This document shows, one piece after another, positions 1 to 64,000 of a DNA stretch of 64,000 nucleotides; the stretch's first letter is position 1, and each line of letters opens with the position of its first letter. The stretch covers positions 2,108,001-2,172,000 of the forward strand of contig JAQOTA010000050.1 of assembly GCA_029532415.1 (NCBI GenBank), read 5' to 3'. The stretch is from Marasmius tenuissimus (Eukaryota > Basidiomycota > Agaricomycetes > Agaricales > Marasmiaceae). The position numbers and the translations under genes were made by a program. The notes beneath the pieces were generated by a model. That model was not told the DNA's origin. It made no database searches and was given only the letters and a program-made list of their open reading frames with translations.

Positions 1-3000
1 CCCTCAGTAGACTTTTTATGGATGAGATTTCCCTCGTGGAATGGATTACAAGAAAATTCGAGCCGGAAGACGTCCCGATTCAAGTGACCTCGAGCGAGAT
101 TCAACTCGAGTTCGCGATCCGAGTCGAGTCAACCGTCGAAAGTCCGACTCCAGACAAGGGAATGTTGAGTTGGGGCCATCTCCCACGCTTCATCCGAGCC
201 ACGGGGTAACCCCCAGTGAAAATCGACATAAATCAGGGCCCTTCAGGGACATTGTGTGATATTGCCGACTATTAAAATGTGACGTGACCCGATCTTGAGT
301 ATTGCTAGCCATTCTCCGGTATTCTGGGATAGCATTAGCCTACCAACAATGTCACCATTTGTATGAACAATACAAAAATCACTCAAGGCGACCAGGGTGA
401 GCTTGAGGCAAGGTCACCGTCATATTGGGTCGAAAGAACCTACGTACCGGTTATGACATATTGTTGAATATCCTCCAGAGACCATCCCAACTTAGAATTT
501 TCTAAGTAAAAATATTATGGGGTAGTACTTGCTACTACAGACTTTACTGTAGTCTGACTTTGTATTGAGCAGAATAGTCTGACAAGTATTCGAATGAGGC
601 TCGATGAGCTCAAGCAGCGAACAGACGGGAATCAGTAGCACTAATGGTTGCCATCGTCATCCAAATCCTTGTTGTCGCCAGCGCTTGTATTCTCACATAG
701 GTGAATAAAGGCGCCGGCGAGCATCTCTGCCGAGCGCGAGCCCGAAATCAGCCAATTCAGACACAGCCACCTGCCAGCTCACTCTCTCTTAGACCACTAT
801 GTCGCCTACTAATTTGTACTGGTCAAGTAGGTTCTTTCAATTCTCTACTCTCACAATCTTAACACACTAACCTTGTCCCGGATACACGCACAGACGCCAC
901 ATTCACCCTCCAAACATGAACTCAAGCAGGTCGGGTCTGAGGTCACGCGACGGCGTGCATTTTTTTGTATTTATGGTGCGTATCTCCAGTCTCGAGTCTG
1001 GCGCAGGCTTCTTCTAATTCTCGATCATTTTATAGCTGGTGTCCACCGCGACGACTTTGCAGGAAGTGCATGCAACAATGACATGGGCTCAGGTATGATG
1101 CTCTCCTTCACTCGCTTTACATTTAGATAACTCACGACGTCCCAAATAGGCTGGATCAAGACCACAACCGTTCGTAATGATATGGCGGCAATTGCAGTAG
1201 CTACTCCCCCTCCCCCATTGATATTTTGTTGATCTACTAGTATATTCTGCCCACTCATACATGTCACTACCATTCACTTAGTCTAGTACCACTGTTGTAT
1301 TGTATGGTAGATAGTAATGATATTCAAATTTCTGACAATATCTCGATGCGTGCAGTGGAATTTCAAATAATATGTAGTAATACATGAGAAAAGCCCTGTT
1401 GCGGTCACCCGCTCATTTAGGACGTCCATAATAGCTGTGAATGGCTGGCAATGTGCAAAAAGGGTTCGATTTTTTACATTGCCAGCTATTGCCAGACAAA
1501 TGCCAGATATTGGAGCGCGACCCCCGCGCTTAATGCCTGGGAATATCTGACAAATGCTGAGAATATGTGCTCATTTTCACTGGGGGTAACCCTTCAGAAT
1601 TCTTCAAATTCATTTATTGCCTTCTTACATAGCTCTGGCCCTAGCATGAGAAAGGTGTGTGCTCGCAAGCTCCACAATCTATCATCCCTTCTCGCCAGAG
1701 CCAGAAAAATGAGAATTGCAGCCAGTACAAAACCAGTGGCAAAAAAAAGCCTACAAAGAGCTCCAACCCGTCTCTACCAGCAGTGGCTGCGGTCCAATTA
1801 TTTTTCCCACCCGTTCCGCCTCCTCGTTTGTACAAACTCAAGAATGAGTAAGGCCCGGGGAGGAGCAAATATTGCCATAAACTGAAATGACATACCACAG
1901 TGTTTTGTTAGAGCTACAGTTCATTCAAGCAACCTTAAAAACCCTAAAGAGATGGAACCACGATCTTGACAACAACCTACTGATTTAGCGCGTCAAGAAG
2001 CTCCCCCATGGGTAGTTTCTGCCTTGAATTCGCTGATTATGTGTGATCATCCAACGACGACAACGAGGACTTCTCATGTCGGGCAACAGAATCTTCAGTG
2101 TGCTATTTTGCAGTGAGACCGTACCATCTTCCAACAAAGGACTGCAAGCTACTGCAAGCAACGAGCAGGAAGGAAAGTTGCCAACCTCCATGTCAGCCGT
2201 ACCTCACCGGCAGTCAATCGTCCGCGTCAGTAGCTATCAGGACAACATTCGGGAAAAGCGGCATGTCTGGGCTCGCAATGCTACGTGATGAGCTTGACTC
2301 CCTTTTCAGTGGTTTTGACTCATATCTCCCCCTGTTTTGCGGCATCTCGATTCAAAAGACATGCTGCTTTTCCCAAACGTCGACCTCATAGCTACTGCCG
2401 GTTGACTGCCGGTGAGGTACGGCCGGCATGGAGGTTGGCAACTTTCCTTCCTGCTCGTCGCTTGCAGTCCTTTGTTGGGAGATGGCACGGTCTCACTAAA
2501 CAGCGCGCCAGAAGTCCTGTTGCCCGACATGAGAGGTCTACGTCATCGTCGTCGGATGATGCACAAATAATCAGTGATATCACGGGAAAAACTGCTTATG
2601 GGGGAGCTTCCTGACGCGCTAAATCAGTGTGTTATTGTCAAGATCGCGATTCCATCTCTTTAGGGGTTTTTTTGGGTTGCTCAAATGTGCCATAACTCTA
2701 ACAACACACTGTAGTATGTCATTTCAGTTTATGGCAATATCTGCTCCTCTCCAGGCCTTACTTATTCTTTGTATCAGAGAGGTTGAGGTGGAACCGTAGG
2801 GGGAAAAAGAATTGTACCACAGCTGCTGCTGGTAGAGACGGGTCGGAGCTTTATGTAGGCTTTTTTTGGCGCTGGTTTTGCACTGGCTGCAACTCTCATT
2901 CGTCTGGCCCTGGCGAAAAGGGATGATGAATTGAGCAGTTTGCAAGCACGCACCTTTCTCATCCTGGTCGGACCAGAGCTGTGTACAAAGGCAGTAACAA

Positions 3001-3250
3001 ATTTGAGGGATTCTAAAGTATTACCCCGTGCCTCGGATGGAGCGTGGGAGACGGCCCCAACTCAACATTTCCTTGTCTGGAGTCGGACTTTTGACGGTCG
3101 ACTCGACTCGGATCGCGAACTCGAGTTGAATCTCGCTCGAGGTCACTTGAATCGGGACGTCTTCCGGCTCAAATTTCCTTGTAATCCATTCCATGAGGCA
3201 AATCTCATCCATAAAAAGTCCACTGAGGAATGAAATCTCATGGCTCAATC
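1..3250. repeat. Large imperfect inverted repeat (foldback), left end cut by the window edge
   Basis: Two arms are reverse complements of each other. The left arm is 1-209 plus 1587-about 2240; the right arm is about 2380-3240. Once the nested 1,377-bp insertion is removed, the arms are about 863 and 860 bp and flank a loop of about 140 bp. The mirror relation is visible as related peptides read from opposite strands (18-209 plus against 3021-3248 minus). No transposase, reverse transcriptase or other known protein is visible in either arm. This could be a foldback or long-TIR non-autonomous element, or an inverted duplication. The outer left boundary lies outside the window. Confidence 0.8.
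210..1586. mobile_element. Non-autonomous DNA transposon, 14-bp TIRs, TAA target duplication
   Basis: The ends are perfect 14-bp inverted repeats: CCCCCAGTGAAAAT at 210-223 and its complement at 1573-1586. They are flanked by TAA at 207-209 and TAA at 1587-1589. The right arm of the surrounding inverted repeat keeps the uninterrupted site (complement of 3021-3023), which confirms insertion of exactly this segment. A 3-bp TAA duplication is typical of the PIF/Harbinger superfamily, but the TIR sequence alone does not prove that assignment. No transposase is encoded. ORFs inside (for example 873-1130 plus) match no family I recognise. Subterminal repeats such as ATTGCCAG occur near the right end. 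Confidence 0.8.
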
Positions 3251-3252
3251 TT

Positions 3253-3606
3253 GAATCTCATATCACCCGAATCTCACAGATAATTTTTACACAGTATTTG
3301 TGCCATACTATCAGGACAACATTCGGGAAAAGCGGCATGTCTGCGCTCGCAACGCTACGTGATGAGCTTGACTCCCTTTTCAGTGGTTTTGACTCATATC
3401 TCCCCCTGTTTTACGGCATCCCATTCAAATCGAGATGTTTTTCTCTCAAAATCTAGGGAGCTTCGATTGAATATCTGCTGGAAACTCACCTTGCGAGGGA
3501 AATCTCACTCATGGAAAGTCCGTCAAAAAGGAAATCTCACAGGCTGGACTCGAATCTCATATCACCCGAATCTCACAGATAATTTTTACACAGTATTTGT
3601 GCCATA
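3253..3606. repeat. 55-bp perfect direct repeats flanking a duplicated block
   Basis: The 55 bp at 3253-3307 recur without a mismatch at 3552-3606. Weaker similarity extends about 60 bp upstream of each copy (about 3195-3252 against 3490-3551), where short GAAATCTCA-type words recur. The interval between the copies starts with a block (3308-3420) copied from the loop of the inverted repeat. The arrangement suggests local tandem duplication or insertion of a unit of about 300 bp at the right edge of the inverted repeat. Confidence 0.85.
3308..3420 (+). repeat. 113-bp copy of the inverted-repeat loop
   Basis: This block is nearly identical to 2234-2346, which spans the edge and most of the loop of the large inverted repeat. 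Only a handful of substitutions are visible over 113 bp. The loop therefore exists twice in direct orientation about 1.07 kb apart, once inside and once just outside the foldback. No coding function is evident. Confidence 0.85.
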
Positions 3607-3607
3607 A

Positions 3608-4775
3608 TTAGGGCCAGTCTGAAATTTTGACCGAGTACATTACTGTATCTATGGTCCAAAGACGCGTAATGGGAATAGGACCCGTACAGAAAGAGCGGCA
3701 GAAGACTCCCCCCAGACCCTGCTCTTGATGAAAAGTCCCAAGGCGAACACGACTTGAAGCCTCCAAGGAGGGTTCGGGCGCTGAGACTGATGGCGACATC
3801 GTATCCTGAAAAGCATAAAGTCAGCGACCAGAGGACACAACGGATAGAGGACACGTACATACCGGGATTCGATAATGCAAAGAGAAGTGGGTAAAGAGGT
3901 ACGGATTCCTCGCTACTCACACGAGTCAGGGCAGGAGTCTCAGTCAAAACCACACTGGGAAAACGAATGAGAATTGTACTCGAATATAGTGGGGGAAAAA
4001 ACAACTTACCTCAGTCGATGGGTCTCTTCGGGATTCGAATCGCCAACGGCAGGTGAATGCACTTGACTACGACGTCGGACGATATGGCCCTTTCCAGCGT
4101 TGTGCCCTCGAAGGTTGAAGAGAAGTCTTTGGGCATCGATCATTTCGTCGATTGCGTGATTCTTGGTGATCTTCTTGTCTCTTGGCGGACATCGTTGCCC
4201 AGATAGATGTAGGATGCCGATGCAATGGAGAGGCCTGAAAATCGGCGAGAAAGCAGGCGAATCAGTGAACCAACTTGGGCTTGGCTCGGCCGGATTTGAG
4301 ATCGTCGCCTTCGATGAATGACTCGAAACATCGAAATCGATGGCAACGACCCAGGACACAGGAGTGTTCTGAGGGGAACCGTCAACGTAGGGCTCTGCCT
4401 CGATGGCGGACGAGATTGAAGTAGAAACGTCAGAGCAGGAGGATTGATGGCTGTTAGCGGTCTCGTTGACACCAGAATTGGCTTGGAGTCGGTGTAGCGC
4501 TCGGTGTTTGCTTGGTGTTTGCAGCCCACACCGTAACAGCGCGGTCGAGCTCGTTATCCCTCTTGAGCTTGCGGTTGTTCGTTTTGATGTGCTTGAGGTG
4601 AGTTCGGAATCGCTTGTCTGTGGGACGTGCCGGGAGGAGGTGCTGAAATATGCTCCCTTCTGTCGAAAGATGGATTCGCTGGAGAGATGATGGAGTAGAA
4701 AGCGAGGGCCGACGACTTTTGAATGTTTCCTTCCTCGGATATATATGATCCAACCGGCCTTAGTTTCGTACCCAT
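3608..4775 (-). CDS. Possible spliced gene, unrecognised product
   Basis: Several minus-strand open segments look like exons joined by plausible GT-AG introns. They comprise a basic coiled segment rich in K, R and N (about 4753-4540), a Ser/Thr-rich segment (about 4480-4330), and a segment with a DEMIDAQRLLFNLRGHNAGK-like stretch (about 4190-4090). A good donor lies near 4014 and later segments run to 3608. The start may be the ATG at 4775 or 4753. No domain is recognised and the exon junctions were not resolved, so this could be a low-complexity regulatory protein or a decayed gene. Confidence 0.35.
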
Positions 4776-5350
4776 GGATCCTTCGGCTGCCGCTGGTGTA
4801 TGCCCGAAGAACGACGGCGAGGTAACTGGAGGTTTGTTGGTCTATGCCCTTCTAAACTTTACATGATACTTTACGCGTTACGCACCCGTCCACTGAGGTT
4901 TTGACCCGGATGGTTTGCTAGCCAGGGTTGTCTACATTCCTTCTGATAGGGTGGGCAATATCCCTTCTGATAAGGCGGGCAATACTAGAGACCTTGAGGC
5001 TTGATCGTTTTCGAGGGGAAGGTGTGTTTAGGATGTCACGACTTCTGGCAGGCTCCTACAAAAAGCGACTCGAGTGATACGTTCGGATGATTTTTTGAGA
5101 ATGGCAGAGAAGACGGCTGATTAGTGATATGAATGGAAGTGGCCGCTGGAAGAAATGAGAGGTGACAGTGACCGAGGACCAACAGGGACCGACAGTGGAG
5201 TGACTGGGGGTCACCACCACAAATGGGGAAGGTGGATCAGTCAGGGTTGATCAAATGACGCTTCGACACTTTGACCTCCATCCCGACTTTCATTCTTCGA
5301 CTCTAGTGACCTCTCTGGACGCAATTCTGTGACATTACCCAGAGGGCGAA

Positions 5351-6052
5351 GTGTTTGGTGTGGGCTCGGAGATGTTTGATGTGGACTTGAAGGTGTTTGA
5401 GGTGGAATCAGAGATGTTGGGGGTGGACTCGAAGGCGTTTAAAGCGGACCTTAATGTCTCCTCAGTCAACATTCGAGACATTCTGGTCGTAGTTATCGTG
5501 CTCGCTGCCGTTGGTGGCCCCTATACCCTCAATATCCCCTGCGATCCACGTTCCCCTTCGTCTTTCACCGATAATGTTCAGCTCTCCGCCAGCCTCGAAC
5601 CCTTAAGTCTAAGCCCAGAACCGAACGAGGTCGCTTTGGACATGGCCCCTTTCCCAGCCAACCAGGACAACAGCTTGTAACCCGCGGACGAGTACAAGAC
5701 AGGCCTCGGACCGACTCTCAAGGACCCGGAAGTTGTCCGACGGATGAACATGGTCGCCCTTCACACTATCGTCTACGACTTGGACGATGACTTTTTTGAC
5801 TGTGCTCCCCCTTGTGCCGGGCACGTTGAGGATGTCGAACTCGAAGAGTTATTGCTGGGCGACGATGGTTTGGAGTCTAACTCTGGGTCGTCGTCGTCCC
5901 TTGGCTACTGGGAATCTATGGGCGACTCGGAGCGGGAGTTTAGGTGGCGGCCAGAATTCGGAGACGATAGTTGGTTATTCAATAAACCCCTTTATACGGA
6001 AAAAGGAAAAGTCGGTCTGGAGGGTGAGGTCGGGGTTAAAGAAGAAAGTTGA
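5351..6052 (+). pseudogene. Acidic hypothetical ORF split by one in-frame TAA
   Basis: Two plus-strand ORFs, 5351-5680 and 5744-6052, lie in the same frame. The only stop between their coding stretches is the TAA at 5678-5680; reading continues through 5681-5743 without another stop. The N-terminal part carries degenerate repeats of a VxSEMFxVDLK-like unit encoded by an imperfect tandem DNA repeat (about 5351-5455) and one hydrophobic stretch. The C-terminal part is strongly acidic. No family is recognised. No intron of acceptable length removes the stop while keeping frame, so either a nonsense mutation or two unrelated chance ORFs is possible. Confidence 0.3.
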
Positions 6053-7586
6053 GATTCTAAGAAGACGTTTCTAAATCGCTTGGTTTCTCTGGCTCTCTGG
6101 TCGCTCCTCGGTCTCTGGTGCTCTTGAACTCTACTGGCCCGGACTCCCCAATTTATTCGATACCCATGGACGCCCCAGTTCCCTCAGCCATAGAAGGCCG
6201 CCACCAGCAATCGTGAGCTAGCTTGCGGTGGCCGACTGAGAGCGAGGTAAGCATCATAGTCATTCGTCAATCGTCCTTGGTTTCCTCAGGTCGCTGACTC
6301 TGACTACTACGTCTCAATTCACAGGGAAGGAGGTCTCAACAAACTGGCGGGCGACTCCAGAAAGAGGGTGAGCACTACAATCTTGTATTCAGAGACCGTA
6401 CTAGGCTGACTTGTTTACTGGTTGAGGGTCTTGCGAGAATTGAACTTCGCGTTCAGCTTGTACATTTTCGTACCGTAATTACTACCAGCCGCAATGTAGA
6501 ATGTTAGTCTAGACTCAATATTTTGAAGTATCGGACTGGGTCCACACTTACTCTTTCCTTCCTGAACCCGCTAAAGACTTGGTGGCAGCCCTGAGCAGTG
6601 GGATGAACGCAGCTTGTCTGGCGTCAATAAGAGGCTCTCAGGACCCTGCGGGGGAGACCCAGACGTGAACGTTCGTGAACTCCCAACTAACATTTGCCAG
6701 ATCAAGACCTATGCGACCAAAAATAGAAAAGAGCAAAAGGCGGGGTGGCCGGCACATAGCCAACATCCTCAACTTGTGCTCCTCGGTTTCAAGAAATACA
6801 CCGCGAAATGCTAACCTTCCATGTGCCGGCCACCCCGCGATCTAATCATGAACGATGAAGCTACTGATTGAAAACGTTTTGATTGCGTTACGCTGGCGTA
6901 CACATCGTCAATAATAGCTATCAGTTCTTGATTTCTCATTCGTCGTCGAGCCGCAGTCCTCTAGAAGGCCGAGGCTGCTTCCCCGCTAGAGATCGACATA
7001 ACAGGAACGACCCAGGGTTGGAAACGAGGAGGGTCACCGTCCGCCAATTCAGTCATCCCGCGGTTCTTTGTCTTTTTTGTTTCTCCATTGGTCAATAGTG
7101 CGATGGGTGTCGGTACATAGCCGTGATGCGAATGTATAGACTCATCACTGATCAGTCAATCGCAGTGCAATGTTGAACAATGCTATTCTGTTCCGTAGAA
7201 CGTAGACCGTACATGTACAGCTAAGAAGGACAGGTTTCTCGAACCCAGGCAAGCATATGTACTTTTTACGGCGAGAAACTACATACCCTCTCCTCCTCCT
7301 ACAAACATCCCGGCGAGGCGCAACGGGTTGCGTAACTCCAGGAGCTCGTGGCAAGCCAGAGACGGAGATCGGGTTCGCCGACCTTCGAGCGATGCGATAC
7401 GACATTTTATGATTGTGGGGCTTGGATGTGAATCGGATCGTAATGGAAGATTGAGTGTAGATAGAGCTTCAGGTGCGTTGAGTACCATGCGGCATGCCGC
7501 CGGTAGAGGTGCACATCCAGAATGGGACCGGGGTGTGCTGAGGTCTTGAGATAGGAACTCGGAAGGCAACGAACCATAGAGCTTCT
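6053..7586. other. Gene-poor interval
   Basis: Apart from the hairpin at 6740-6838, I see only short frames with no recognisable motif. The part next to 7587 is the 3-prime flank of IMP3. Confidence 0.5.
6740..6838. repeat. 99-bp hairpin / MITE-like element with 18-bp inverted ends
   Basis: The 18 bp GCGGGGTGGCCGGCACAT at 6740-6757 are repeated as the exact complement at 6821-6838, with 63 bp between. No clear target duplication flanks it, so it may be a very small MITE remnant or a transcribed hairpin. The surrounding 6053-7586 contains no gene I can support. Confidence 0.5.
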
Positions 7587-8411
7587 TTACAAGAGATCGA
7601 AGTCGTCCAGCTAAAAGTAGTGACAATCAGCGATGTTCCCGCACACGACTTGTTTTTTGAGAAAGTATGTACCTCATCGTTGTATGACATGACAATCCGT
7701 TTGAGTTTGGATGTGTCAACCCATGTCACAAAGTCCTCCATACGTCTAATGAAAATTCAAGGGTCGGAACGATATCTTGTCAGACAGGATTTCAATCCTT
7801 ACCTTGTCACGAGATACGCAGGGTCGGTGATCGTGTCGGGGCCAACGCGAACATGACCTTGTTCTATGAACTTTGCAGCCTATCGACGAGGGATGAGCGG
7901 TCGTCGTAACACGAGAATCGGGTAACGTACCGCGCTCACCGTCTCCGCCATTTTGGTCATGACTATGAAAACGGCAAGACGACGACGGCAGAAGGCAGCC
8001 ACAGTCAGCTTGTCCACGTCACTGAGTTTTGCGGTGGAATTGAGAACGCCCATGTCGTAAAGCTTGTTCAAGAGTTGGGCCTCCATTCTTGCGCGGAATG
8101 GATCTTGCGAGGGTAGAAGAGAGAGACGGTGGGCAAAGGAACGGAGCGACCCGCATAACTTGTTGTATCTGCACGTTTTTTTTCTTCTAGTCTTGCCCAG
8201 GAGAGAATGAAGTTTCACTCACTTGTGGTAGTCTTCTCTGTCCTGGATGTGGTACCGCCGCATAACCTTGATTTCTCGCAGATTTGCATCTTGTTTCCAC
8301 TGGGGAGAGAATGAGAATGAAAAATAATCATACAGATCGAAAAACACGTACATTGAGAAAGTCTACTTTTTTCAAGAGCTTCTGCTCATGGTGCTTGAGT
8401 TTTCTGACCAT
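7587..8411 (-). CDS. IMP3: U3 snoRNP protein IMP3
   Basis: IMP3 belongs to the U3 snoRNP/SSU processome in the nucleolus, where it stabilises U3-pre-rRNA base pairing for 18S rRNA processing. Six exons (8411-8352, 8299-8223, 8168-7931, 7879-7803, 7745-7673, 7610-7587) give 182 residues, close to the roughly 184 usual for the family. It starts MVRKLKHHEQKLLKKVDFLN. An S4-type RNA-binding region covers the latter half, including a KFIEQGHVRVGPDTITDPAY segment (about 127-146). It ends in the expected acidic LDDFDLL tail on a tiny 24-nt last exon. All introns are GT-AG. It is transcribed away from the LIM-binding gene, with 299 bp between start codons. Confidence 0.96.
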
Positions 8412-8710
8412 GATGGTGGTAGAAAATAAGCCGTAGGGGGGGTGTCGAGGACACGTGGGAAGAACTGTCCGGACTCCCACCCATTCTGAGCTAAGCTTTG
8501 CTCGTTGGTGGCAGCGTTGAGCAGAGCTTGCTGCCGACGTCGACGTCGACCCGCTCGCCGTTCATATCCTCGATATCCACTTCCTCATTGTCTTCCCCGT
8601 CGATTCTGCAGATTATACCACGTCGGGCTGTATCAACCTCTATCACCTACTCGCTTTTTCTCTTTTTTCTTGTCCATTTCCTTCCCAACATCCTCGTTTC
8701 TGCGTACAGG
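8412..8710. promoter_or_regulatory. Shared divergent promoter, IMP3 / LIM-binding gene
   Basis: The 299 bp separate two divergent start codons and must hold both promoters. The plus-strand side is pyrimidine-rich, and the LIM-binding ATG at 8711 is immediately preceded by a TGCGTACAG sequence. That sequence would fit the 3-prime end of a 5-prime-UTR intron. Confidence 0.5.
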
Positions 8711-11700
8711 ATGCATCGTCAGCCCGACATGATGCGCCCTGGGGTGCCTGGGATGACTTCAATACCTACAATGGGTAGTAGTGGTCCTTTCATGCCTAAT
8801 TCTCAGCAATCTGGTCTTCCGTCCGGCCCTAACTCGACTCATCCTCCTCCCATGGGCATGATTGGCGGGAACCCTCAGAACCCTAACGGCCGTTTTCTTC
8901 CACAGTCCAATGGTATGATACCTGGCGGACAGCAGCCTCGACAGATGACCCTCGCTCGACCAAATGGACCGCCTATGAACCCCAATGGTGGACCTCCGAT
9001 GAATAATATGAACATGGGTCTCAACTTCCCGTCGTCAACCATGATGCCGGGCCCTGGTGGACAAGCGAACCAGATACGTCGTGTCACCTCACAGTCCTCA
9101 ATACCTTCGGGCATGACTCCGGGCACACTGAGCATGGGTATGGGACAGGGTATAGGGAATAGTTCGATGGGTATGGGGCTGAACCCAGGCATGCCTCCAA
9201 ATATGCGCCAAGTCGGTCAGCCAATGCCTGGCCAACCACCACAAATGCCAATGCGAGGTCATATGCAGCCAGAGGGTTCCATGTCAATCAACCGTCCCAA
9301 TCCTGGGATGAGCAACCAAAACATCGTCCGATCCACACCGACGCCTCTCATGGGTAGTCTCAATCCACCGTCCTCCCTGTCACAGAATAGCATGACTGGT
9401 GTTCCTCCTCAACGCAACGACTTCCAGAATTCACCACATCCTCCTCATCTCCCTCTTCACCTCGTCCAGGACCGACAGCCAACATCGGCATGCCTGGTCC
9501 AGGTTCTTTGCAAAATCCGATGAATCGCAGAACTCCAGAAGATAACATGTTATTTGGAGGTAATGCAAACTTCCCCCAGGGACCTCAGAATAACCGAATG
9601 CCCAACGGCACCTATCCTCTCATACCCAGTACACCCCCCAATCAAATTGACATGCCGGGGAGCCTCAATAACACACCCAATAGCGCAGCGAATCATTCAA
9701 ATTTCATGACACCGGCTCAGAAATTGGGAGAGATGCATCCAACAGAGAATTTCAGTCCGTTCGGTCTGAACCAAGGTCAAAATGGAGTACCCTCACACCC
9801 ACCACAACCTCACAACCCCAGCCATCCTGGACACCCCCCTCGACCCCCCTCGACTCATCACCAGTCTCCGCACCCCGACATGGGTATGAATATCTACCCT
9901 GCGCGGCCCCAGTCGCAACCTCAGAACAACCATGTAGGCAGACCGCCTTCTTCACAGGCCCCTCGTCCTAGCTCCCTTCAACCGCCATCCCAACATCCGA
10001 CGCCGATGCAACAGCACCAGCAACCACCCGCGGCGCCTCCGAACTCAGCTGGTTTGCCTCATCCCGGGCGAATGCCTCCTCAGAACCCCGGCGGAAGCGT
10101 CGGTCCGACGTCGCAATCCTTACTGCAAACAGGATTACGGCCTTCCTCATCTGGGGGCCCAGGGCAGTTAATACCTGCGGGATCATCGTCAACAACACAT
10201 GTAGGGCCGTCATCGCAGCCACAGCCATTAGCCATAGCACCCAGACCATCACAACTTCACAATCCCCAGCAAGCGCCGCAACAACAGCAACAGCGGCAAC
10301 CGTCTCATCCTCCGGGTGCTCCACCTGCCGACACCTCTCCTCGAGATGAATCTTCGCCGCCCTCCGCTACTACGGCTGGTCCAAGTCAGCCTCCCATGCC
10401 ACCCGGATCTGGCAATGGTATGCATGGACCACTGCCCTCATATCAAATGCATATGACGCGGCCTGGAGGACAACTCCCTAATCCCACTGCCGGCCCTTCC
10501 TCGTGAGTGTTTCGACTCCAGCCTTTCTCTCTCCGACTATTTCATTCATTTCTCTTCTCGGATCAATCAGTGCTGATTCATACCCATTTTTCCACCACAG
10601 GGTGCCTCAGATCTCTTCTGTGGGCCATGGGCAAGGCTTGATGCGATTGCTGCAGTTCAGCGGTTGCCTAGCGACCGAGAATAAGACAGTGAGGCTCTCA
10701 GCTTTGTCTCTTTCTGACGGTTCTATATTCAATCATCATTTTTCAGCAGAAACTGCAGTTGGCATGGTGGAACGAGCTGGTGAGGGAGTATTTCACACCA
10801 AAAGCGATGATGAAATACACTTTGTGGAAGGACAACCAGAGAACGGAGGCGAAAGTGTTTGGTGCGTTAATAGAACTCTTTTCCATTAACGAAGCGGAAG
10901 TACTGATATCAAACTCAATCATCGCTCCCCTCCCCTCCTCTTTCACGATCAACCTACCTCCCCAATCCGCTGTACCTTCGCAAACATCCAGAAATCGGTG
11001 TTCCCGTCCTTCCGCGGTTTTTTCTAGTAACGACGCAGTCGGGGGTCAAGAGCATGACACTGACGCTGGATGGTGCTCGAGAGCGGTTGTTCGACTATGG
11101 ACATGCTATCGTGGAATGCGTAAGCGCAGTCTGGACATACAAGTACAACAACGGGTACACTGTGCTTTTGAAGGGGCCCATGACAGTACACGTCGTCATT
11201 ACTACGGCACAACCGGCTGCCAGCGGGCACCATCCACACCACCAGCTCGGAGGCAATTACCATTTGAAGTTCGAAAACTTCGAGTTCGAAGCGAAGAGTC
11301 ACGAGAAGTTTATAGCGCTCGATTCTATCGGGGGCACGAGGTCGAATGAGTCGCCCAAGCTGGCTCGCCTTGGGAGTGGGAGGCATTTGATGAACGGGAT
11401 GTCGGTCCCTGGGCCTATGGATAGCGTCATGGATCAGGATGACGAGGAAAGGAGGTGGGAGGAACCTAGGACAGTCATTGAACGCGGCACATTACCTGGC
11501 GAGCCCGTCAACGCATTCGGGATACCACAAGCAACTATGAGGTGTTTAGAGGTGAGGACGTTTCCCCCGAAGTCCGCGAACGAGATGTCTAACATTCTGG
11601 GTTCCTTCAGCTATCGGATAGCTGCGCCGATATGGCAGACCTTATTGCTTATTCCGCTGAATACGAACTCGGTCCCATGGGTAGGAATTCCACTTCTCGT

Positions 11701-12259
11701 GATGCTATTTCTGGTTTTGCTCACACCTCGCACGAATCCTGTAGATGCACTCAAAGCCTTGGGCACAAAGCTACGTGAAGCTATGCCTCATTTTCAGCCC
11801 GGTCAGATGATAAACGGGTTTCCAAACATGGGACAAGGGATGGGCACACCCACAGCGGCAAGTTTTCCCCACAACTCAGGGACCGCGACCATGTCAACCG
11901 GGAGTCCGTCAACACTATACTCTCCCGCCCCCACGACGCTCACCAATTCGAATGCGAATTCAATAACGCCAACGATGGCCCCGGCCTCGGCCAAGAATTC
12001 ACCGCAGCACGCTCCGGGATCTACCCAGAATTCTCCGCGAAAACAACATAAAACCATTCCACCACCTTCTGGTCCGCCAGGCATTGCGCCCGCGATCGGT
12101 TCCTCGACCTCTGTCTCGTCCTCAACGCCAGGCGCCTCATCAGGCAATACACCGTCTCTCACCAGTGCCACCCTTAAGCGGAAGCAGAACCCAGATACTG
12201 ATAACCAACCACCTTTAAAACGTACCCAACGAAGACAACAACCACGAAAGGGTCCCTGA
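8711..12259 (+). CDS. LIM-domain-binding (Ldb/SEUSS-type) transcriptional co-regulator
   Basis: Proteins with this domain (NLI/Ldb1 in animals, SEUSS in plants, PtaB/Mfg1-type in fungi) are nuclear scaffolds that bridge DNA-binding factors. The model has seven exons: 8711-9353, 9428-10502, 10601-10688, 10747-10861, 10992-11551, 11611-11680 and 11745-12259 (1,021 residues). About 570 residues of Pro/Gly/Met/Asn/Gln-rich low complexity come first. The conserved domain follows (about 573-830), with segments such as GLMRLLQFSG, LAWWNELVREYFTPK and GNYHLKFENFEFEAKSHEKF. A Ser/Thr-rich tail ends in a basic patch. The first intron (9354-9427, GTAGTC...CTCAAC...CAG) is inferred from a frame change and is the weakest junction. 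An alternative start at 8498 would add an unlikely hydrophobic leader. Confidence 0.9.
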
Positions 12260-12947
12260 GCTTTCTGTTATAGTAGCTGTTGTTTATCTCACTTTCTCTC
12301 ACTCTGTGTCGGTATCTTATCTCATTCTGTGTGTTATATTGTCGTCTCTGTGCTTTTTACTGTGCCTCTGTTTTTCTCTCGCTTTCCTCGACTTTTTTTC
12401 GACCATCATCTTGCTCTATATTGACCTGCATTAGTTAATCTCTCTTTCTGTCTGTCCTCAAGTCGCATAGATTGTAACCTAGTACATTAGCAACCGCATC
12501 GGATATCTTACTTTTTTTTGCAGAAGCTTTTCCGTTTCATGGTTTTCTTTGAGCTACTTATTTATCACTCGATGTACTTGTATATATAGCAAACATGTCA
12601 GCAATCTTCACTCGAGGTTTGTTCGGGACTCTACGACGTGACAGCTACAGCCCCTATGGAATGTACATGTACAGACAGCGTACAGATGGCACAGTGGGGC
12701 GGACCCCCAAAAGTAAGTATTGGACTGCGTTGTAGAGTATGCATGAATACTATGTACGTAAAATTGACGTGCAGATTGAATGAAATGCCAAAAATGCGGA
12801 GTGCCGAGTGGATGATATGTGGTAGAGAAAAAGAAACAAGTCTGTGATCGAACAACTCGTTGAACTGGGAATCCAAGAAACAATAAATGTAGGCTACAAG
12901 TCAAGAGGGAGAATTAACCACTACCGCAGTTCTTCCTCGAACTACTG
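12260..12947. other. Convergent 3-prime intergenic region
   Basis: T-rich 3-prime flank of the LIM-binding gene meets the 3-prime flank of the PNUTS-like gene. Short frames on both strands show no family signature, and I see no RNA gene. Confidence 0.5.
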
Positions 12948-15900
12948 CTACGAGATCAACTCGTGTGCAAAATCGCACTGATCCCCATACTTGCATCTGT
13001 ATGCGGCAAATTAAATTAGTTTTCGCTTATATTTTCTCAGAAATTCAAGGTTCGCTCGCCTTCCGGATTGAAAGAAACTGCAAGGTTTTCTTTTATTGTG
13101 TCTAAACCCTCCTCCTTCTGACCCTCCTCTTCCCCGTCCACGAAAACGGCCGCCTCCGCGACCCCCACCCCGGCCACCGATGCCGCTGCCAGTATCGGCC
13201 CATGACCGGTCGCCGCCGTTATCGTAACCATAATCAGAAAATTGCCCCGGTCCCGGCCCTCCTCCGGCGAAGGATTCGCTCGGATATGGTTGCTGTTGCC
13301 CCCCTGCGGCGAACGTATTCGGGTTGAGCTGCTGGAGCAGTACCTGAATCTGGTCCTGGGACATAGATGATAGCTGTTGTTGGAACGCAGCCATTGGATC
13401 TAGACATGCAACAAAGAATTTCATTATTCAGAACGCTCACAACGGGAACATTGCCCGGCTTAAAAACAATGTACGAATTTGGCATACCTCCAGGTCCGTT
13501 CGGGTTGTTGAAACCGTTAGCGACATCACCAGCCCCAGCATCTCCCGCAATAGCGTTCACATTCAGACCGCCCGCTCCCATGTTGCCAGCATTCCCCGTT
13601 GCTAACTGAGCAACTAGGTCTGCAACAGAGGCGAAATCGAGTTGCGTCTGTTGCTGAGGTTGCGCTTGCTCACTGCTAAAGAACAAGTCGTCTACCTCGG
13701 GCCCGACAGTCATCATACAGACATCCTTCTGCTCATCAGCGTCTAATATGTTTGTCGCTTCACCAGGGGTTTCTGGTATGTGCGAGTCGCTCAAATAGAC
13801 TGCAACAAGGGCAGTCTTTTCTCGTTGCTCTTGCATAGTCTTCTCTTGACTCGATTCGCCTCGTGTGATTTGTGCTATGTCAGAAGGTATCTCGATCGCT
13901 AGAAAAAGGTACAGATGAAAGAGACACATTGAGCACCGTCTGGAATAGATAAGGAGAGATAACGATGCTTACGAATCGGCTCCGACCAATCCACCGTCTC
14001 CTCGAACAAATGCTGGTGCAACGCAGCTCCCTCTCCTCGGTCGAGATCACGCAAGCTGTTGTGATGATGCATAGCCTGTACGACGCTCAAGTTAATATAC
14101 ACACATTTGCAACGAAAGACAAAAACGAAAGCTGACATCTCCCACTGGATCGTCGTCGTAAATGGCTCTTTCAATCAGTTTGACCGACTCTAGTTTGCCT
14201 TCGGGTGCCCAAGTAACGGACTTCTTCTTCTTGCCCGACTTGGTCAAGCCCGTGCTAGCCGTAGGAGTCGGAGTCGAGGTTGGTGGTGTGACGACGGTCA
14301 CCGGTGACTGCGTCCGTCCCTTCCCCATGGACTTGAGGGCTTCCTGAAAGGGATCTATCGAAGATGGTTGTGCGATATTGGCTTCCGTAGGTTCCTTCTT
14401 GACCAGCGGTACAGGCGCCTTCTTGAAGGTCGGCAGTCTGGGTTTGGGTTTGGGTGCGGAGAAGAAAGATGAATCCGACTTGGCGTCTTTCACGGGAGGT
14501 CCAGTCGTAGCGGGCTTCGTTGAAACCGTGGAGGGTTTCGTGGTCCCAACAGCGGCCTTCTTGGCTGGTGGTGCCTTTGCAGGTTCTGTTGACTTGCGTT
14601 TCTTGACGGCGGCTGAGTAACGTAGGTGAGAATCTCCATAACAGAATCGCACGATGGACTGGCATGAGCTCACCTGCAGCATTATTGCTACTGTGGCCAT
14701 TCGTGGTCGGTCCGACCTTGGACGCACCCTCTACGAGTTGGCGCCATCTTCGTTCCACATTCGATGCCATATCCTTGATCGCTTTTGGGTACAAGATTTT
14801 GTTGTTTGTTTTTGTACCGATTCGAAACGAATTGCAACCACATAGGAGCACGGGGGAGAAGAAAAGCAAAGAACAGACATGAGTTAGATATAATGTTCGT
14901 ATTTTATGATTGATATACTGTAAAGGAAAGAGGAACGAAAACACGAAGCATTGTTTCGATGTTTCACTTTCAGCCTCTACACGAGCAAGCAGGCAGAGAT
15001 ACTATGCTGTGGGGGATTGCCCAGGTGTATACGTTTGACGCGCCAACGTGGAGAACGGGAGGTGGGCGAAAGCAAGTCGCACTCACCAGGTGTTGGGGGA
15101 TCCTTCGTTATCTTGACCACCACTTTACCGAGTTTTGAGTTCTTGAGCGTTTCTACTGTTAAAGGCAACCGGTCGATAATCTAGAAGGGCAATCAGGATG
15201 CGATCGGAAACGCATGAAAGAGGGCTACTTACATGCAGTAATGGCATCGTCGTCTCTGCCACAGGGTCACCTTCTTTGGCAGCATGTGCCGCCTTGAGCC
15301 ACTCTCTAGTAACATCAAGCGCGCCAGAATTCTCACTCCAAGCACGAAAATAGTGGTTACCAGCGCCATCTCGTATTTTCGTGAGTATCTCGAGGCGTAA
15401 GCCAGGATCAACATCATGAAGGCCGAAATTTTCGAGACGCTGCACGAGTGTATTGACCGCTTGTGCACCAGTGAATGCGGATGATTGAAGTAGGGGCTTG
15501 ATGGAGGATGCGAGTTGCTGCTTGCGTTGTTCCAAGGTTGGGCCTTGCTGCACTTGCGGTTGTGACCCCGAGCTTGATGCTACCGGGTACGGTGCCAGCT
15601 GCAAAGTTTGCGGTTGAGATACTGGTGGAGGATGGGATTGCTGGGGTTGAGGTTGTTGGATTTGCAGCGGTCGTTGAGGCGCCTGGTGTTGTGGCTGCTG
15701 GTTCGGATTGCTGTAGAATTGCGAAGGAGATATGGTACTGAGAAGAGATGCTGGGGGGGATGAGGCATGTAATGCTTGAGGAGAAAGGGTGCCTTGTGAC
15801 GGGGGTGAGTGTGAATGTGAGTGGGGCGAGTGAGCGGTCTGTTGTTGGCTATGCTGTTGTGGATAGTATGACATGAATGACGGGGCGGGTGCTATACTGG

Positions 15901-16579
15901 AATACGAAGAATAAGGGTACTGGGAAGATGTCGCTGACTGAGGTGGAGGCGAGTGGGAGTAATGCTGTTGTTGTTGTTGTTGCTGTATCTTATTCGCGGA
16001 GTTGCTGGCACTGCTCATGGAGGTCAACGCAGGGCTTGAAAGAATCAGACAAAGTGCAGACAGAGAACAACAAGACACTTACTCGATCACCATTGTTGTC
16101 TGCTCGTTTGTAGGCGAGTGTGACGGCGCTTGAACGGGTGGTGGGGACTGGTGGCTCTGCGGTTGTGACGGGGGCCCAGAGCTGGACGAGGTCGCGCCAT
16201 TCAGGCTAGAATACGAGGATAATGGGAGTGATGAGGTCGACCATGATGATGAACCGTATGGCATCGTATTGTAGGGCCCGGGTTGTGAGTAGAAGGACTG
16301 CGTAGGAAAGCCATAGAATGGCGACGTGGGCGACCCAGAGGGTGCAGCTGATGAGGACAGATATGGCTTCAGTTCTGGGTCAGACGACCAGCAAAGACCG
16401 AACTCACCACCAATGTCGCTAATGAGATCGTTGATATCAAGGGAATTCGAGGTAGACGCCCCTGGTGTCGTGGCTGTCGGCGTCGAGCGATCTTTTGCCC
16501 ATTCGTCAACCACACTCCCTGGGCGAGCTCGCTGCCCGTCTGCTGCCAGATTTGGCATCCAGGAAAACGGAGTCTCCAT
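12948..16579 (-). CDS. PNUTS-like PP1 nuclear targeting subunit (TFIIS-N, RVxF motif, CCCH finger)
   Basis: PNUTS (PPP1R10) targets protein phosphatase 1 to chromatin and RNA polymerase II termination complexes. Nine exons (16579-16083, 16034-15233, 15180-15087, 14781-14674, 14612-14137, 14075-13973, 13898-13488, 13399-13060, 12996-12948) give 959 residues. In order: a Ser/Pro/Gln-rich N terminus with a short poly-Q tract; a TFIIS N-terminal (LW) domain at about 345-500; a basic Ala/Pro/Lys linker; the PP1-docking KKKKSVTWAPEGKLESVKL segment near 630; a Gln-rich part; RGG repeats; and a terminal CCCH zinc finger (C-x7-C-x5-C-x3-H). The last intron (13059-12997) must be spliced GC-AG to complete the finger. 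The end of exon 5 could be 9 nt earlier. The third intron (305 bp) is unusually long. Confidence 0.88.
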
Positions 16580-17017
16580 TGTCCCTTTTTCTGTGCTCTT
16601 TTCTCGCGTTTGGTTGTTTCTCTTTTCGGATTCTCAGCAGAAATCTGTAAAGCAAAAACTAGGGCAACTAGGCTTGGTACTTTGCATATAACCACTGCAA
16701 GCACTAGCACGGAAAAATGGGCGTAATCTGACGCAGACGAGGACAGCGACGACGACGAACAACCTGGCAGTCTCCCAGAGCGGACACAGCCACTGCTTTA
16801 TCATGATTTCGAACTCCGAGCGCTGCAAGTTGAGACTCCGACGGGCCGAATAGCCCATTTGGAAGGTGACATCAATTACTGTCACAGTCCGTGACAGTCT
16901 TGTTTTGTGTTCACGCGAGACAATTGTTGTCAGATTGATTAGTAGCGGTCAAGCATTTGTTTATTTTTTTTCGACACTTCTGAGACTTGACTTCTTCCTC
17001 TTCCTCTTACCACCATC
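16580..17017. promoter_or_regulatory. Divergent promoter, PNUTS-like / HMG-box gene
   Basis: These 438 bp lie between two opposite start codons (16579 minus, 17018 plus). The HMG side ends in a pyrimidine-rich CTTCCTCTTCCTCTTACC tract directly before the start, common in fungal 5-prime UTRs. No TATA box is obvious. Confidence 0.45.
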
Positions 17018-17950
17018 ATGGCTGACGATGCCTTCGAAGCTGCTCGCATCAAGGTTTGATTTCATTGTACCTGCCACTGATCTATACTGACACTTTTCTC
17101 ATGTTGTAGTATGTCAGAGGTCTGCAGACTGTCGTTGACGCTATGCGAGAATGCACAGAGCTGGCCGAGATCTACATGAATACTCTCAATGACCCGGACG
17201 CTACCCTTCACATCAACGGCACTCTCAAGCGTAAGCGCGGGAAAGGAAAGGATTTGGACGACGAGGGTGGAAAGCGTAAACGCGTCAAGGACCCAAATGC
17301 ACCCAAGCGACCGGCATCGTCGTACATCCTCTTCCAGAACGATGTTCGTCAGACTATCAAGGAAAAATACCCCGACTTGTCGCCGGCCGAGCTTCGAGGA
17401 GTGATATCTCAGGAGTGGGCGAACCTCAAGGACGACCAGAAAGATGTATGGTTGCTGTTCTCCATCTGTCCTCATCTCATTGCACGCGTTCTGACGTGTT
17501 TCATTTTACCTATAGCATTACAAGAAAGCCGCAGAGTCACATAAGGAGAAATATATGGCAGACAAGGCTGCTTATGCCGCGAGATCCCCGGAAGAGGTTG
17601 CTGCCGCTGCTCGGGATGTTCAGGAAAAAGTTTGTAGTCTTCTGGCCTTAAGATCCAACATTCGATGCTTACCTTCGGCATAGCCAAAACGTAGTAAACC
17701 TACACAAAAGAAAGCTAGCAAGACTCCGGCCAAAGTCGTATCGCCCCAGAGCTCACCGGAACCTGAGCCAGCTCCCGTTAAGCAGACATCCTCCGCACCC
17801 GACACTGAGGACAGCTCCGAAGAAAGTGGCTCGTCGGACGAGGAAGAGGAAGAAGTGGAAGACGATGATGATGATGAGGAAGTCAAGCCGGCACCCAAGA
17901 AGGCCAAAGTATCCGAAAAGCCTGCCTCGAAGCGGAAGGCGAGGGCATAA
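17018..17950 (+). CDS. HMG-box chromatin protein
   Basis: A single-box HMGB-type DNA-bending protein of 250 residues from four exons (17018-17053, 17110-17445, 17516-17629, 17684-17950). An N-terminal helical segment (about 10-36) precedes a basic KRKRGKGK stretch. The HMG box spans about 73-143, opening DPNAPKRPASSYILF and including the ISQEWANL core. A Pro/Ser linker, a long Glu/Asp run and a Lys-rich tail follow. The acidic tail and basic end resemble HMGB and Hmo1/Nhp10-like proteins. Which yeast protein is the true orthologue cannot be decided here. Role is inferred as nuclear architectural binding. Confidence 0.93.
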
Positions 17951-19349
17951 TTCGCCTCGAAAGCCCTGCGCACTTGCGGCTCATCGTGCAACCTGGTGGT
18001 ATTGCGACAGTTATCGTTATAGTCCGAATTTCTATTCCTTTCCTCACTCTATCCTCATCCTAATTTGTCTACCCGCTCTTTTGTCTGCTTGCCTCGACTG
18101 CTACGATTCCGAGCTCATCGCTCTTCTGCTTTTTTTGGTGCTACGACTTTTTGGCCGTATCAACAGGTAGTTTGGGACTATGGCTTTAACACATTGTCTC
18201 TCTCTTAACGAACTTCTGCATTTGTTGTTGTTCGAAACCAACCATAGTAATTGTTGTAATCGCGTATTGAATATAGTTCAATTATTTCCGTGCCCGAGGT
18301 TAGATTGCATTCGATGGTTGTCCCTCGATACTGTATCCTCATGTTACTGTCAACAAAAATCGTTTGACTCGATACGAGTAGGGACCACGAGCTAAGTTTG
18401 GCGATGTGGATTGATCATCATGGTACTCGTCCACGCTGCAAGCGCAACCGGGCTCTTCGTCCTTTTGACTAGATCAACCAGCAGCCTCCCGAAGCTCAAG
18501 CGCCCATTCCCGGGCCTTTACTCTCTCCAAGCTTGCAACTCAGCCAAGCTCGAGGGTCAATGCACAGTAAGCGCTAGCTCGAACTGATGTTGAGTCAGCT
18601 GGCACGGAACAATTAATTGGAGGGCCCAGAAATATCGCAGTGGCAGATTCGGTCCTGATTCCGGTAAGCGGAAGTTCCCTGAAGTTCCCCACTGTCCAGA
18701 CAAGACCTGGGGTCAGCCTGGGGTTGACTTCGTTGGATTTTCCCTCAGTATGGCCGCTCGTACGTGGTCCCCGGCCTTGCAGCACTGGGAATACCAATGG
18801 TACGCTGGAATAGAAAAATGTTTTTCATGGTTCGTCTGTGAACGTAGGGGCAGGCAACTGGGTCGTGTACATGTCGATGCACATTGCAGGACAATGTATT
18901 ACGTCCTGGTTGGCTGGGAAGCACCCGGGACACGAGACTCAATTTTCCGAATTTCGAAAGCCTCCTGCTGACTCTGTTCAGAGCCTCGTGCAAGTTGCCT
19001 TTCGACATGACTATTCACGAACGTCCTGGACATTTTTAATCCTGGATTTTCACCGCAGCTCCTGTAGCTCACGATTCCGGCGTTAACCGTCGCCGGTGAC
19101 CGTAGCTTTCGACGACTTATGGCACCTGTTACTGCGCAGAGCTATACTTTGACTCGATCTCTATGGAAAGCTGTCGAATATGAGGTATTTTTGAGTGTAT
19201 AGCCTTGATTCCTGGGCACATTCTTGGGTAGTCAGCAGAAATCAGATGACGGTGGATAGCCTCAGTCCCACAGTGACACAGAGCGCCTATATAAGCCGGC
19301 CTGACCCATCGAAGCACCCTCTCCTCTCACCCTCATCCTTCGCACTCGC
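17951..19349. other. Intergenic region
   Basis: The 3-prime flank of the HMG gene is followed by about 900 bp with no supported gene. Short frames on both strands (for example 18540-18797 minus) lack motifs. The right end is the promoter of the first WW gene. Confidence 0.5.
19288..19295 (+). promoter_or_regulatory. TATA box of first WW gene
   Basis: TATATAAG lies 55 nt before the ATG at 19350. A matching TATA sequence sits 53 nt before the neighbouring paralogue, which supports both as core promoter elements. Confidence 0.6.
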
Positions 19350-20371
19350 ATGGAACAGGAGAATCCCGATAAACGACCTCTTCCACCAGGATGGGTAACT
19401 CAATATGACCCAAAGTGCGTGTTGATCTATATTTTCATCGATTGTACTTATCAGTCACGTTCTGGGCGATCTGGCAGCTATCGAACTTGGTGAATAACAT
19501 TTCTTTGGATCTTGATGAACACGTTGCAGTTGGAATTGACGAGTTGTGAAGGTTTTATGTCAATACGAAGGCACAACCTCCTGAAATTACATGGAGTCAT
19601 CCCTTGGGACCTCCAGGCAGCCCAGCACCTCCCAACCAATACGCACCTCCACCTGGACCACCCCCACCTGGTGGACCTCCGCAAGACAATCGTAGCCAAC
19701 CACCTTCATTCCCTAGTGGACCAGGAGGACCAGGAGGATACGGATATAATAATAGTCCTCAGGGAGGATATGGCGGTTACAATAGCCCTCCTCCAGGCGG
19801 TGGCGGATGGAACCAATCACCTCCACCGCAACAGTATGGTGGGTATGGATCGCCCCCTCCCCAGCAAGGATACGGCGGGGCACCATACGGTGGATATCAA
19901 GGAGGATATAACCAAGGTCCTCCTCCACAGCAGCAAGGAAGCAAGGGTACGTACTGAATGACATCGAAACCCGTGTATCTCTGAAACGAATCATGTTTTG
20001 ATAGGAGGCTTGCTCGGTGGATTGTTTGGCGGTGGTCACAAGCCACCTCAGCAACAGGTTGTTTATCAACAAGCTCCACCGCAAAAGTCGAGCGGTCCCG
20101 GAATGGGTACTGCGATGGCACTTGGTAAGTCGAGTATACGGCTGTGGGCATTCTTTATCGATTTGACTGTTTGCTAGGTGCTGGCGGTCTTCTCGCCGGT
20201 GGTCTCATCGGAGGAGCAATAGCGTCAGATCAGGCAGATGATGAACGGGATGCCTACATGTCCGGTAAGAATGAGTTTCCCGAACAACCCGTCGTTGTTG
20301 GCCGCTAATTGTTGTGAACTATAGGGTACCAAGATGGGCAAGACGGTGACTTTGGTGATACCGATTGGTAA
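19350..20371 (+). CDS. WW-domain protein, WWM1-like
   Basis: A 241-residue protein from six exons: 19350-19414, 19478-19489, 19552-19946, 20005-20124, 20178-20264 and 20325-20371. An N-terminal WW domain (about 10-40) runs from LPPGW to TWSHP. Its middle, NYRTWFY, is completed only if the 12-nt microexon 19478-19489 is included. A Pro/Gly/Tyr/Gln-rich stretch with PPxY-like repeats follows, then a glycine-rich hydrophobic segment (GLLGGLFGG, GAGGLLAGGLIGGA) and an acidic DGDFGDTDW end. This order matches yeast Wwm1, a WW protein linked to metacaspase, so a shared role is possible but inferred. It is followed in tandem by a larger paralogue. Confidence 0.85.
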
Positions 20372-20902
20372 ATCTGATGCGCTCGAGCCTCCGCCTTTCT
20401 CATGTACCCTATATGCACCCGAGCGTCTCTTTTTTCACCGGTTCCTATCACGTCTTCTTGGGTTTGCCATGATTTCTTCTGTTTCGACACGCCAGCAGAC
20501 TCGTTGTATACCACTGTATTTCTCGGCGCATAGTACTCTGTAAATCATCTTTCTTGAATATAGCACATAGATTGCGGAGGCAGCGAGAAATGTTCGCGCC
20601 GTACATCTGTCCGGCATCCGGGAAGCGTCCGGGCGGGCATTTTCCGACATCATCCTTTGACCACAACCATGCTCTACTCGCGACGTCGTGTCGTTTTTCT
20701 TCTGTTGGTACCGGTACGGTACATGAACTCGCCTAGCTTCTCCTCTCCCTATACCTCCGTTATACCTCCTCGCATTTTCGAAAGCGAGCGGATATTACAC
20801 GAGCCCTGATCACAGGAAAGCAATCACACGTTCAACTATCAAACTTCAGTGCCTTCCTTTGACAGTGATCCAGGGTTGAACATGTAGCGCTCATGTCAAT
20901 GT

Positions 20903-20910
20903 TATATAAA
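20903..20910 (+). promoter_or_regulatory. TATA box of second WW gene
   Basis: TATATAAA occurs 53 nt before the ATG at 20963, in the same relative place as the box of the upstream paralogue. Confidence 0.6.
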
Positions 20911-20962
20911 AAGCCTGTGGAGGAGTGCTTGGACCTCTCTTACCTACCCTCTTTTAGATGAC

Positions 20963-23900
20963 ATGCCCGCACCCGTGAATCCTGATACGAGACCGTTACC
21001 TTCAGGATGGGAAGAACGTTTTGATGCTCGGTGGGTACTATGTTGAGTCTATTTTTCGGCAGAGTTCATTGATCTGGATCGAACTGTTGGACAGCAAAGG
21101 GGCCTGGTTGGTTCCTTTCTTCGTTTGACCTGTGCTTGTGACTCACTAGTTGCGTGTTTCTGAATATTCACAGGTTCTACGTGCAGAGAAACACAATCCC
21201 AAGCCGGGCAACGTACATACACCCCAGTGATTCAAGGTTCTCGACATCAACTTCACCTCAATCAACCTCTACCTCGGGTGGCCCAGATCATACGGACCCT
21301 GACTGTCCAGTACCTGCACTCAGACTCAGAGATCGCGACGCAGATAATACGCCCGCTATGACCACATTAAGTTTCGCTCAACGTCTCTATGCCAGCGCAC
21401 TACCGTCCAAGAATAGTCCTGAACAAACAGGGAATACAAGTGTTATCGCGCCCAATACAGCAGATACTGCACCAGGTGGTGCTCACACCTCATCACACTC
21501 CACTGGCCCAAACGAAGCTCGAGCCAATCGAGGGTCTTACTCACCGCCGCTTCTCTCTTTGGCCTCTCTATCTCTCAATTCCGCGGAGAACAATTCATCC
21601 ACGTCATTGGACACGGGAGGATCGTTCTACAGGGGACCTGTAGCAGGACAGACCCCGACGCGTTTAAATGGTGATCTGAGACCCAAAGAGACTCACGTTC
21701 ATCCGCCCAAAACACAAACACAACCAGCACCCCATTCACCCACGAACACTTCTGTCATGAACCACCATCGTGCTTCCACAATCAGTGCCCCCGCGAATCC
21801 ATCTATGTACACGAAACCGTACACGTTCACCCCACCTTCAGAGATACCGAATCGTATTCTTGTTGCACGACCTCCGTCTCACGCTTCTCAAAGCAGTACA
21901 TCTACATCTCTATCCGGTTCATGGCCAACAGGAACGGGAACCATAAATCAGTCGCCACCGCCGCCACCTGCGAAACCTGGTTACAGTTCCTACAATGTCA
22001 GTAACCTGCCACTACATTTATAGTCTCCGACGCTTAACCACTTTTGCAGTCGTCTCCTGGGGCAGGAAATTACAGTTCGTTGGTGTCGAGCCCTAGCTCG
22101 AGCCAATATTCGAACAATGCATCCCAAACTTTGCTTCCCCCAACATCCTACAACCAGACGCAATACCATAACTGTCCTTCACCGTCATCATCGTTGACAA
22201 GTTCAGTCCAAACTCCTCTCACACCTCCGTTCACCCCTCCTATGGCAAATTCCATACCGACACCCTCTATGAATGGAAACGCGTTGCTGGCAGCGGCAGG
22301 AAAATCAGTTCTACGTTTTGCTTTGGGAAGCGTCTTTGGCGTGGTGACACCCGATATACTATTCTCAGGGCTTGCGAGCTCCGTGCTTGACGCAGGAATG
22401 CTCGATGCTTTAACAGGAAGCCTTTCAAACCTGAATGTAAACTCGGCTGATCTAGATCTAGCACAGTTTCAAGCTGCATTTCAGGGCGCACCCGGGACAA
22501 ATTATCAGGGCATTATCAATTCGATCATCCAACAGCAGCAGGTTTCACCCAGTCCGGGTGTAGACTACCAGGTCATATTGGACGCGCTGACAAAGATACA
22601 CTCCGCCCAGGCGCACGGCGGCGGGCTTGGAGGGTCGTCTCCAGGCTTGGGAGGTCTCGTTGGATATCAGCCGATGGTGAACGCTCAGAATCAACAACAA
22701 ATTCAGGCGTTGACGTCGGCCATTCAGCAACAGGCGGCGCAGAACGCCCAGCTGATTCAACAACAGATTCAGCAGATACAGAATTCTTCGCAGCCGAATA
22801 CTACCCACGTCCAGAACTACCTCCAAACGGCGTATCAGCAGCAGCTCGCGATGAGTGCAGGGGCTTCGACACACCAACAGCAACCGCAGAATTCGGCGCC
22901 GATGTTGGCCACTCAACAATCTCAGACCCTGGTCCCTGGTCCTCACCAGCAGCATAGCACCCATACCAGCAACCAGAGCGTCTCACAGCCGCCGCCTCCG
23001 TCCCAAAACACACAAAATTCTCATTCCTTTTCCACTCAACATTCATTGCGCCCTCCACGACCGCCACATTCCACAGGCTCATCGCAGACTTCTCCCTCCA
23101 TCTCAGGCCCCAGTAATCAACAACCGTCTCATTCCACGATAGCACAACCATCGCACTCCTCGACTTCGGTGCCACGAGACCTCCATCGTTTCATGCACCC
23201 ACCACTCAACAGCCGCCTCGGCCTCAGTCGTATCAACTTCAACCCGTGCGACCAACTCAACAGCAGCCTCCCCGACCCCCGTCGGAGCACGTACAATCAC
23301 ATCAGCATAGTCAGCCTGGGCGGCCGCCCTTGCAGCAGCACTCGTCGCATTCGGGGTTGCAGTATCAGCAGCAGCAGCCCCCACGACCATCGCAGCACCA
23401 ACCTCCTCGACCGATCTCGCAGTATCACCAGACGCAGCAACAGCAACAACAGGGATCACAACCTCAGTACCAACATCCTCAGCAGCAGCAGCCGCAACAA
23501 CAAGCACAGTACCACCACCAGCAGCAGCCACAGTACCAACTACAGCAGAGTCCCCAATCACAACCACAGTACCAGGAACAACAGTCACAGCCACAATATC
23601 AGCAGGAGCAAGGGCAGACCCAACCTCCCCAGGAGCAGTCGGCGTATTACAATCCACAAATTTACCAACAAGAGCAGGGTTACTCGCCGTATCCAGAATC
23701 GGACTCAGGCTATTCCCCGGAGCAGACTCCTGGGTACACGCTCGAGCCGGGAGGTGGCGGGACCGAGGGCTCGTCAGGCTCGTTCACCAGTATGTTGGGG
23801 AGTGCGTTCCATTTTGGGACCCAATTGCTCAATAACTATGCCGCGAACAACAATTCTGCGGCGAGTGGTGATGGGGGTGGTGGTGAGGCGGCGCCGGGAT

Positions 23901-24079
23901 ATACGCTTACGGACGAAGGGGGCAATGACGGAGGAGGGCAAAGTGGGGGTACTTCATTCTTTGATGGGGTCTTGAGTTATGGGGCCTCGTTAGACTTTGG
24001 GAGTGCGAGTTTCGATATTGGGGGAAGCTTGGCTACCGCAATATCAGTGGGGGACGACTCTGCACCAGAGTATAGCTGA
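20963..24079 (+). CDS. Large Gln/Pro/Ser-rich WW-domain protein
   Basis: Five exons (20963-21030, 21095-21106, 21174-21996, 22050-23125, 23179-24079) give 959 residues. The N-terminal WW domain opens LPSGWEERFDAR and continues KGAWFYVQRN only through a 12-nt microexon (21095-21106), as in the upstream gene. It lacks the second conserved Trp (YIHP replaces W-x-x-P), so ligand binding may differ. A Ser/Thr/Pro region follows, then a hydrophobic/alanine segment (NALLAAAGKSVLRFALGSVF), long Gln-rich tracts with PPRP motifs, and a Gly/Asp/Tyr-rich end. The intron 23126-23178 is inferred from a frame change inside low-complexity sequence. The function is unknown; a scaffold role is plausible. Confidence 0.75.
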
Positions 24080-24867
24080 GTTAACACGAGGGGGGAGGTG
24101 GGAGGTGTGATTTCCGCCCTGTTTTCCTGTTCTTTTGTCCGGTATATGATGTATGTACTAGTGATCGTCTGTAATTTAATAATTTATCCTTTTGTCGTAA
24201 GCTCATTTCGAAAAATCGTTCATAACCCCGAAGGCTGGAAGTGCATCACCAGCTCGAAGGTGGGTTGTGGTTTCGGCAGTTCCGAGCTACCTGTGAGTAC
24301 AATGCAATCAAGATGGTTTGGTCGGCTAGAAAATGTCAACATGTTCACAATAGCGGCAGTGTAACCTACAAACTAACAATTCCCTCGCCTTTTACTAGGG
24401 GATTCCATGTTGGTTGCACGATATAACGCCGTATTCACAATATTTGGGCATGCTCTCAGAGCTTCTCTTCGGAGAAACCGAATTTCCTCCCTTTTTTTAA
24501 ATATATTTTGAGGACATATCACACCAAATCGACACATTCTGGTCCGCGTTTATTGATATTTAGTACATCATTCCATACTCAGAGATAGTCCAACCTGCTG
24601 GAGTGGTACCGACGGTCCTTGGAGCCTACAACGGTCTATCTGTCAAACTTTCACCTCAAGAACAGATGTTACGGTACGTGCATTACGAGAAACACGATGA
24701 GGAGCGGAATCGAACGCGACCCTACGCGTCGTGGCGCGTCGGCCCCGCGATTATACACGCACACGTGAGGTTTGTGACTCAGTGACTAACCTTTTATACT
24801 CGGATGTCTCAATCGGTGACAAGGGGATTTTTTTGGGGCCCAGCAACAGCGTTCGAACGTTCCACTG
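24080..24867. other. Intergenic region
   Basis: 3-prime flank of the second WW gene plus the RAD16 promoter. A GTTCGATTCC string near 24,700 (minus strand) looks like a tRNA B box, but no cloverleaf could be built around it. Otherwise nothing is seen. Confidence 0.45.
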
Positions 24868-27800
24868 ATGCCACCACGTACCCGCCGCTCTCTGCGAGTC
24901 GCGGCCTCGCCTAGTCCTTCGACTCCTGCAACCACCAATCCTCCCTCTATCTTCAGCTCGAGGACGTCACCAGCGGACAGCTCATTGTCTGAAGTTGAAG
25001 ATGAATCGCCAGTCAAGACGAGACGACGTGCTGTGGTGAAGAGAAAAGCGCAGAGTGACTTAGATGAGGGAGAGAATGCCTCCAATCCTTCAAGACCCGC
25101 TACGAAACGGAGAGCTTTGAGCAACCGTGTTTATGTCGAGGTTCCCGCAGGTTGGACGAATGGAGGGAAGCCAAGCAAGGTGAATTATCATTAGATGGTG
25201 CATAATACTCGAAAGGGCTCACCGAATCTAGGAAACTGGCATCACTGCAAGCAAAGGAAAAGGGAAAGCCCCTGCGGTACCAGAAAGCGGGTCTGAGCTT
25301 GATTCCGAGCTTGAATACGATGAAAACCAATCTCTCGCGGACTCCGACAGCAGCGGCTCAGAATTCGTTGCATCTGAGGCTGAGATGGAAGACCACGAAA
25401 ACTTTGATGCGTCGAGTGATGAAGAACCTTTAGGTGCCGTCGCACGACGCTCCCCCAAAAAGTATCTTACAGAGAGCGCGATGGATTCGGAAGACGAAGA
25501 CGATGTCATGTTGGATGCGGCCATCAGGCTCTCTCGGGAAGAAGCACAAGGTGGCGACGATGCTGGGCCTTCATCCTCAAGGGACGCTTCCAGCAGGGTT
25601 AATCCTCAAGCTCTGCTTCGGGCAGCAGCAGCAGAACGCCGCCTTTCCAAGCGCAAAGAGACGACATTCGGCGTCGATGACAGCGCTATGGACTTGGATG
25701 ATCTATCCTCTTTATCTTCCGATGAGTCGGACGTGCCACTTGCCAAAGGCAAGGGTAAGGGCAAGGGTAAAGGCAAAGCGAAGACACAGACGAAGACGAA
25801 GACGGTTCCTGATGACGGAAAGTCCTTGACGCTCGCGCAGCGGCGCAAACTGAGGAGGGAGGCATCGAACCCTACGAAAGCCGAGGAAAAAGCGCTTCGC
25901 AAGAAGCTGGGCAGGAAACTGACTCATGTAGGCAGTCGTGTCCTGAGCTTCATACTTTGGCTAACGTACTCGCAGGCTGAAAAGACGGCGATCCTACTAC
26001 GGGCTAATCATGAAGAACTTCGGGATGTTTGGGGAGATCTCGAGGCGAAGATTGGAATTGTTGAACCAGTGAAGGCTGAGCAGCCTAGTGGAATCAAGCT
26101 CACCCTTTTGCCGTTCCAACTCGAGAGTTTGTATTGGATGCGAAAACAAGAAGAAGGAATTTGGCACGGTGGAATGCTCGCGGTGCGTTTGATCCGTTGA
26201 GGGCTCGGGTTCCACACTCGTCTGATATTCTACTTTCATATTCCTTCAGGACGAAATGGGGTGAGTTGCGGACCCCTGCAAAGGAGATGAACGGTTACTG
26301 ACTTTGACTGAAGGATGGGTAAAACCATTCAGATCATAGCTCTCTTAGTTTCGGACAGGAAGAAACCAAACCTTGTGGTAGCGTCAGTAACGTTCATCAT
26401 CTATCAATGTAGTGGCTTACATCTCTCTTTAGTCCCACAGTGGCAATCATGCAATGGAGGAACGAAATTGAGGCTCACACCGATCCAAATCTCAAGGTTC
26501 TTGTCTGGCATGGTCACTCGAGGGAGAATGATATCAGGGAGCTGAAGAAGTACGACGTTGTCAGTACCCTTATTTTGTGGTGCTCCGGAGTTCGTGTCCT
26601 GACACTTAGTTATAGGTGTTGACCACGTATTCAGTGCTTGAAAGGTCTCGTCTCCTCTTTCCAGTGTCTTTGTTGCTGATGTCTGACTATTTGTGTTTGC
26701 ATACAGTGCCTTCCGCAAACAAGAAGCGGGCTTTAAACGAAAGAATCAGATCGTTAAGGAGAAGTCCCCAGTCCACCAAATCAAGTGGGAGAGAGTAATC
26801 GTATGTGAAGAGTCCTTAATCAAATTCTTTCCCTGGGCTAATCTCTTTGTAGCTCGATGAGGCCCATAATATCAAAGAACGATCTACAAACACCGCGAAA
26901 GCAGCCTTCGAATTGAAGGCTGAGCGTCGCTGGTGCCTTTCTGGAACACCTTTGCAGAACAGGGTCGGGGAACTGTACTCTTTGGTCCGGTTCTTGGGCG
27001 GTGATCCATTTTCGTACTACTTCTGTACGTGAAATCATACGGTCAAGGCTTCTTTGCTCACCGGTTGTGATAGGTAAACGATGCAGCTGCAAGTCGTTAC
27101 ATTGGAAGTTCTCGGACAAACGAACATGTGACGGTGAGTCTACTTCTGTCCGTCCTCACGACGAGACTCATTTTCATTTCTTAGATTGCGGTCATAGCCC
27201 TATGCAGCATGTTCGTTCTAGTATTCCAGCTTCCTTTGAGTAAAGACTAAATGCCTCTTACCAGACTTGCTTCTGGAACAACGAAATCCTTACGCCCATT
27301 CAGAAGAACGGAATGATTGGTCCCGGAAAGACTGCCTTCAAAAAGCTGAAGATCCTACTAGACAGAATGATGTTGCGTCGTACCAAGGTCCGTTTGGTTT
27401 ATTCTAATATTAGTTTCTGTCTCAAAGATTCACAATCGAATGTGCGTAGCTGCAACGTGCTGATGACCTGGGTCTACCCCCTCGCACCGTTATCGTTCGC
27501 AACGACTATTTCAGCCCAGAGGAGAAGGAACTGTACTTGTCTCTTTTCTCAGATGCGAAGAGGCAATTTAACACGTACCTGGACCAGGGATCCGTACTGA
27601 ACAGTAGGTGGTTCATATCTGTTTTGCCGTCCTCGCTAAGTCCATCTTGGTAGATTACTCCAATATCTTCAGTTTGTGGGTAGACTACATCGTATGTCTT
27701 TGACCCGGACTAACCCGTCATCAGGCTTACCCGTATGAGGCAAATGGCTTGCCACCCGGACCTCGTCATTCGAAGCAAGGCTAACGCTGGAAAATTCCTC

Positions 27801-29094
27801 ACGGAAGATGCAGGGGAGGCCACCGTGTGTCGAATCTGCAACGAGGTCGCCGAGGATGCCATACAATCGAAGTGCCGGCACATATTCGACAGAGAGTGCA
27901 TCAAGCAGTATCTCAATACTGCGATCGAACAGACCGTGGGTTGATTTCACTTGTCGAGCTAATCAGGGAAATAACGACTAAGGTTCTCCCGTGTAGCCTG
28001 CCTGTCCCGTCTGCTTCGTTCCTCTTACGATCGACTTGGAGGCTGAAGCGCTCGACCTGGAAGAAAACCTCCCAGGTGCTCGACAGGGAATTTTAGGCCG
28101 CCTCGATTTGGACAAATGGAGGTCTTCGACAAAGATCGAGGCCCTTGTTGAGGAGCTCAGTAATCTTCGGAACAGGGATGCGTCAACAAAGAGCATCGTG
28201 TTCAGCCAATTTGTCAATTTCTTGGATTTGATTGCCTATCGGTTGAAGAAGGCGGGCTTCACTGTGAGTGTTATGATGCCCATTCCTCGTGTCTGGCACT
28301 CAACGATAATCCTCACCCCACTTAGATCTGTCGGCTCGAAGGAACGATGAGTCCGCAAGCTCGTGATGCAACTATCAAGCACTTCAGTACGCCACCTTTA
28401 TTACTTGCTCTTCTACTCACTAACTTGGGGCTAGTGAACAATGTCGACGTCACTGTTTTCCTCGTCAGTTTGAAAGCGGGAGGTGTCGCCCTCAATTTGA
28501 CAGAAGCTTCGCGAGTGTATCTCATGGACAGTTGGTGGAATCCCGCTGTGAGTTATTTGTGCGCAACACTCACGTAGCACTTACTGATCGTTCCCCTATT
28601 CTTAGGTGGAGTTCCGTACGTACAAGACTTTATCAAGGTCGGACGCGTACTGATCTTCTCTCGACAGAGGCCATGGATCGTATCCATCGTTTGGGTCAAC
28701 ACCGCCCCGTTAAAGCTATAAAGCTTGTCGTCGAGGATAGTATTGAAAGTCGTATCGTTCAGGCAAGTCTGACCTTCTGTTTACCGCACGTTCGCTGTCT
28801 GATTCTGGCTCTCGCTTCCAGTTGCAAGAGAAGAAATCCGCGATGGTTGATGCTACCCTAAACCCCGACGACTCTGTGAGTAAACCTGGCTGCTATGTGC
28901 CCATCCCGATCTAAACTTGACGTCCTTTGTAGGCTATGGGCAGATTGACTCCCGACGATGTAAGTCAACATTCGAATCGGTTGTCTCCAGCTAATCACCC
29001 TCTTTCATTTCTAGTTGCAGTTCCTCTTCCGCGTAAGTTCAATTCGTTGGTGGTTTATCGGTGAGGATACGTTCTGATTTGCCCCCAGTTGTGA
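24868..29094 (+). CDS. RAD16: RAD16 SNF2-family ATPase with RING finger (nucleotide excision repair)
   Basis: Rad16, with Rad7, recognises UV damage in non-transcribed DNA and remodels chromatin for global-genome repair. Twenty-four exons encode 987 residues. A charged N terminus with Lys-Gly repeats comes first. The SNF2 helicase follows: motif I DEMGMGKTIQ, motif [12 protein letters not shown], then SGTPLQNR. An inserted C-x2-C zinc segment follows ([11 protein letters not shown]), then a C3HC4 RING ([20 protein letters not shown]...CPVC), and the helicase C motifs ([26 protein letters not shown]). It ends LQFLF. Exons of 11 nt (26250-26260), 22 nt (27654-27675) and 10 nt (28606-28615) are needed to keep motifs intact. 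The intron 28763-28821 has a GC donor. The last junction is uncertain: read-through would stop at 29077. Confidence 0.94.
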
Positions 29095-29387
29095 TCTGCA
29101 GAAACCTAAACATCTCTTGTTGTCTGTCTCTACGTTACCCACCAATAGTCCGCACGGCACTGTATCCTTATACTTATCTTTTACTTGACCATGATTTGTG
29201 CATCTTGGGGATGCATAATCAAATACTTCTTGTAACCTAATTAGAACAATATGTACGGTACAGTATGATACACGGAATTACCCTTTGTTTAAAACCCGGG
29301 AAAAGCAAAAACATTTTCAAAGCACTAGCACTTGCGAGAGGTATAAGGGGGGACGAAAAGAGAGAGGAATGAAAAGAGAGGAAGTTG

Positions 29388-31726
29388 CTACAGCAGGGCT
29401 CCACTGAATGCAGTACCCCTTCAGTTTCATGAACGCCCATAGTGCAAAGGGAAGATTACTCACGCGATGGCAGCGGTTTGAAGCGTCGATACATACCCGC
29501 ATATCAACGCCGAAAACGCGATACTGACTATCGTCTTCGTCCGGTCGGGAGCCACAGCACAGATAACAGATTGCACAGCGAGCGACGACAGGTTGGCGAA
29601 TCCGCACAAAGCATATGAGGCGATGGTAAACGCGCGATTGGATAGAGGGTTCTCGCTTTGCATGATTGTTTGCAGTTCAGCGTAGGCGATCAGTTCGTTT
29701 GCGGTGAATTTGGTTGCGAGGAGTTTTGCAACCGGGAGGAGCTCTTGTCGGGGGATGCCGATGAGGAAGGCGAGTGGGTAGAAGACATAGCCAAGGATCG
29801 TTTGGAGGGTGAGGTTTTGTATTCCGAAACCTAGGCCGATCCAAGTGAGGGATCCGTTAATGCTATGAGGCGCGTTGGTGAGGAGTGATCATGTCGTGGG
29901 GAGACGAAGTACTTACACTGTGATCATGGCGAGGAAGACGAGGGTGTTTGCGCTGGTTTGCTGTCAGGTTTTCGTACGGGACTGCAATGAAAGAACGAGG
30001 GCATACATGACTTGTCCTACAATCATCATACCGAATCTGGATCCCCTGAACAGGGCCTGCAAGATGTTTACCTGGGGAGAGAGACTTGAACAAAATTCTC
30101 GGCGAAGACAAAGTCAAGACTCAACTGGCTTTCCAGCAGGATCTTCACCACGGTCAACGACAACAGTACCTCTAGTAAGAGGCTCCTCTATCTCTGGACA
30201 TCGTATCTTGCTGATGGCGATTGAAGCAGGGATACTCATGACGGAAGATGTGATAAGGTTTCTAGCGGGGACCCCCAGGGCCAGGTAGGCGACGACAAAC
30301 GACGCCGAAACGGTGGAGTACCCGGAGGCGAGAACCAGATCTACGGTGTGTGTAAAGTGAGAGCAGGTTGCGTACAAACGAGAGGACGACATACGAAGCT
30401 CCGATTTGGTCATTGCTAACGATGGAAGGTGGATTAGAGACGCCACGGGTCAACAAACTGAAGGTGGCTCACTGTTCACGTAGGGTTTCACCAGGAGAAC
30501 TGACTCGCCTTGTCCTACCAATGGAGAGCCAGATGCGACGACCGCTTCTGCACCGGATACGTTCATGAGCTTGAAGAAAAACCATCCTCTTCAACGACAA
30601 ATCAGTGCGAGCCACCGCGGGCGATGGCGGTACTTACATTTTCCTCATCACCCACTGTAAAACTCCGAAGTAGTACAAGCCTTCGACCGTGGCCATGAAG
30701 AAAATGATTGATGCGGCCTAGTCTCGAAAATGAGAATATTACTCCTGCAGGTCATGAAGAAAAGATTAGACTAACCATGTGCGTTATAAACCACGGTTTA
30801 TCCGCCGTTTCTTCGTCTGTCAGGAACACGATCCCTGCAGCGCTGTAGTTGAGATAGGTTCTAATGAGTGTGATTAGCCAGTTAAAAATGGAGAAGCCTG
30901 CGTCTGTTTTGAGGACGAAAAGTGCGACGATTTGCTGGAGGAACAGGCCGATTATCACCGTCGGCCTAGAAGTCTGCGGATAAGCTTTTACATCGTTCTT
31001 GGAATGGCCTAATGTTCCGCACCAAGGAATTTGAGAGCGATTACTGGAAGAAAGGTAGAACCCTGCTTGGAATACAATGACTCCGAACAATCCAACTGCG
31101 CGTTCGACTCTGGCAGTTCCCTAAAATGTTGAACAGCACGTTGAGTGTGCGGGGTACACGACAGGATCATGATGTTGAGACGTACTTCACTCCCATCCGA
31201 CTGCAACTCTATCGAGCTTCCGAACACAGAGGCGAGCGTAGTGCCTACAAGTATTGCCCAGCCGATGGCAATCCTAGCTTTGTATGGAAGTCTCGTCCAA
31301 AACATCTTCACGACTGCTTCACCCTTCGCGATATGACTGGCCGCTCGCTGTAGGGATACATAACGAAAGAATAATGATCTGCGGAGGAGAATGAAATCTT
31401 GACGGCTATATGTTTCGGGTGCTTGTTGCTTACAGCAAGATAAACCATGCTAGAACGGTCTGGACAATCCTAAGAAAATTCTACAAGTGAGAACTTGAAC
31501 ACCAGGTAGTTTCAATCGCGCACCATCCATAGCCAGGATACTTCAAAACAACTGTGCATATCCACCAAGAAAGAGCTAGTGCTCCGGCGAGAACTTGAGC
31601 GAAGTTGCTGCCTCGAAGAACGTATAAAATCCCACTGCTTGCGAAGCGAACTCTAGATACAGCTTTTCTTCTCACTCGTTCTGGACTCTGTGATCGAGTC
31701 CTGGATGGGACAAGTCGCTGAGGCAT
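29388..31726 (-). CDS. Concentrative nucleoside transporter (CNT family)
   Basis: An integral membrane symporter importing nucleosides with H+ or Na+, similar to fungal CntA. Thirteen exons (31726-31524, 31469-31434, 31378-31186, 31120-31023, 30965-30776, 30717-30638, 30588-30473, 30415-30395, 30340-30126, 30071-30007, 29952-29917, 29862-29464, 29418-29388) give 560 residues. Family signatures include [36 protein letters not shown] (the conserved substrate and ion site) and [19 protein letters not shown]. The exon at 30415-30395 is only 21 nt. The start is the first in-frame ATG giving a basic N terminus before helix 1; an upstream start is possible. It is not obviously part of the metabolite cluster beginning 1.5 kb away. 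Confidence 0.9.
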
Positions 31727-33208
31727 ACGGTGCTCCTAGTAGAAGAGCCTCTGAGGTTCGGTTTGAGTAGTGGATTGAGCCTGGCATGGTAAAAATACTG
31801 ACTATCATTTAAACGTCCCCTTCTCAGCGAGCAGACTTTTTCCCAAGTTGAATCGCACTCCCGTCGTCCGCCGAAAAATGTCACGGTAATGTTTGCAGGG
31901 AGAATGATGGTGGAATCAGGGTATAAGTGTATTGAGCAAAGTGTGTACCTGTGTGTACGTATCGAGTTCCACGCTAAAGAGTGTACAGGTGACCTGGAAG
32001 AAACATGCCTGGTAGCGAAGTGCGGCTAATTGAGCATACCAGAAATCGGGATATGTTTTGATCGTAATTGGCTATCAAGAGAATACCGGGTTGAGTGAGG
32101 AGTAGTGTCAGATAATTCTGGCAGCCTGCACAAGCCCAGCAGAGCTTTCAGCCGTGAAGGGCGTAACGGTAACGCGTTGCAGCCCGCCGTTGCTCGTACC
32201 TGGGTGGGAACCGGACAAAGGGTTACCCGTCCCACTCCCAATCGAGAAAGAGCAGGCGAGACTGTAGATCAGCTTCGAACGGCGTTGCTAGTCGTGAACT
32301 GGATTGTATCAAAGTTCCCTGCGATCACTGAAGGCCGCAACTGATCAGTCTGAGTCATGATATGACCCCTAGAGTTACTACACTCACACGGGACTTCAAC
32401 TTGACAAGCTTCGACAAGCACTTCTCGCGAGCAGTTCCCTTCATCGCAATCCGTTGGTCCAATGTCCATTGAAGTTGGATTTTGAACTCGGCGTCACATT
32501 CTGGGAAGACTCCATGGTGGAGGGTATAAAGAGAGTTGGTCACAATGTGACACGCGTCAAGTCTCAAGTTCAAGTTCGGACCTCCATGGACCCTCCGATC
32601 ATGACCACCACATTGCGCTGCCTTGCCTATAATTCTTCCTCTCTGCCCCATGCATTTTCTCGTCAAATCAAACACTTCTCAACTTGCTTGTCGTGCTTCA
32701 TGCGACACGAATCCGGACTCTCCCGGTCATCGAGTAGTACTGCAGGTTGGCAGTTGTCCTAGCCGTCAGAAACACAAGTGCTAAGGGATCGGTCATTATC
32801 ACCCATGCTAACGGCGACGTCGGAGCGGTCTCCTGCCGGAGTCATCGCGTTCCTACTGTGCCTAATGCTCATTCCTGTGACCCGTCTGACAATAGTTTCA
32901 ACACCCCCTTGTACGGTTCCTATCTTCTGGTACCACATCGCAGATGGACACGTACGACGCCAGCGAAGCGCTGATACCACTCCTGGTAGGCTACCAGAAA
33001 CAATGGAGGGGGAAAACCCTCTTCCGGATTCTCCGAGCACCGTCACCAAGCAACATCTGCGCGGCACGCTCAACGCGGCCAAAAAACGGGCTAGCGATAT
33101 GTGATTCTTGTCTCGGCTCTCTCACGATGCTGGATGCGTCGATGTGCTCAAATCACAGGCGCATACCACAATCAATCCGCCCTGGATCGAACTCGGGGGA
33201 TGGAGGTG
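31727..33208. other. Intergenic region at the left border of the metabolite cluster
   Basis: No gene supported. Frames of up to about 108 codons on both strands overlap one another and show no domain. It holds the divergent promoters of the transporter and hydrolase 1. Confidence 0.5.
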
Positions 33209-33216
33209 TATAAAAG
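33209..33216 (+). promoter_or_regulatory. TATA box of hydrolase 1
   Basis: TATAAAAG lies about 61 nt before the ATG at 33270, at normal spacing for a fungal core promoter. Confidence 0.55.
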
Positions 33217-33269
33217 GAATTCGCCATCAGCGTTGTATGCTAAAACTGCGATCGTTCGTCACAAGCATC

Positions 33270-34582
33270 ATGCTCATCACATTCCCTAGATTCATAGCCT
33301 TCCTCTCTTTCCTTTCCTGTGGTGCTATCGCCTACGGACGCGTACTCCCCCGAGTGACATCTGGTACACTGGTAGTTGACGACAGTACCGGAGTCGAACT
33401 TGCCTACCTGGACAGTGGTGCCCCATCATCCAACGCGGCAACTTACACGACTATCTTCACGGTCCATGGCATGATTTTTACCAACAGTGAGTTCGTGGCT
33501 TATCTCCTCGACGCCCGCTTCACTCAGACGTGTCTCAGAGATATTCGAGAAGATCCTCGAAATCGCACCTTCAAAAGGTGTCCGACTTGTGGCCGTTCAG
33601 CGCCGGCCCTTCCCTGGATCCACGCCCTTCACACCTGAGGAGCTCCAGATCACACTCACTGGCGGGTCGAGCGACGAAGAACGTGCAGCATACGCCGAGG
33701 CACGAGGACACGAACTAGCCAACTTCATTGACCGTTTCATCCAACAATTCCAACTTCCCGCCATCACGGCCAATGGACAAGGAGGGTCCGTTGTATGGGG
33801 CTGGTCCATTGGCGCTCTTCTTCCTGTATGGGCTATTGGTAATGCAAAGACGCTCCCCGCTGATGTCCAGACACGCCTGGGAGCTAACCTACGGTCTCTA
33901 ATTCTCTACGGTATGCTTCTTCCTGCCTTTGTCAAGCGTTCTGTTCGGATTCTGATGGAAATTGGTGGCAGAAATGGCGCCTCTGGTTCTAGGTCTCCCT
34001 ATGCCGCCACAGAACTGGAGTCCTCTTGTCGATGAGTCCGTCGTTGAGAACCGCCGCTTGCAATTGTTCGCGCAATGGTCTACTGGTTACTTCACGCACA
34101 ACGACACTTCCTTCTCCTTGGAGACACCTCACGATCCCGAATTGCTGGAATGGGTGTTGCACACACCCACGGTCGTCCCGACGGTTTACAACATTCCCGT
34201 CGCCGAGTTCAATAACATTGCTTCCTTCGGGGATGACGCGCAAACCGATCTTCCCATCCTTTTCTTTTTCGCAAAAGACCTCAAAAACGCGTTTGACAAC
34301 TCTTTCAAGGACCAGGAGACGGCGTCGATATTCCCAAAGATGAAGCGTGGTATCATGCAGGGCAGCTTAGGACCAGCGTTCGGAGCTGCTGGGGTCTGGG
34401 CCGTTCAGGATGAGGTGGCTAACAGCCCCATCGAAGTTAGCTACCAGATTGTTGATGGCGGAAATCACTACGTGAGTCCCGATCCTTTTCTCCATCTATC
34501 CAGTCCGGAGTCTGATTCTGTTCTGCAGTTCATCTGGGACAATCCCGAGAAAACCCTCGCTGCGTTGCTGAACATTGCTTAA
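33270..34582 (+). CDS. Secreted alpha/beta-hydrolase-fold protein, copy 1
   Basis: Four exons (33270-33486, 33539-33910, 33972-34471, 34529-34582) encode 380 residues. An N-terminal hydrophobic leader (FIAFLSFLSCGAIAYG) looks like a signal peptide. An ATG 33 nt upstream in frame is an alternative start. The HGMIF oxyanion-type segment follows the first strands. The nucleophile elbow is GWSIGA, and a late GGNHY carries the probable catalytic histidine. An acid residue could lie near the DLPILFFFAKD segment. Substrate unknown; ester or lactone hydrolysis is an inference from the fold. It shares all three intron positions with copies at 54.4-55.6 and 62.8-64 kb. Confidence 0.85.
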
Positions 34583-34710
34583 CTTTTTCGTGATATGGAA
34601 CTCCCTATACACGCCACGTATGGACGGTTTGTGCACTAAACATTTCGACGTATATGGTTACTGGCATCGACTTGGTACTTAGTCTTTAATTCCCTGTAAA
34701 GTGTGCAATC

Positions 34711-35022
34711 GTGAACTCATGTCTACCTACATGTTCGCACAAGTTTAGGGTTGACTTTGCAAGCCGGGGGTCGTGGTTAGACAACTTCACGCCTTATGGC
34801 CGCGCCGCGGATGCGATCTACAAAAGCGAGTTCATCGTATGTGCCTGTATAGCGGGGGCCATTGCTGCTTCCCACCTCCTACCTCACATGATACCAAAAA
34901 ATACTAGTAACTTGGCAGTAATTCTTCTGTATGGGTGCGCCATACTGATGTGGTTGCAGGGCTCTCTTAGATCCGGAGATAAAGTGAACGCGAATTACGC
35001 TGAATTGCGCCACTCATATTGA
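34711..35022 (+). CDS. Possible small two-helix membrane protein
   Basis: An open frame of 103 codons without introns. It contains two predicted hydrophobic spans (around FIVCACIAGAIAASHLL and LAVILLYGCAILMWLQG) separated by a short polar loop. No family is recognised. It lies between hydrolase 1 and the ICMT-like gene on the same strand. It could be a genuine small gene, a fragment of an ICMT-like gene, or chance. Confidence 0.3.
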   Translation: MNSCLPTCSHKFRVDFASRGSWLDNFTPYGRAADAIYKSEFIVCACIAGAIAASHLLPHMIPKNTSNLAVILLYGCAILMWLQGSLRSGDKVNANYAELRHSY

Positions 35023-35280
35023 TGAAAACTCAATATCACTCGAACTGGTTCACTTGAGTCCATGCGTTTCCGTATCCTCAAATGCGAGATGCGGATTTAA
35101 GCAGTCGTTACTACTGGGGGTAAGATGGAACGGATTATCAGAGATGGGAACGAACCACTATCAGAATTCTTCAGATATTTCTCTCGCTCTCCACCGTCAA
35201 AAGGATTCTGCCACTGATAAAAGGGAATCGGAATGATTTGACATGACGATCATCGTGCGATCAGCGAACGTCAATCTCCT

Positions 35281-35992
35281 ATGTCCTTCATCCTCATAAA
35301 AATTCCCTTGCTGCTCATCAGCGCGCATGGGATCTGGCATGCTTTAACGCCACCGCATACCTCAGCTCCCACGGAACGACTTCCACCCAGTTTCATAGGC
35401 CGTTTTGCGGTATCATTTGTTACCTTCATGAAGGTACGGTTCTCACCCCTGCTGACCTCCGGTCTTGTTATCACTAACGAAACAAATTCACTAGATTGTT
35501 CACCTCATGTTCTGCACTGTAGAAATACTCACCATCGTTGGTGGCAATCGCACCCGTGCTATCGATGTGTCACCCTCGTTCGTCCTTGGCCTTTCTCTCG
35601 TCATCTCTGGTTCCCAGATACGTTTCGCATGCTACCGTGCCTTGGGGAGACTGTTCACCTTTGAGATGGCCATACGAGATGGGCACAAACTCATTACGAC
35701 CGGACCCTACGCGCACGTTCGACACCCTGCGTACACTGGTCTTTTGATGACCATGTATGGGGAAGCTATCGTACAGGCCAGTTCCAGGACTTGGTTTGAC
35801 GTTTCGGGGTTGCGCGACGCGTGGGTTGGGAGAACATACCTAGCTATCCTCATCCTGCCGATGTTCCTTTTAACATACAGTTCTACCATGCGGGGCATCC
35901 GGGAGGATAAGATTCTGAAGGAGGAGTTTGGAAAGGAATGGGTCGATTGGGCAAGTAAGACTAGATATCGGATGATCCCATTGGTATATTGA
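35281..35992 (+). CDS. ICMT-like membrane methyltransferase
   Basis: A 216-residue protein from two exons (35281-35433, 35495-35992) with several hydrophobic spans. The C-terminal half carries the signature of the isoprenylcysteine carboxyl methyltransferase / phospholipid methyltransferase group: GHKLITTGPYAHVRHPAYTG, then an E-x-x-L-x-x-E-F-G-x-E-W segment near the end. True ICMT methylates prenylated CaaX proteins in the ER. Divergent short relatives are common beside terpenoid genes in basidiomycetes, and whether they act on small molecules is unclear. The position next to the UbiA/P450 cluster suggests, but does not prove, a biosynthetic role. Confidence 0.85.
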
Positions 35993-36102
35993 GTAAGGAA
36001 CCCCATTCTACGACATCTAAACGGGCAGCTGTAGTGCGAAATACTATTGGTGAACAATCATTTCAGCTAACTGTGGGTTTGCTCAGCACTCCGGTCGTAG
36101 TG

Positions 36103-38977
36103 TCAAGTCGAAATCAAGGACAATACCTTCTCGGCCAACGCGTATACAGTGGTTTGTATGTGGGTCCCTGGACCTATCGGAATTACGCTAGCGTCACAGA
36201 CCCTGAGGTTCGCCGTTCCATGAACTCTGAGTTGGCCGTCCACCACGCCTGGTCTCTAAGTCAGTTACTTGTTAGTGAAACCGTAGTGGATACTCACCGC
36301 CGAGCTCGCGTGGCGCCATTGAAACCGTTCCTATAAATGACCATATTATCAGACATCAAAATCCGGTAGAACAACAGTAATCGATACTTGCCCATGGGAT
36401 GGGAGGATGTCTGGTTCAACCGCCGGTGTATCAGTCATAGTCAGACTGTCAAGTCAGAACCAAGAACGACTCACGGAAGCAGTCGCCCGGATGTACCTAA
36501 TTCCAATGATGAGAAAGATACAACCGAAAAGTCGCCGAGAATAGCTCACTCAAGAAGTGCTGCATCGGTAGCGAGAGGATCTGGACTCGTCATCTGTTTG
36601 ATGAGATTCTTCATAGGGAGCGTCGAAGCCGCCCTGTATACCAGCCTGAGCGCCCCCAACAACAACTGGGAGTCTGCAGTAGTCGTCAGTCTACGGAGAG
36701 GGACATTCATGTAGGAGGGTCCGACCGAATTCGTTGTTCAAGAGGTTCGGGTTGATGACCGGGTGAGCAAGCGGGTCGGTGGAGTTGACATGCTGAAAAC
36801 AAACGAGGGCTTGAGTTAAGGCGCCGTCGTCGGTCACGTTTAGTCCTTACCACTGAGCCACGGCTTAAATGGTGCTGAAAATGAAGGATTGACTATCATT
36901 TCCTTAGCGACGTAGTTGTTCAGAGCTTACCATTCCTGCGACTATCAAAGAGATGTAACTCTTGTTGGCTTCGCCACCCAGAAATCCGGTGCTAAACTGG
37001 ATAAGTTCGATAGCAGGGACATTTCCTCGCAACCATTGGCGCTGTAGGTCAAAATGTACTCTTTGGAGGAGTGTTGGTTCGAGGGCAGAGACGCTACGAT
37101 CATAAGAGGCGAGGAGGAGATCGCTTTGCTTCTTGTCAAGATACAGCTTCGTTGGAAGGAAGGCGAGGCCTGTAGTCGTAGCTCCAAGCATACCGCCACC
37201 CGTACGATTACTGGGACTTTGGTCAGTCAGGAGGTCTCGTGAGGTGATCCACATACGAACTAGAAAGCGGTTTGCTCCTGCGCGAAGGTAGCGTTGTTCC
37301 TGAGTTCATCTGAAGGCAAGCTGAAGGCACGATGCTACGCTAAACCCAGATTCTGCTTACCAAATGTGAGATGTCCAGGTTCTAGCTCGAGTTGGGTGAC
37401 CACTGCCCAATGATCCTACTCGCAGACAATAAGCACGGCATTGAAGGCCAACTCTTAATACTACCAACCTGAAGATTCTCGCCTACACTCGGAATGTCGA
37501 TAAGGCTGGTTATATTTAAGCCCTTCAACAATTTCGCGTTACCAATCCCTATATCCAAGAAGTTAATGTCGAAACAAAGTAAAATCGCTGGGAGGTATGG
37601 CGTACCTGACAGCTCCAGTAACTGAGGAGACTGGAAGGTTCCAGCGGCGAGAATGACTTCTTTCGAGGCGTTTGCAACAAAGTACTCGTCCCCGACTACG
37701 AACTGAACCCCTGAAGCAATCAAGTTCTTCTCGTATTTATGAGTCACGAATAAGACTTTGGTGACCTATCGCAAGAGGCGAGTTATGGCGGGTACAACAT
37801 CATGGGCTACGACCGAACCTGTGCTCCTGTAAGGACGTGGAAATTGGGTTTTCTAGTGGAACGGCAGTAATATTCGTCTGCGTAAGATCGTCTTCCGGTA
37901 TCAAAGTTGACATTGGACCGCGAATTGAGGATTCCGTTGTTGTCGCCGTTCTCCTTGGGTGGACATCAGGCCACTTTCGCTTGCAAAAAGTAGGCCTCAT
38001 ACCGGGTTGGAATTAGTTTTTACTCCAAGATTGTTCAACGTTTTGACCCAAGGGAAGACAGGGTCAGCATAGAAGCTGTTCAGTCCAGACTGTTTGTTGT
38101 TTAGACATTGTAAGCGACCGGTTGGCGAGATGACCGCGTCAGGAAGCATGATCACTCACATGAATGGGGCCTCCATAACCAACGAAATTGGGATCGTTTC
38201 CCGCCTTCCTTTCGCTCTCGCTCAAGCCGGGGAATGGGTTCGATTGATTGGCTTTGATGGTATTTCCCTTCTTGAAGTAAGGAAGTAGCCCGTTCCAAGA
38301 CCAATCCTCCCCTTGGGCGAATTGCGTCCAAGAGTCGTATTCGGTTTTGGTACCGCGACTCCAAGCCATGAAGTTCATAGCACTCGAACCTCCAACTAGT
38401 TTACCCCTGGAAAACTGAACTGAACACCATTCAAGACCCTGATTAGCCGGATGCGCACCTCGCGTAACCTATGGATCGACCTCCCGCGTTTTTCTGCGGG
38501 ATCGTCGCGAAACTCCAATCATACTTTGGATTCCCTGCCGCACCTCCAACGTTCCCTGATGAGAGTGTTTTAGTCTCTTGCTTTGGCCATAAAATCAAGC
38601 AAGGCAAGTACCTGGAACGTCGAGCAATGGGTCGTCTGGATGGTGGAAACCTGCTTCGATTATTCCGACTCGCGTCTTACTGTTTTCTGCCAATCTTTCG
38701 TTCATCGGCTTCAGTATGGGGACGCTCCATAGACCAAGAGCATATTCACAAACCTTGAAGCGACTGTCAATCCGGCAGTTCCTCCGCCTGTCAAGAAATC
38801 AAGAGGATTGAGTGTTGGTCGAGTAGAAAGCGTCAAAGGAGGCTGACCGACGACGAGGTAATCAAAATCAAGTCCGGCGAACTCGGACGCGTCGTAGACA
38901 CGACCGGTTTGATCGCAAGACCGTCCTAAAGCCGTATCGAATAGGAGGGTGAGCGTAATTGTCAATGCAGCCAACAT
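36103..38977 (-). CDS. Secreted GMC oxidoreductase (aryl-alcohol-oxidase-like)
   Basis: An FAD-dependent GMC oxidoreductase of about 600 residues in roughly a dozen exons. It opens with a signal-peptide-like leader (MLAALTITLTLLFDTALG). The ADP-binding motif VVGGGTAGLTVASRL is joined across introns, with IIEAG at the end of the beta-alpha-beta fold. GMC signature 1 lies in KLVGGSSAMNFMAWSRGT, and signature 2 (GTFQSPQLLELSGIG) is also present. C-terminal SSHPMGTVSMAPRELGG and DASVIPIGPGTHIQTTVYALAEK segments hold the catalytic His region. An apparent TGA at 37966-37968 falls in a 49-bp intron (38002-37954). The intron 36391-36331 uses a GC donor. The family oxidises alcohols to aldehydes with O2 or quinones. 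It converges on the ICMT-like gene. Confidence 0.88.
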
Positions 38978-39316
38978 GATAGATGAAAATTGAAGTAGGT
39001 CGGGTCACTTGTGTGCACTTTCATGGCCCATTTTGATATAATATTCAGAATGGACGAAGAGAAGACGGTGCACAGTGCCACGGGCGGGATAAATAGCACA
39101 CAGCTGTGCCTGCGCCGTTCCACCAGATCAGAAGGGTTTCAGTCGTTATTACAACGAAACGAGTATGATCTACTCATACTTAGATCTGATGGGGAATAGA
39201 ATCGTGGCAGGTTTCTGAGTTTTTGGCAGTTTACCCCGCTGGTAGGCAGCACAAGAAGGTTGCAGATCCGAAAGCTGAGCATCGTATGATTTGTCGCCTT
39301 ATGATGTTGCCTCCTG

Positions 39317-39472
39317 TAGGGCTGCTCAATTCTCAGTTCGTCCCCAGTTCGTCAGCTCATCCCAGTTCGTCAGCTTATTTCGCGGGAATTTTTTGCGAAT
39401 TTCGCCCGGGACGAGCTGACGAACTGGGACGAGCTGACGAGCGGCCGACGAACTGAGAATTGAGCAGCCCTA
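39317..39472. mobile_element. 152-bp stowaway-like MITE with TA duplication
   Basis: Perfect 24-bp inverted ends starting GGGCTGCTCAATTCTCAG (39319-39342 and complement 39447-39470) are flanked by TA at 39317-39318 and 39471-39472. Inner inverted words (GACGAGCTGACGAACTGGGA and relatives) make almost the whole element fold back. TA duplication and size fit Tc1/mariner-type non-autonomous MITEs. It lies between the GMC gene and the first P450 and encodes nothing. Confidence 0.8.
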
Positions 39473-39740
39473 CAATGTGCGACCTTGTGGAGAGAATGAT
39501 CGGAACCTAAAAACAAGGAACGATATTTATGGTCACACCTTGGTGTGTCGTGGTCGGAGAAATGAGTCTTCAAGTTGCCATATGCTAGCCTATGCCAAAT
39601 TGCGATGATAGTCAGCGTCCAGTTGGGCGCGGGTACGTAATTGCAAGCCTTTGCGCAGCCTCCATGCCCAACTGTGAGTATGTTCACACGTAGAGATATA
39701 TTGTTCTCCGTTCTATATTTCCATAGTAGAATACATTCAT

Positions 39741-41852
39741 TCACGACCGGTTTACATGTGTAGCTCTTTCCTTGACGAACGCAGCTATTTCATTTGACCG
39801 AGGAATAAACGATACTTCGAACGCCTCAGCATAGCTTACGAGGCCACCTGAATACGAGGGGTCCAGTTCGCCTTTTGCTTCAATGTTTACCGTAGCCATG
39901 AGTCCCGAGACCAACAGAAACAAGTTGTTGGAGCCCAAGTAGCGCCCCGGGCACACGCTGGGTTCGTGTCAAGGTCAACGGTGAAGATTGTCGTGCAGCA
40001 GTCTTGCGACTTACCGTCGTCCGAAACCAAAAGCGTATACTTCGGGATCCAAAGCCGGATTCTCTCTTAGAAATCGTTCGGGGGCGAAGTCAGAGGTTGG
40101 TATGCCGGTGATATTATCCTTCGATATTTCCCTGAGTTTAAGTGAGAATCTCTGAAGGTAGACATGGAAGGACAGAGATATACCAGACGTTGGGTATGAC
40201 GATAGTTCCTTCAGGTATCCAAAAGCCTTTGAGAGGAATGAGCTGTGCTCAGAGACATCGAGAGGGGTTACCAAGATACCTTTATATTCCTCATCTCTCT
40301 TTGTTCTTCTCGCAATGCCGCATGGTAGTGCCGGACGCCAGCGAAGGACCTCCTTCACGGCTGCGTTCACGTAGGGCATACTCGGTTGATCTGACACAGT
40401 TGGAAGGCGCTCACGTCCTACAACGGCGTCAATCTCGTCCTGGATCTTCTTCTGTACAGCGGGGAAGCGGGCCATGGCGATGATGAAAGACAGGATGGAG
40501 GCGTAGGTCTACGGAGACAGAAGGTTTGTCCGAGAGACTAATGAAAGATCGGGAAGCCAGCTTACGCTTTCGCCGCCAGCTGTCATACATCAGCCATTAT
40601 GCCACGAAAAAAATCACTGCAAAGGAGCTTGCCTACCTCCGTACATTGACCCTGCAGCCCATAAGATGAGGTGATCCTGTTCTTCTTTTGAGATGGTGGA
40701 GGACCCGACGGCAGCGTCGAATTTGTCCAGGCAATCTCGCACGAAACATGGTCTCATCTCCCGCTTAGCGTATTGGAATGGCCGAGTGACCATGGAGAAC
40801 AGTAGCTTACGCCCGGCGTTGGCTGTTTTCGGTATGTTGTTAAACGGAACCCATGGAGGAATGCGCTTCACTGGTGTCATGAGTCGTGAGCACTCGAAGC
40901 CGAGCCGGAAAATGGTGAGGACCTACGTGCAGGTACCAAGTCAACGAGATGAGCGCCAGGTACTGTAGATTTGCTGATCATCTCCATAGTCTCCTCTGCT
41001 TCAGTGATGTACTAGCCAGTCGAGACATTCAGTCTACTAGAAAGTCGGAACTGGGGCAGACAACGACCTACGTCGTCATCGGGCGTGTTGAGAGATATCC
41101 CGTAAGTCACCGACATGATAATTCGACCAGCAGTCCTGGAGGGAGAAGCAAGCCAGTCAAGCCTTATATGCAAAGATACGGGCAAGATGGTAGTTCGACT
41201 CACAATCGAAGCTGGTCCATGAATTGCGATGGTTTCTCAAGGATACTATATAAGAATAGGACTGACGCGTCTTGCTGAATGTCATGATATTTCCTGACGG
41301 CCTCGATGCTCAGTGCAGCATGACAGAGTTTTCTTTGCTTTTTGAGAGCTGTATCATACGGGAGAAGTGGTAGACTCTGGGAGACATTAATGAGTGTGTA
41401 TTTGCAAAAAGAGTTAGGGAATCGCACGTTGTCCAGCCCTATTAATTCTCCTATCATGACAAAAGTTGGTCGGTCCGAGAATGACATCGCTCTATTGACC
41501 AGAAGATCTTCAACAGCTTCAATTGAGTTGAGTACGACTATTCCACGGCCCAAGGCCTCAACTGAGACAATATTGCCTGCGGAAAAGGACGCGCATCAAG
41601 TTAGCGATACCTAACAATGGTCAAAACAGTGCAGTTAGTGAGCCTACCATACCGACGTTTCCAGTCCGAGAACGTGTACCATGGGCTGAGCCGAGGAATA
41701 TCGAACAAGTTTCCAATCAAAGGCTTCTTGGGAGGACCCGGCGGTAAATTTTTTCGAGATCTGTTCCCGGAAAGTGTCTTGTAGGCGATGGGTAGTAAGC
41801 AAAGGAGAATGGCGGACAGAACTCCAGGTGAGAAACTCGGAATTATAGCCAT
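39741..41852 (-). CDS. Cytochrome P450 monooxygenase A
   Basis: A microsomal class II P450 in many exons. An N-terminal membrane anchor (VLSAILLCLLPIAYK) precedes the proline-rich NLPPGPPKKPLIGN hinge. The I-helix oxygen-binding motif reads AAGSMYG then AGGES across an intron. The K-helix E-x-x-R is in VKEVLRWRPALP. PERFLRENP is the meander, and the heme loop FGFGRR/VCPGR is split by an intron, with the Cys ligand in the next exon. The start chosen is the ATG immediately before the anchor; an in-frame ATG 54 nt upstream is possible. It resembles basidiomycete CYP5000-series enzymes that hydroxylate secondary metabolites. Substrate unknown. Same strand as the UbiA gene upstream. Confidence 0.9.
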
Positions 41853-42688
41853 GCTGAGTCCTATCGATGAGAGTTTTTGGATAGTACCAACTGTATAAGT
41901 AGGCAAAAGGCATCACACGCCGGTATTGGCTGCGTTTTATGTCCGGGCCTATTTGACGACGTGGTGGCAAACCCAAAAGAGAATCACTGACTCGGTGTCG
42001 TGATAAGATGGGGAGCTGGTCAGTGGTGAGGAAGGAAGGATTCAAGGAAGTACATATGGATATTGATTACGCGGCATGGGCTACGTAATCAGGCTGAACG
42101 CCCGTTCCAGGGGAGAAGTCCGTAGATCAACGCCGGAATTTCCGGTCAAACTTCGTTCGGGAACATCCGAACTGAGGCGCTGAAGTACTTGGAAATGTTC
42201 CAAAGAATAACGGTGGATGAACTGGTTTGATTCAAAGGGGTCCTTGTCTCAACATTCAAATTTCCGTGAATAGTCCCGATAAACGTCCAGTGTGATTCAC
42301 AAACGTCGGTAGCAGGGAGTCATTGAGAGGTCACTGTCGGATATCATTTTTTATATCCCTTTAGTAATAGAAAGCTTTCGGGTCGACTCAGGTTTTATGA
42401 CCTTATCAAGATTGTTCTCAGGAGGCCAAAAGGTATGGCCATATGATCACAAATACTGCCCAAAAAGACTCAATAGTACTTGGACACGTCGCCGTTCTGC
42501 AGCAATGGGTATTCCGAGAAGCACAGAAGACCATAGCACATAGATTCGCCTCATAAAACAGATGCCAGAACAGTGGGGCATGTCTTTGATAATAATGTAG
42601 CACGCCGCTTTGCCCGAAGTAAGGTAGATTGCGAATACACCAAGTCATGGTCATGAGAACCGTGATGTAGACCCTAGAATACAAACAT
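41853..42688. other. Intergenic region
   Basis: P450 A promoter and the 3-prime flank of the UbiA gene. Short frames such as 42418-42684 (minus) show no motif. No gene or repeat supported. Confidence 0.5.
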
Positions 42689-43759
42689 CTACCATTCGAA
42701 TACCCTTGCTCGTAGGTTGTACGGGAGCAGATGAGCGGCTAACAGCCATATCTTTTTCCCACGATGATCAACTCAGTCGTTTGCTCTCGGTATTGAGAAG
42801 GTCAAAGAACTCACGTTGTAAAGTAGGTAATTTCGCTTGTCCGAGACCGGATCTCTGAAGAAGAAATATCGCGTGCCGACCAACGCTCCCATTGCAAAGA
42901 AGAGTGCGCCGCTGGTGGGACCGAGGGAACAAAGATTTGCGAGGCCGGCGGACCAAGCCATGAGGACAAAAAGGATGTAATATCTTGACCCTTCAGGAGC
43001 GACGATGGGGAGTGTACGGCGTCCCGAGAGCTTGTCTCCTGCTACATCTGCAAAGTCCTGGTCAGATGGTTCAGCTCCTCCGTCCGGAACGCCAAAGGCA
43101 AGTAAATACCTGTGCAGATATCGTTGTAAATATCAAGATCCCGCTGGACACAATTGCCATTAGCGAGATACCATCTAAAGGCCGTCCTCCATCTCAAAGC
43201 CACCAAATCAGTCATCTGCCTCGAAATTGGATCGGGGCACTTACTCATACACACACTCGCCCCAACCTCGAACGTGGTATACCCGCCGACATTACAGAAG
43301 TTCTTCAACATCAAATGACCGCTACACTCGAAGTCGTCGTGCACAATCTCGACCAGAGTGAGGGCTGCGCTTGCATAAAACACCCATGGCGATCGGTATA
43401 TCGAGAATCCCAGACATACAGGCACTAACAACCATCGCAAAGATCGCGCCTGCTCCGCTGTTACCCTGCCCGATGGTAGCGGACGCCATGGTTTGTTGAC
43501 GAGGTCTTCGTGGCCGCTATATGTCTGGTTTGAGACGTTGGCTTGGAGGAGGTGAAGCCATAGCCAAATCACGGTAAAAATGAAGGATGACCAGTCGAAG
43601 GAGTCTGCGACTGCGAGAGAGAACATTAACTTGTGAAAGTGAGTGGTTGCGAGATCGGCGACGCGATAGAACTCTCACCACCGGAAAGAAGATAGTCTTG
43701 TAATCAGATTTCGTGAAGAGATAGAGTGTCTCTATATGATGATGGAGCGGATTAACCAT
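42689..43759 (-). CDS. UbiA-superfamily membrane prenyltransferase or terpene cyclase
   Basis: Five exons (43759-43679, 43629-43253, 43192-43110, 43047-42815, 42751-42689) encode 278 residues with many hydrophobic helices. The N-terminal LYLFTKSDYKTIFFPV and the NKPWRPLPSGR block (about 72-82) are hallmarks of fungal UbiA proteins. The first acidic site is N61...E68-D69 rather than textbook NDxxDxxxD. The second is a clear DxxxDxxxD (D177, D181, D185, in NDICTDVAGDK), which binds Mg-diphosphate. Family members attach prenyl chains to aromatic or quinone acceptors, or, like fumagillin Fma-TC, cyclise farnesyl diphosphate. Which applies is not decidable from sequence. An upstream ATG near 43,850 would require a different first exon. 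It is the probable scaffold-forming enzyme of the cluster. Confidence 0.88.
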
Positions 43760-44418
43760 CTTGTTGAGTGGAAGGGAGACAGGACCGTCAAGAACTCATA
43801 CCAGTGATAAAGTAGTCCCCTTAGAGTCCCCGAATTCGGCGAACAGTCTGGCATAGTTTTAACGTTTATGATTTTTTCGGGGCACCTGATCACGAAAAGA
43901 TGCATTGAATAAAGCAGAACATTAGAAAAATGGATGACACCACAAGATGTGCTCGGGGAAATGGTCCGCCAGGAATGAGTCAGAGTGAATCCAAACTTTC
44001 TAGAAGTTGCCGCTTTAGGTCCCGCCCAGGATATGACCGAAAGACCTGCGAAACGAAACTGCATTGTCCATCAGTTAGCACCAGCACTAGGAAACCGGTC
44101 GCAACGGAGACCGACTCCCTCTTACACTAGAACAATGACATTGTAGCTGACTCGTATATTAGTGAGTTCTGACGCGTGTATCTTGCTTGCCTACGCGCTG
44201 ACGGTCATAATCTGGATTCTGCGATGTAGTCGACTCTCGGCCCAGATTAGAGTGTGTCATCGGCCGAATGTCAATTACCACAGTATCGTCCTTGGCTCGC
44301 TCGCGTGCATCAAAAGTTACTGGAACACCGTGGCTGCGGCCAATTTGGTGATCGCACGACTTCGCGGGTGTTCGATGATCAGGAAAATCTCGTCCAATTA
44401 GTTCCATCAAGCAGCATC

Positions 44419-44770
44419 TTATCTTGACAGAAAATGCCAATACACGTTGCTCGACGTGGTCAGAAGTCTCACCATTGATACCGTCTCCCTGGCATAAGCG
44501 TTCCAGACGTCTGCGAATCCATGCGGCATGAAGTAGTGGTCCCTGAATGGCAGCGTTCGTGAACCGTCCATTGAGCAGTCTTTCCAGTGAGACATCGACC
44601 AGACATGATCATCTGTGGTTTTTCGAATGGGTTTCAGCTCGCGGAGACAATAAAATGCCAGATGGGGTTCGTTACGCACCTATATCCACGTAGTTCATCC
44701 ACATCCATCCGAAACTTGAGCTCAAGCCACCTTCAATGACACCCTGTCCTGAATCGTCCTGATGTACACC
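44419..44770 (-). CDS. Uncertain coding segment or gene remnant
   Basis: An 86-codon minus-strand frame (44679-44419) is rich in Trp, His, Tyr and Met, for example PFRDHYFMPHGFADVWNAYA. Just upstream, about 44770-44690 reads VIEGGLSSSFGWMWMNYVDI in another frame ending at a possible donor. The composition is more protein-like than neighbouring noise, but I recognise no family and could not find a start, end or consistent splicing. It may be a decayed or unusual gene between the UbiA gene and P450 B. Confidence 0.25.
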
Positions 44771-45464
44771 TATCGGAACCACAGCCTTTTGTCATCTCAG
44801 AGTGTGATGTGGAGGGTCCTTTTCAATCAAAACATAGCGATTTGTGATTGGGGGTCCTTAGCGTTTGCGAGCTAATGTCCTAGCTAGATTGTAGCAGTAA
44901 GTAAGTCAGCAAAAACTGGGATGGCGGAGCTGCAATTGATCTGGGCCTTTCCCACGAGTTCCGGAGCCACCCATCTACGGACATGTCAGACTTGCCTACC
45001 GGAAATCCAACTCTAGTCAGAGTCATCAGTTTCTCCGTGGCACTGAGTAATGCATGCAATGTGTAGTGCTTGTCTTGCGTTCATCCGATTCTGGATTGAT
45101 TGTCGTATGGAATGGCGATCGAGCGAGGGTTCAAGCGAACTGAAAGGATCCCATTGAGTCTGACTGGGCGGAACGGGCAGGTGTTCGGATCATCAGGCTG
45201 ACTTTGTTATCATCGCCATGCTAATGTGCTCACTTCGCTCTTCGTCCGAGATTGCTCTTTCGGAACTAGACTCCCAGTCAGGGCGCTGTGAAGTCCTAAT
45301 GTTAGTGTCCGCCTTTCCCGAGGGTCCCAAAGTATATGCCCGGTAACAATGTCGTGAATAGTACAGGTGATATTCATTGGTACCACGAAAGAGACACATA
45401 CATACGTAGCTGCACTCTTGGAACCATTTCGGCATTATTACACTTCTTGCGAGGTTCCTGGACC
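44771..45464. other. Intergenic region
   Basis: No supported gene. The right end is the 3-prime flank of P450 B. Overlapping plus-strand frames near 45,336-45,581 are antisense shadows of its last exon. Confidence 0.5.
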
Positions 45465-47985
45465 TCAGTTCTCCAGCGGTTTGATGATCACAGGCAGCTC
45501 GTTCCTCCCCAGGTCGGCCTCCCGCTTACGATCGAAGACCCAAGGCTGGACACTAGATGCGATCTTCAATTGAAGCTCTAGTCCTTTCGGAGACTCAAAT
45601 GAAAACTGAGTCAAAAGCTGGGCGACGATAACCTGAAGGAATAATACCATCAGCTAAGACAATAAGAAACGTAATCGAGGGTTCGCACAGACCTTGTAGT
45701 TAAAGATGGCTATACGAAAGTAGAGTATGTTAGTATACCGCTGCGTCGAGTAAAAAGAAAAGACGCACCGAGCTGCGAGCCCACGCAACTACGCGGCCCA
45801 TCGCTGAACACCAGCATTCCGCCCCAACCACCGTAGCCCATATCGGGAGGATTCTTCGAGAGCCACCGCTCAGGCATAAACGTGTCGCCATCAGAGTCCA
45901 GGCGCTGAGCAGCAATAATAGGTATGAGAACGGTCTGCGAATCCAAGTGTCAGGACTGGTCCGTAATCAGAGGCTAGATATGGGGACACACCTGCCCCGG
46001 CTTGACAACGATTTCGTTAATGAGTTTTCCTCCCTTCTTGACAGGATCCCGGAGTGGGATGACATCCTCTTTTGTGGCCGTTCGCTCCATGTAAGGTAAG
46101 CCAGGGTACATCCTCAGACTGGAGACAGAAATAAGGGTTGCGACAGAGAATAAAGGGTGGAATGCGTACGTCTCTTTCAAAACTGCGTCCAAGTAGGGTG
46201 CCTTATCTGGCTGCAAATCCGCCCACGTCGCATTGGGTGACAATTCCTTCCTGAGCCGTTCCTGCTTTTCAGGGTGTTGGGCCAGCTCCCAAAGAGAAAA
46301 TCCCACAGTCGTTGTCGTACTTTCGAACCCTGCAATGCTATTTCCATCCCAAGTGAGTTGGTGAAACACGTAAACCTGAGAAACATGGCACCAATACGAA
46401 CATGAATGTGGATATCTTGTGGATAGAGCCTCAATGAGGGTGGGTGGGCTGATAGACTCAAATACGCACGTGCTCATATAATTCTTGTTTCGAGATCCTT
46501 TCTTCCTCCGCGGCGAGCACTATTGCGTGTCCAGTAAGCGCGACGAACGGATATCTCAGTGAAGTACACGCACAAAGTCGACTCAGGAGGTCGCTCTGGG
46601 ACCACCTTTTGACTTCCTCGAGAAGTCCTTTATCACGATTGACGAGTTCTTCCGCTACTCCGGCCTGTTCGTGACGTTAACGAACACATAGACCAGCGTT
46701 AAGAGAGGGCAGACTGACATGAACGGTCCTTCTGGCCAGACCTTGACCCTGAATTGCACCGATTGGGAGGTAGTTCAGGAAATGGAAACGGCGCAACATC
46801 ATCAAGGTCTGTAAATGAAGCTTAGAAAAGTAATGAGGGAGCGAGATGTGATCGAGCGTACAAGGAATCCGATATACTTCGCGGCAGGCGATACGCCTTT
46901 CTTGCGAGCGTTGAGAATCCCTTGAGCCTCTTCTGAGTTACCGGCCTTAAAGTCATGCAGGAAGGCCTGATCTTAAACAATAAGAGAATAGCACGATGCT
47001 GACAGGACCGAGGGGAACGTACGACCCGTCCGACGATGTTTAAACTGGGATTTAGGGAGTGAATATGCATAGAAAGACAGGAAAAGGAACACTGATACGT
47101 TGCCTTTCCTGTCCAATCAACGATGTTAACCTCACGATTGTTATCCTTGTTGGTGTCGACATCACGAACGAGGTCCTCGGTCACCTACATAGGTATTAGC
47201 CTTGATTGAATGAGTAGAAGATATGACCTCTCGGGATACCTTCCAAGCGGCGTCGATTATGTCGGGGGACATTGTCTTGATATTGTCTGCACTGTAAAAA
47301 CAGTTAGAATTTCCCAGGTTTGTTGAGTACATAGAGTATGTACGTACGTTAATGCTGGACGACTGAGTCTTCGCATTCGTTTATGCTCATCTTCGCCTTC
47401 GATCCAGCCGAGACCTTCACCGAGAAGGCGTGCCACTCGGGGGCGTACGACTTCGCTGTGATCTGAACGGGTGTTTGAGAGAAAGTAGGCGCGAGTGAAC
47501 GTAACGTACGGTAATCGAAGACTTTCTTCTGCAGAAGATAATTGACGCCAATTGTATCAGAAAGTACAAGCTGGTAGATACAGAACGGTCAGTCACTGAG
47601 GTGGAACCCCCAAGGGAAAATGCCCACAATGTCGGGAGCCTAGGTAGGCATCGCTGTGAGTGAGTTATAAGGAGAGCAGAAATCAAACGACGTACACCAA
47701 ACGCGGCCTTGATCCGGAACGTTTTCCCGAATATCCGAATCCAGTCTCTGAAAGCGCGGCCTGGTTGTTGTACGTATACTGTCTTCTCGTGTCCCCAGAT
47801 GAAAGATGCATCCGGCTGCGATTCTTTAGTTGAAACAGCATCAGACAGAATGATCCACGAACCGGAAGAGGAAGATATTGAATAGGGGAGCGGACGGAGG
47901 GTGATACGGCGACAACGAAAAGGACCAAGAGTATTACGGACCCCGCGACGATTGGATGGGCAGCAATAAGGCGAGGGGCATCCAT
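45465..47985 (-). CDS. Cytochrome P450 monooxygenase B
   Basis: A multi-exon P450 with an N-terminal anchor (VAGSVILLVLFVVAVSP). The I helix carries HIAGFESTTTTVGF. The K-helix E-x-x-R is in LKETLRMYP, joined across an intron. A PERWL meander precedes the heme-binding FSDGPRSCVGSQLG, with the cysteine in CVG. The C terminus is complete (ELPVIIKPLEN). The AGFES-T motif and FSDGPRSCVG loop resemble Agaricomycete families such as CYP5144-like and CYP512-like enzymes; the exact family is not assigned. Its start codon faces that of the AKR gene 532 bp away, suggesting coordinated expression. Substrate unknown, probably a cluster intermediate. Confidence 0.9.
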
Positions 47986-48517
47986 AGTGGGATTGGAGAA
48001 CTAGAGATGGGGACGGTTTGCCGTTTGTCATGAGGACTTCTTATTAGATGTTAGCTGTACATCAGCGCCAAATGGACTCCCAACTTGGCTATGTATTGGG
48101 GACATCGCGAGATTCCACATGAGTCGAACATGGAAGTTCTGGAAGAAGTCCCGGCGCCCAGCGCTCTCGGAGACCTCCGGTGCCCACGGTTCCGGGACCG
48201 GAACTCCATCACTAATACCGCGTGCATCAGGTATAGGGTGTATTCCAATCTCTTGCCAATCATGGTTCCTGTTGTCTTCTCGAAATTAATCGCTTTCATG
48301 CCGCTCGCTACGTACATGTTGCAGCGTGTTGCGAGTCCATTTGCCTTCTAAAGCAGCCATATATGTCCATATCATCCTATATCATCCCGTTATCGAACAA
48401 AGTTTGGTTCTGATGCCTTCCAACAAACCTTTTAAACCCCTCCACTGGTTCAAAGACAGGCACCGTTCCAGCGACAGCAAAGAAAACCTCAAGGACACCT
48501 CACAACACCCTACAGAA
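47986..48517. promoter_or_regulatory. Divergent promoter, P450 B / aldo-keto reductase
   Basis: The 532 bp between two opposite start codons contain no gene. The shared position would allow co-regulation of the two tailoring genes. No known operator was identified. Confidence 0.4.
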
Positions 48518-49939
48518 ATGTCCGCGAAAGCACACTATGTTCGACTCGGCAGGACTGGGCTTCGAGTTTCTGTCCCCGTCGTAAGTAGCTGATGGTGGAC
48601 TGATTTTGAGTTTAATCTAACAGTACATATCTCCAGCTTGGGACTATGGGAATCGGGAATCCTGAGTGGATTGTAAGCCCAATCACTTGCTCTTACCGCC
48701 CAATTGTCGCTCAAGTCTTTTCCCAGCCGGGTACTTTGAACGAGGAACAAGTGAGTTCCGCTACAACCTACCATATCAATGTTGGCTTAACAGATTCAAA
48801 GGCATTCCCGGTGCTTCAAGCTGCTTGGGACTCAGGGGTGAACACTTGGGATACCGCAAATATGTACAGGTACGCCCATCCTGTCTTCAGTCCTTAGCGT
48901 TTCTTGTCAGGTTCTCAACTCCTTCTCGCGTAGCAATGGTCTCTCCGAAACGATCATAGGAAAGTTCATAACGCAGGTACATGTCACTGTCACCGTCCCT
49001 TTTCATTGTGTCTAACTTCTTGTGGTCTGCAGAGGAACGTCAATCGTTCAAGACTCGTTCTCATTACCAAGGTCCGATTTCTCGTGGACGAAGAAGAACC
49101 GAAGACTATCACCTCCTACTTCCGTCCCGAGCTTAAAGACACCAGGGACTACGTCAACCAAGGTGGCCTTTCTCGCTCCGCTCTTTTCAATCAGGTCGAT
49201 GCCTGCCTCGCACGTCTACAGACCTCTTACCTCGACGTGCTATTGATTCACATGGCGGACACCGAGACTCCCTTTGAGGAGACAATGTGCGCCCTTAATG
49301 ACCTCGTTCGGTCTGGGAAGGTCAGGTACATTGGTGCCTCCAACGTTCGAGCATGGCAATTCATCGAGATGAACAACGTCGCAGCCCTCAACGGTTGGAC
49401 GCAATTCAGCTGCGTTCAGATGGAGCACTCTCTTCTCTATCGCACAGAGGTACGCCACGACACCTTTTCCTGCCACCTATTCCCTTCAACGTAAAATTCT
49501 TCAACTAGGAACTCGAATTGTTTGCTTACTGCAACCACAAAGGCATTGGCACGCTCGCTTATTCTCCCTTGATGGACGGCCACCTCGCGCGTAAACCTGG
49601 TGAATCCACCCCACGATCCAAGTCCGTCGAAGGGACGTTCTTCGAGAAGAAACGTCGACCTTCTGATCAGGAGATCATCAAAAGGGTGATCGAAACTGCT
49701 GAAAAGAATGATTGGAAGATGGGGCAGGTTGCTCTGGTCTGGAGCCTAACAAAGATCAGCGCTCCGGTAGTGGGTGCGAATTCGGTGAGTATTCCCCAGC
49801 CCGTCCACGTAGAGAAGGAAGCTAATAATGAATGTAGCCGGAGAGGATTCAAGAGGCCATTGTTGCTGGGAAAACGCTGACGGAGGAAGAGATCAAGTAT
49901 TTGGAGCAGCCATACGAACCTCAACCTCCTCGGTTCTGA
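48518..49939 (+). CDS. Aldo-keto reductase
   Basis: An NADPH-dependent AKR of the fungal aryl-alcohol-dehydrogenase/versiconal-reductase type, in several exons. It begins YVRLGRTGLRVS. The catalytic tetrad is visible: Asp and Tyr in NTWDTANMYS, Lys in LVLITKVR, His in VLLIHMAD. The YIGASNVRAWQF motif and GTLAYSPLMDGHLAR follow, with a cofactor-binding end around APVVGANSPERIQEA. It terminates QPPRF. A short exon (CCGGGT...GAACAA, 8 codons) lies between two introns near 48.73 kb. The chosen ATG gives the usual short N terminus; an in-frame ATG 105 nt upstream exists. It probably reduces a carbonyl made by the cluster's oxidases. Confidence 0.9.
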
Positions 49940-50111
49940 TTTTCTGTCCACTCTCGCACTCCATCAAAGACATAGTCTTAGCATTTTCGTCCTTCTCGTA
50001 AAACGTTACAACACTGTCTATCAATCTCCATCAAGTCTGAGATATTGTGATGCAAGCTCGCGTTCTCGCCGCACCTTGTACGAAATGGAACACAAGGAGC
50101 ATGCTGTACTT

Positions 50112-51324
50112 CTATGCCTTCAAACGAGCCTTGATGAACCAGAAGTCATGCAGCGTCTCAACAGCTGGATCCTCCCTCTCTTTCAACCACTTCCTTCGTA
50201 ATTCCGGCGTCATCCCAGCCTTGTCCATATCTTCCCCTATTGGACTAGCAACAATCCTCGTTATTGTGGACAGAAGGGCGCGGGCAAAAGGCGTAGGCCC
50301 TGGTCAATAATGTCAACACTTCGTAATGAGCACACTGGAGAATTCTTACCACAGCGTGACGGATTGGTTGTAAGAGTCAACTCCACTTTTTGAGAGTCCA
50401 CTTCAAGATACAAGTTAGTATCGGCGATGTAACGAACTACGTTCTCTCCGATGATGGGATCCAGGCCTTTCGACCTTAGCATGGGGAGATAGATCTCATC
50501 GAATGTTTTCATTGCTGGCGTAGTGAAACCGACGTGCGGACCAGCATCTTCAATGAGCAGAATTCCGCCTGGTCTGAGAAGGGAGGTCCCAATGAAGCTA
50601 AGAATGTGAGGTATGTGTGCTGTGGGTATCTGGAAAACGAATAGGCGGTGGGCATCCGGACGCTCAAGCGAAAAGCGTGGGACACGTACGTGATAGAAAA
50701 CCAACCTAACATGAACGATGTCGAATTTCTCTCGCTCGACTGGTCCGGGGTTAAGGATGTCAATCAACCAGAAGCTCAAGTTGCTCGGTAGGTCTCTGTA
50801 ATGTCTGATGGTCAAGGTCGTGAGAGAGAGAATGTGGGTTTTCTCGATCGGACCTGGTGGACATCGGTTTCATATCTGCAGCCACTACTGACGCCTCTGG
50901 GTACTCCAGGGCAGCTTGTATAGCCCTAAAAATGAAGTCAGTCATCGGCCGTGCCTGCGTATCACCGACTTTGTAGTATTCACCATGCTCCACTTCCAGC
51001 TCTAAAAAAAGTATGTCAGCGTATTCGCATCTTGGATTCATCTTCGAGGGACTCACCCCAGATCAAGAATCCTTGTAGGCGATAGGTCCCTAAGGTCCGC
51101 CTCAAATAACGACAGCGCACCATCGAAGTGAGCCCTCATGCCCAGATGCAACTCGTCTAGTCTGAGAAACGCGTCGGTGAATATACATTTGCTGAGAGCG
51201 AGGGATGTGATACGAACCTTGAGAATTCAGATCCGTCTACATCCTTGTCCTGAAGTAATGTCGATCATCTTGAATTCATCTCGCAGTGTAAGCCTACCCT
51301 GAGCCAATAATGACTGTCAGCCAT
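50112..51324 (-). CDS. SAM-dependent methyltransferase
   Basis: A class I Rossmann methyltransferase in multiple exons. Motif I is RILDLGAGSGAW, completed across two introns, followed by AIQAALEYPEASVVAADMKP (motif II with acidic end). ILNPGPVEREKFDIVHVRLV and LLRPGGILLIED are motifs IV-V. It ends DFWFIKARLKA. The start MADSHYWLR is inferred because it joins in frame to DKDVDGSEFSRLDELHLGM. Members of this group methylate small-molecule O, N or C atoms. It converges with the AKR gene, 172 bp between stops. Role in tailoring the cluster product is inferred. Confidence 0.82.
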
Positions 51325-52271
51325 CTTCACGAAGCTCGGTACTGAAGGCAAGAAACAAAGCTCCCGGTAACGTCGTCTCGCGAACCGCGAGCAGAAAAAC
51401 CTTGTCATGGCACCCACAGCGCAGTCAACATAACCACCACGAGTAACTGTGGGAAGCACATGTCGCCGGCCGGCGGAGGGAAAAAACGGAGAATCCCTCG
51501 AATAAGTTCAAACGCCTAACGGGTATTCGAATCAGCACACGGTCTCATACGGTTGATCCAGTGAGAAAGCATGGTCGCCGTACTTACGATCCAGGGGTCC
51601 AGAGCTGGCACTTTTGGAGACATGTCGATAATCAAACAAAACACCAAATTCTACCGTTCGATTCTTCATGCCTGGGATCAATGGCAGCTCGAGATAGAGG
51701 AGATAGCACGAGAAACGAGCCACAAGCCACGAGATCTAGGTGGTGGTTCGGCAGAAGCATCTCATGGGATGGTTAGCATCGTCCAGCGGATTTGGCGGGG
51801 TTCTTAGCTTTAGGATATCCATCCGGAAATCTGATTTGCATACATAGTGCTTGTGGTCAATTCATACGAAGATCGAGAATCTGCTAGGCACTCACAGATG
51901 TGAATGTTGACCGAGAGGGGATTTAAGAAAGCTGTGATAAATTGAGGAACAAAGATCGCGATGTTCGAGTAGAAGGTCGGTTCGAACAGGACCAGAGTCT
52001 ATCAGAGTCTATCGCATGATGTGGACTGGGTACTAGGATGCATCGGGCAAGCCGGACTCGGAAATTCGAACCAAATACACCTCATTCCCACAGTTTCCCG
52101 CGAGCGACGCTATACTCCCGACTCCCATGCCATAGCCTACCATGTACCCGGATTTTTGCAAAACCGAACCTCACCATGTGGCTGAAGAATTGGTAGCATT
52201 CTCGGCAGCCGCTGCGGTCAGCAGCAACGCTTCAAGCAGATCTGGAACTTATCCCTCGATAGCCTTTTGGA
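51325..52271. other. Intergenic region, divergent methyltransferase / P450 C
   Basis: No gene supported; small frames on both strands lack motifs. It includes the promoters of both flanking genes. Confidence 0.5.
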
Positions 52272-54244
52272 ATGTCGCTTCTCACCAAGTTTTTGCGCCT
52301 CGAGATTTTTCTCCCATCTCTTCTTGCGACTCTCCTCTTCTTACATCAATATCTCAGCCGAATCTCTTTGCCTCCAAGTGTAGGCAACCTTCATGGTGTC
52401 AAGGAATACCGGTGGTCCGTGTACGCCCGTTTCGCCAAACAGCTTGGTTGTAGTGCTCCTTCATCGTATTTTCTGAACGATATTATTGAGCTATCATCGT
52501 TGAACAGGCCCAGTGATATCAGGCCCGGCTATCGTCGGTAGCTCTGTGGTTGTGCTCAACTCTCGGAAGTCCTTGCACGACTTATTGGAACTTCGGGGAG
52601 CCGTGTTTTCTTCTCGTCCAAAATGGCCAATGGTAGAGCTGCTAGGGAGAGACAAGTGGGCTTAGACATCAATTGCGTCTTGATAAAGACTGACTGAATT
52701 AACGAGCAGTAACGTCGGCTTCACGTACTATGGGGAACGGTTGAAGAAGCTTCGTGGTGTATTGCACAAGTCACTCAATCCTCACGCGTTGTCGGAACAA
52801 TGGTCGCATCTTTTGGACGAGCAGTCCCTCGAACTGTGCAACGCACTCCTGGGGTCCCCGCTCGACCCATATAACGTCGTTGCGCGGAAAATGCAAGAAC
52901 TCGTCACTCTTTTCGCCTATGGCCTTCGCCCTTCTCCCTCGTATCTTCAGCTGACGAAGAAGGTGTCCGAAGAAACGGGAGAAGCTTTTCAACCGGGGCG
53001 ATGGCTGGTCAACTTTATCCCTTTACGTACGAAATCTCACTCCTATCTTGCTCAACACGGTGTCACTAATCGCGAGTAGTTAAATACGTACCACACTGGT
53101 TACCTGGCGCTGGTTTTCAGCGATGGGCAAAGCAAGCAAAAGGGCTGTTTTTGGAAATGGTACGTGAGCCGTTCATTGAAGTACGCAAGAACATGGTAAG
53201 ATTCTCATACGTATCGCAAAATGTGTGCTGAGGTCGGTCTTCTAGGTCACGGGCAATCTATCGCAATCTTTCGTCCTCGAAAGCCTGAAAGATAGGACAA
53301 ATGAACCTGAAATAGTGATGTATGCTGCGGGAAGTCTTTTCAGTGGTAAGCGAGTGCTCTCCTTGCTCGGACATTCATTCTGAATACCGTCGTCGAACCT
53401 TCCAATAGCGGGTACAGAAACAGTATGTAGTTTTTGCGAACTTCTACTCGTGTCTGATCCATCGACTTGAGCTCATCACTGTCCTAATGAACCTCCTCGC
53501 TGTCTTGACGCGCCACCAAGAAGTCCAACAAAAAGCATTCTCAGAGTTGAACCGCCTCGGCCACTTCCCTACCTATTCTGATCTTCCAGACCTGCCCTAC
53601 ATCTCTTGCATCCTGCAGGAGATACATCGACTCTACCCACCCGTTGCACTCATCCCTCACAGTAACATCAGAGAGGAGGTTTACGATGATCTGGAGGAGA
53701 TCAAGGCCCCATTAAGGATCCCGAAAGGGAGTTGGGTCATGGCAAATGTTTGGTAGGCTCCTATCCACTTATGCTCCCGCGACCTCATTGAGTCTTTGTA
53801 AACAGGGCGGTGGTACACAATGAAGATGAATATCCCGAACCTGAACTCTTCAAGCCAGAGAGATTTGAATCCCCTTCTGCCTTGGATCCAAGACTTGTGA
53901 CTTACGGATTTGGTAGACGGTGCGTGTCTCATTACAGAAAAGCGCCTCGCTCGACGATTCACACTAGGCTTATAGGAGATGTCCTGGGGCGCATTTCGCG
54001 GACCGATATCTATCTATCACGATCGCAAGGCTTTTGACCCTCTTCGAGATCCACCCAATCAGCGAAGGAGAGTACCCCATATTGGAGTTCACCGCTGGAC
54101 TCGTTGCGTAAGTTTTGATGTTCGTGGAGGGATCGCTATTGAAACACTAGTCCTTGCAGCGTCCCGAAGCCATTCAAATGTAAATTAGTCCCGAGACCTG
54201 GAGCGAAAGAAGTCCTGGAATGGGCGCGGTCGAATGTATCATAA
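52272..54244 (+). CDS. Cytochrome P450 monooxygenase C
   Basis: A complete multi-exon P450. Hydrophobic anchor LEIFLPSLLATLLFLHQYL; the usual PPGP hinge is shortened to LPPS. I-helix AAGSLFS then AGTET across introns, K-helix E-x-x-R in LQEIHRLYPPV, meander FKPERFESP, heme loop YGFGRR/RCPGAHFA split by an intron. Beyond the loop, frame analysis gives a normal C terminus ending LEWARSNVS. It resembles the O-methylsterigmatocystin-oxidoreductase-like P450 group typical of Agaricomycete terpenoid clusters. Similar in organisation to P450 A (heme loop split at the same Arg-Arg position), so the two may be related by old duplication. Confidence 0.9.
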
Positions 54245-54421
54245 CAGCCACATACAACTTTAATGAATATTTCTACTTCACTCCGTGTGTTGCTCCTCAA
54301 TATGGACTATCCAGCGGAATAAGCATTATCTATACAACGGAGTCATTGCAACAGGTCAATTATCGCCCGCGCTGAGCGTTTTGTTCAAGTTACGAGTACA
54401 ACAAACTCCCTGCATAGGATA

Positions 54422-55636
54422 TTATGCAAGAGCAACAGCCACGTCCAAGACCTTCTCAGGTTCATCCCAGACCGTCTGCGGCAGCGAAATTTCACACGGA
54501 ATGAGATATCACATTATGGATAGATGATGATGGTACGCACGAAGTGATTACCTCCAGGGAGAATCTTGAACTCGACGGTAGCGCCAGCCAATTCTTTGTC
54601 GTCCTGAATGGCCCACATTCCTGCAATCCCAAACGCGGGTGCTTTGCTCCCCGTAAGATACGCGCGTTTTAGGTTGGGGAAGGTACTGGCAATTTCCTTG
54701 TCTGTAAGAGCCGCTATGAGGGCCTTCTTATGCTCATTTTGGAAGAAGAAGAGGAAGGGCAGGTCTGTCGAAGCGTCGTCTCCGTAGGTAACCAACTTGT
54801 CGAGTTTGTCAACGGGAATGTTGTAGAGCGTCGGGACAAGAGCAGGAGTGTGTAGGATCCATTCGAGAAGTTCAGGATCGTGTGGGGTCTCCAAAGTGAA
54901 GTTGCCATGATCGAAATAACCAGTGCACCACTGACCAAACAGCTGAAGGCGTTTGTTCTGAGGAACGGCCTCATCCACCAGAGGACTATAGTTCTGAGAG
55001 GGCATTGGGAGACCAAAACACATTGGCGCCGACTCTGGTGGCATCGCGGACGGGTGAGCTTTACGCCAGCATCTTGAATGTCTCAAAACATACCGTAGAT
55101 AATCAACGAGCGAATGTGTGCACCTAAGCGCTTCTTCACATCATCGGGGAGAGTCTTCGAGTGTGCGATTGCGAGGACGGGAAATATGCCTCCGACGGAC
55201 CACCCTAGCAAGATTGACCCCCCTTTGGTGCTAGAAACGGCAGGAAGATCGTTCTTCGCAATGAATTTATCGACGAATAAAGCAATTTCGTGTCCCCGGG
55301 CCTCAGAATATGCTGCGCGCCCTTCTTCTGTTCCACCGGTGAGAATAGTATTGAGATCATCGGTGCTCAATGAGGTCGATCCAGGGAAAGGACGACGTTG
55401 AATTGCAACTAGACGGACCCCCTTCTTGGAAGCAACGCTGAGCATCTTTTCAAAGACCGCTTCGACACAATCTCAGTTTCCTCACCCCACTGGAAAGAAA
55501 CTTGCAAGTTACCGTTCGTGAAAATCATACCATGGACAGCGAAAACTGTTGTGTAGCTCGCGGATCCTGATGGCGCCCCGCTGTCGAGGTAAGCGAGCTC
55601 TACGCCTGGGGTGACCTTGAGGGTGGGTGAAGGCAT
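54422..55636 (-). CDS. Alpha/beta-hydrolase-fold protein, copy 2 (no signal peptide)
   Basis: A paralogue of the hydrolases at 33.3 and 62.8 kb. Introns fall at the same three places: after the HGMIFTN segment, within the YE codon before the second half, and after GGNHF. Starts MPSPTLKVTPGVELAYL, directly at the first strand, so the secretion leader of the other copies is absent and a cytosolic location is likely. Nucleophile elbow GWSVGG; late GGNHF histidine; ends EPEKVLDVAVALA. It is more diverged than copies 1 and 3 are from each other. Convergent with P450 C, 177 bp between stops. Confidence 0.85.
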
Positions 55637-56262
55637 GATTGAATAAGGAAATGGCGATTGTGAGAGGATGGTATAGATCAAGTCATATAAGTTGTTAAGC
55701 ATGAGAAGCCCGGTTCTGATGTTGTTGATGGCTGACCCAAATCCATCACTCGATGGTTGCCTACACTTCTGTGAGCGGTCAAAAGAACATTTACCGTGGT
55801 ATTCTGATTTACCGTCAAAGAAGATCACTTAGATTATGATCCAATGTCATCGGCGGATTCCTCGGCACAACCCGCCATCGGAGACGATTGTGGTGTTCGT
55901 GAGGTACGAACCAGCTCAGTCAGGTTCAGTCCACTTTCTAAGTGTATAATCACAAACGCGCACTTACGTGGCGCTGGCCCAGTGGCAGCCATATGCTGAT
56001 CATCGGACATATGGAGGTATCTCAGAAAAGAACACCCCAAACAAGCCTCCAATCATTCAATTGGAATTACATACGACACTATAGCCCTCCTTCAGGGTAT
56101 GAAACTACAGATCAACTCCGACGGACGGAATGTCCGGTGAAATCAACAAATAGATACAAAATAATAAAAACACCTAGTATCAGTCAACGCGCCGTCTGGG
56201 GAAACAGACACCGAAATGGCGTTCAAGACTCGAACCTCCATGAGTCCATGCGGCTCGCGAGG
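55637..56262. other. Intergenic region
   Basis: Promoter of hydrolase 2 and 3-prime flank of the DUF6534 gene. Nothing else supported. Confidence 0.45.
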
Positions 56263-58117
56263 TTAGACTGCTTTGACCGGCGAAAACGCGTAATCAACAT
56301 CTCCATGAGTAATCTTGTCATGATGGACCTAAAAACCAGGTCAAACTTCCATGACCATCCAACGGAGTATCAATCTGCGTACCTCGATGGAGGTAACCCC
56401 ACCCTGTGAGTACGTCGACGTATCCTTGGGTAGACGGTGGTTGTATCGCGAATTGTTGAGAGTTTTGAGACCGACTGCTGTGGAACTGTTCCCGGAGTTA
56501 TGGTAAGACGACACGTGTACCCCATCATGCCCGTGAGCGTAGTCGCGGGAGTTCAGATTCGCGAGGAATGAGCTGAAGTAAAGCGAGCAGACGACGAATT
56601 CCAACGTGCAGTAATACAAGGTCGTGGGGTATATCTTGATCTAGAGGAGGATTACGCGGTCTGTTGCGGCGATCAAAGTCGTCAGACTCACAAGGGTCAA
56701 AACGATTGTGACTACGACGGCTGTCAAGGTTCCGCTGGTTACGACTATCATGGTCAAACGGTGTACCATTCGTTTCGTCCTTCACTTCAAGGTGAGTGAT
56801 TTGTATATTGAGACGGATAGAATCCTCCACGCACCTTGTTAATCCGTTCTGTCCCTCGCGGCTCAATAAGAACATCATGCAGATGGCAATGGCGACGTCC
56901 ACTCCAACTGCAGCAGCACGCATCGACATATTCATGTTCTGGATCGAGTCGAATCAGCTTCGAAGAAAACGTACATACTGAAGACGGTTGTAACGACGCA
57001 CAATGAAGAATGGTTTAGCCTGCTCGGCCAATGGTTTATTGAATCTATTTCGTTATGAGATTACTTGGAGGAAAAGCTGAGTTGTAATCCGAATACGCAC
57101 GCCCCGGCGAGATAAACTAACGAGCAATTCAACATCAACGCGCGAGAAAGTGAAAGGAGGGATACGAGACTTACCGATGATTCCAACTAGTTTTTTGGCA
57201 GCGAAGGTTCGGTTATTTCTTTTTCGTTTGACATTGAACCAGAAGGAAACCCACCAGGTTGCCAAATGACTGCAAGGACCTGGACCGGGAGTGTCAAGTC
57301 AGGAGCCGCAAAAACGATGTAGAAGAATACTCACCATAGCACCACAGAAGGCAACTAGACTCGCTTTCTGAACGGGTTCCCTGATAATTTTCGACCCAAC
57401 TGTCGTAAAACATGAGATTAACGGCAATTCGATCTCACGAAGAAGGTTAAACTCACATTTGAAAATGCGGTGGACAAAGTACATCTGAACCGCAAATATG
57501 ACGATAGCCTCGAGCCAAGTATGGTGCTATTGCCGCAAGAGTCAGCTCAATCGACGAAATCTAGTTGCACCGCTATACTCACCAAAAGTTCACTATCAAT
57601 GAAAACTTGTCGGTCAGTACTCACCCCTGTGGCCAACACGAAGCTCACCTCTGGTTCTCGGACAGCCCAGCGATCCGACCGTATTCCTGAATCAATACCT
57701 TCCAGCCTGGAAAGTAAAGGTCAGCGACAGTTCGGGTGCTCAATCTCTGACCTTACCCCCTTTGAGCGTGAGGATCTGGTTGGTAGTGTCAACGCACCAC
57801 AAGGCGCCAACCAGCGCCTTGAGCATTCCGGAGTCCCTTTCTGCGGAGCTGGAGAAAGCGGTCAGATATAAAGCGACACGGAGCCATTGAAGGTCATTAC
57901 TGCATGAAATACAGGAACCTGTGGTAATGACTGTGAGTGATCGTGGTCCTGCAACTGGTGGTCGAAGGTCTTACACCTGTAAAGACGAAATGCCCCAAAC
58001 AGCGGCGGACAAGAACGACCCGACTTGTATCGCGCCGTAAAACGGAGTGATATCGAGGATGATAGGGTTTTCCGTGAAAACTGGAAGAGGACAGTCGCTG
58101 GTAGGGGTTGCGGCCAT
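56263..58117 (-). CDS. DUF6534-type multi-pass membrane protein
   Basis: Agaricomycetes carry many such seven-helix proteins of unknown function. The N terminus reads ITPFYGAIQVGSFLSAAVWG, then, after introns, VFLYFMQRDSGMLKALVGAL and WCVDTTNQILTLKG. A 10-nt microexon (57602-57593) joins to HHTWLEAIVIFAVQMYFVHR. The C-terminal half has AAAVGVDVAIAICMMFLLSR, RLTMIVVTSGTLTAVVVTIV, then IKIYPTTLYYCTLEFVVCSL and FSSFLANLNSRDY, typical of the family. A stop-looking TAG near 56,642 is removed by a 51-bp intron. It ends DYAFSPVKAV. The exons between about 57.4 and 56.95 kb are not fully resolved. No known link to the cluster. Confidence 0.72.
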
Positions 58118-59499
58118 GGCAGGGGAGGTGGGCTGTTGAAGGCTATGTTTCTCGTATCATCTTGAGGCCTCATATACCTGCTGTGATAGGAACCTGGAAG
58201 CACTGTATCCATCCTGAAGAGGTAACTCGATACAAAACTCGCGGTGCCTTGTCGGGACTCGGGTTGCCCTTTCGACTGGCCATGCAAACACATGGGATAA
58301 TCAGGGATAGCTCCAGTGGGAAAGGTGGTGAACTGCCCAATGTTGTGTTCTCCGCCATGATTAGAGCTCTCAGCTCCCGACTTGCTGGTAGCTTGAATCA
58401 ATGGCAACGAACGAATCATCCGGATCACAATACGACGCACAGATGGAAATCTCTTGGTAAATTCTTATGAGAGATTCCCACAATGTAGGATAGCGTAGAA
58501 ATCCCTTGGATAATATGGGGAAGATCAGAAATGAATGGGTGATGTGACGGCATTGAAAGCAGGCAGCGAAGAGCGTATGGTGTCCTGGTAAAGGTGGTCT
58601 TCCCCATTCCCACTGCCAGCAAAACTTTCAAACTTCTCTGAAGTTCACGCTAGACTCCGGGGCGATGTGCCGGCCGTGGGGGCGCCTGCCCAATAGTGTG
58701 ATAGTTTGAACCCGACGAGATCCAAGTCAGCTGCTGCTGGGCCCATGGAGCTCGCCTACTGATAGAAACTATCGCGGGTGACGGGAGGAAAGGTCTGGCC
58801 TGTTTCGGGCCCCTCTGGAAACATGTGGGTACAGAAAGACGGAAACTGCAGCCGAAAGTTCGTGCAAACTTCGTCTCTAAGGACCCAGGACGCCGCCATT
58901 GCTCCGCACGTTCTTATTGAGAACGTCGAATTTCTTCTACTGCGGCGAGAGTCATACGACCGCTAAAACAGACTGCACTTGAGTGTAGGAAGGTCAAGTT
59001 TTCGAAGGGTTCAGACCTCGCAATCAAGCCCGGAAAGCGACTCGTATTCAACGATCCCATTTCGCTAGGAACGCGGGGCCACGGGAAAGAGACCCATTTG
59101 AGCTCTCTCGGAGCCCGAGAGCAGAGAAACCCAGCAGAGCCGAGGCACGACTGTCCCAAGTAGCGAGAGCCCGGGCCGTAGCTGAACGAAGCGAAGTACT
59201 TTGATATCCGCAGCTGAACTCTGTAGCCTGCTAGAATTACAAGATGAAACCGAAAACGGTAGTTGCCACTGGGCTCGAGGAGGTACTTTGTTCTCAAAGA
59301 GAAAAGCTCCGGCAAGCTCGAGTTGGCCGCACTATATTGGAGGACGTAGTCGAGAAGGACAAGGTCTTGCCATGCATTCCAGATTAGTTTGGGAGAGGTC
59401 CGAGGGACTAAGAGGGAGGTGTCACAACGTGACAGTGACACCGCGTTCGAATTGCGAATCTTCAGACTCAGACCAGCGTCCCCAAATCGCATATCGACT
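58118..59499. other. Intergenic region
   Basis: Divergent upstream region of the DUF6534 and SWD1 genes, 1.38 kb. Frames such as 58914-59561 (minus) show no motif and overlap frames on the other strand. No RNA gene seen. Confidence 0.5.
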
Positions 59500-61306
59500 A
59501 TGAATGAAGCACTTATTAGTAGGTTCATTCCGTTCTCTTTACAACTTACTATTCTAAACACTCACTTAGGCCCGTTTAACATTACTCATCCGACTACTAT
59601 CCAGACACCGCTGTACACGTATCGCGCTCTGCTCTCACGCTTCGACCCCTCCGGACGTTTTGTTGGCGTTGGTACATTCGATGGATCAGCTTATATTTAT
59701 GACTTGGACACGAGAGCTCCCGTGAGGACACTGGATGGCCATGTCAAGAACATAACGAGCCTGGAGTACGTGTTTCAATAAGTCAGAGGTTATGTGAGTA
59801 TTGACAATGTCAGTTTTTCTGCGTAGCTGGTCGAGACATTCGCGATATGTGCTGACGTCGTCAAAGGATTGGAACGTGATTATCTGGGATCTCTCCTCGA
59901 CCTGTGATCCACCTCAGCGACTGGCAACCATTCGTTTGGATGCACCAGTTTCGTGGGCCTCGTTCCATCCACGAAACAGGTATTGTACGAAGCTCGATCT
60001 CTTCTCTCCGCTGACACGACATTAGTCAGATCATACTCATTCTGACAAGTACTGGAGAGGTTTATCTACAAGACTTGCGGCCTAGCTACCGTGAACGTTT
60101 TGAGCTATGTGAGCCCCAAGAGGAAGGTGAAGATGAGGAATCCGGCCGTCGGTGCGTCGTCAGATCTGCGCTCCAGACTGCAAACTTACTGCTATGCTTT
60201 TTGTTAGGGCAGCTATGACTGTCGCGAGGTTTGATCCATCTGGAAAACAGATCTTTGTCGGCACTTCTTCGGGGCATATTCTCGTTTTCAACACTAGGAC
60301 AAGGATTGTCAGTCGCGTCACATCCCGAACCTGAGGTTTCGATCTAAGAACGTGTTATAGATGGTAGGAAGGCACAAAACAGGCGGTGGTACCATGAAGG
60401 GTTTTGAGTTCGCAAAATCTGGCCGGTATGAAACTGGTTCCATTTTTTCCCTTGACTCAACTTAGATTCATTCGCAGACGGCTGCTAACCAACTCCTCGG
60501 ACCGTACGTTGCGCCAATATAACCTCCCGACCTATCCGCAGCCAGGCGAAGGAGTCCTTGAAACGGACCTGGAACCGACACATCGTTTTAACGATCCGAT
60601 TACCAAAACAGCTTGGAATGCAATGTCCTACAGCCCGGACGGCGAATGGTTAGCAGGAGGTGGGTCATTTGCTGGCACATTCTTCATTTCCTCTAAATCT
60701 TGCAGCAGGCTCCGCCGACCCGGCGTCGCACAAGATATACATCTGGGACATATCAAATGATGGACAGTTTACAGCTGCCCTGGATGGTGGAAGGGAACAA
60801 CTACTTCATCTTCATGTTCGTACCTTGGAGGCATTACATCTTGTTCGTCTCGCTGACATCGTTTGTCGCCCTGAATTGGTTTGATAGTGGCATCCGTCCA
60901 AGTCTGCAATAGTCTCCACGGCCCTACACGGCAATATATTTCTATGGCATAGTCCCAACCCCGAACGTTGGGGCGCTTTTGCCGGAGGTTTTGAAGAGGT
61001 TGATGAGAACGTAGAGTACGAAGAGAAGGAGGATGAGTTTGATATCGTGAGTAGTGTATTACAGTTCCACCGAACTCCCTTCTCCAACTTGCTTTTTAGG
61101 AAGATGAAGAGGAAATTCACAAGCGGAAGATGAAAGCTGAAGAAGAAGATGTCGATGTCGACGCTATTAGTGATGAGACACATCAAAAGCCTCAGTTTTT
61201 ACCTCAAGAAAATGAGGATGACGAGTGGGCAGACTTGGAACCGGATGACGACTGCACCTCTTGGAAGATGAAGATTATCTTAGAGGCTAGCGACTCTTTG
61301 CCGTGA
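59500..61306 (+). CDS. SWD1: COMPASS subunit SWD1 (RBBP5 homologue)
   Basis: A WD40 subunit of the Set1/COMPASS histone H3K4 methyltransferase. Ten exons (59500-59518, 59570-59765, 59827-59979, 60026-60151, 60208-60307, 60361-60425, 60478-60659, 60709-60815, 60888-61046, 61100-61306) give 437 residues. WD repeats include FDGSAYIYDLDTRAPVRTLD, SSKDWNVIIWDL, SGKQIFVGTSSGHILVFNTR and HKIYIWDIS. The diagnostic hinge FEEVDENVEYEEKEDEFDI matches the RBBP5 segment that activates the methyltransferase, followed by an acidic tail. The first exon holds only six codons. The acceptor at 60708 was chosen over 60705 because it gives LAGGSADP; both keep frame. Confidence 0.94.
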
Positions 61307-62798
61307 ATTTTATCCTGCGCATAGAGCCTTAGTGTAAACGATCTGCTAATTGATGAAAAGTTGGCTTCTGGGCTGCAGAGTGCAGTCGTAGAAGGCAGTA
61401 AACCATTGGACACCTTTTTTACAAATGGGCGCTCAAGCAACAGGAAGCGCCCGGAAAAGAGCCTACCCAGTTTTACTTTCTTCCTCTGGATCTACCACGT
61501 TCAGCCCAGGACCTCCATGATCTACATGGTCTACACGCTCAATCCAGCCTATTCCCCGCTCGGCATATCTATACCGAGAGTAACAGTTTAGAGACGGATT
61601 GGTGCGTGGTTTCTCACTGGATTGTTGGGGAACTACTTGACATCGGGGGTGCAGGTGAGGCTCGATACCACTCTCTTCGCAACCGCTCATAAACATCTTT
61701 CGGTCATAGCGTGGTGGTATGAGCCTAATCAAGAGCGTAAAGTCATTTCTCAACGATCACCAGACAGCGTCAACAGATAACCAAAGCGCAGTTTACTGTG
61801 CTGCCTGAGGCCTGAGGCTTCATCAATCAGCGCGTCCGTACCCTCGCACTATGAAGAAATCACATTCGCAACCGTCATCTCGTCCACATGCGCCATCGAC
61901 ATCTTGCGGGCTCACCTTCGTTCCCAAATACAATGTGTTCATTCAATTCGATCTCTCCTTCAGTTCCTGCCAAGCCACGGACATACTTGCATCTTGCCTG
62001 GGTCTCTGATGCCTGATGTGGGCGCCTTCAACCGTTTTCTGAGATGAGACAGCCATATACATAGTCTCCACGAGATTACTTACATCCTTCTTAGCCTGGG
62101 CGCGTCGGGGACACGTTCCAAGTGTCTGCCCAGGACCCCCTTACAGTTCCTTCCTCGCCAGTACCATGCGAACATTTACAAAAACATCAACACTCTTACA
62201 CGGACCTCATACTCGAATCTGATTCTGGTTGCCCTTTGCCGTGCAATGCGCAATGAGACGTCCCAAAACACTCAGCGATTTTTGGTGTTTCCCAGCAATG
62301 TAAGCCTTAACTCCCGGCATTTGCTTAGTACCGATTCGCGTCAGCCGGCATCCAGATCATGAGCTTGTTGAAGACATTTTCATGCTCACTGTTGTAAATG
62401 AAGCTTTGCCAGAAACACACTTGGCGACACCGCTGCCACCCATTCTGTTTGTTATTGCTAGTACCGACAGTGTAGTGCCAGTTCCAAATGGGACTACGTC
62501 TGGCAGTCAGAGGCGAGCTATGGTGGCTTGACACATGGGGGCAGTTCGCCAGTGCACCAACACCCGAAATATAGCCATACCACTTCGTATTGAACGTCTG
62601 GTCGCCGACGGAAGCGAGCTAATATAATTTCGATTCGATCCCAGGGGTATGCTGCAGGATGTCCCTGCGATCCCGTTCGAACATCTAATCAATATAGTGA
62701 CAGGAATCACAGGAGGGCGCGAAAGGAAACGTTTAAAAGCCGGCAACTACCAGCACCATATGTCAGCTGCTTTTGTTCCTCATCAAAAGTGTGGACCC
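61307..62798. other. Intergenic region
   Basis: The 3-prime flank of SWD1 and the promoter of hydrolase 3. Frames such as 61463-61753 (minus) lack recognisable motifs. Confidence 0.5.
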
Positions 62799-64000
62799 AT
62801 GCTCGTCCTTCATAGGCTTGTGAACTTCCTCTCGCTCCTTTCTCTTGCCACCGTCGTTCTAGGGCAAGGCGGACGGGTGACGTCTGGCAAGCTGGTTGTC
62901 GATGACAAGACGAAGGTCGAACTCGCCTACCTCGACAGTGGTGTTCCCCCAGGCGCCAAAACCTATACCACGATCTTCGCAATTCATGGCATGATCTTCA
63001 CCAATCGTGAGACCTGTATTGAACTGCCATCATCATTATCGCTTAATGTCGCAATCAGTTATATTCGAGAAGATGCTCTCGATTGCACCTTCGAAAGGGG
63101 TCCGTCTGGTGGCCGTCCAGCGTCGCCCATTCCCCGGCTCCACTCCTTTCACGCCTCAAGAACTCAACGTGACACTCACCGGTGGAAGTAGTGACCAAGA
63201 ACGGGCAGCATATGCCGAGGCACGAGGACACGAATTGGCCAACTTCATCGACCGTTTCATCCAGAAGTTCAAGCTACCAGCCATCGGGGCAAACGGGCAA
63301 GGCGGATCAGTTATATGGGGCTGGTCTGTCGGAGCTCTACTCCCCGTTTGGACGATTGGTAACGCCAAGACCCTTCCCGCTGATGTCAAAACCCGTTTGG
63401 GAGCCAACGTTCGGTCATTAATCATCTACGGTATATCCCCCATTTTCTCTGTTTATGAAGCCCGGTAACTCATAGAAGCGTGGCAGAGGCGGCACCACTT
63501 GTTCTGGGTCTTCCTATGCCACCTCAAAACTGGAGTCCTCTTGTTGACGAGTCGGTGGTCGAGAACAGGCGCCTCCCGTTGTTCGCGCAATGGTCCACCG
63601 GGTACTTCACTCACAACGGTGTACCGTTCTCGCTCAAGACCCCTCATAATCCCGACCTATTGGAATGGGTCCTGCACACACCGACAGTCGTTCCGACGGT
63701 ATACAACATTCCGCTTGACAAGTTCAACAAGATCGCCACCTTCGGTGCTGATGCACAGACCGATCTTCCCATCCTATTCTTTTTCGCGAAGGACCTCAAG
63801 AATGGATATGACAACACGTTCAAAGACGCGGAGACTGCAAAGATTTTCCCAAGGATGAAGAGGGGTGTTATGCAGGGTACCTTGGGCCCAGCCTTCGGAG
63901 CTGCTGGTCTATGGGCGATTCAGGACGACCTCGCTGCCAGCGGGAGCTCGGTCCGGGTCGATTATAAGTTGGTTGACGGCGGGAATCATTTCGTGAGTCC
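62799..64000 (+). CDS. Secreted alpha/beta-hydrolase-fold protein, copy 3 (3-prime end outside window)
   Basis: Very similar along its length to hydrolase 1 at 33.3 kb. Exons 62799-63006, 63059-63430 and 63487-63992 are present. The donor GTGAGTCC at 63993 begins the third intron, so the short last exon lies outside the window. The leader (LVNFLSLLSLATVVLGQ) looks like a signal peptide. Nucleophile elbow GWSVGA; GGNHF at the end of exon 3 carries the probable catalytic His. Exon 2 is 372 nt in both copies. The copies differ in promoter region and in intron sequence, so the duplication is not recent. Confidence 0.85.

What the first reader, a model, noticed from the sequence alone, without database searches (positions are those of the whole stretch)
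33270..55636. Candidate terpenoid or meroterpenoid biosynthetic gene cluster built around a UbiA-type enzyme
Ten adjacent genes fit one pathway: two alpha/beta hydrolases, ICMT-like methyltransferase, secreted GMC oxidoreductase, three P450s, UbiA-superfamily enzyme, AKR and SAM methyltransferase. They are bounded by a nucleoside transporter on one side and DUF6534/SWD1 on the other. No polyketide synthase, NRPS or soluble class I terpene synthase is visible, so the UbiA protein is the only skeleton-forming candidate. The gene families are seen in the sequence; pathway membership is inferred from clustering.
Basis: partly seen in the sequence, partly recalled or inferred. Interest (0 to 1): 0.85.

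Follow-up and report, generated by a model that had tools for sequence, protein, structure and literature searches.

The report
Mushroom membrane terpene cyclase gene cluster
A mushroom genome holds a cluster of enzyme genes built around an unusual membrane enzyme that probably makes a terpene, and its pairing with one oxidising enzyme recurs in other mushrooms, so it may mark a widespread but unstudied natural-product pathway.

Summary
The ten genes are there. The window lies in Marasmius tenuissimus; UbiA and the P450 beside it are PM082_004890 and PM082_004889.
UbiA carries QDFADVAGD (QDXXDXXXD), the motif of fungal UbiA-type terpene synthases (Tps1A, Tps2A, Fma-TC, EriG), and lacks NDxxDxxxD and YxxxK of aromatic prenyltransferases, so terpenoid is favoured over meroterpenoid. 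It differs from Tps1A at the essential Tyr155: here His124, as in 60 of 120 listed homologues.
Same-species, same-length contigs link UbiA to this P450 in 16 of 34 species found in both hit lists (about 1.6 expected by a rough estimate), three with consecutive locus tags. The ICMT-like gene is linked to UbiA in 2 of 8 shared species, and to the P450 in Armillaria gallica.
The other genes were not tested for synteny. A third hydrolase copy, another P450 and a DUF6534 gene lie past the right border.
Likely work: FPP cyclisation, P450 oxidation, carboxyl methylation. Substrate, product and the outer genes' membership are inferred. New variant of a known kind.

The parts
42689..43759 (-). UbiA-superfamily enzyme, 284 aa, 5 exons (= PM082_004890): motif I N61..S65..D69, H124-D125-D126, motif II Q183-D184..D187...D191
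   Evidence: Pfam UbiA 101 bits
39741..41852 (-). P450a, 509 aa, 11 exons (= PM082_004889), hydrophobic N-terminus and FGFGRRVCPG haem motif; conserved partner of UbiA
35281..35992 (+). ICMT-like membrane methyltransferase, 216 aa, 2 exons; nearest named relatives in Armillaria
33237..34582 (+). alpha/beta hydrolase 1
36183..38977 (-). GMC oxidoreductase with hydrophobic N-terminus; best solved relative patulin synthase; C-terminus needs a GC-AG intron; 3' end approximate
45465..48031 (-). P450b, only distantly similar to P450a (haem region FSDGPRSCVGS); N-terminus approximate, integrity not proven
48518..49939 (+). aldo-keto reductase, open to the C-terminus
50261..51623 (-). SAM-dependent methyltransferase, no other match in the own genome; ab initio model
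52374..54235 (+). P450c, FGFGRRRCPG, open frame over reference residues 43-501; first exon not modelled
54422..55606 (-). alpha/beta hydrolase 2 (57-58% identical to hydrolase 1 over its two larger matches); N-terminus not modelled
62799..64000 (+). alpha/beta hydrolase 3, 78-82% identical to hydrolase 1 over its two large exons; runs 100 bases past the window; cluster membership uncertain

Best explanation
A terpenoid biosynthetic cluster. The UbiA protein is most likely a membrane-embedded, Mg-dependent terpene cyclase acting on a linear prenyl diphosphate, most likely farnesyl diphosphate from primary metabolism (no prenyl-diphosphate synthase match is in the window). P450a, its recurrent genomic partner, oxidises the hydrocarbon. 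In Marasmius and Physalacriaceae relatives the neighbouring ICMT-like enzyme then probably methylates a P450-made carboxylic acid, while the extra P450s, GMC oxidase, AKR and soluble methyltransferase decorate further. Shown here: gene content, UbiA motifs, the UbiA-P450a linkage, and the narrower ICMT linkage. Inferred: substrate, product, order of steps, and membership of the outer genes.
For: Motif II QDXXDXXXD with all three Asp, and the Asp of motif I exactly 115 residues before it, the spacing Tps1A has (D100, D215) (PMC9835599 read). 48% identity to a Taiwanofungus camphoratus (Antrodia cinnamomea) homologue that has the same spacing and the Tyr; it may be Tps1A or Tps2A but could not be assigned. 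Motif II is present in 117 of 120 listed homologues. UbiA and P450a on one contig in 16 of 34 shared species, 15 of 33 without the window's own, with consecutive tags in M. tenuissimus 004889/90, Tetrapyrgos nigripes 011278/79 and Agrocybe pediades 000280/81. ICMT on the UbiA contig in A. luteobubalina (191940) and M. mucida (34415), and on the P450 contig in A. gallica (606019). The known tps1 minimal set is UbiA synthase + P450 (to acid) + methyltransferase (to methyl ester).
Against: The Tyr whose alanine mutant abolished the Tps1A product (Y155) is His124 here. Motif I has Ser65 where the published pattern has Gly/Ala, although Ser is the commonest residue there (99 of 120). 18 of 34 shared species showed no same-contig pair, including 7 of 8 shared Suillus species. 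In the own genome no other UbiA locus lies near an ICMT, and the 20 fetched UbiA loci, about 10 kb each, show none of the cluster's ICMT, soluble methyltransferase, AKR or hydrolase; three show a GMC and one a P450. ICMT is unlinked in 6 of 8 species shared with the UbiA list, and A. luteobubalina has a slightly better ICMT hit (P0122) on another contig. No expression or product data.
Confidence: 0.7

Rival explanations
1. Meroterpenoid cluster: UbiA prenylates an aromatic acceptor (as ClaS or the pleurotin 4-hydroxybenzoate farnesyltransferase do), and the P450s and GMC tailor the prenylated ring.
For: Basidiomycete UbiA prenyltransferases with aromatic acceptors exist (passages of PMC11574748, and PMC12790560); GMC oxidases of aryl-alcohol type are among the GMC's solved relatives; the catalytic Tyr of Tps1A is missing.
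Against: The first two Asp of NDxxDxxxD are Q62 and S65; YxxxK is absent (H124, E128); motif II is the cyclase type; no PKS or aromatic-acid gene among the ten scanned proteins; the left-hand genes were only read by eye.
Confidence: 0.1
2. Diterpene (EriG-like) cluster using GGPP.
For: EriG shares the same two motifs (PMC9835599) and tailoring P450s are present.
Against: The Hericium coralloides diterpene cluster carries its own GGPP synthase (PMC11508549 passages); here no PF00348 match lies in the window. Co-expressed GGPP synthase gave Tps1A and Tps2A no additional product.
Confidence: 0.13
3. Smaller true cluster: UbiA-P450a (plus ICMT here) is the pathway, and the hydrolases, P450b, AKR, methyltransferase and P450c are neighbours of other function.
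For: Only UbiA-P450a and partly ICMT have cross-species support; the hydrolases belong to a local copy family that also sits beside DUF6534 past the WD40 gene.
Against: The genes lie close together and are of classes typical for tailoring; the outer ones were not tested in other species.
Confidence: 0.4

Closest known systems
tps1/tps2 clusters of Antrodia cinnamomea (Tps1A/Tps2A bisabolene synthases, Tps1H P450, Tps1D methyltransferase; PMC9835599)
   Same: UbiA-type protein with QDXXDXXXD, same motif spacing, P450s and a methyltransferase nearby; 48% identity to a homologue of the same species
   Different: His124 instead of the essential Tyr155; an ICMT-like membrane methyltransferase as well as a soluble one; orthology of P450a to Tps1H untested
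Fma-TC of Aspergillus fumigatus (beta-trans-bergamotene synthase)
   Same: UbiA-type sesquiterpene cyclase with the shared motifs (as stated in PMC9835599)
   Different: ascomycete; sequence not held here, so identity not measured
EriG / cyathane-type clusters of Hericium
   Same: UbiA-type cyclase with P450s
   Different: GGPP synthase and UDP-glycosyltransferase in the H. coralloides cluster (PMC11508549 passages); no GGPP synthase match here, glycosyltransferases not searched
Digeranylgeranylglyceryl phosphate synthase 6m31 (archaeal UbiA)
   Same: best solved relative by profile search, E 3.2e-16; Tyr aligned at the position of His124
   Different: prenyl transfer to a lipid acceptor, not a cyclase (recalled)
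Patulin synthase (GMC, 8bxl)
   Same: best solved relative of the cluster's GMC
   Different: polyketide pathway of ascomycetes (recalled)

Membership tests
UbiA superfamily | Pfam PF01040 above the curated cut-off | tested here: met
   101.4 against 34.2 bits
fungal UbiA-type terpene synthases | motif II QDXXDXXXD | tested here: met
   QDFADVAGD at residues 183-191
fungal UbiA-type terpene synthases | motif I NXXX(G/A)XXXD | tested here: inconclusive
   N61 and D69 present, Ser65 in place of Gly/Ala; Ser in 99 of 120 homologues
fungal UbiA-type terpene synthases | Tyr155 of Tps1A (called highly conserved; alanine mutant abolished the product) | tested here: not met
   His124; among 120 aligned homologues 60 His, 53 Tyr, 4 Asn, 1 Thr, 2 gaps. 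Hence described as a divergent relative, not filed as a bisabolene synthase
fungal UbiA-type terpene synthases | cyclisation of FPP | not testable with these tools
   needs an enzyme assay
aromatic UbiA prenyltransferases | NDxxDxxxD | tested here: not met
   Q62 and S65 replace the first two Asp
aromatic UbiA prenyltransferases | YxxxK | tested here: not met
   H124 and E128; motif definition from PMC12790560 passages
erinacine-type diterpene cluster | GGPP synthase in the cluster | tested here: not met
   PF00348 matches lie elsewhere in the genome
tps1-type cluster | UbiA synthase + P450 + methyltransferase together | tested here: met
   gene classes present; functions not shown
tps1-type cluster | P450 orthologous to Tps1H | not tested
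   Tps1H sequence not held; no Taiwanofungus protein among the 120 best P450a hits
ICMT family | PF04140 above the curated cut-off | tested here: met
   46.3 against 24 bits; closest solved protein 4a2n, named isoprenylcysteine carboxyl methyltransferase, E 7.1e-8

The most novel reading that the evidence does not exclude
The HDD clade is a re-tooled kind of UbiA terpene cyclase: the Tyr that handles the carbocation in the UbiA fold has become His, usually with Asp instead of Glu two residues on, and the enzyme travels with a dedicated P450 across Agaricales, Boletales and Hymenochaetales. In Marasmius and Physalacriaceae a membrane ICMT-like enzyme has been recruited as a terpenoid carboxyl methyltransferase, giving a juvenoid-like methyl ester made entirely by membrane enzymes.
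Probability: 0.3. Interest if true: 0.72.

Novelty: new variant of a known kind. Interest (0 to 1): 0.5.

Why it matters
In Tps1A the Tyr is essential and was called highly conserved. Half of the 120 closest homologues of this protein have His there, and in many mushrooms they share a contig with a particular P450. If the protein is a cyclase, two genes name a widespread mushroom terpenoid pathway, and comparing HDD and YDE enzymes gives a ready test of what the Tyr does. It would also be a first case, to my knowledge, of an ICMT-like enzyme in fungal terpenoid tailoring; (UbiA with isoprenylcysteine) found no paper and none of the 12 titles listed concerns it, which is weak evidence.

Tried and rejected
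Ab initio gene finding with too cheap or too dear introns fused or broke genes; replaced by bounded models, hand splicing and protein-to-genome alignment. My first UbiA model (278 aa) missed 6 residues at an acceptor; P0001 (284 aa) fits the homologues better. Within-genome recurrence of a UbiA-ICMT pair: not seen. Recurrence of the tailoring set at other UbiA loci: not seen in the 20 loci fetched of 30 others. Assigning P0069 to Tps1A or Tps2A: not possible, residue numbers are offset by 25 or 12. A 149-aa ORF at 44159-44608 gave no Pfam match (139 aa of it given) and is probably not a gene. Structure prediction to place His124 could not be run. The chance estimate assumes a 40 Mb genome per species and uniform placement; it is an order of magnitude only. 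The lists are the best 120 of 240 UbiA hits and of 3386 P450 hits, so absence of a pair in a species is weak evidence. The group comparison chose its His group by HDD, so positions 124 and 126 are circular there; one search gives the counts without that choice. The 8 species shared between the UbiA and ICMT lists were matched by hand.
Full report
Where it is. The window is bases 2108001-2172000 of contig C7 of a 71 Mb genome. The UbiA protein's best hit is a Marasmius tenuissimus protein on a contig of the same length as C7 (6,882,755), 98% identical to my first model. P450a is 100% identical to PM082_004889 of that species. M. tenuissimus causes thread blight of cacao in Ghana (abstract passage of PMC8581569).

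The observation. Ten gene families are found by Pfam in hand-built or ab initio models, the two hydrolases slightly below the cut-off. My P450a model, spliced by hand before the search, matches the public protein exactly. P450c, AKR and GMC show no sign of decay in the parts read; P450b and the soluble methyltransferase rest on ab initio models, and P450b's integrity is unproven. The ICMT-like gene has no near-identical hit, although UbiA and P450a do in theirs, so it seems unannotated or modelled differently in the public gene set.

What the UbiA is. It carries motif II QDFADVAGD. PMC9835599 (parts 1-4 of 5 read) reports QDXXDXXXD and NXXX(G/A)XXXD as the motifs conserved in the UbiA-type terpene synthases Tps1A, Tps2A, Fma-TC and EriG, against NDXXDXXXD and DXXXD in prenyltransferases, and shows that mutants D100A, D215A, D218A, D222A and Y155A of Tps1A lose the product. 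In the Marasmius protein the motif I Asp (69) and the first motif II Asp (184) are 115 residues apart, as D100 and D215 are. The residue 55 after the motif I Asp, Tyr155 in Tps1A and Tyr130 in the T. camphoratus homologue P0069 (counted by hand), is His124. Among 120 homologues the position is His in 60, Tyr in 53, Asn in 4, Thr in 1 and a gap in 2. Two residues on, 53 of 60 His proteins have Asp and 43 of 53 Tyr proteins have Glu. On a FastTree phylogeny of 127 sequences (117 of the 120 hits and 10 own paralogues) the states need 15 changes against a mean of 46 and a minimum of 38 in 200 shuffles, so the state runs in clades, with some reversals and parallel gains. The window's protein groups with Armillaria, Desarmillaria, Mucidula, Tetrapyrgos and Collybiopsis proteins (support 0.86). 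The family profile aligns archaeal DGGGP synthase and chlorophyll synthase with Tyr at that position.

Own genome. 59 UbiA-domain exon matches fall in about 31 loci (grouped by hand). A search with the window protein reaches 13 of them, its own included. Of 20 fetched loci, 10 are of the cyclase type by tblastn and 10 gave no match. The ten have Tyr (9) or Asn (1) at the position, none His. The other 10 loci were not fetched.

Conserved neighbours. The protein searches list the species and the length of the longest contig for each hit, and I take equal length in one species as the same contig. Of 34 species present in both the UbiA and the P450a list, 16 (15 besides the window's own) have a UbiA and a P450a hit on one contig; a rough chance expectation is 1.6. 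They include Marasmius, Armillaria, Desarmillaria, Tetrapyrgos, Volvariella, Pluteus, Agrocybe and Mycena; Paxillus (on a 14 kb contig), Pisolithus and Suillus ampliporus; Rickenella; Earliella; and Jaapia, that is Agaricales, Boletales, Hymenochaetales, Polyporales and Jaapiales (orders recalled). In three cases the linked UbiA is Tyr type (Earliella, Jaapia, Marasmius fiardii). 18 of 34 show no pair. For ICMT, 2 of 8 species shared with the UbiA list are linked: A. luteobubalina (which has a slightly better ICMT hit on another contig) and M. mucida (a 169-residue hit whose cluster spans two contigs). Unlinked are Lentinula aciculospora, Wolfiporia cocos, Collybiopsis confluens, Chiua virens, Gloeopeniophorella convolvens and Paramarasmius palmivorus. 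A. gallica links ICMT with P450a. No search was left for the other genes.

Borders. Hydrolase 1 has relatives at 54.4-55.6 kb and at 62.8-64.1 kb, a fourth on contig C3 at 39-59% per exon, and weaker ones elsewhere. Past the WD40 gene come hydrolase 3, a P450 without stops in its model and a DUF6534 protein, the last 74% identical over 101 aa to the window's copy. The hydrolase-DUF6534 neighbourhood therefore looks locally duplicated, and the hydrolases may or may not belong to the pathway.

How it may work. By analogy with tps1, where Tps1A, the P450 Tps1H and the methyltransferase Tps1D suffice for a bisabolene methyl ester, I propose cyclisation of FPP by UbiA, oxidation by P450a and methylation by the ICMT-like enzyme. 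FPP rather than GGPP is favoured because no prenyl-diphosphate synthase match lies in the window, unlike the Hericium coralloides diterpene cluster (PMC11508549 passages). The GMC's best solved relative is patulin synthase, which would fit a late oxidation outside the cell, an inference only.

Literature. Searches for UbiA with terpene cyclase and basidiomycete, UbiA-type with cyathane or EriG, UbiA with isoprenylcysteine (no paper), UbiA-type with intramembrane, UbiA with Armillaria, Marasmius tenuissimus with genome, ICMT with terpene clusters, UbiA and Agaricomycetes with conserved cluster and UbiA with Suillus listed no paper whose title or abstract start describes the HDD clade or the UbiA-P450a pair. 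The library holds open-licence papers only. Six papers were opened: PMC9835599 in four of five parts, and passages of PMC11574748, PMC11745945, PMC12790560, PMC11508549 and PMC8581569; the rest were seen as listings.

Verdict. A real cluster, probably terpenoid, with a conserved two-gene core and a divergent UbiA enzyme: a new variant of a known kind. Interest 0.5.

Noticed in passing
window 62799-64000 and L029 (window frame 63001-72000): Third hydrolase copy (78-82% identical to hydrolase 1 over the large exons), a P450 without stops in its model and a DUF6534 protein beyond the WD40 gene: a local duplication of the hydrolase/DUF6534 neighbourhood.
   Followed up: partly
G000 whole genome: About 31 UbiA-domain loci, several in close pairs (C10 3714k/3719k, C5 3719k/3722k, C19 2637k/2650k, C10 1556k/1583k).
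   Followed up: partly
G000 C28 312-347k and C55 437-475k: Two arrays of ICMT-like genes with similar spacing and several equal scores, possibly a recent segmental duplication or two haplotypes.
   Followed up: no
L011 and L027 (UbiA paralogues): Each carries one in-frame stop in my model, in L027 just before the first Asp of motif II; they may be decaying copies or model errors.
   Followed up: no
window 35281-35992: The ICMT-like gene has no near-identical hit among public proteins although UbiA and P450a do, so it seems missing from, or modelled differently in, the public annotation.
   Followed up: no
window about 36410-36330, - strand: The GMC gene appears to use a 61-base GC-AG intron within its HPMGT motif.
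   Followed up: partly
window 44159-44608, - strand: A 149-aa open frame between UbiA and P450b without Pfam match (139 aa given); probably not coding.
   Followed up: partly
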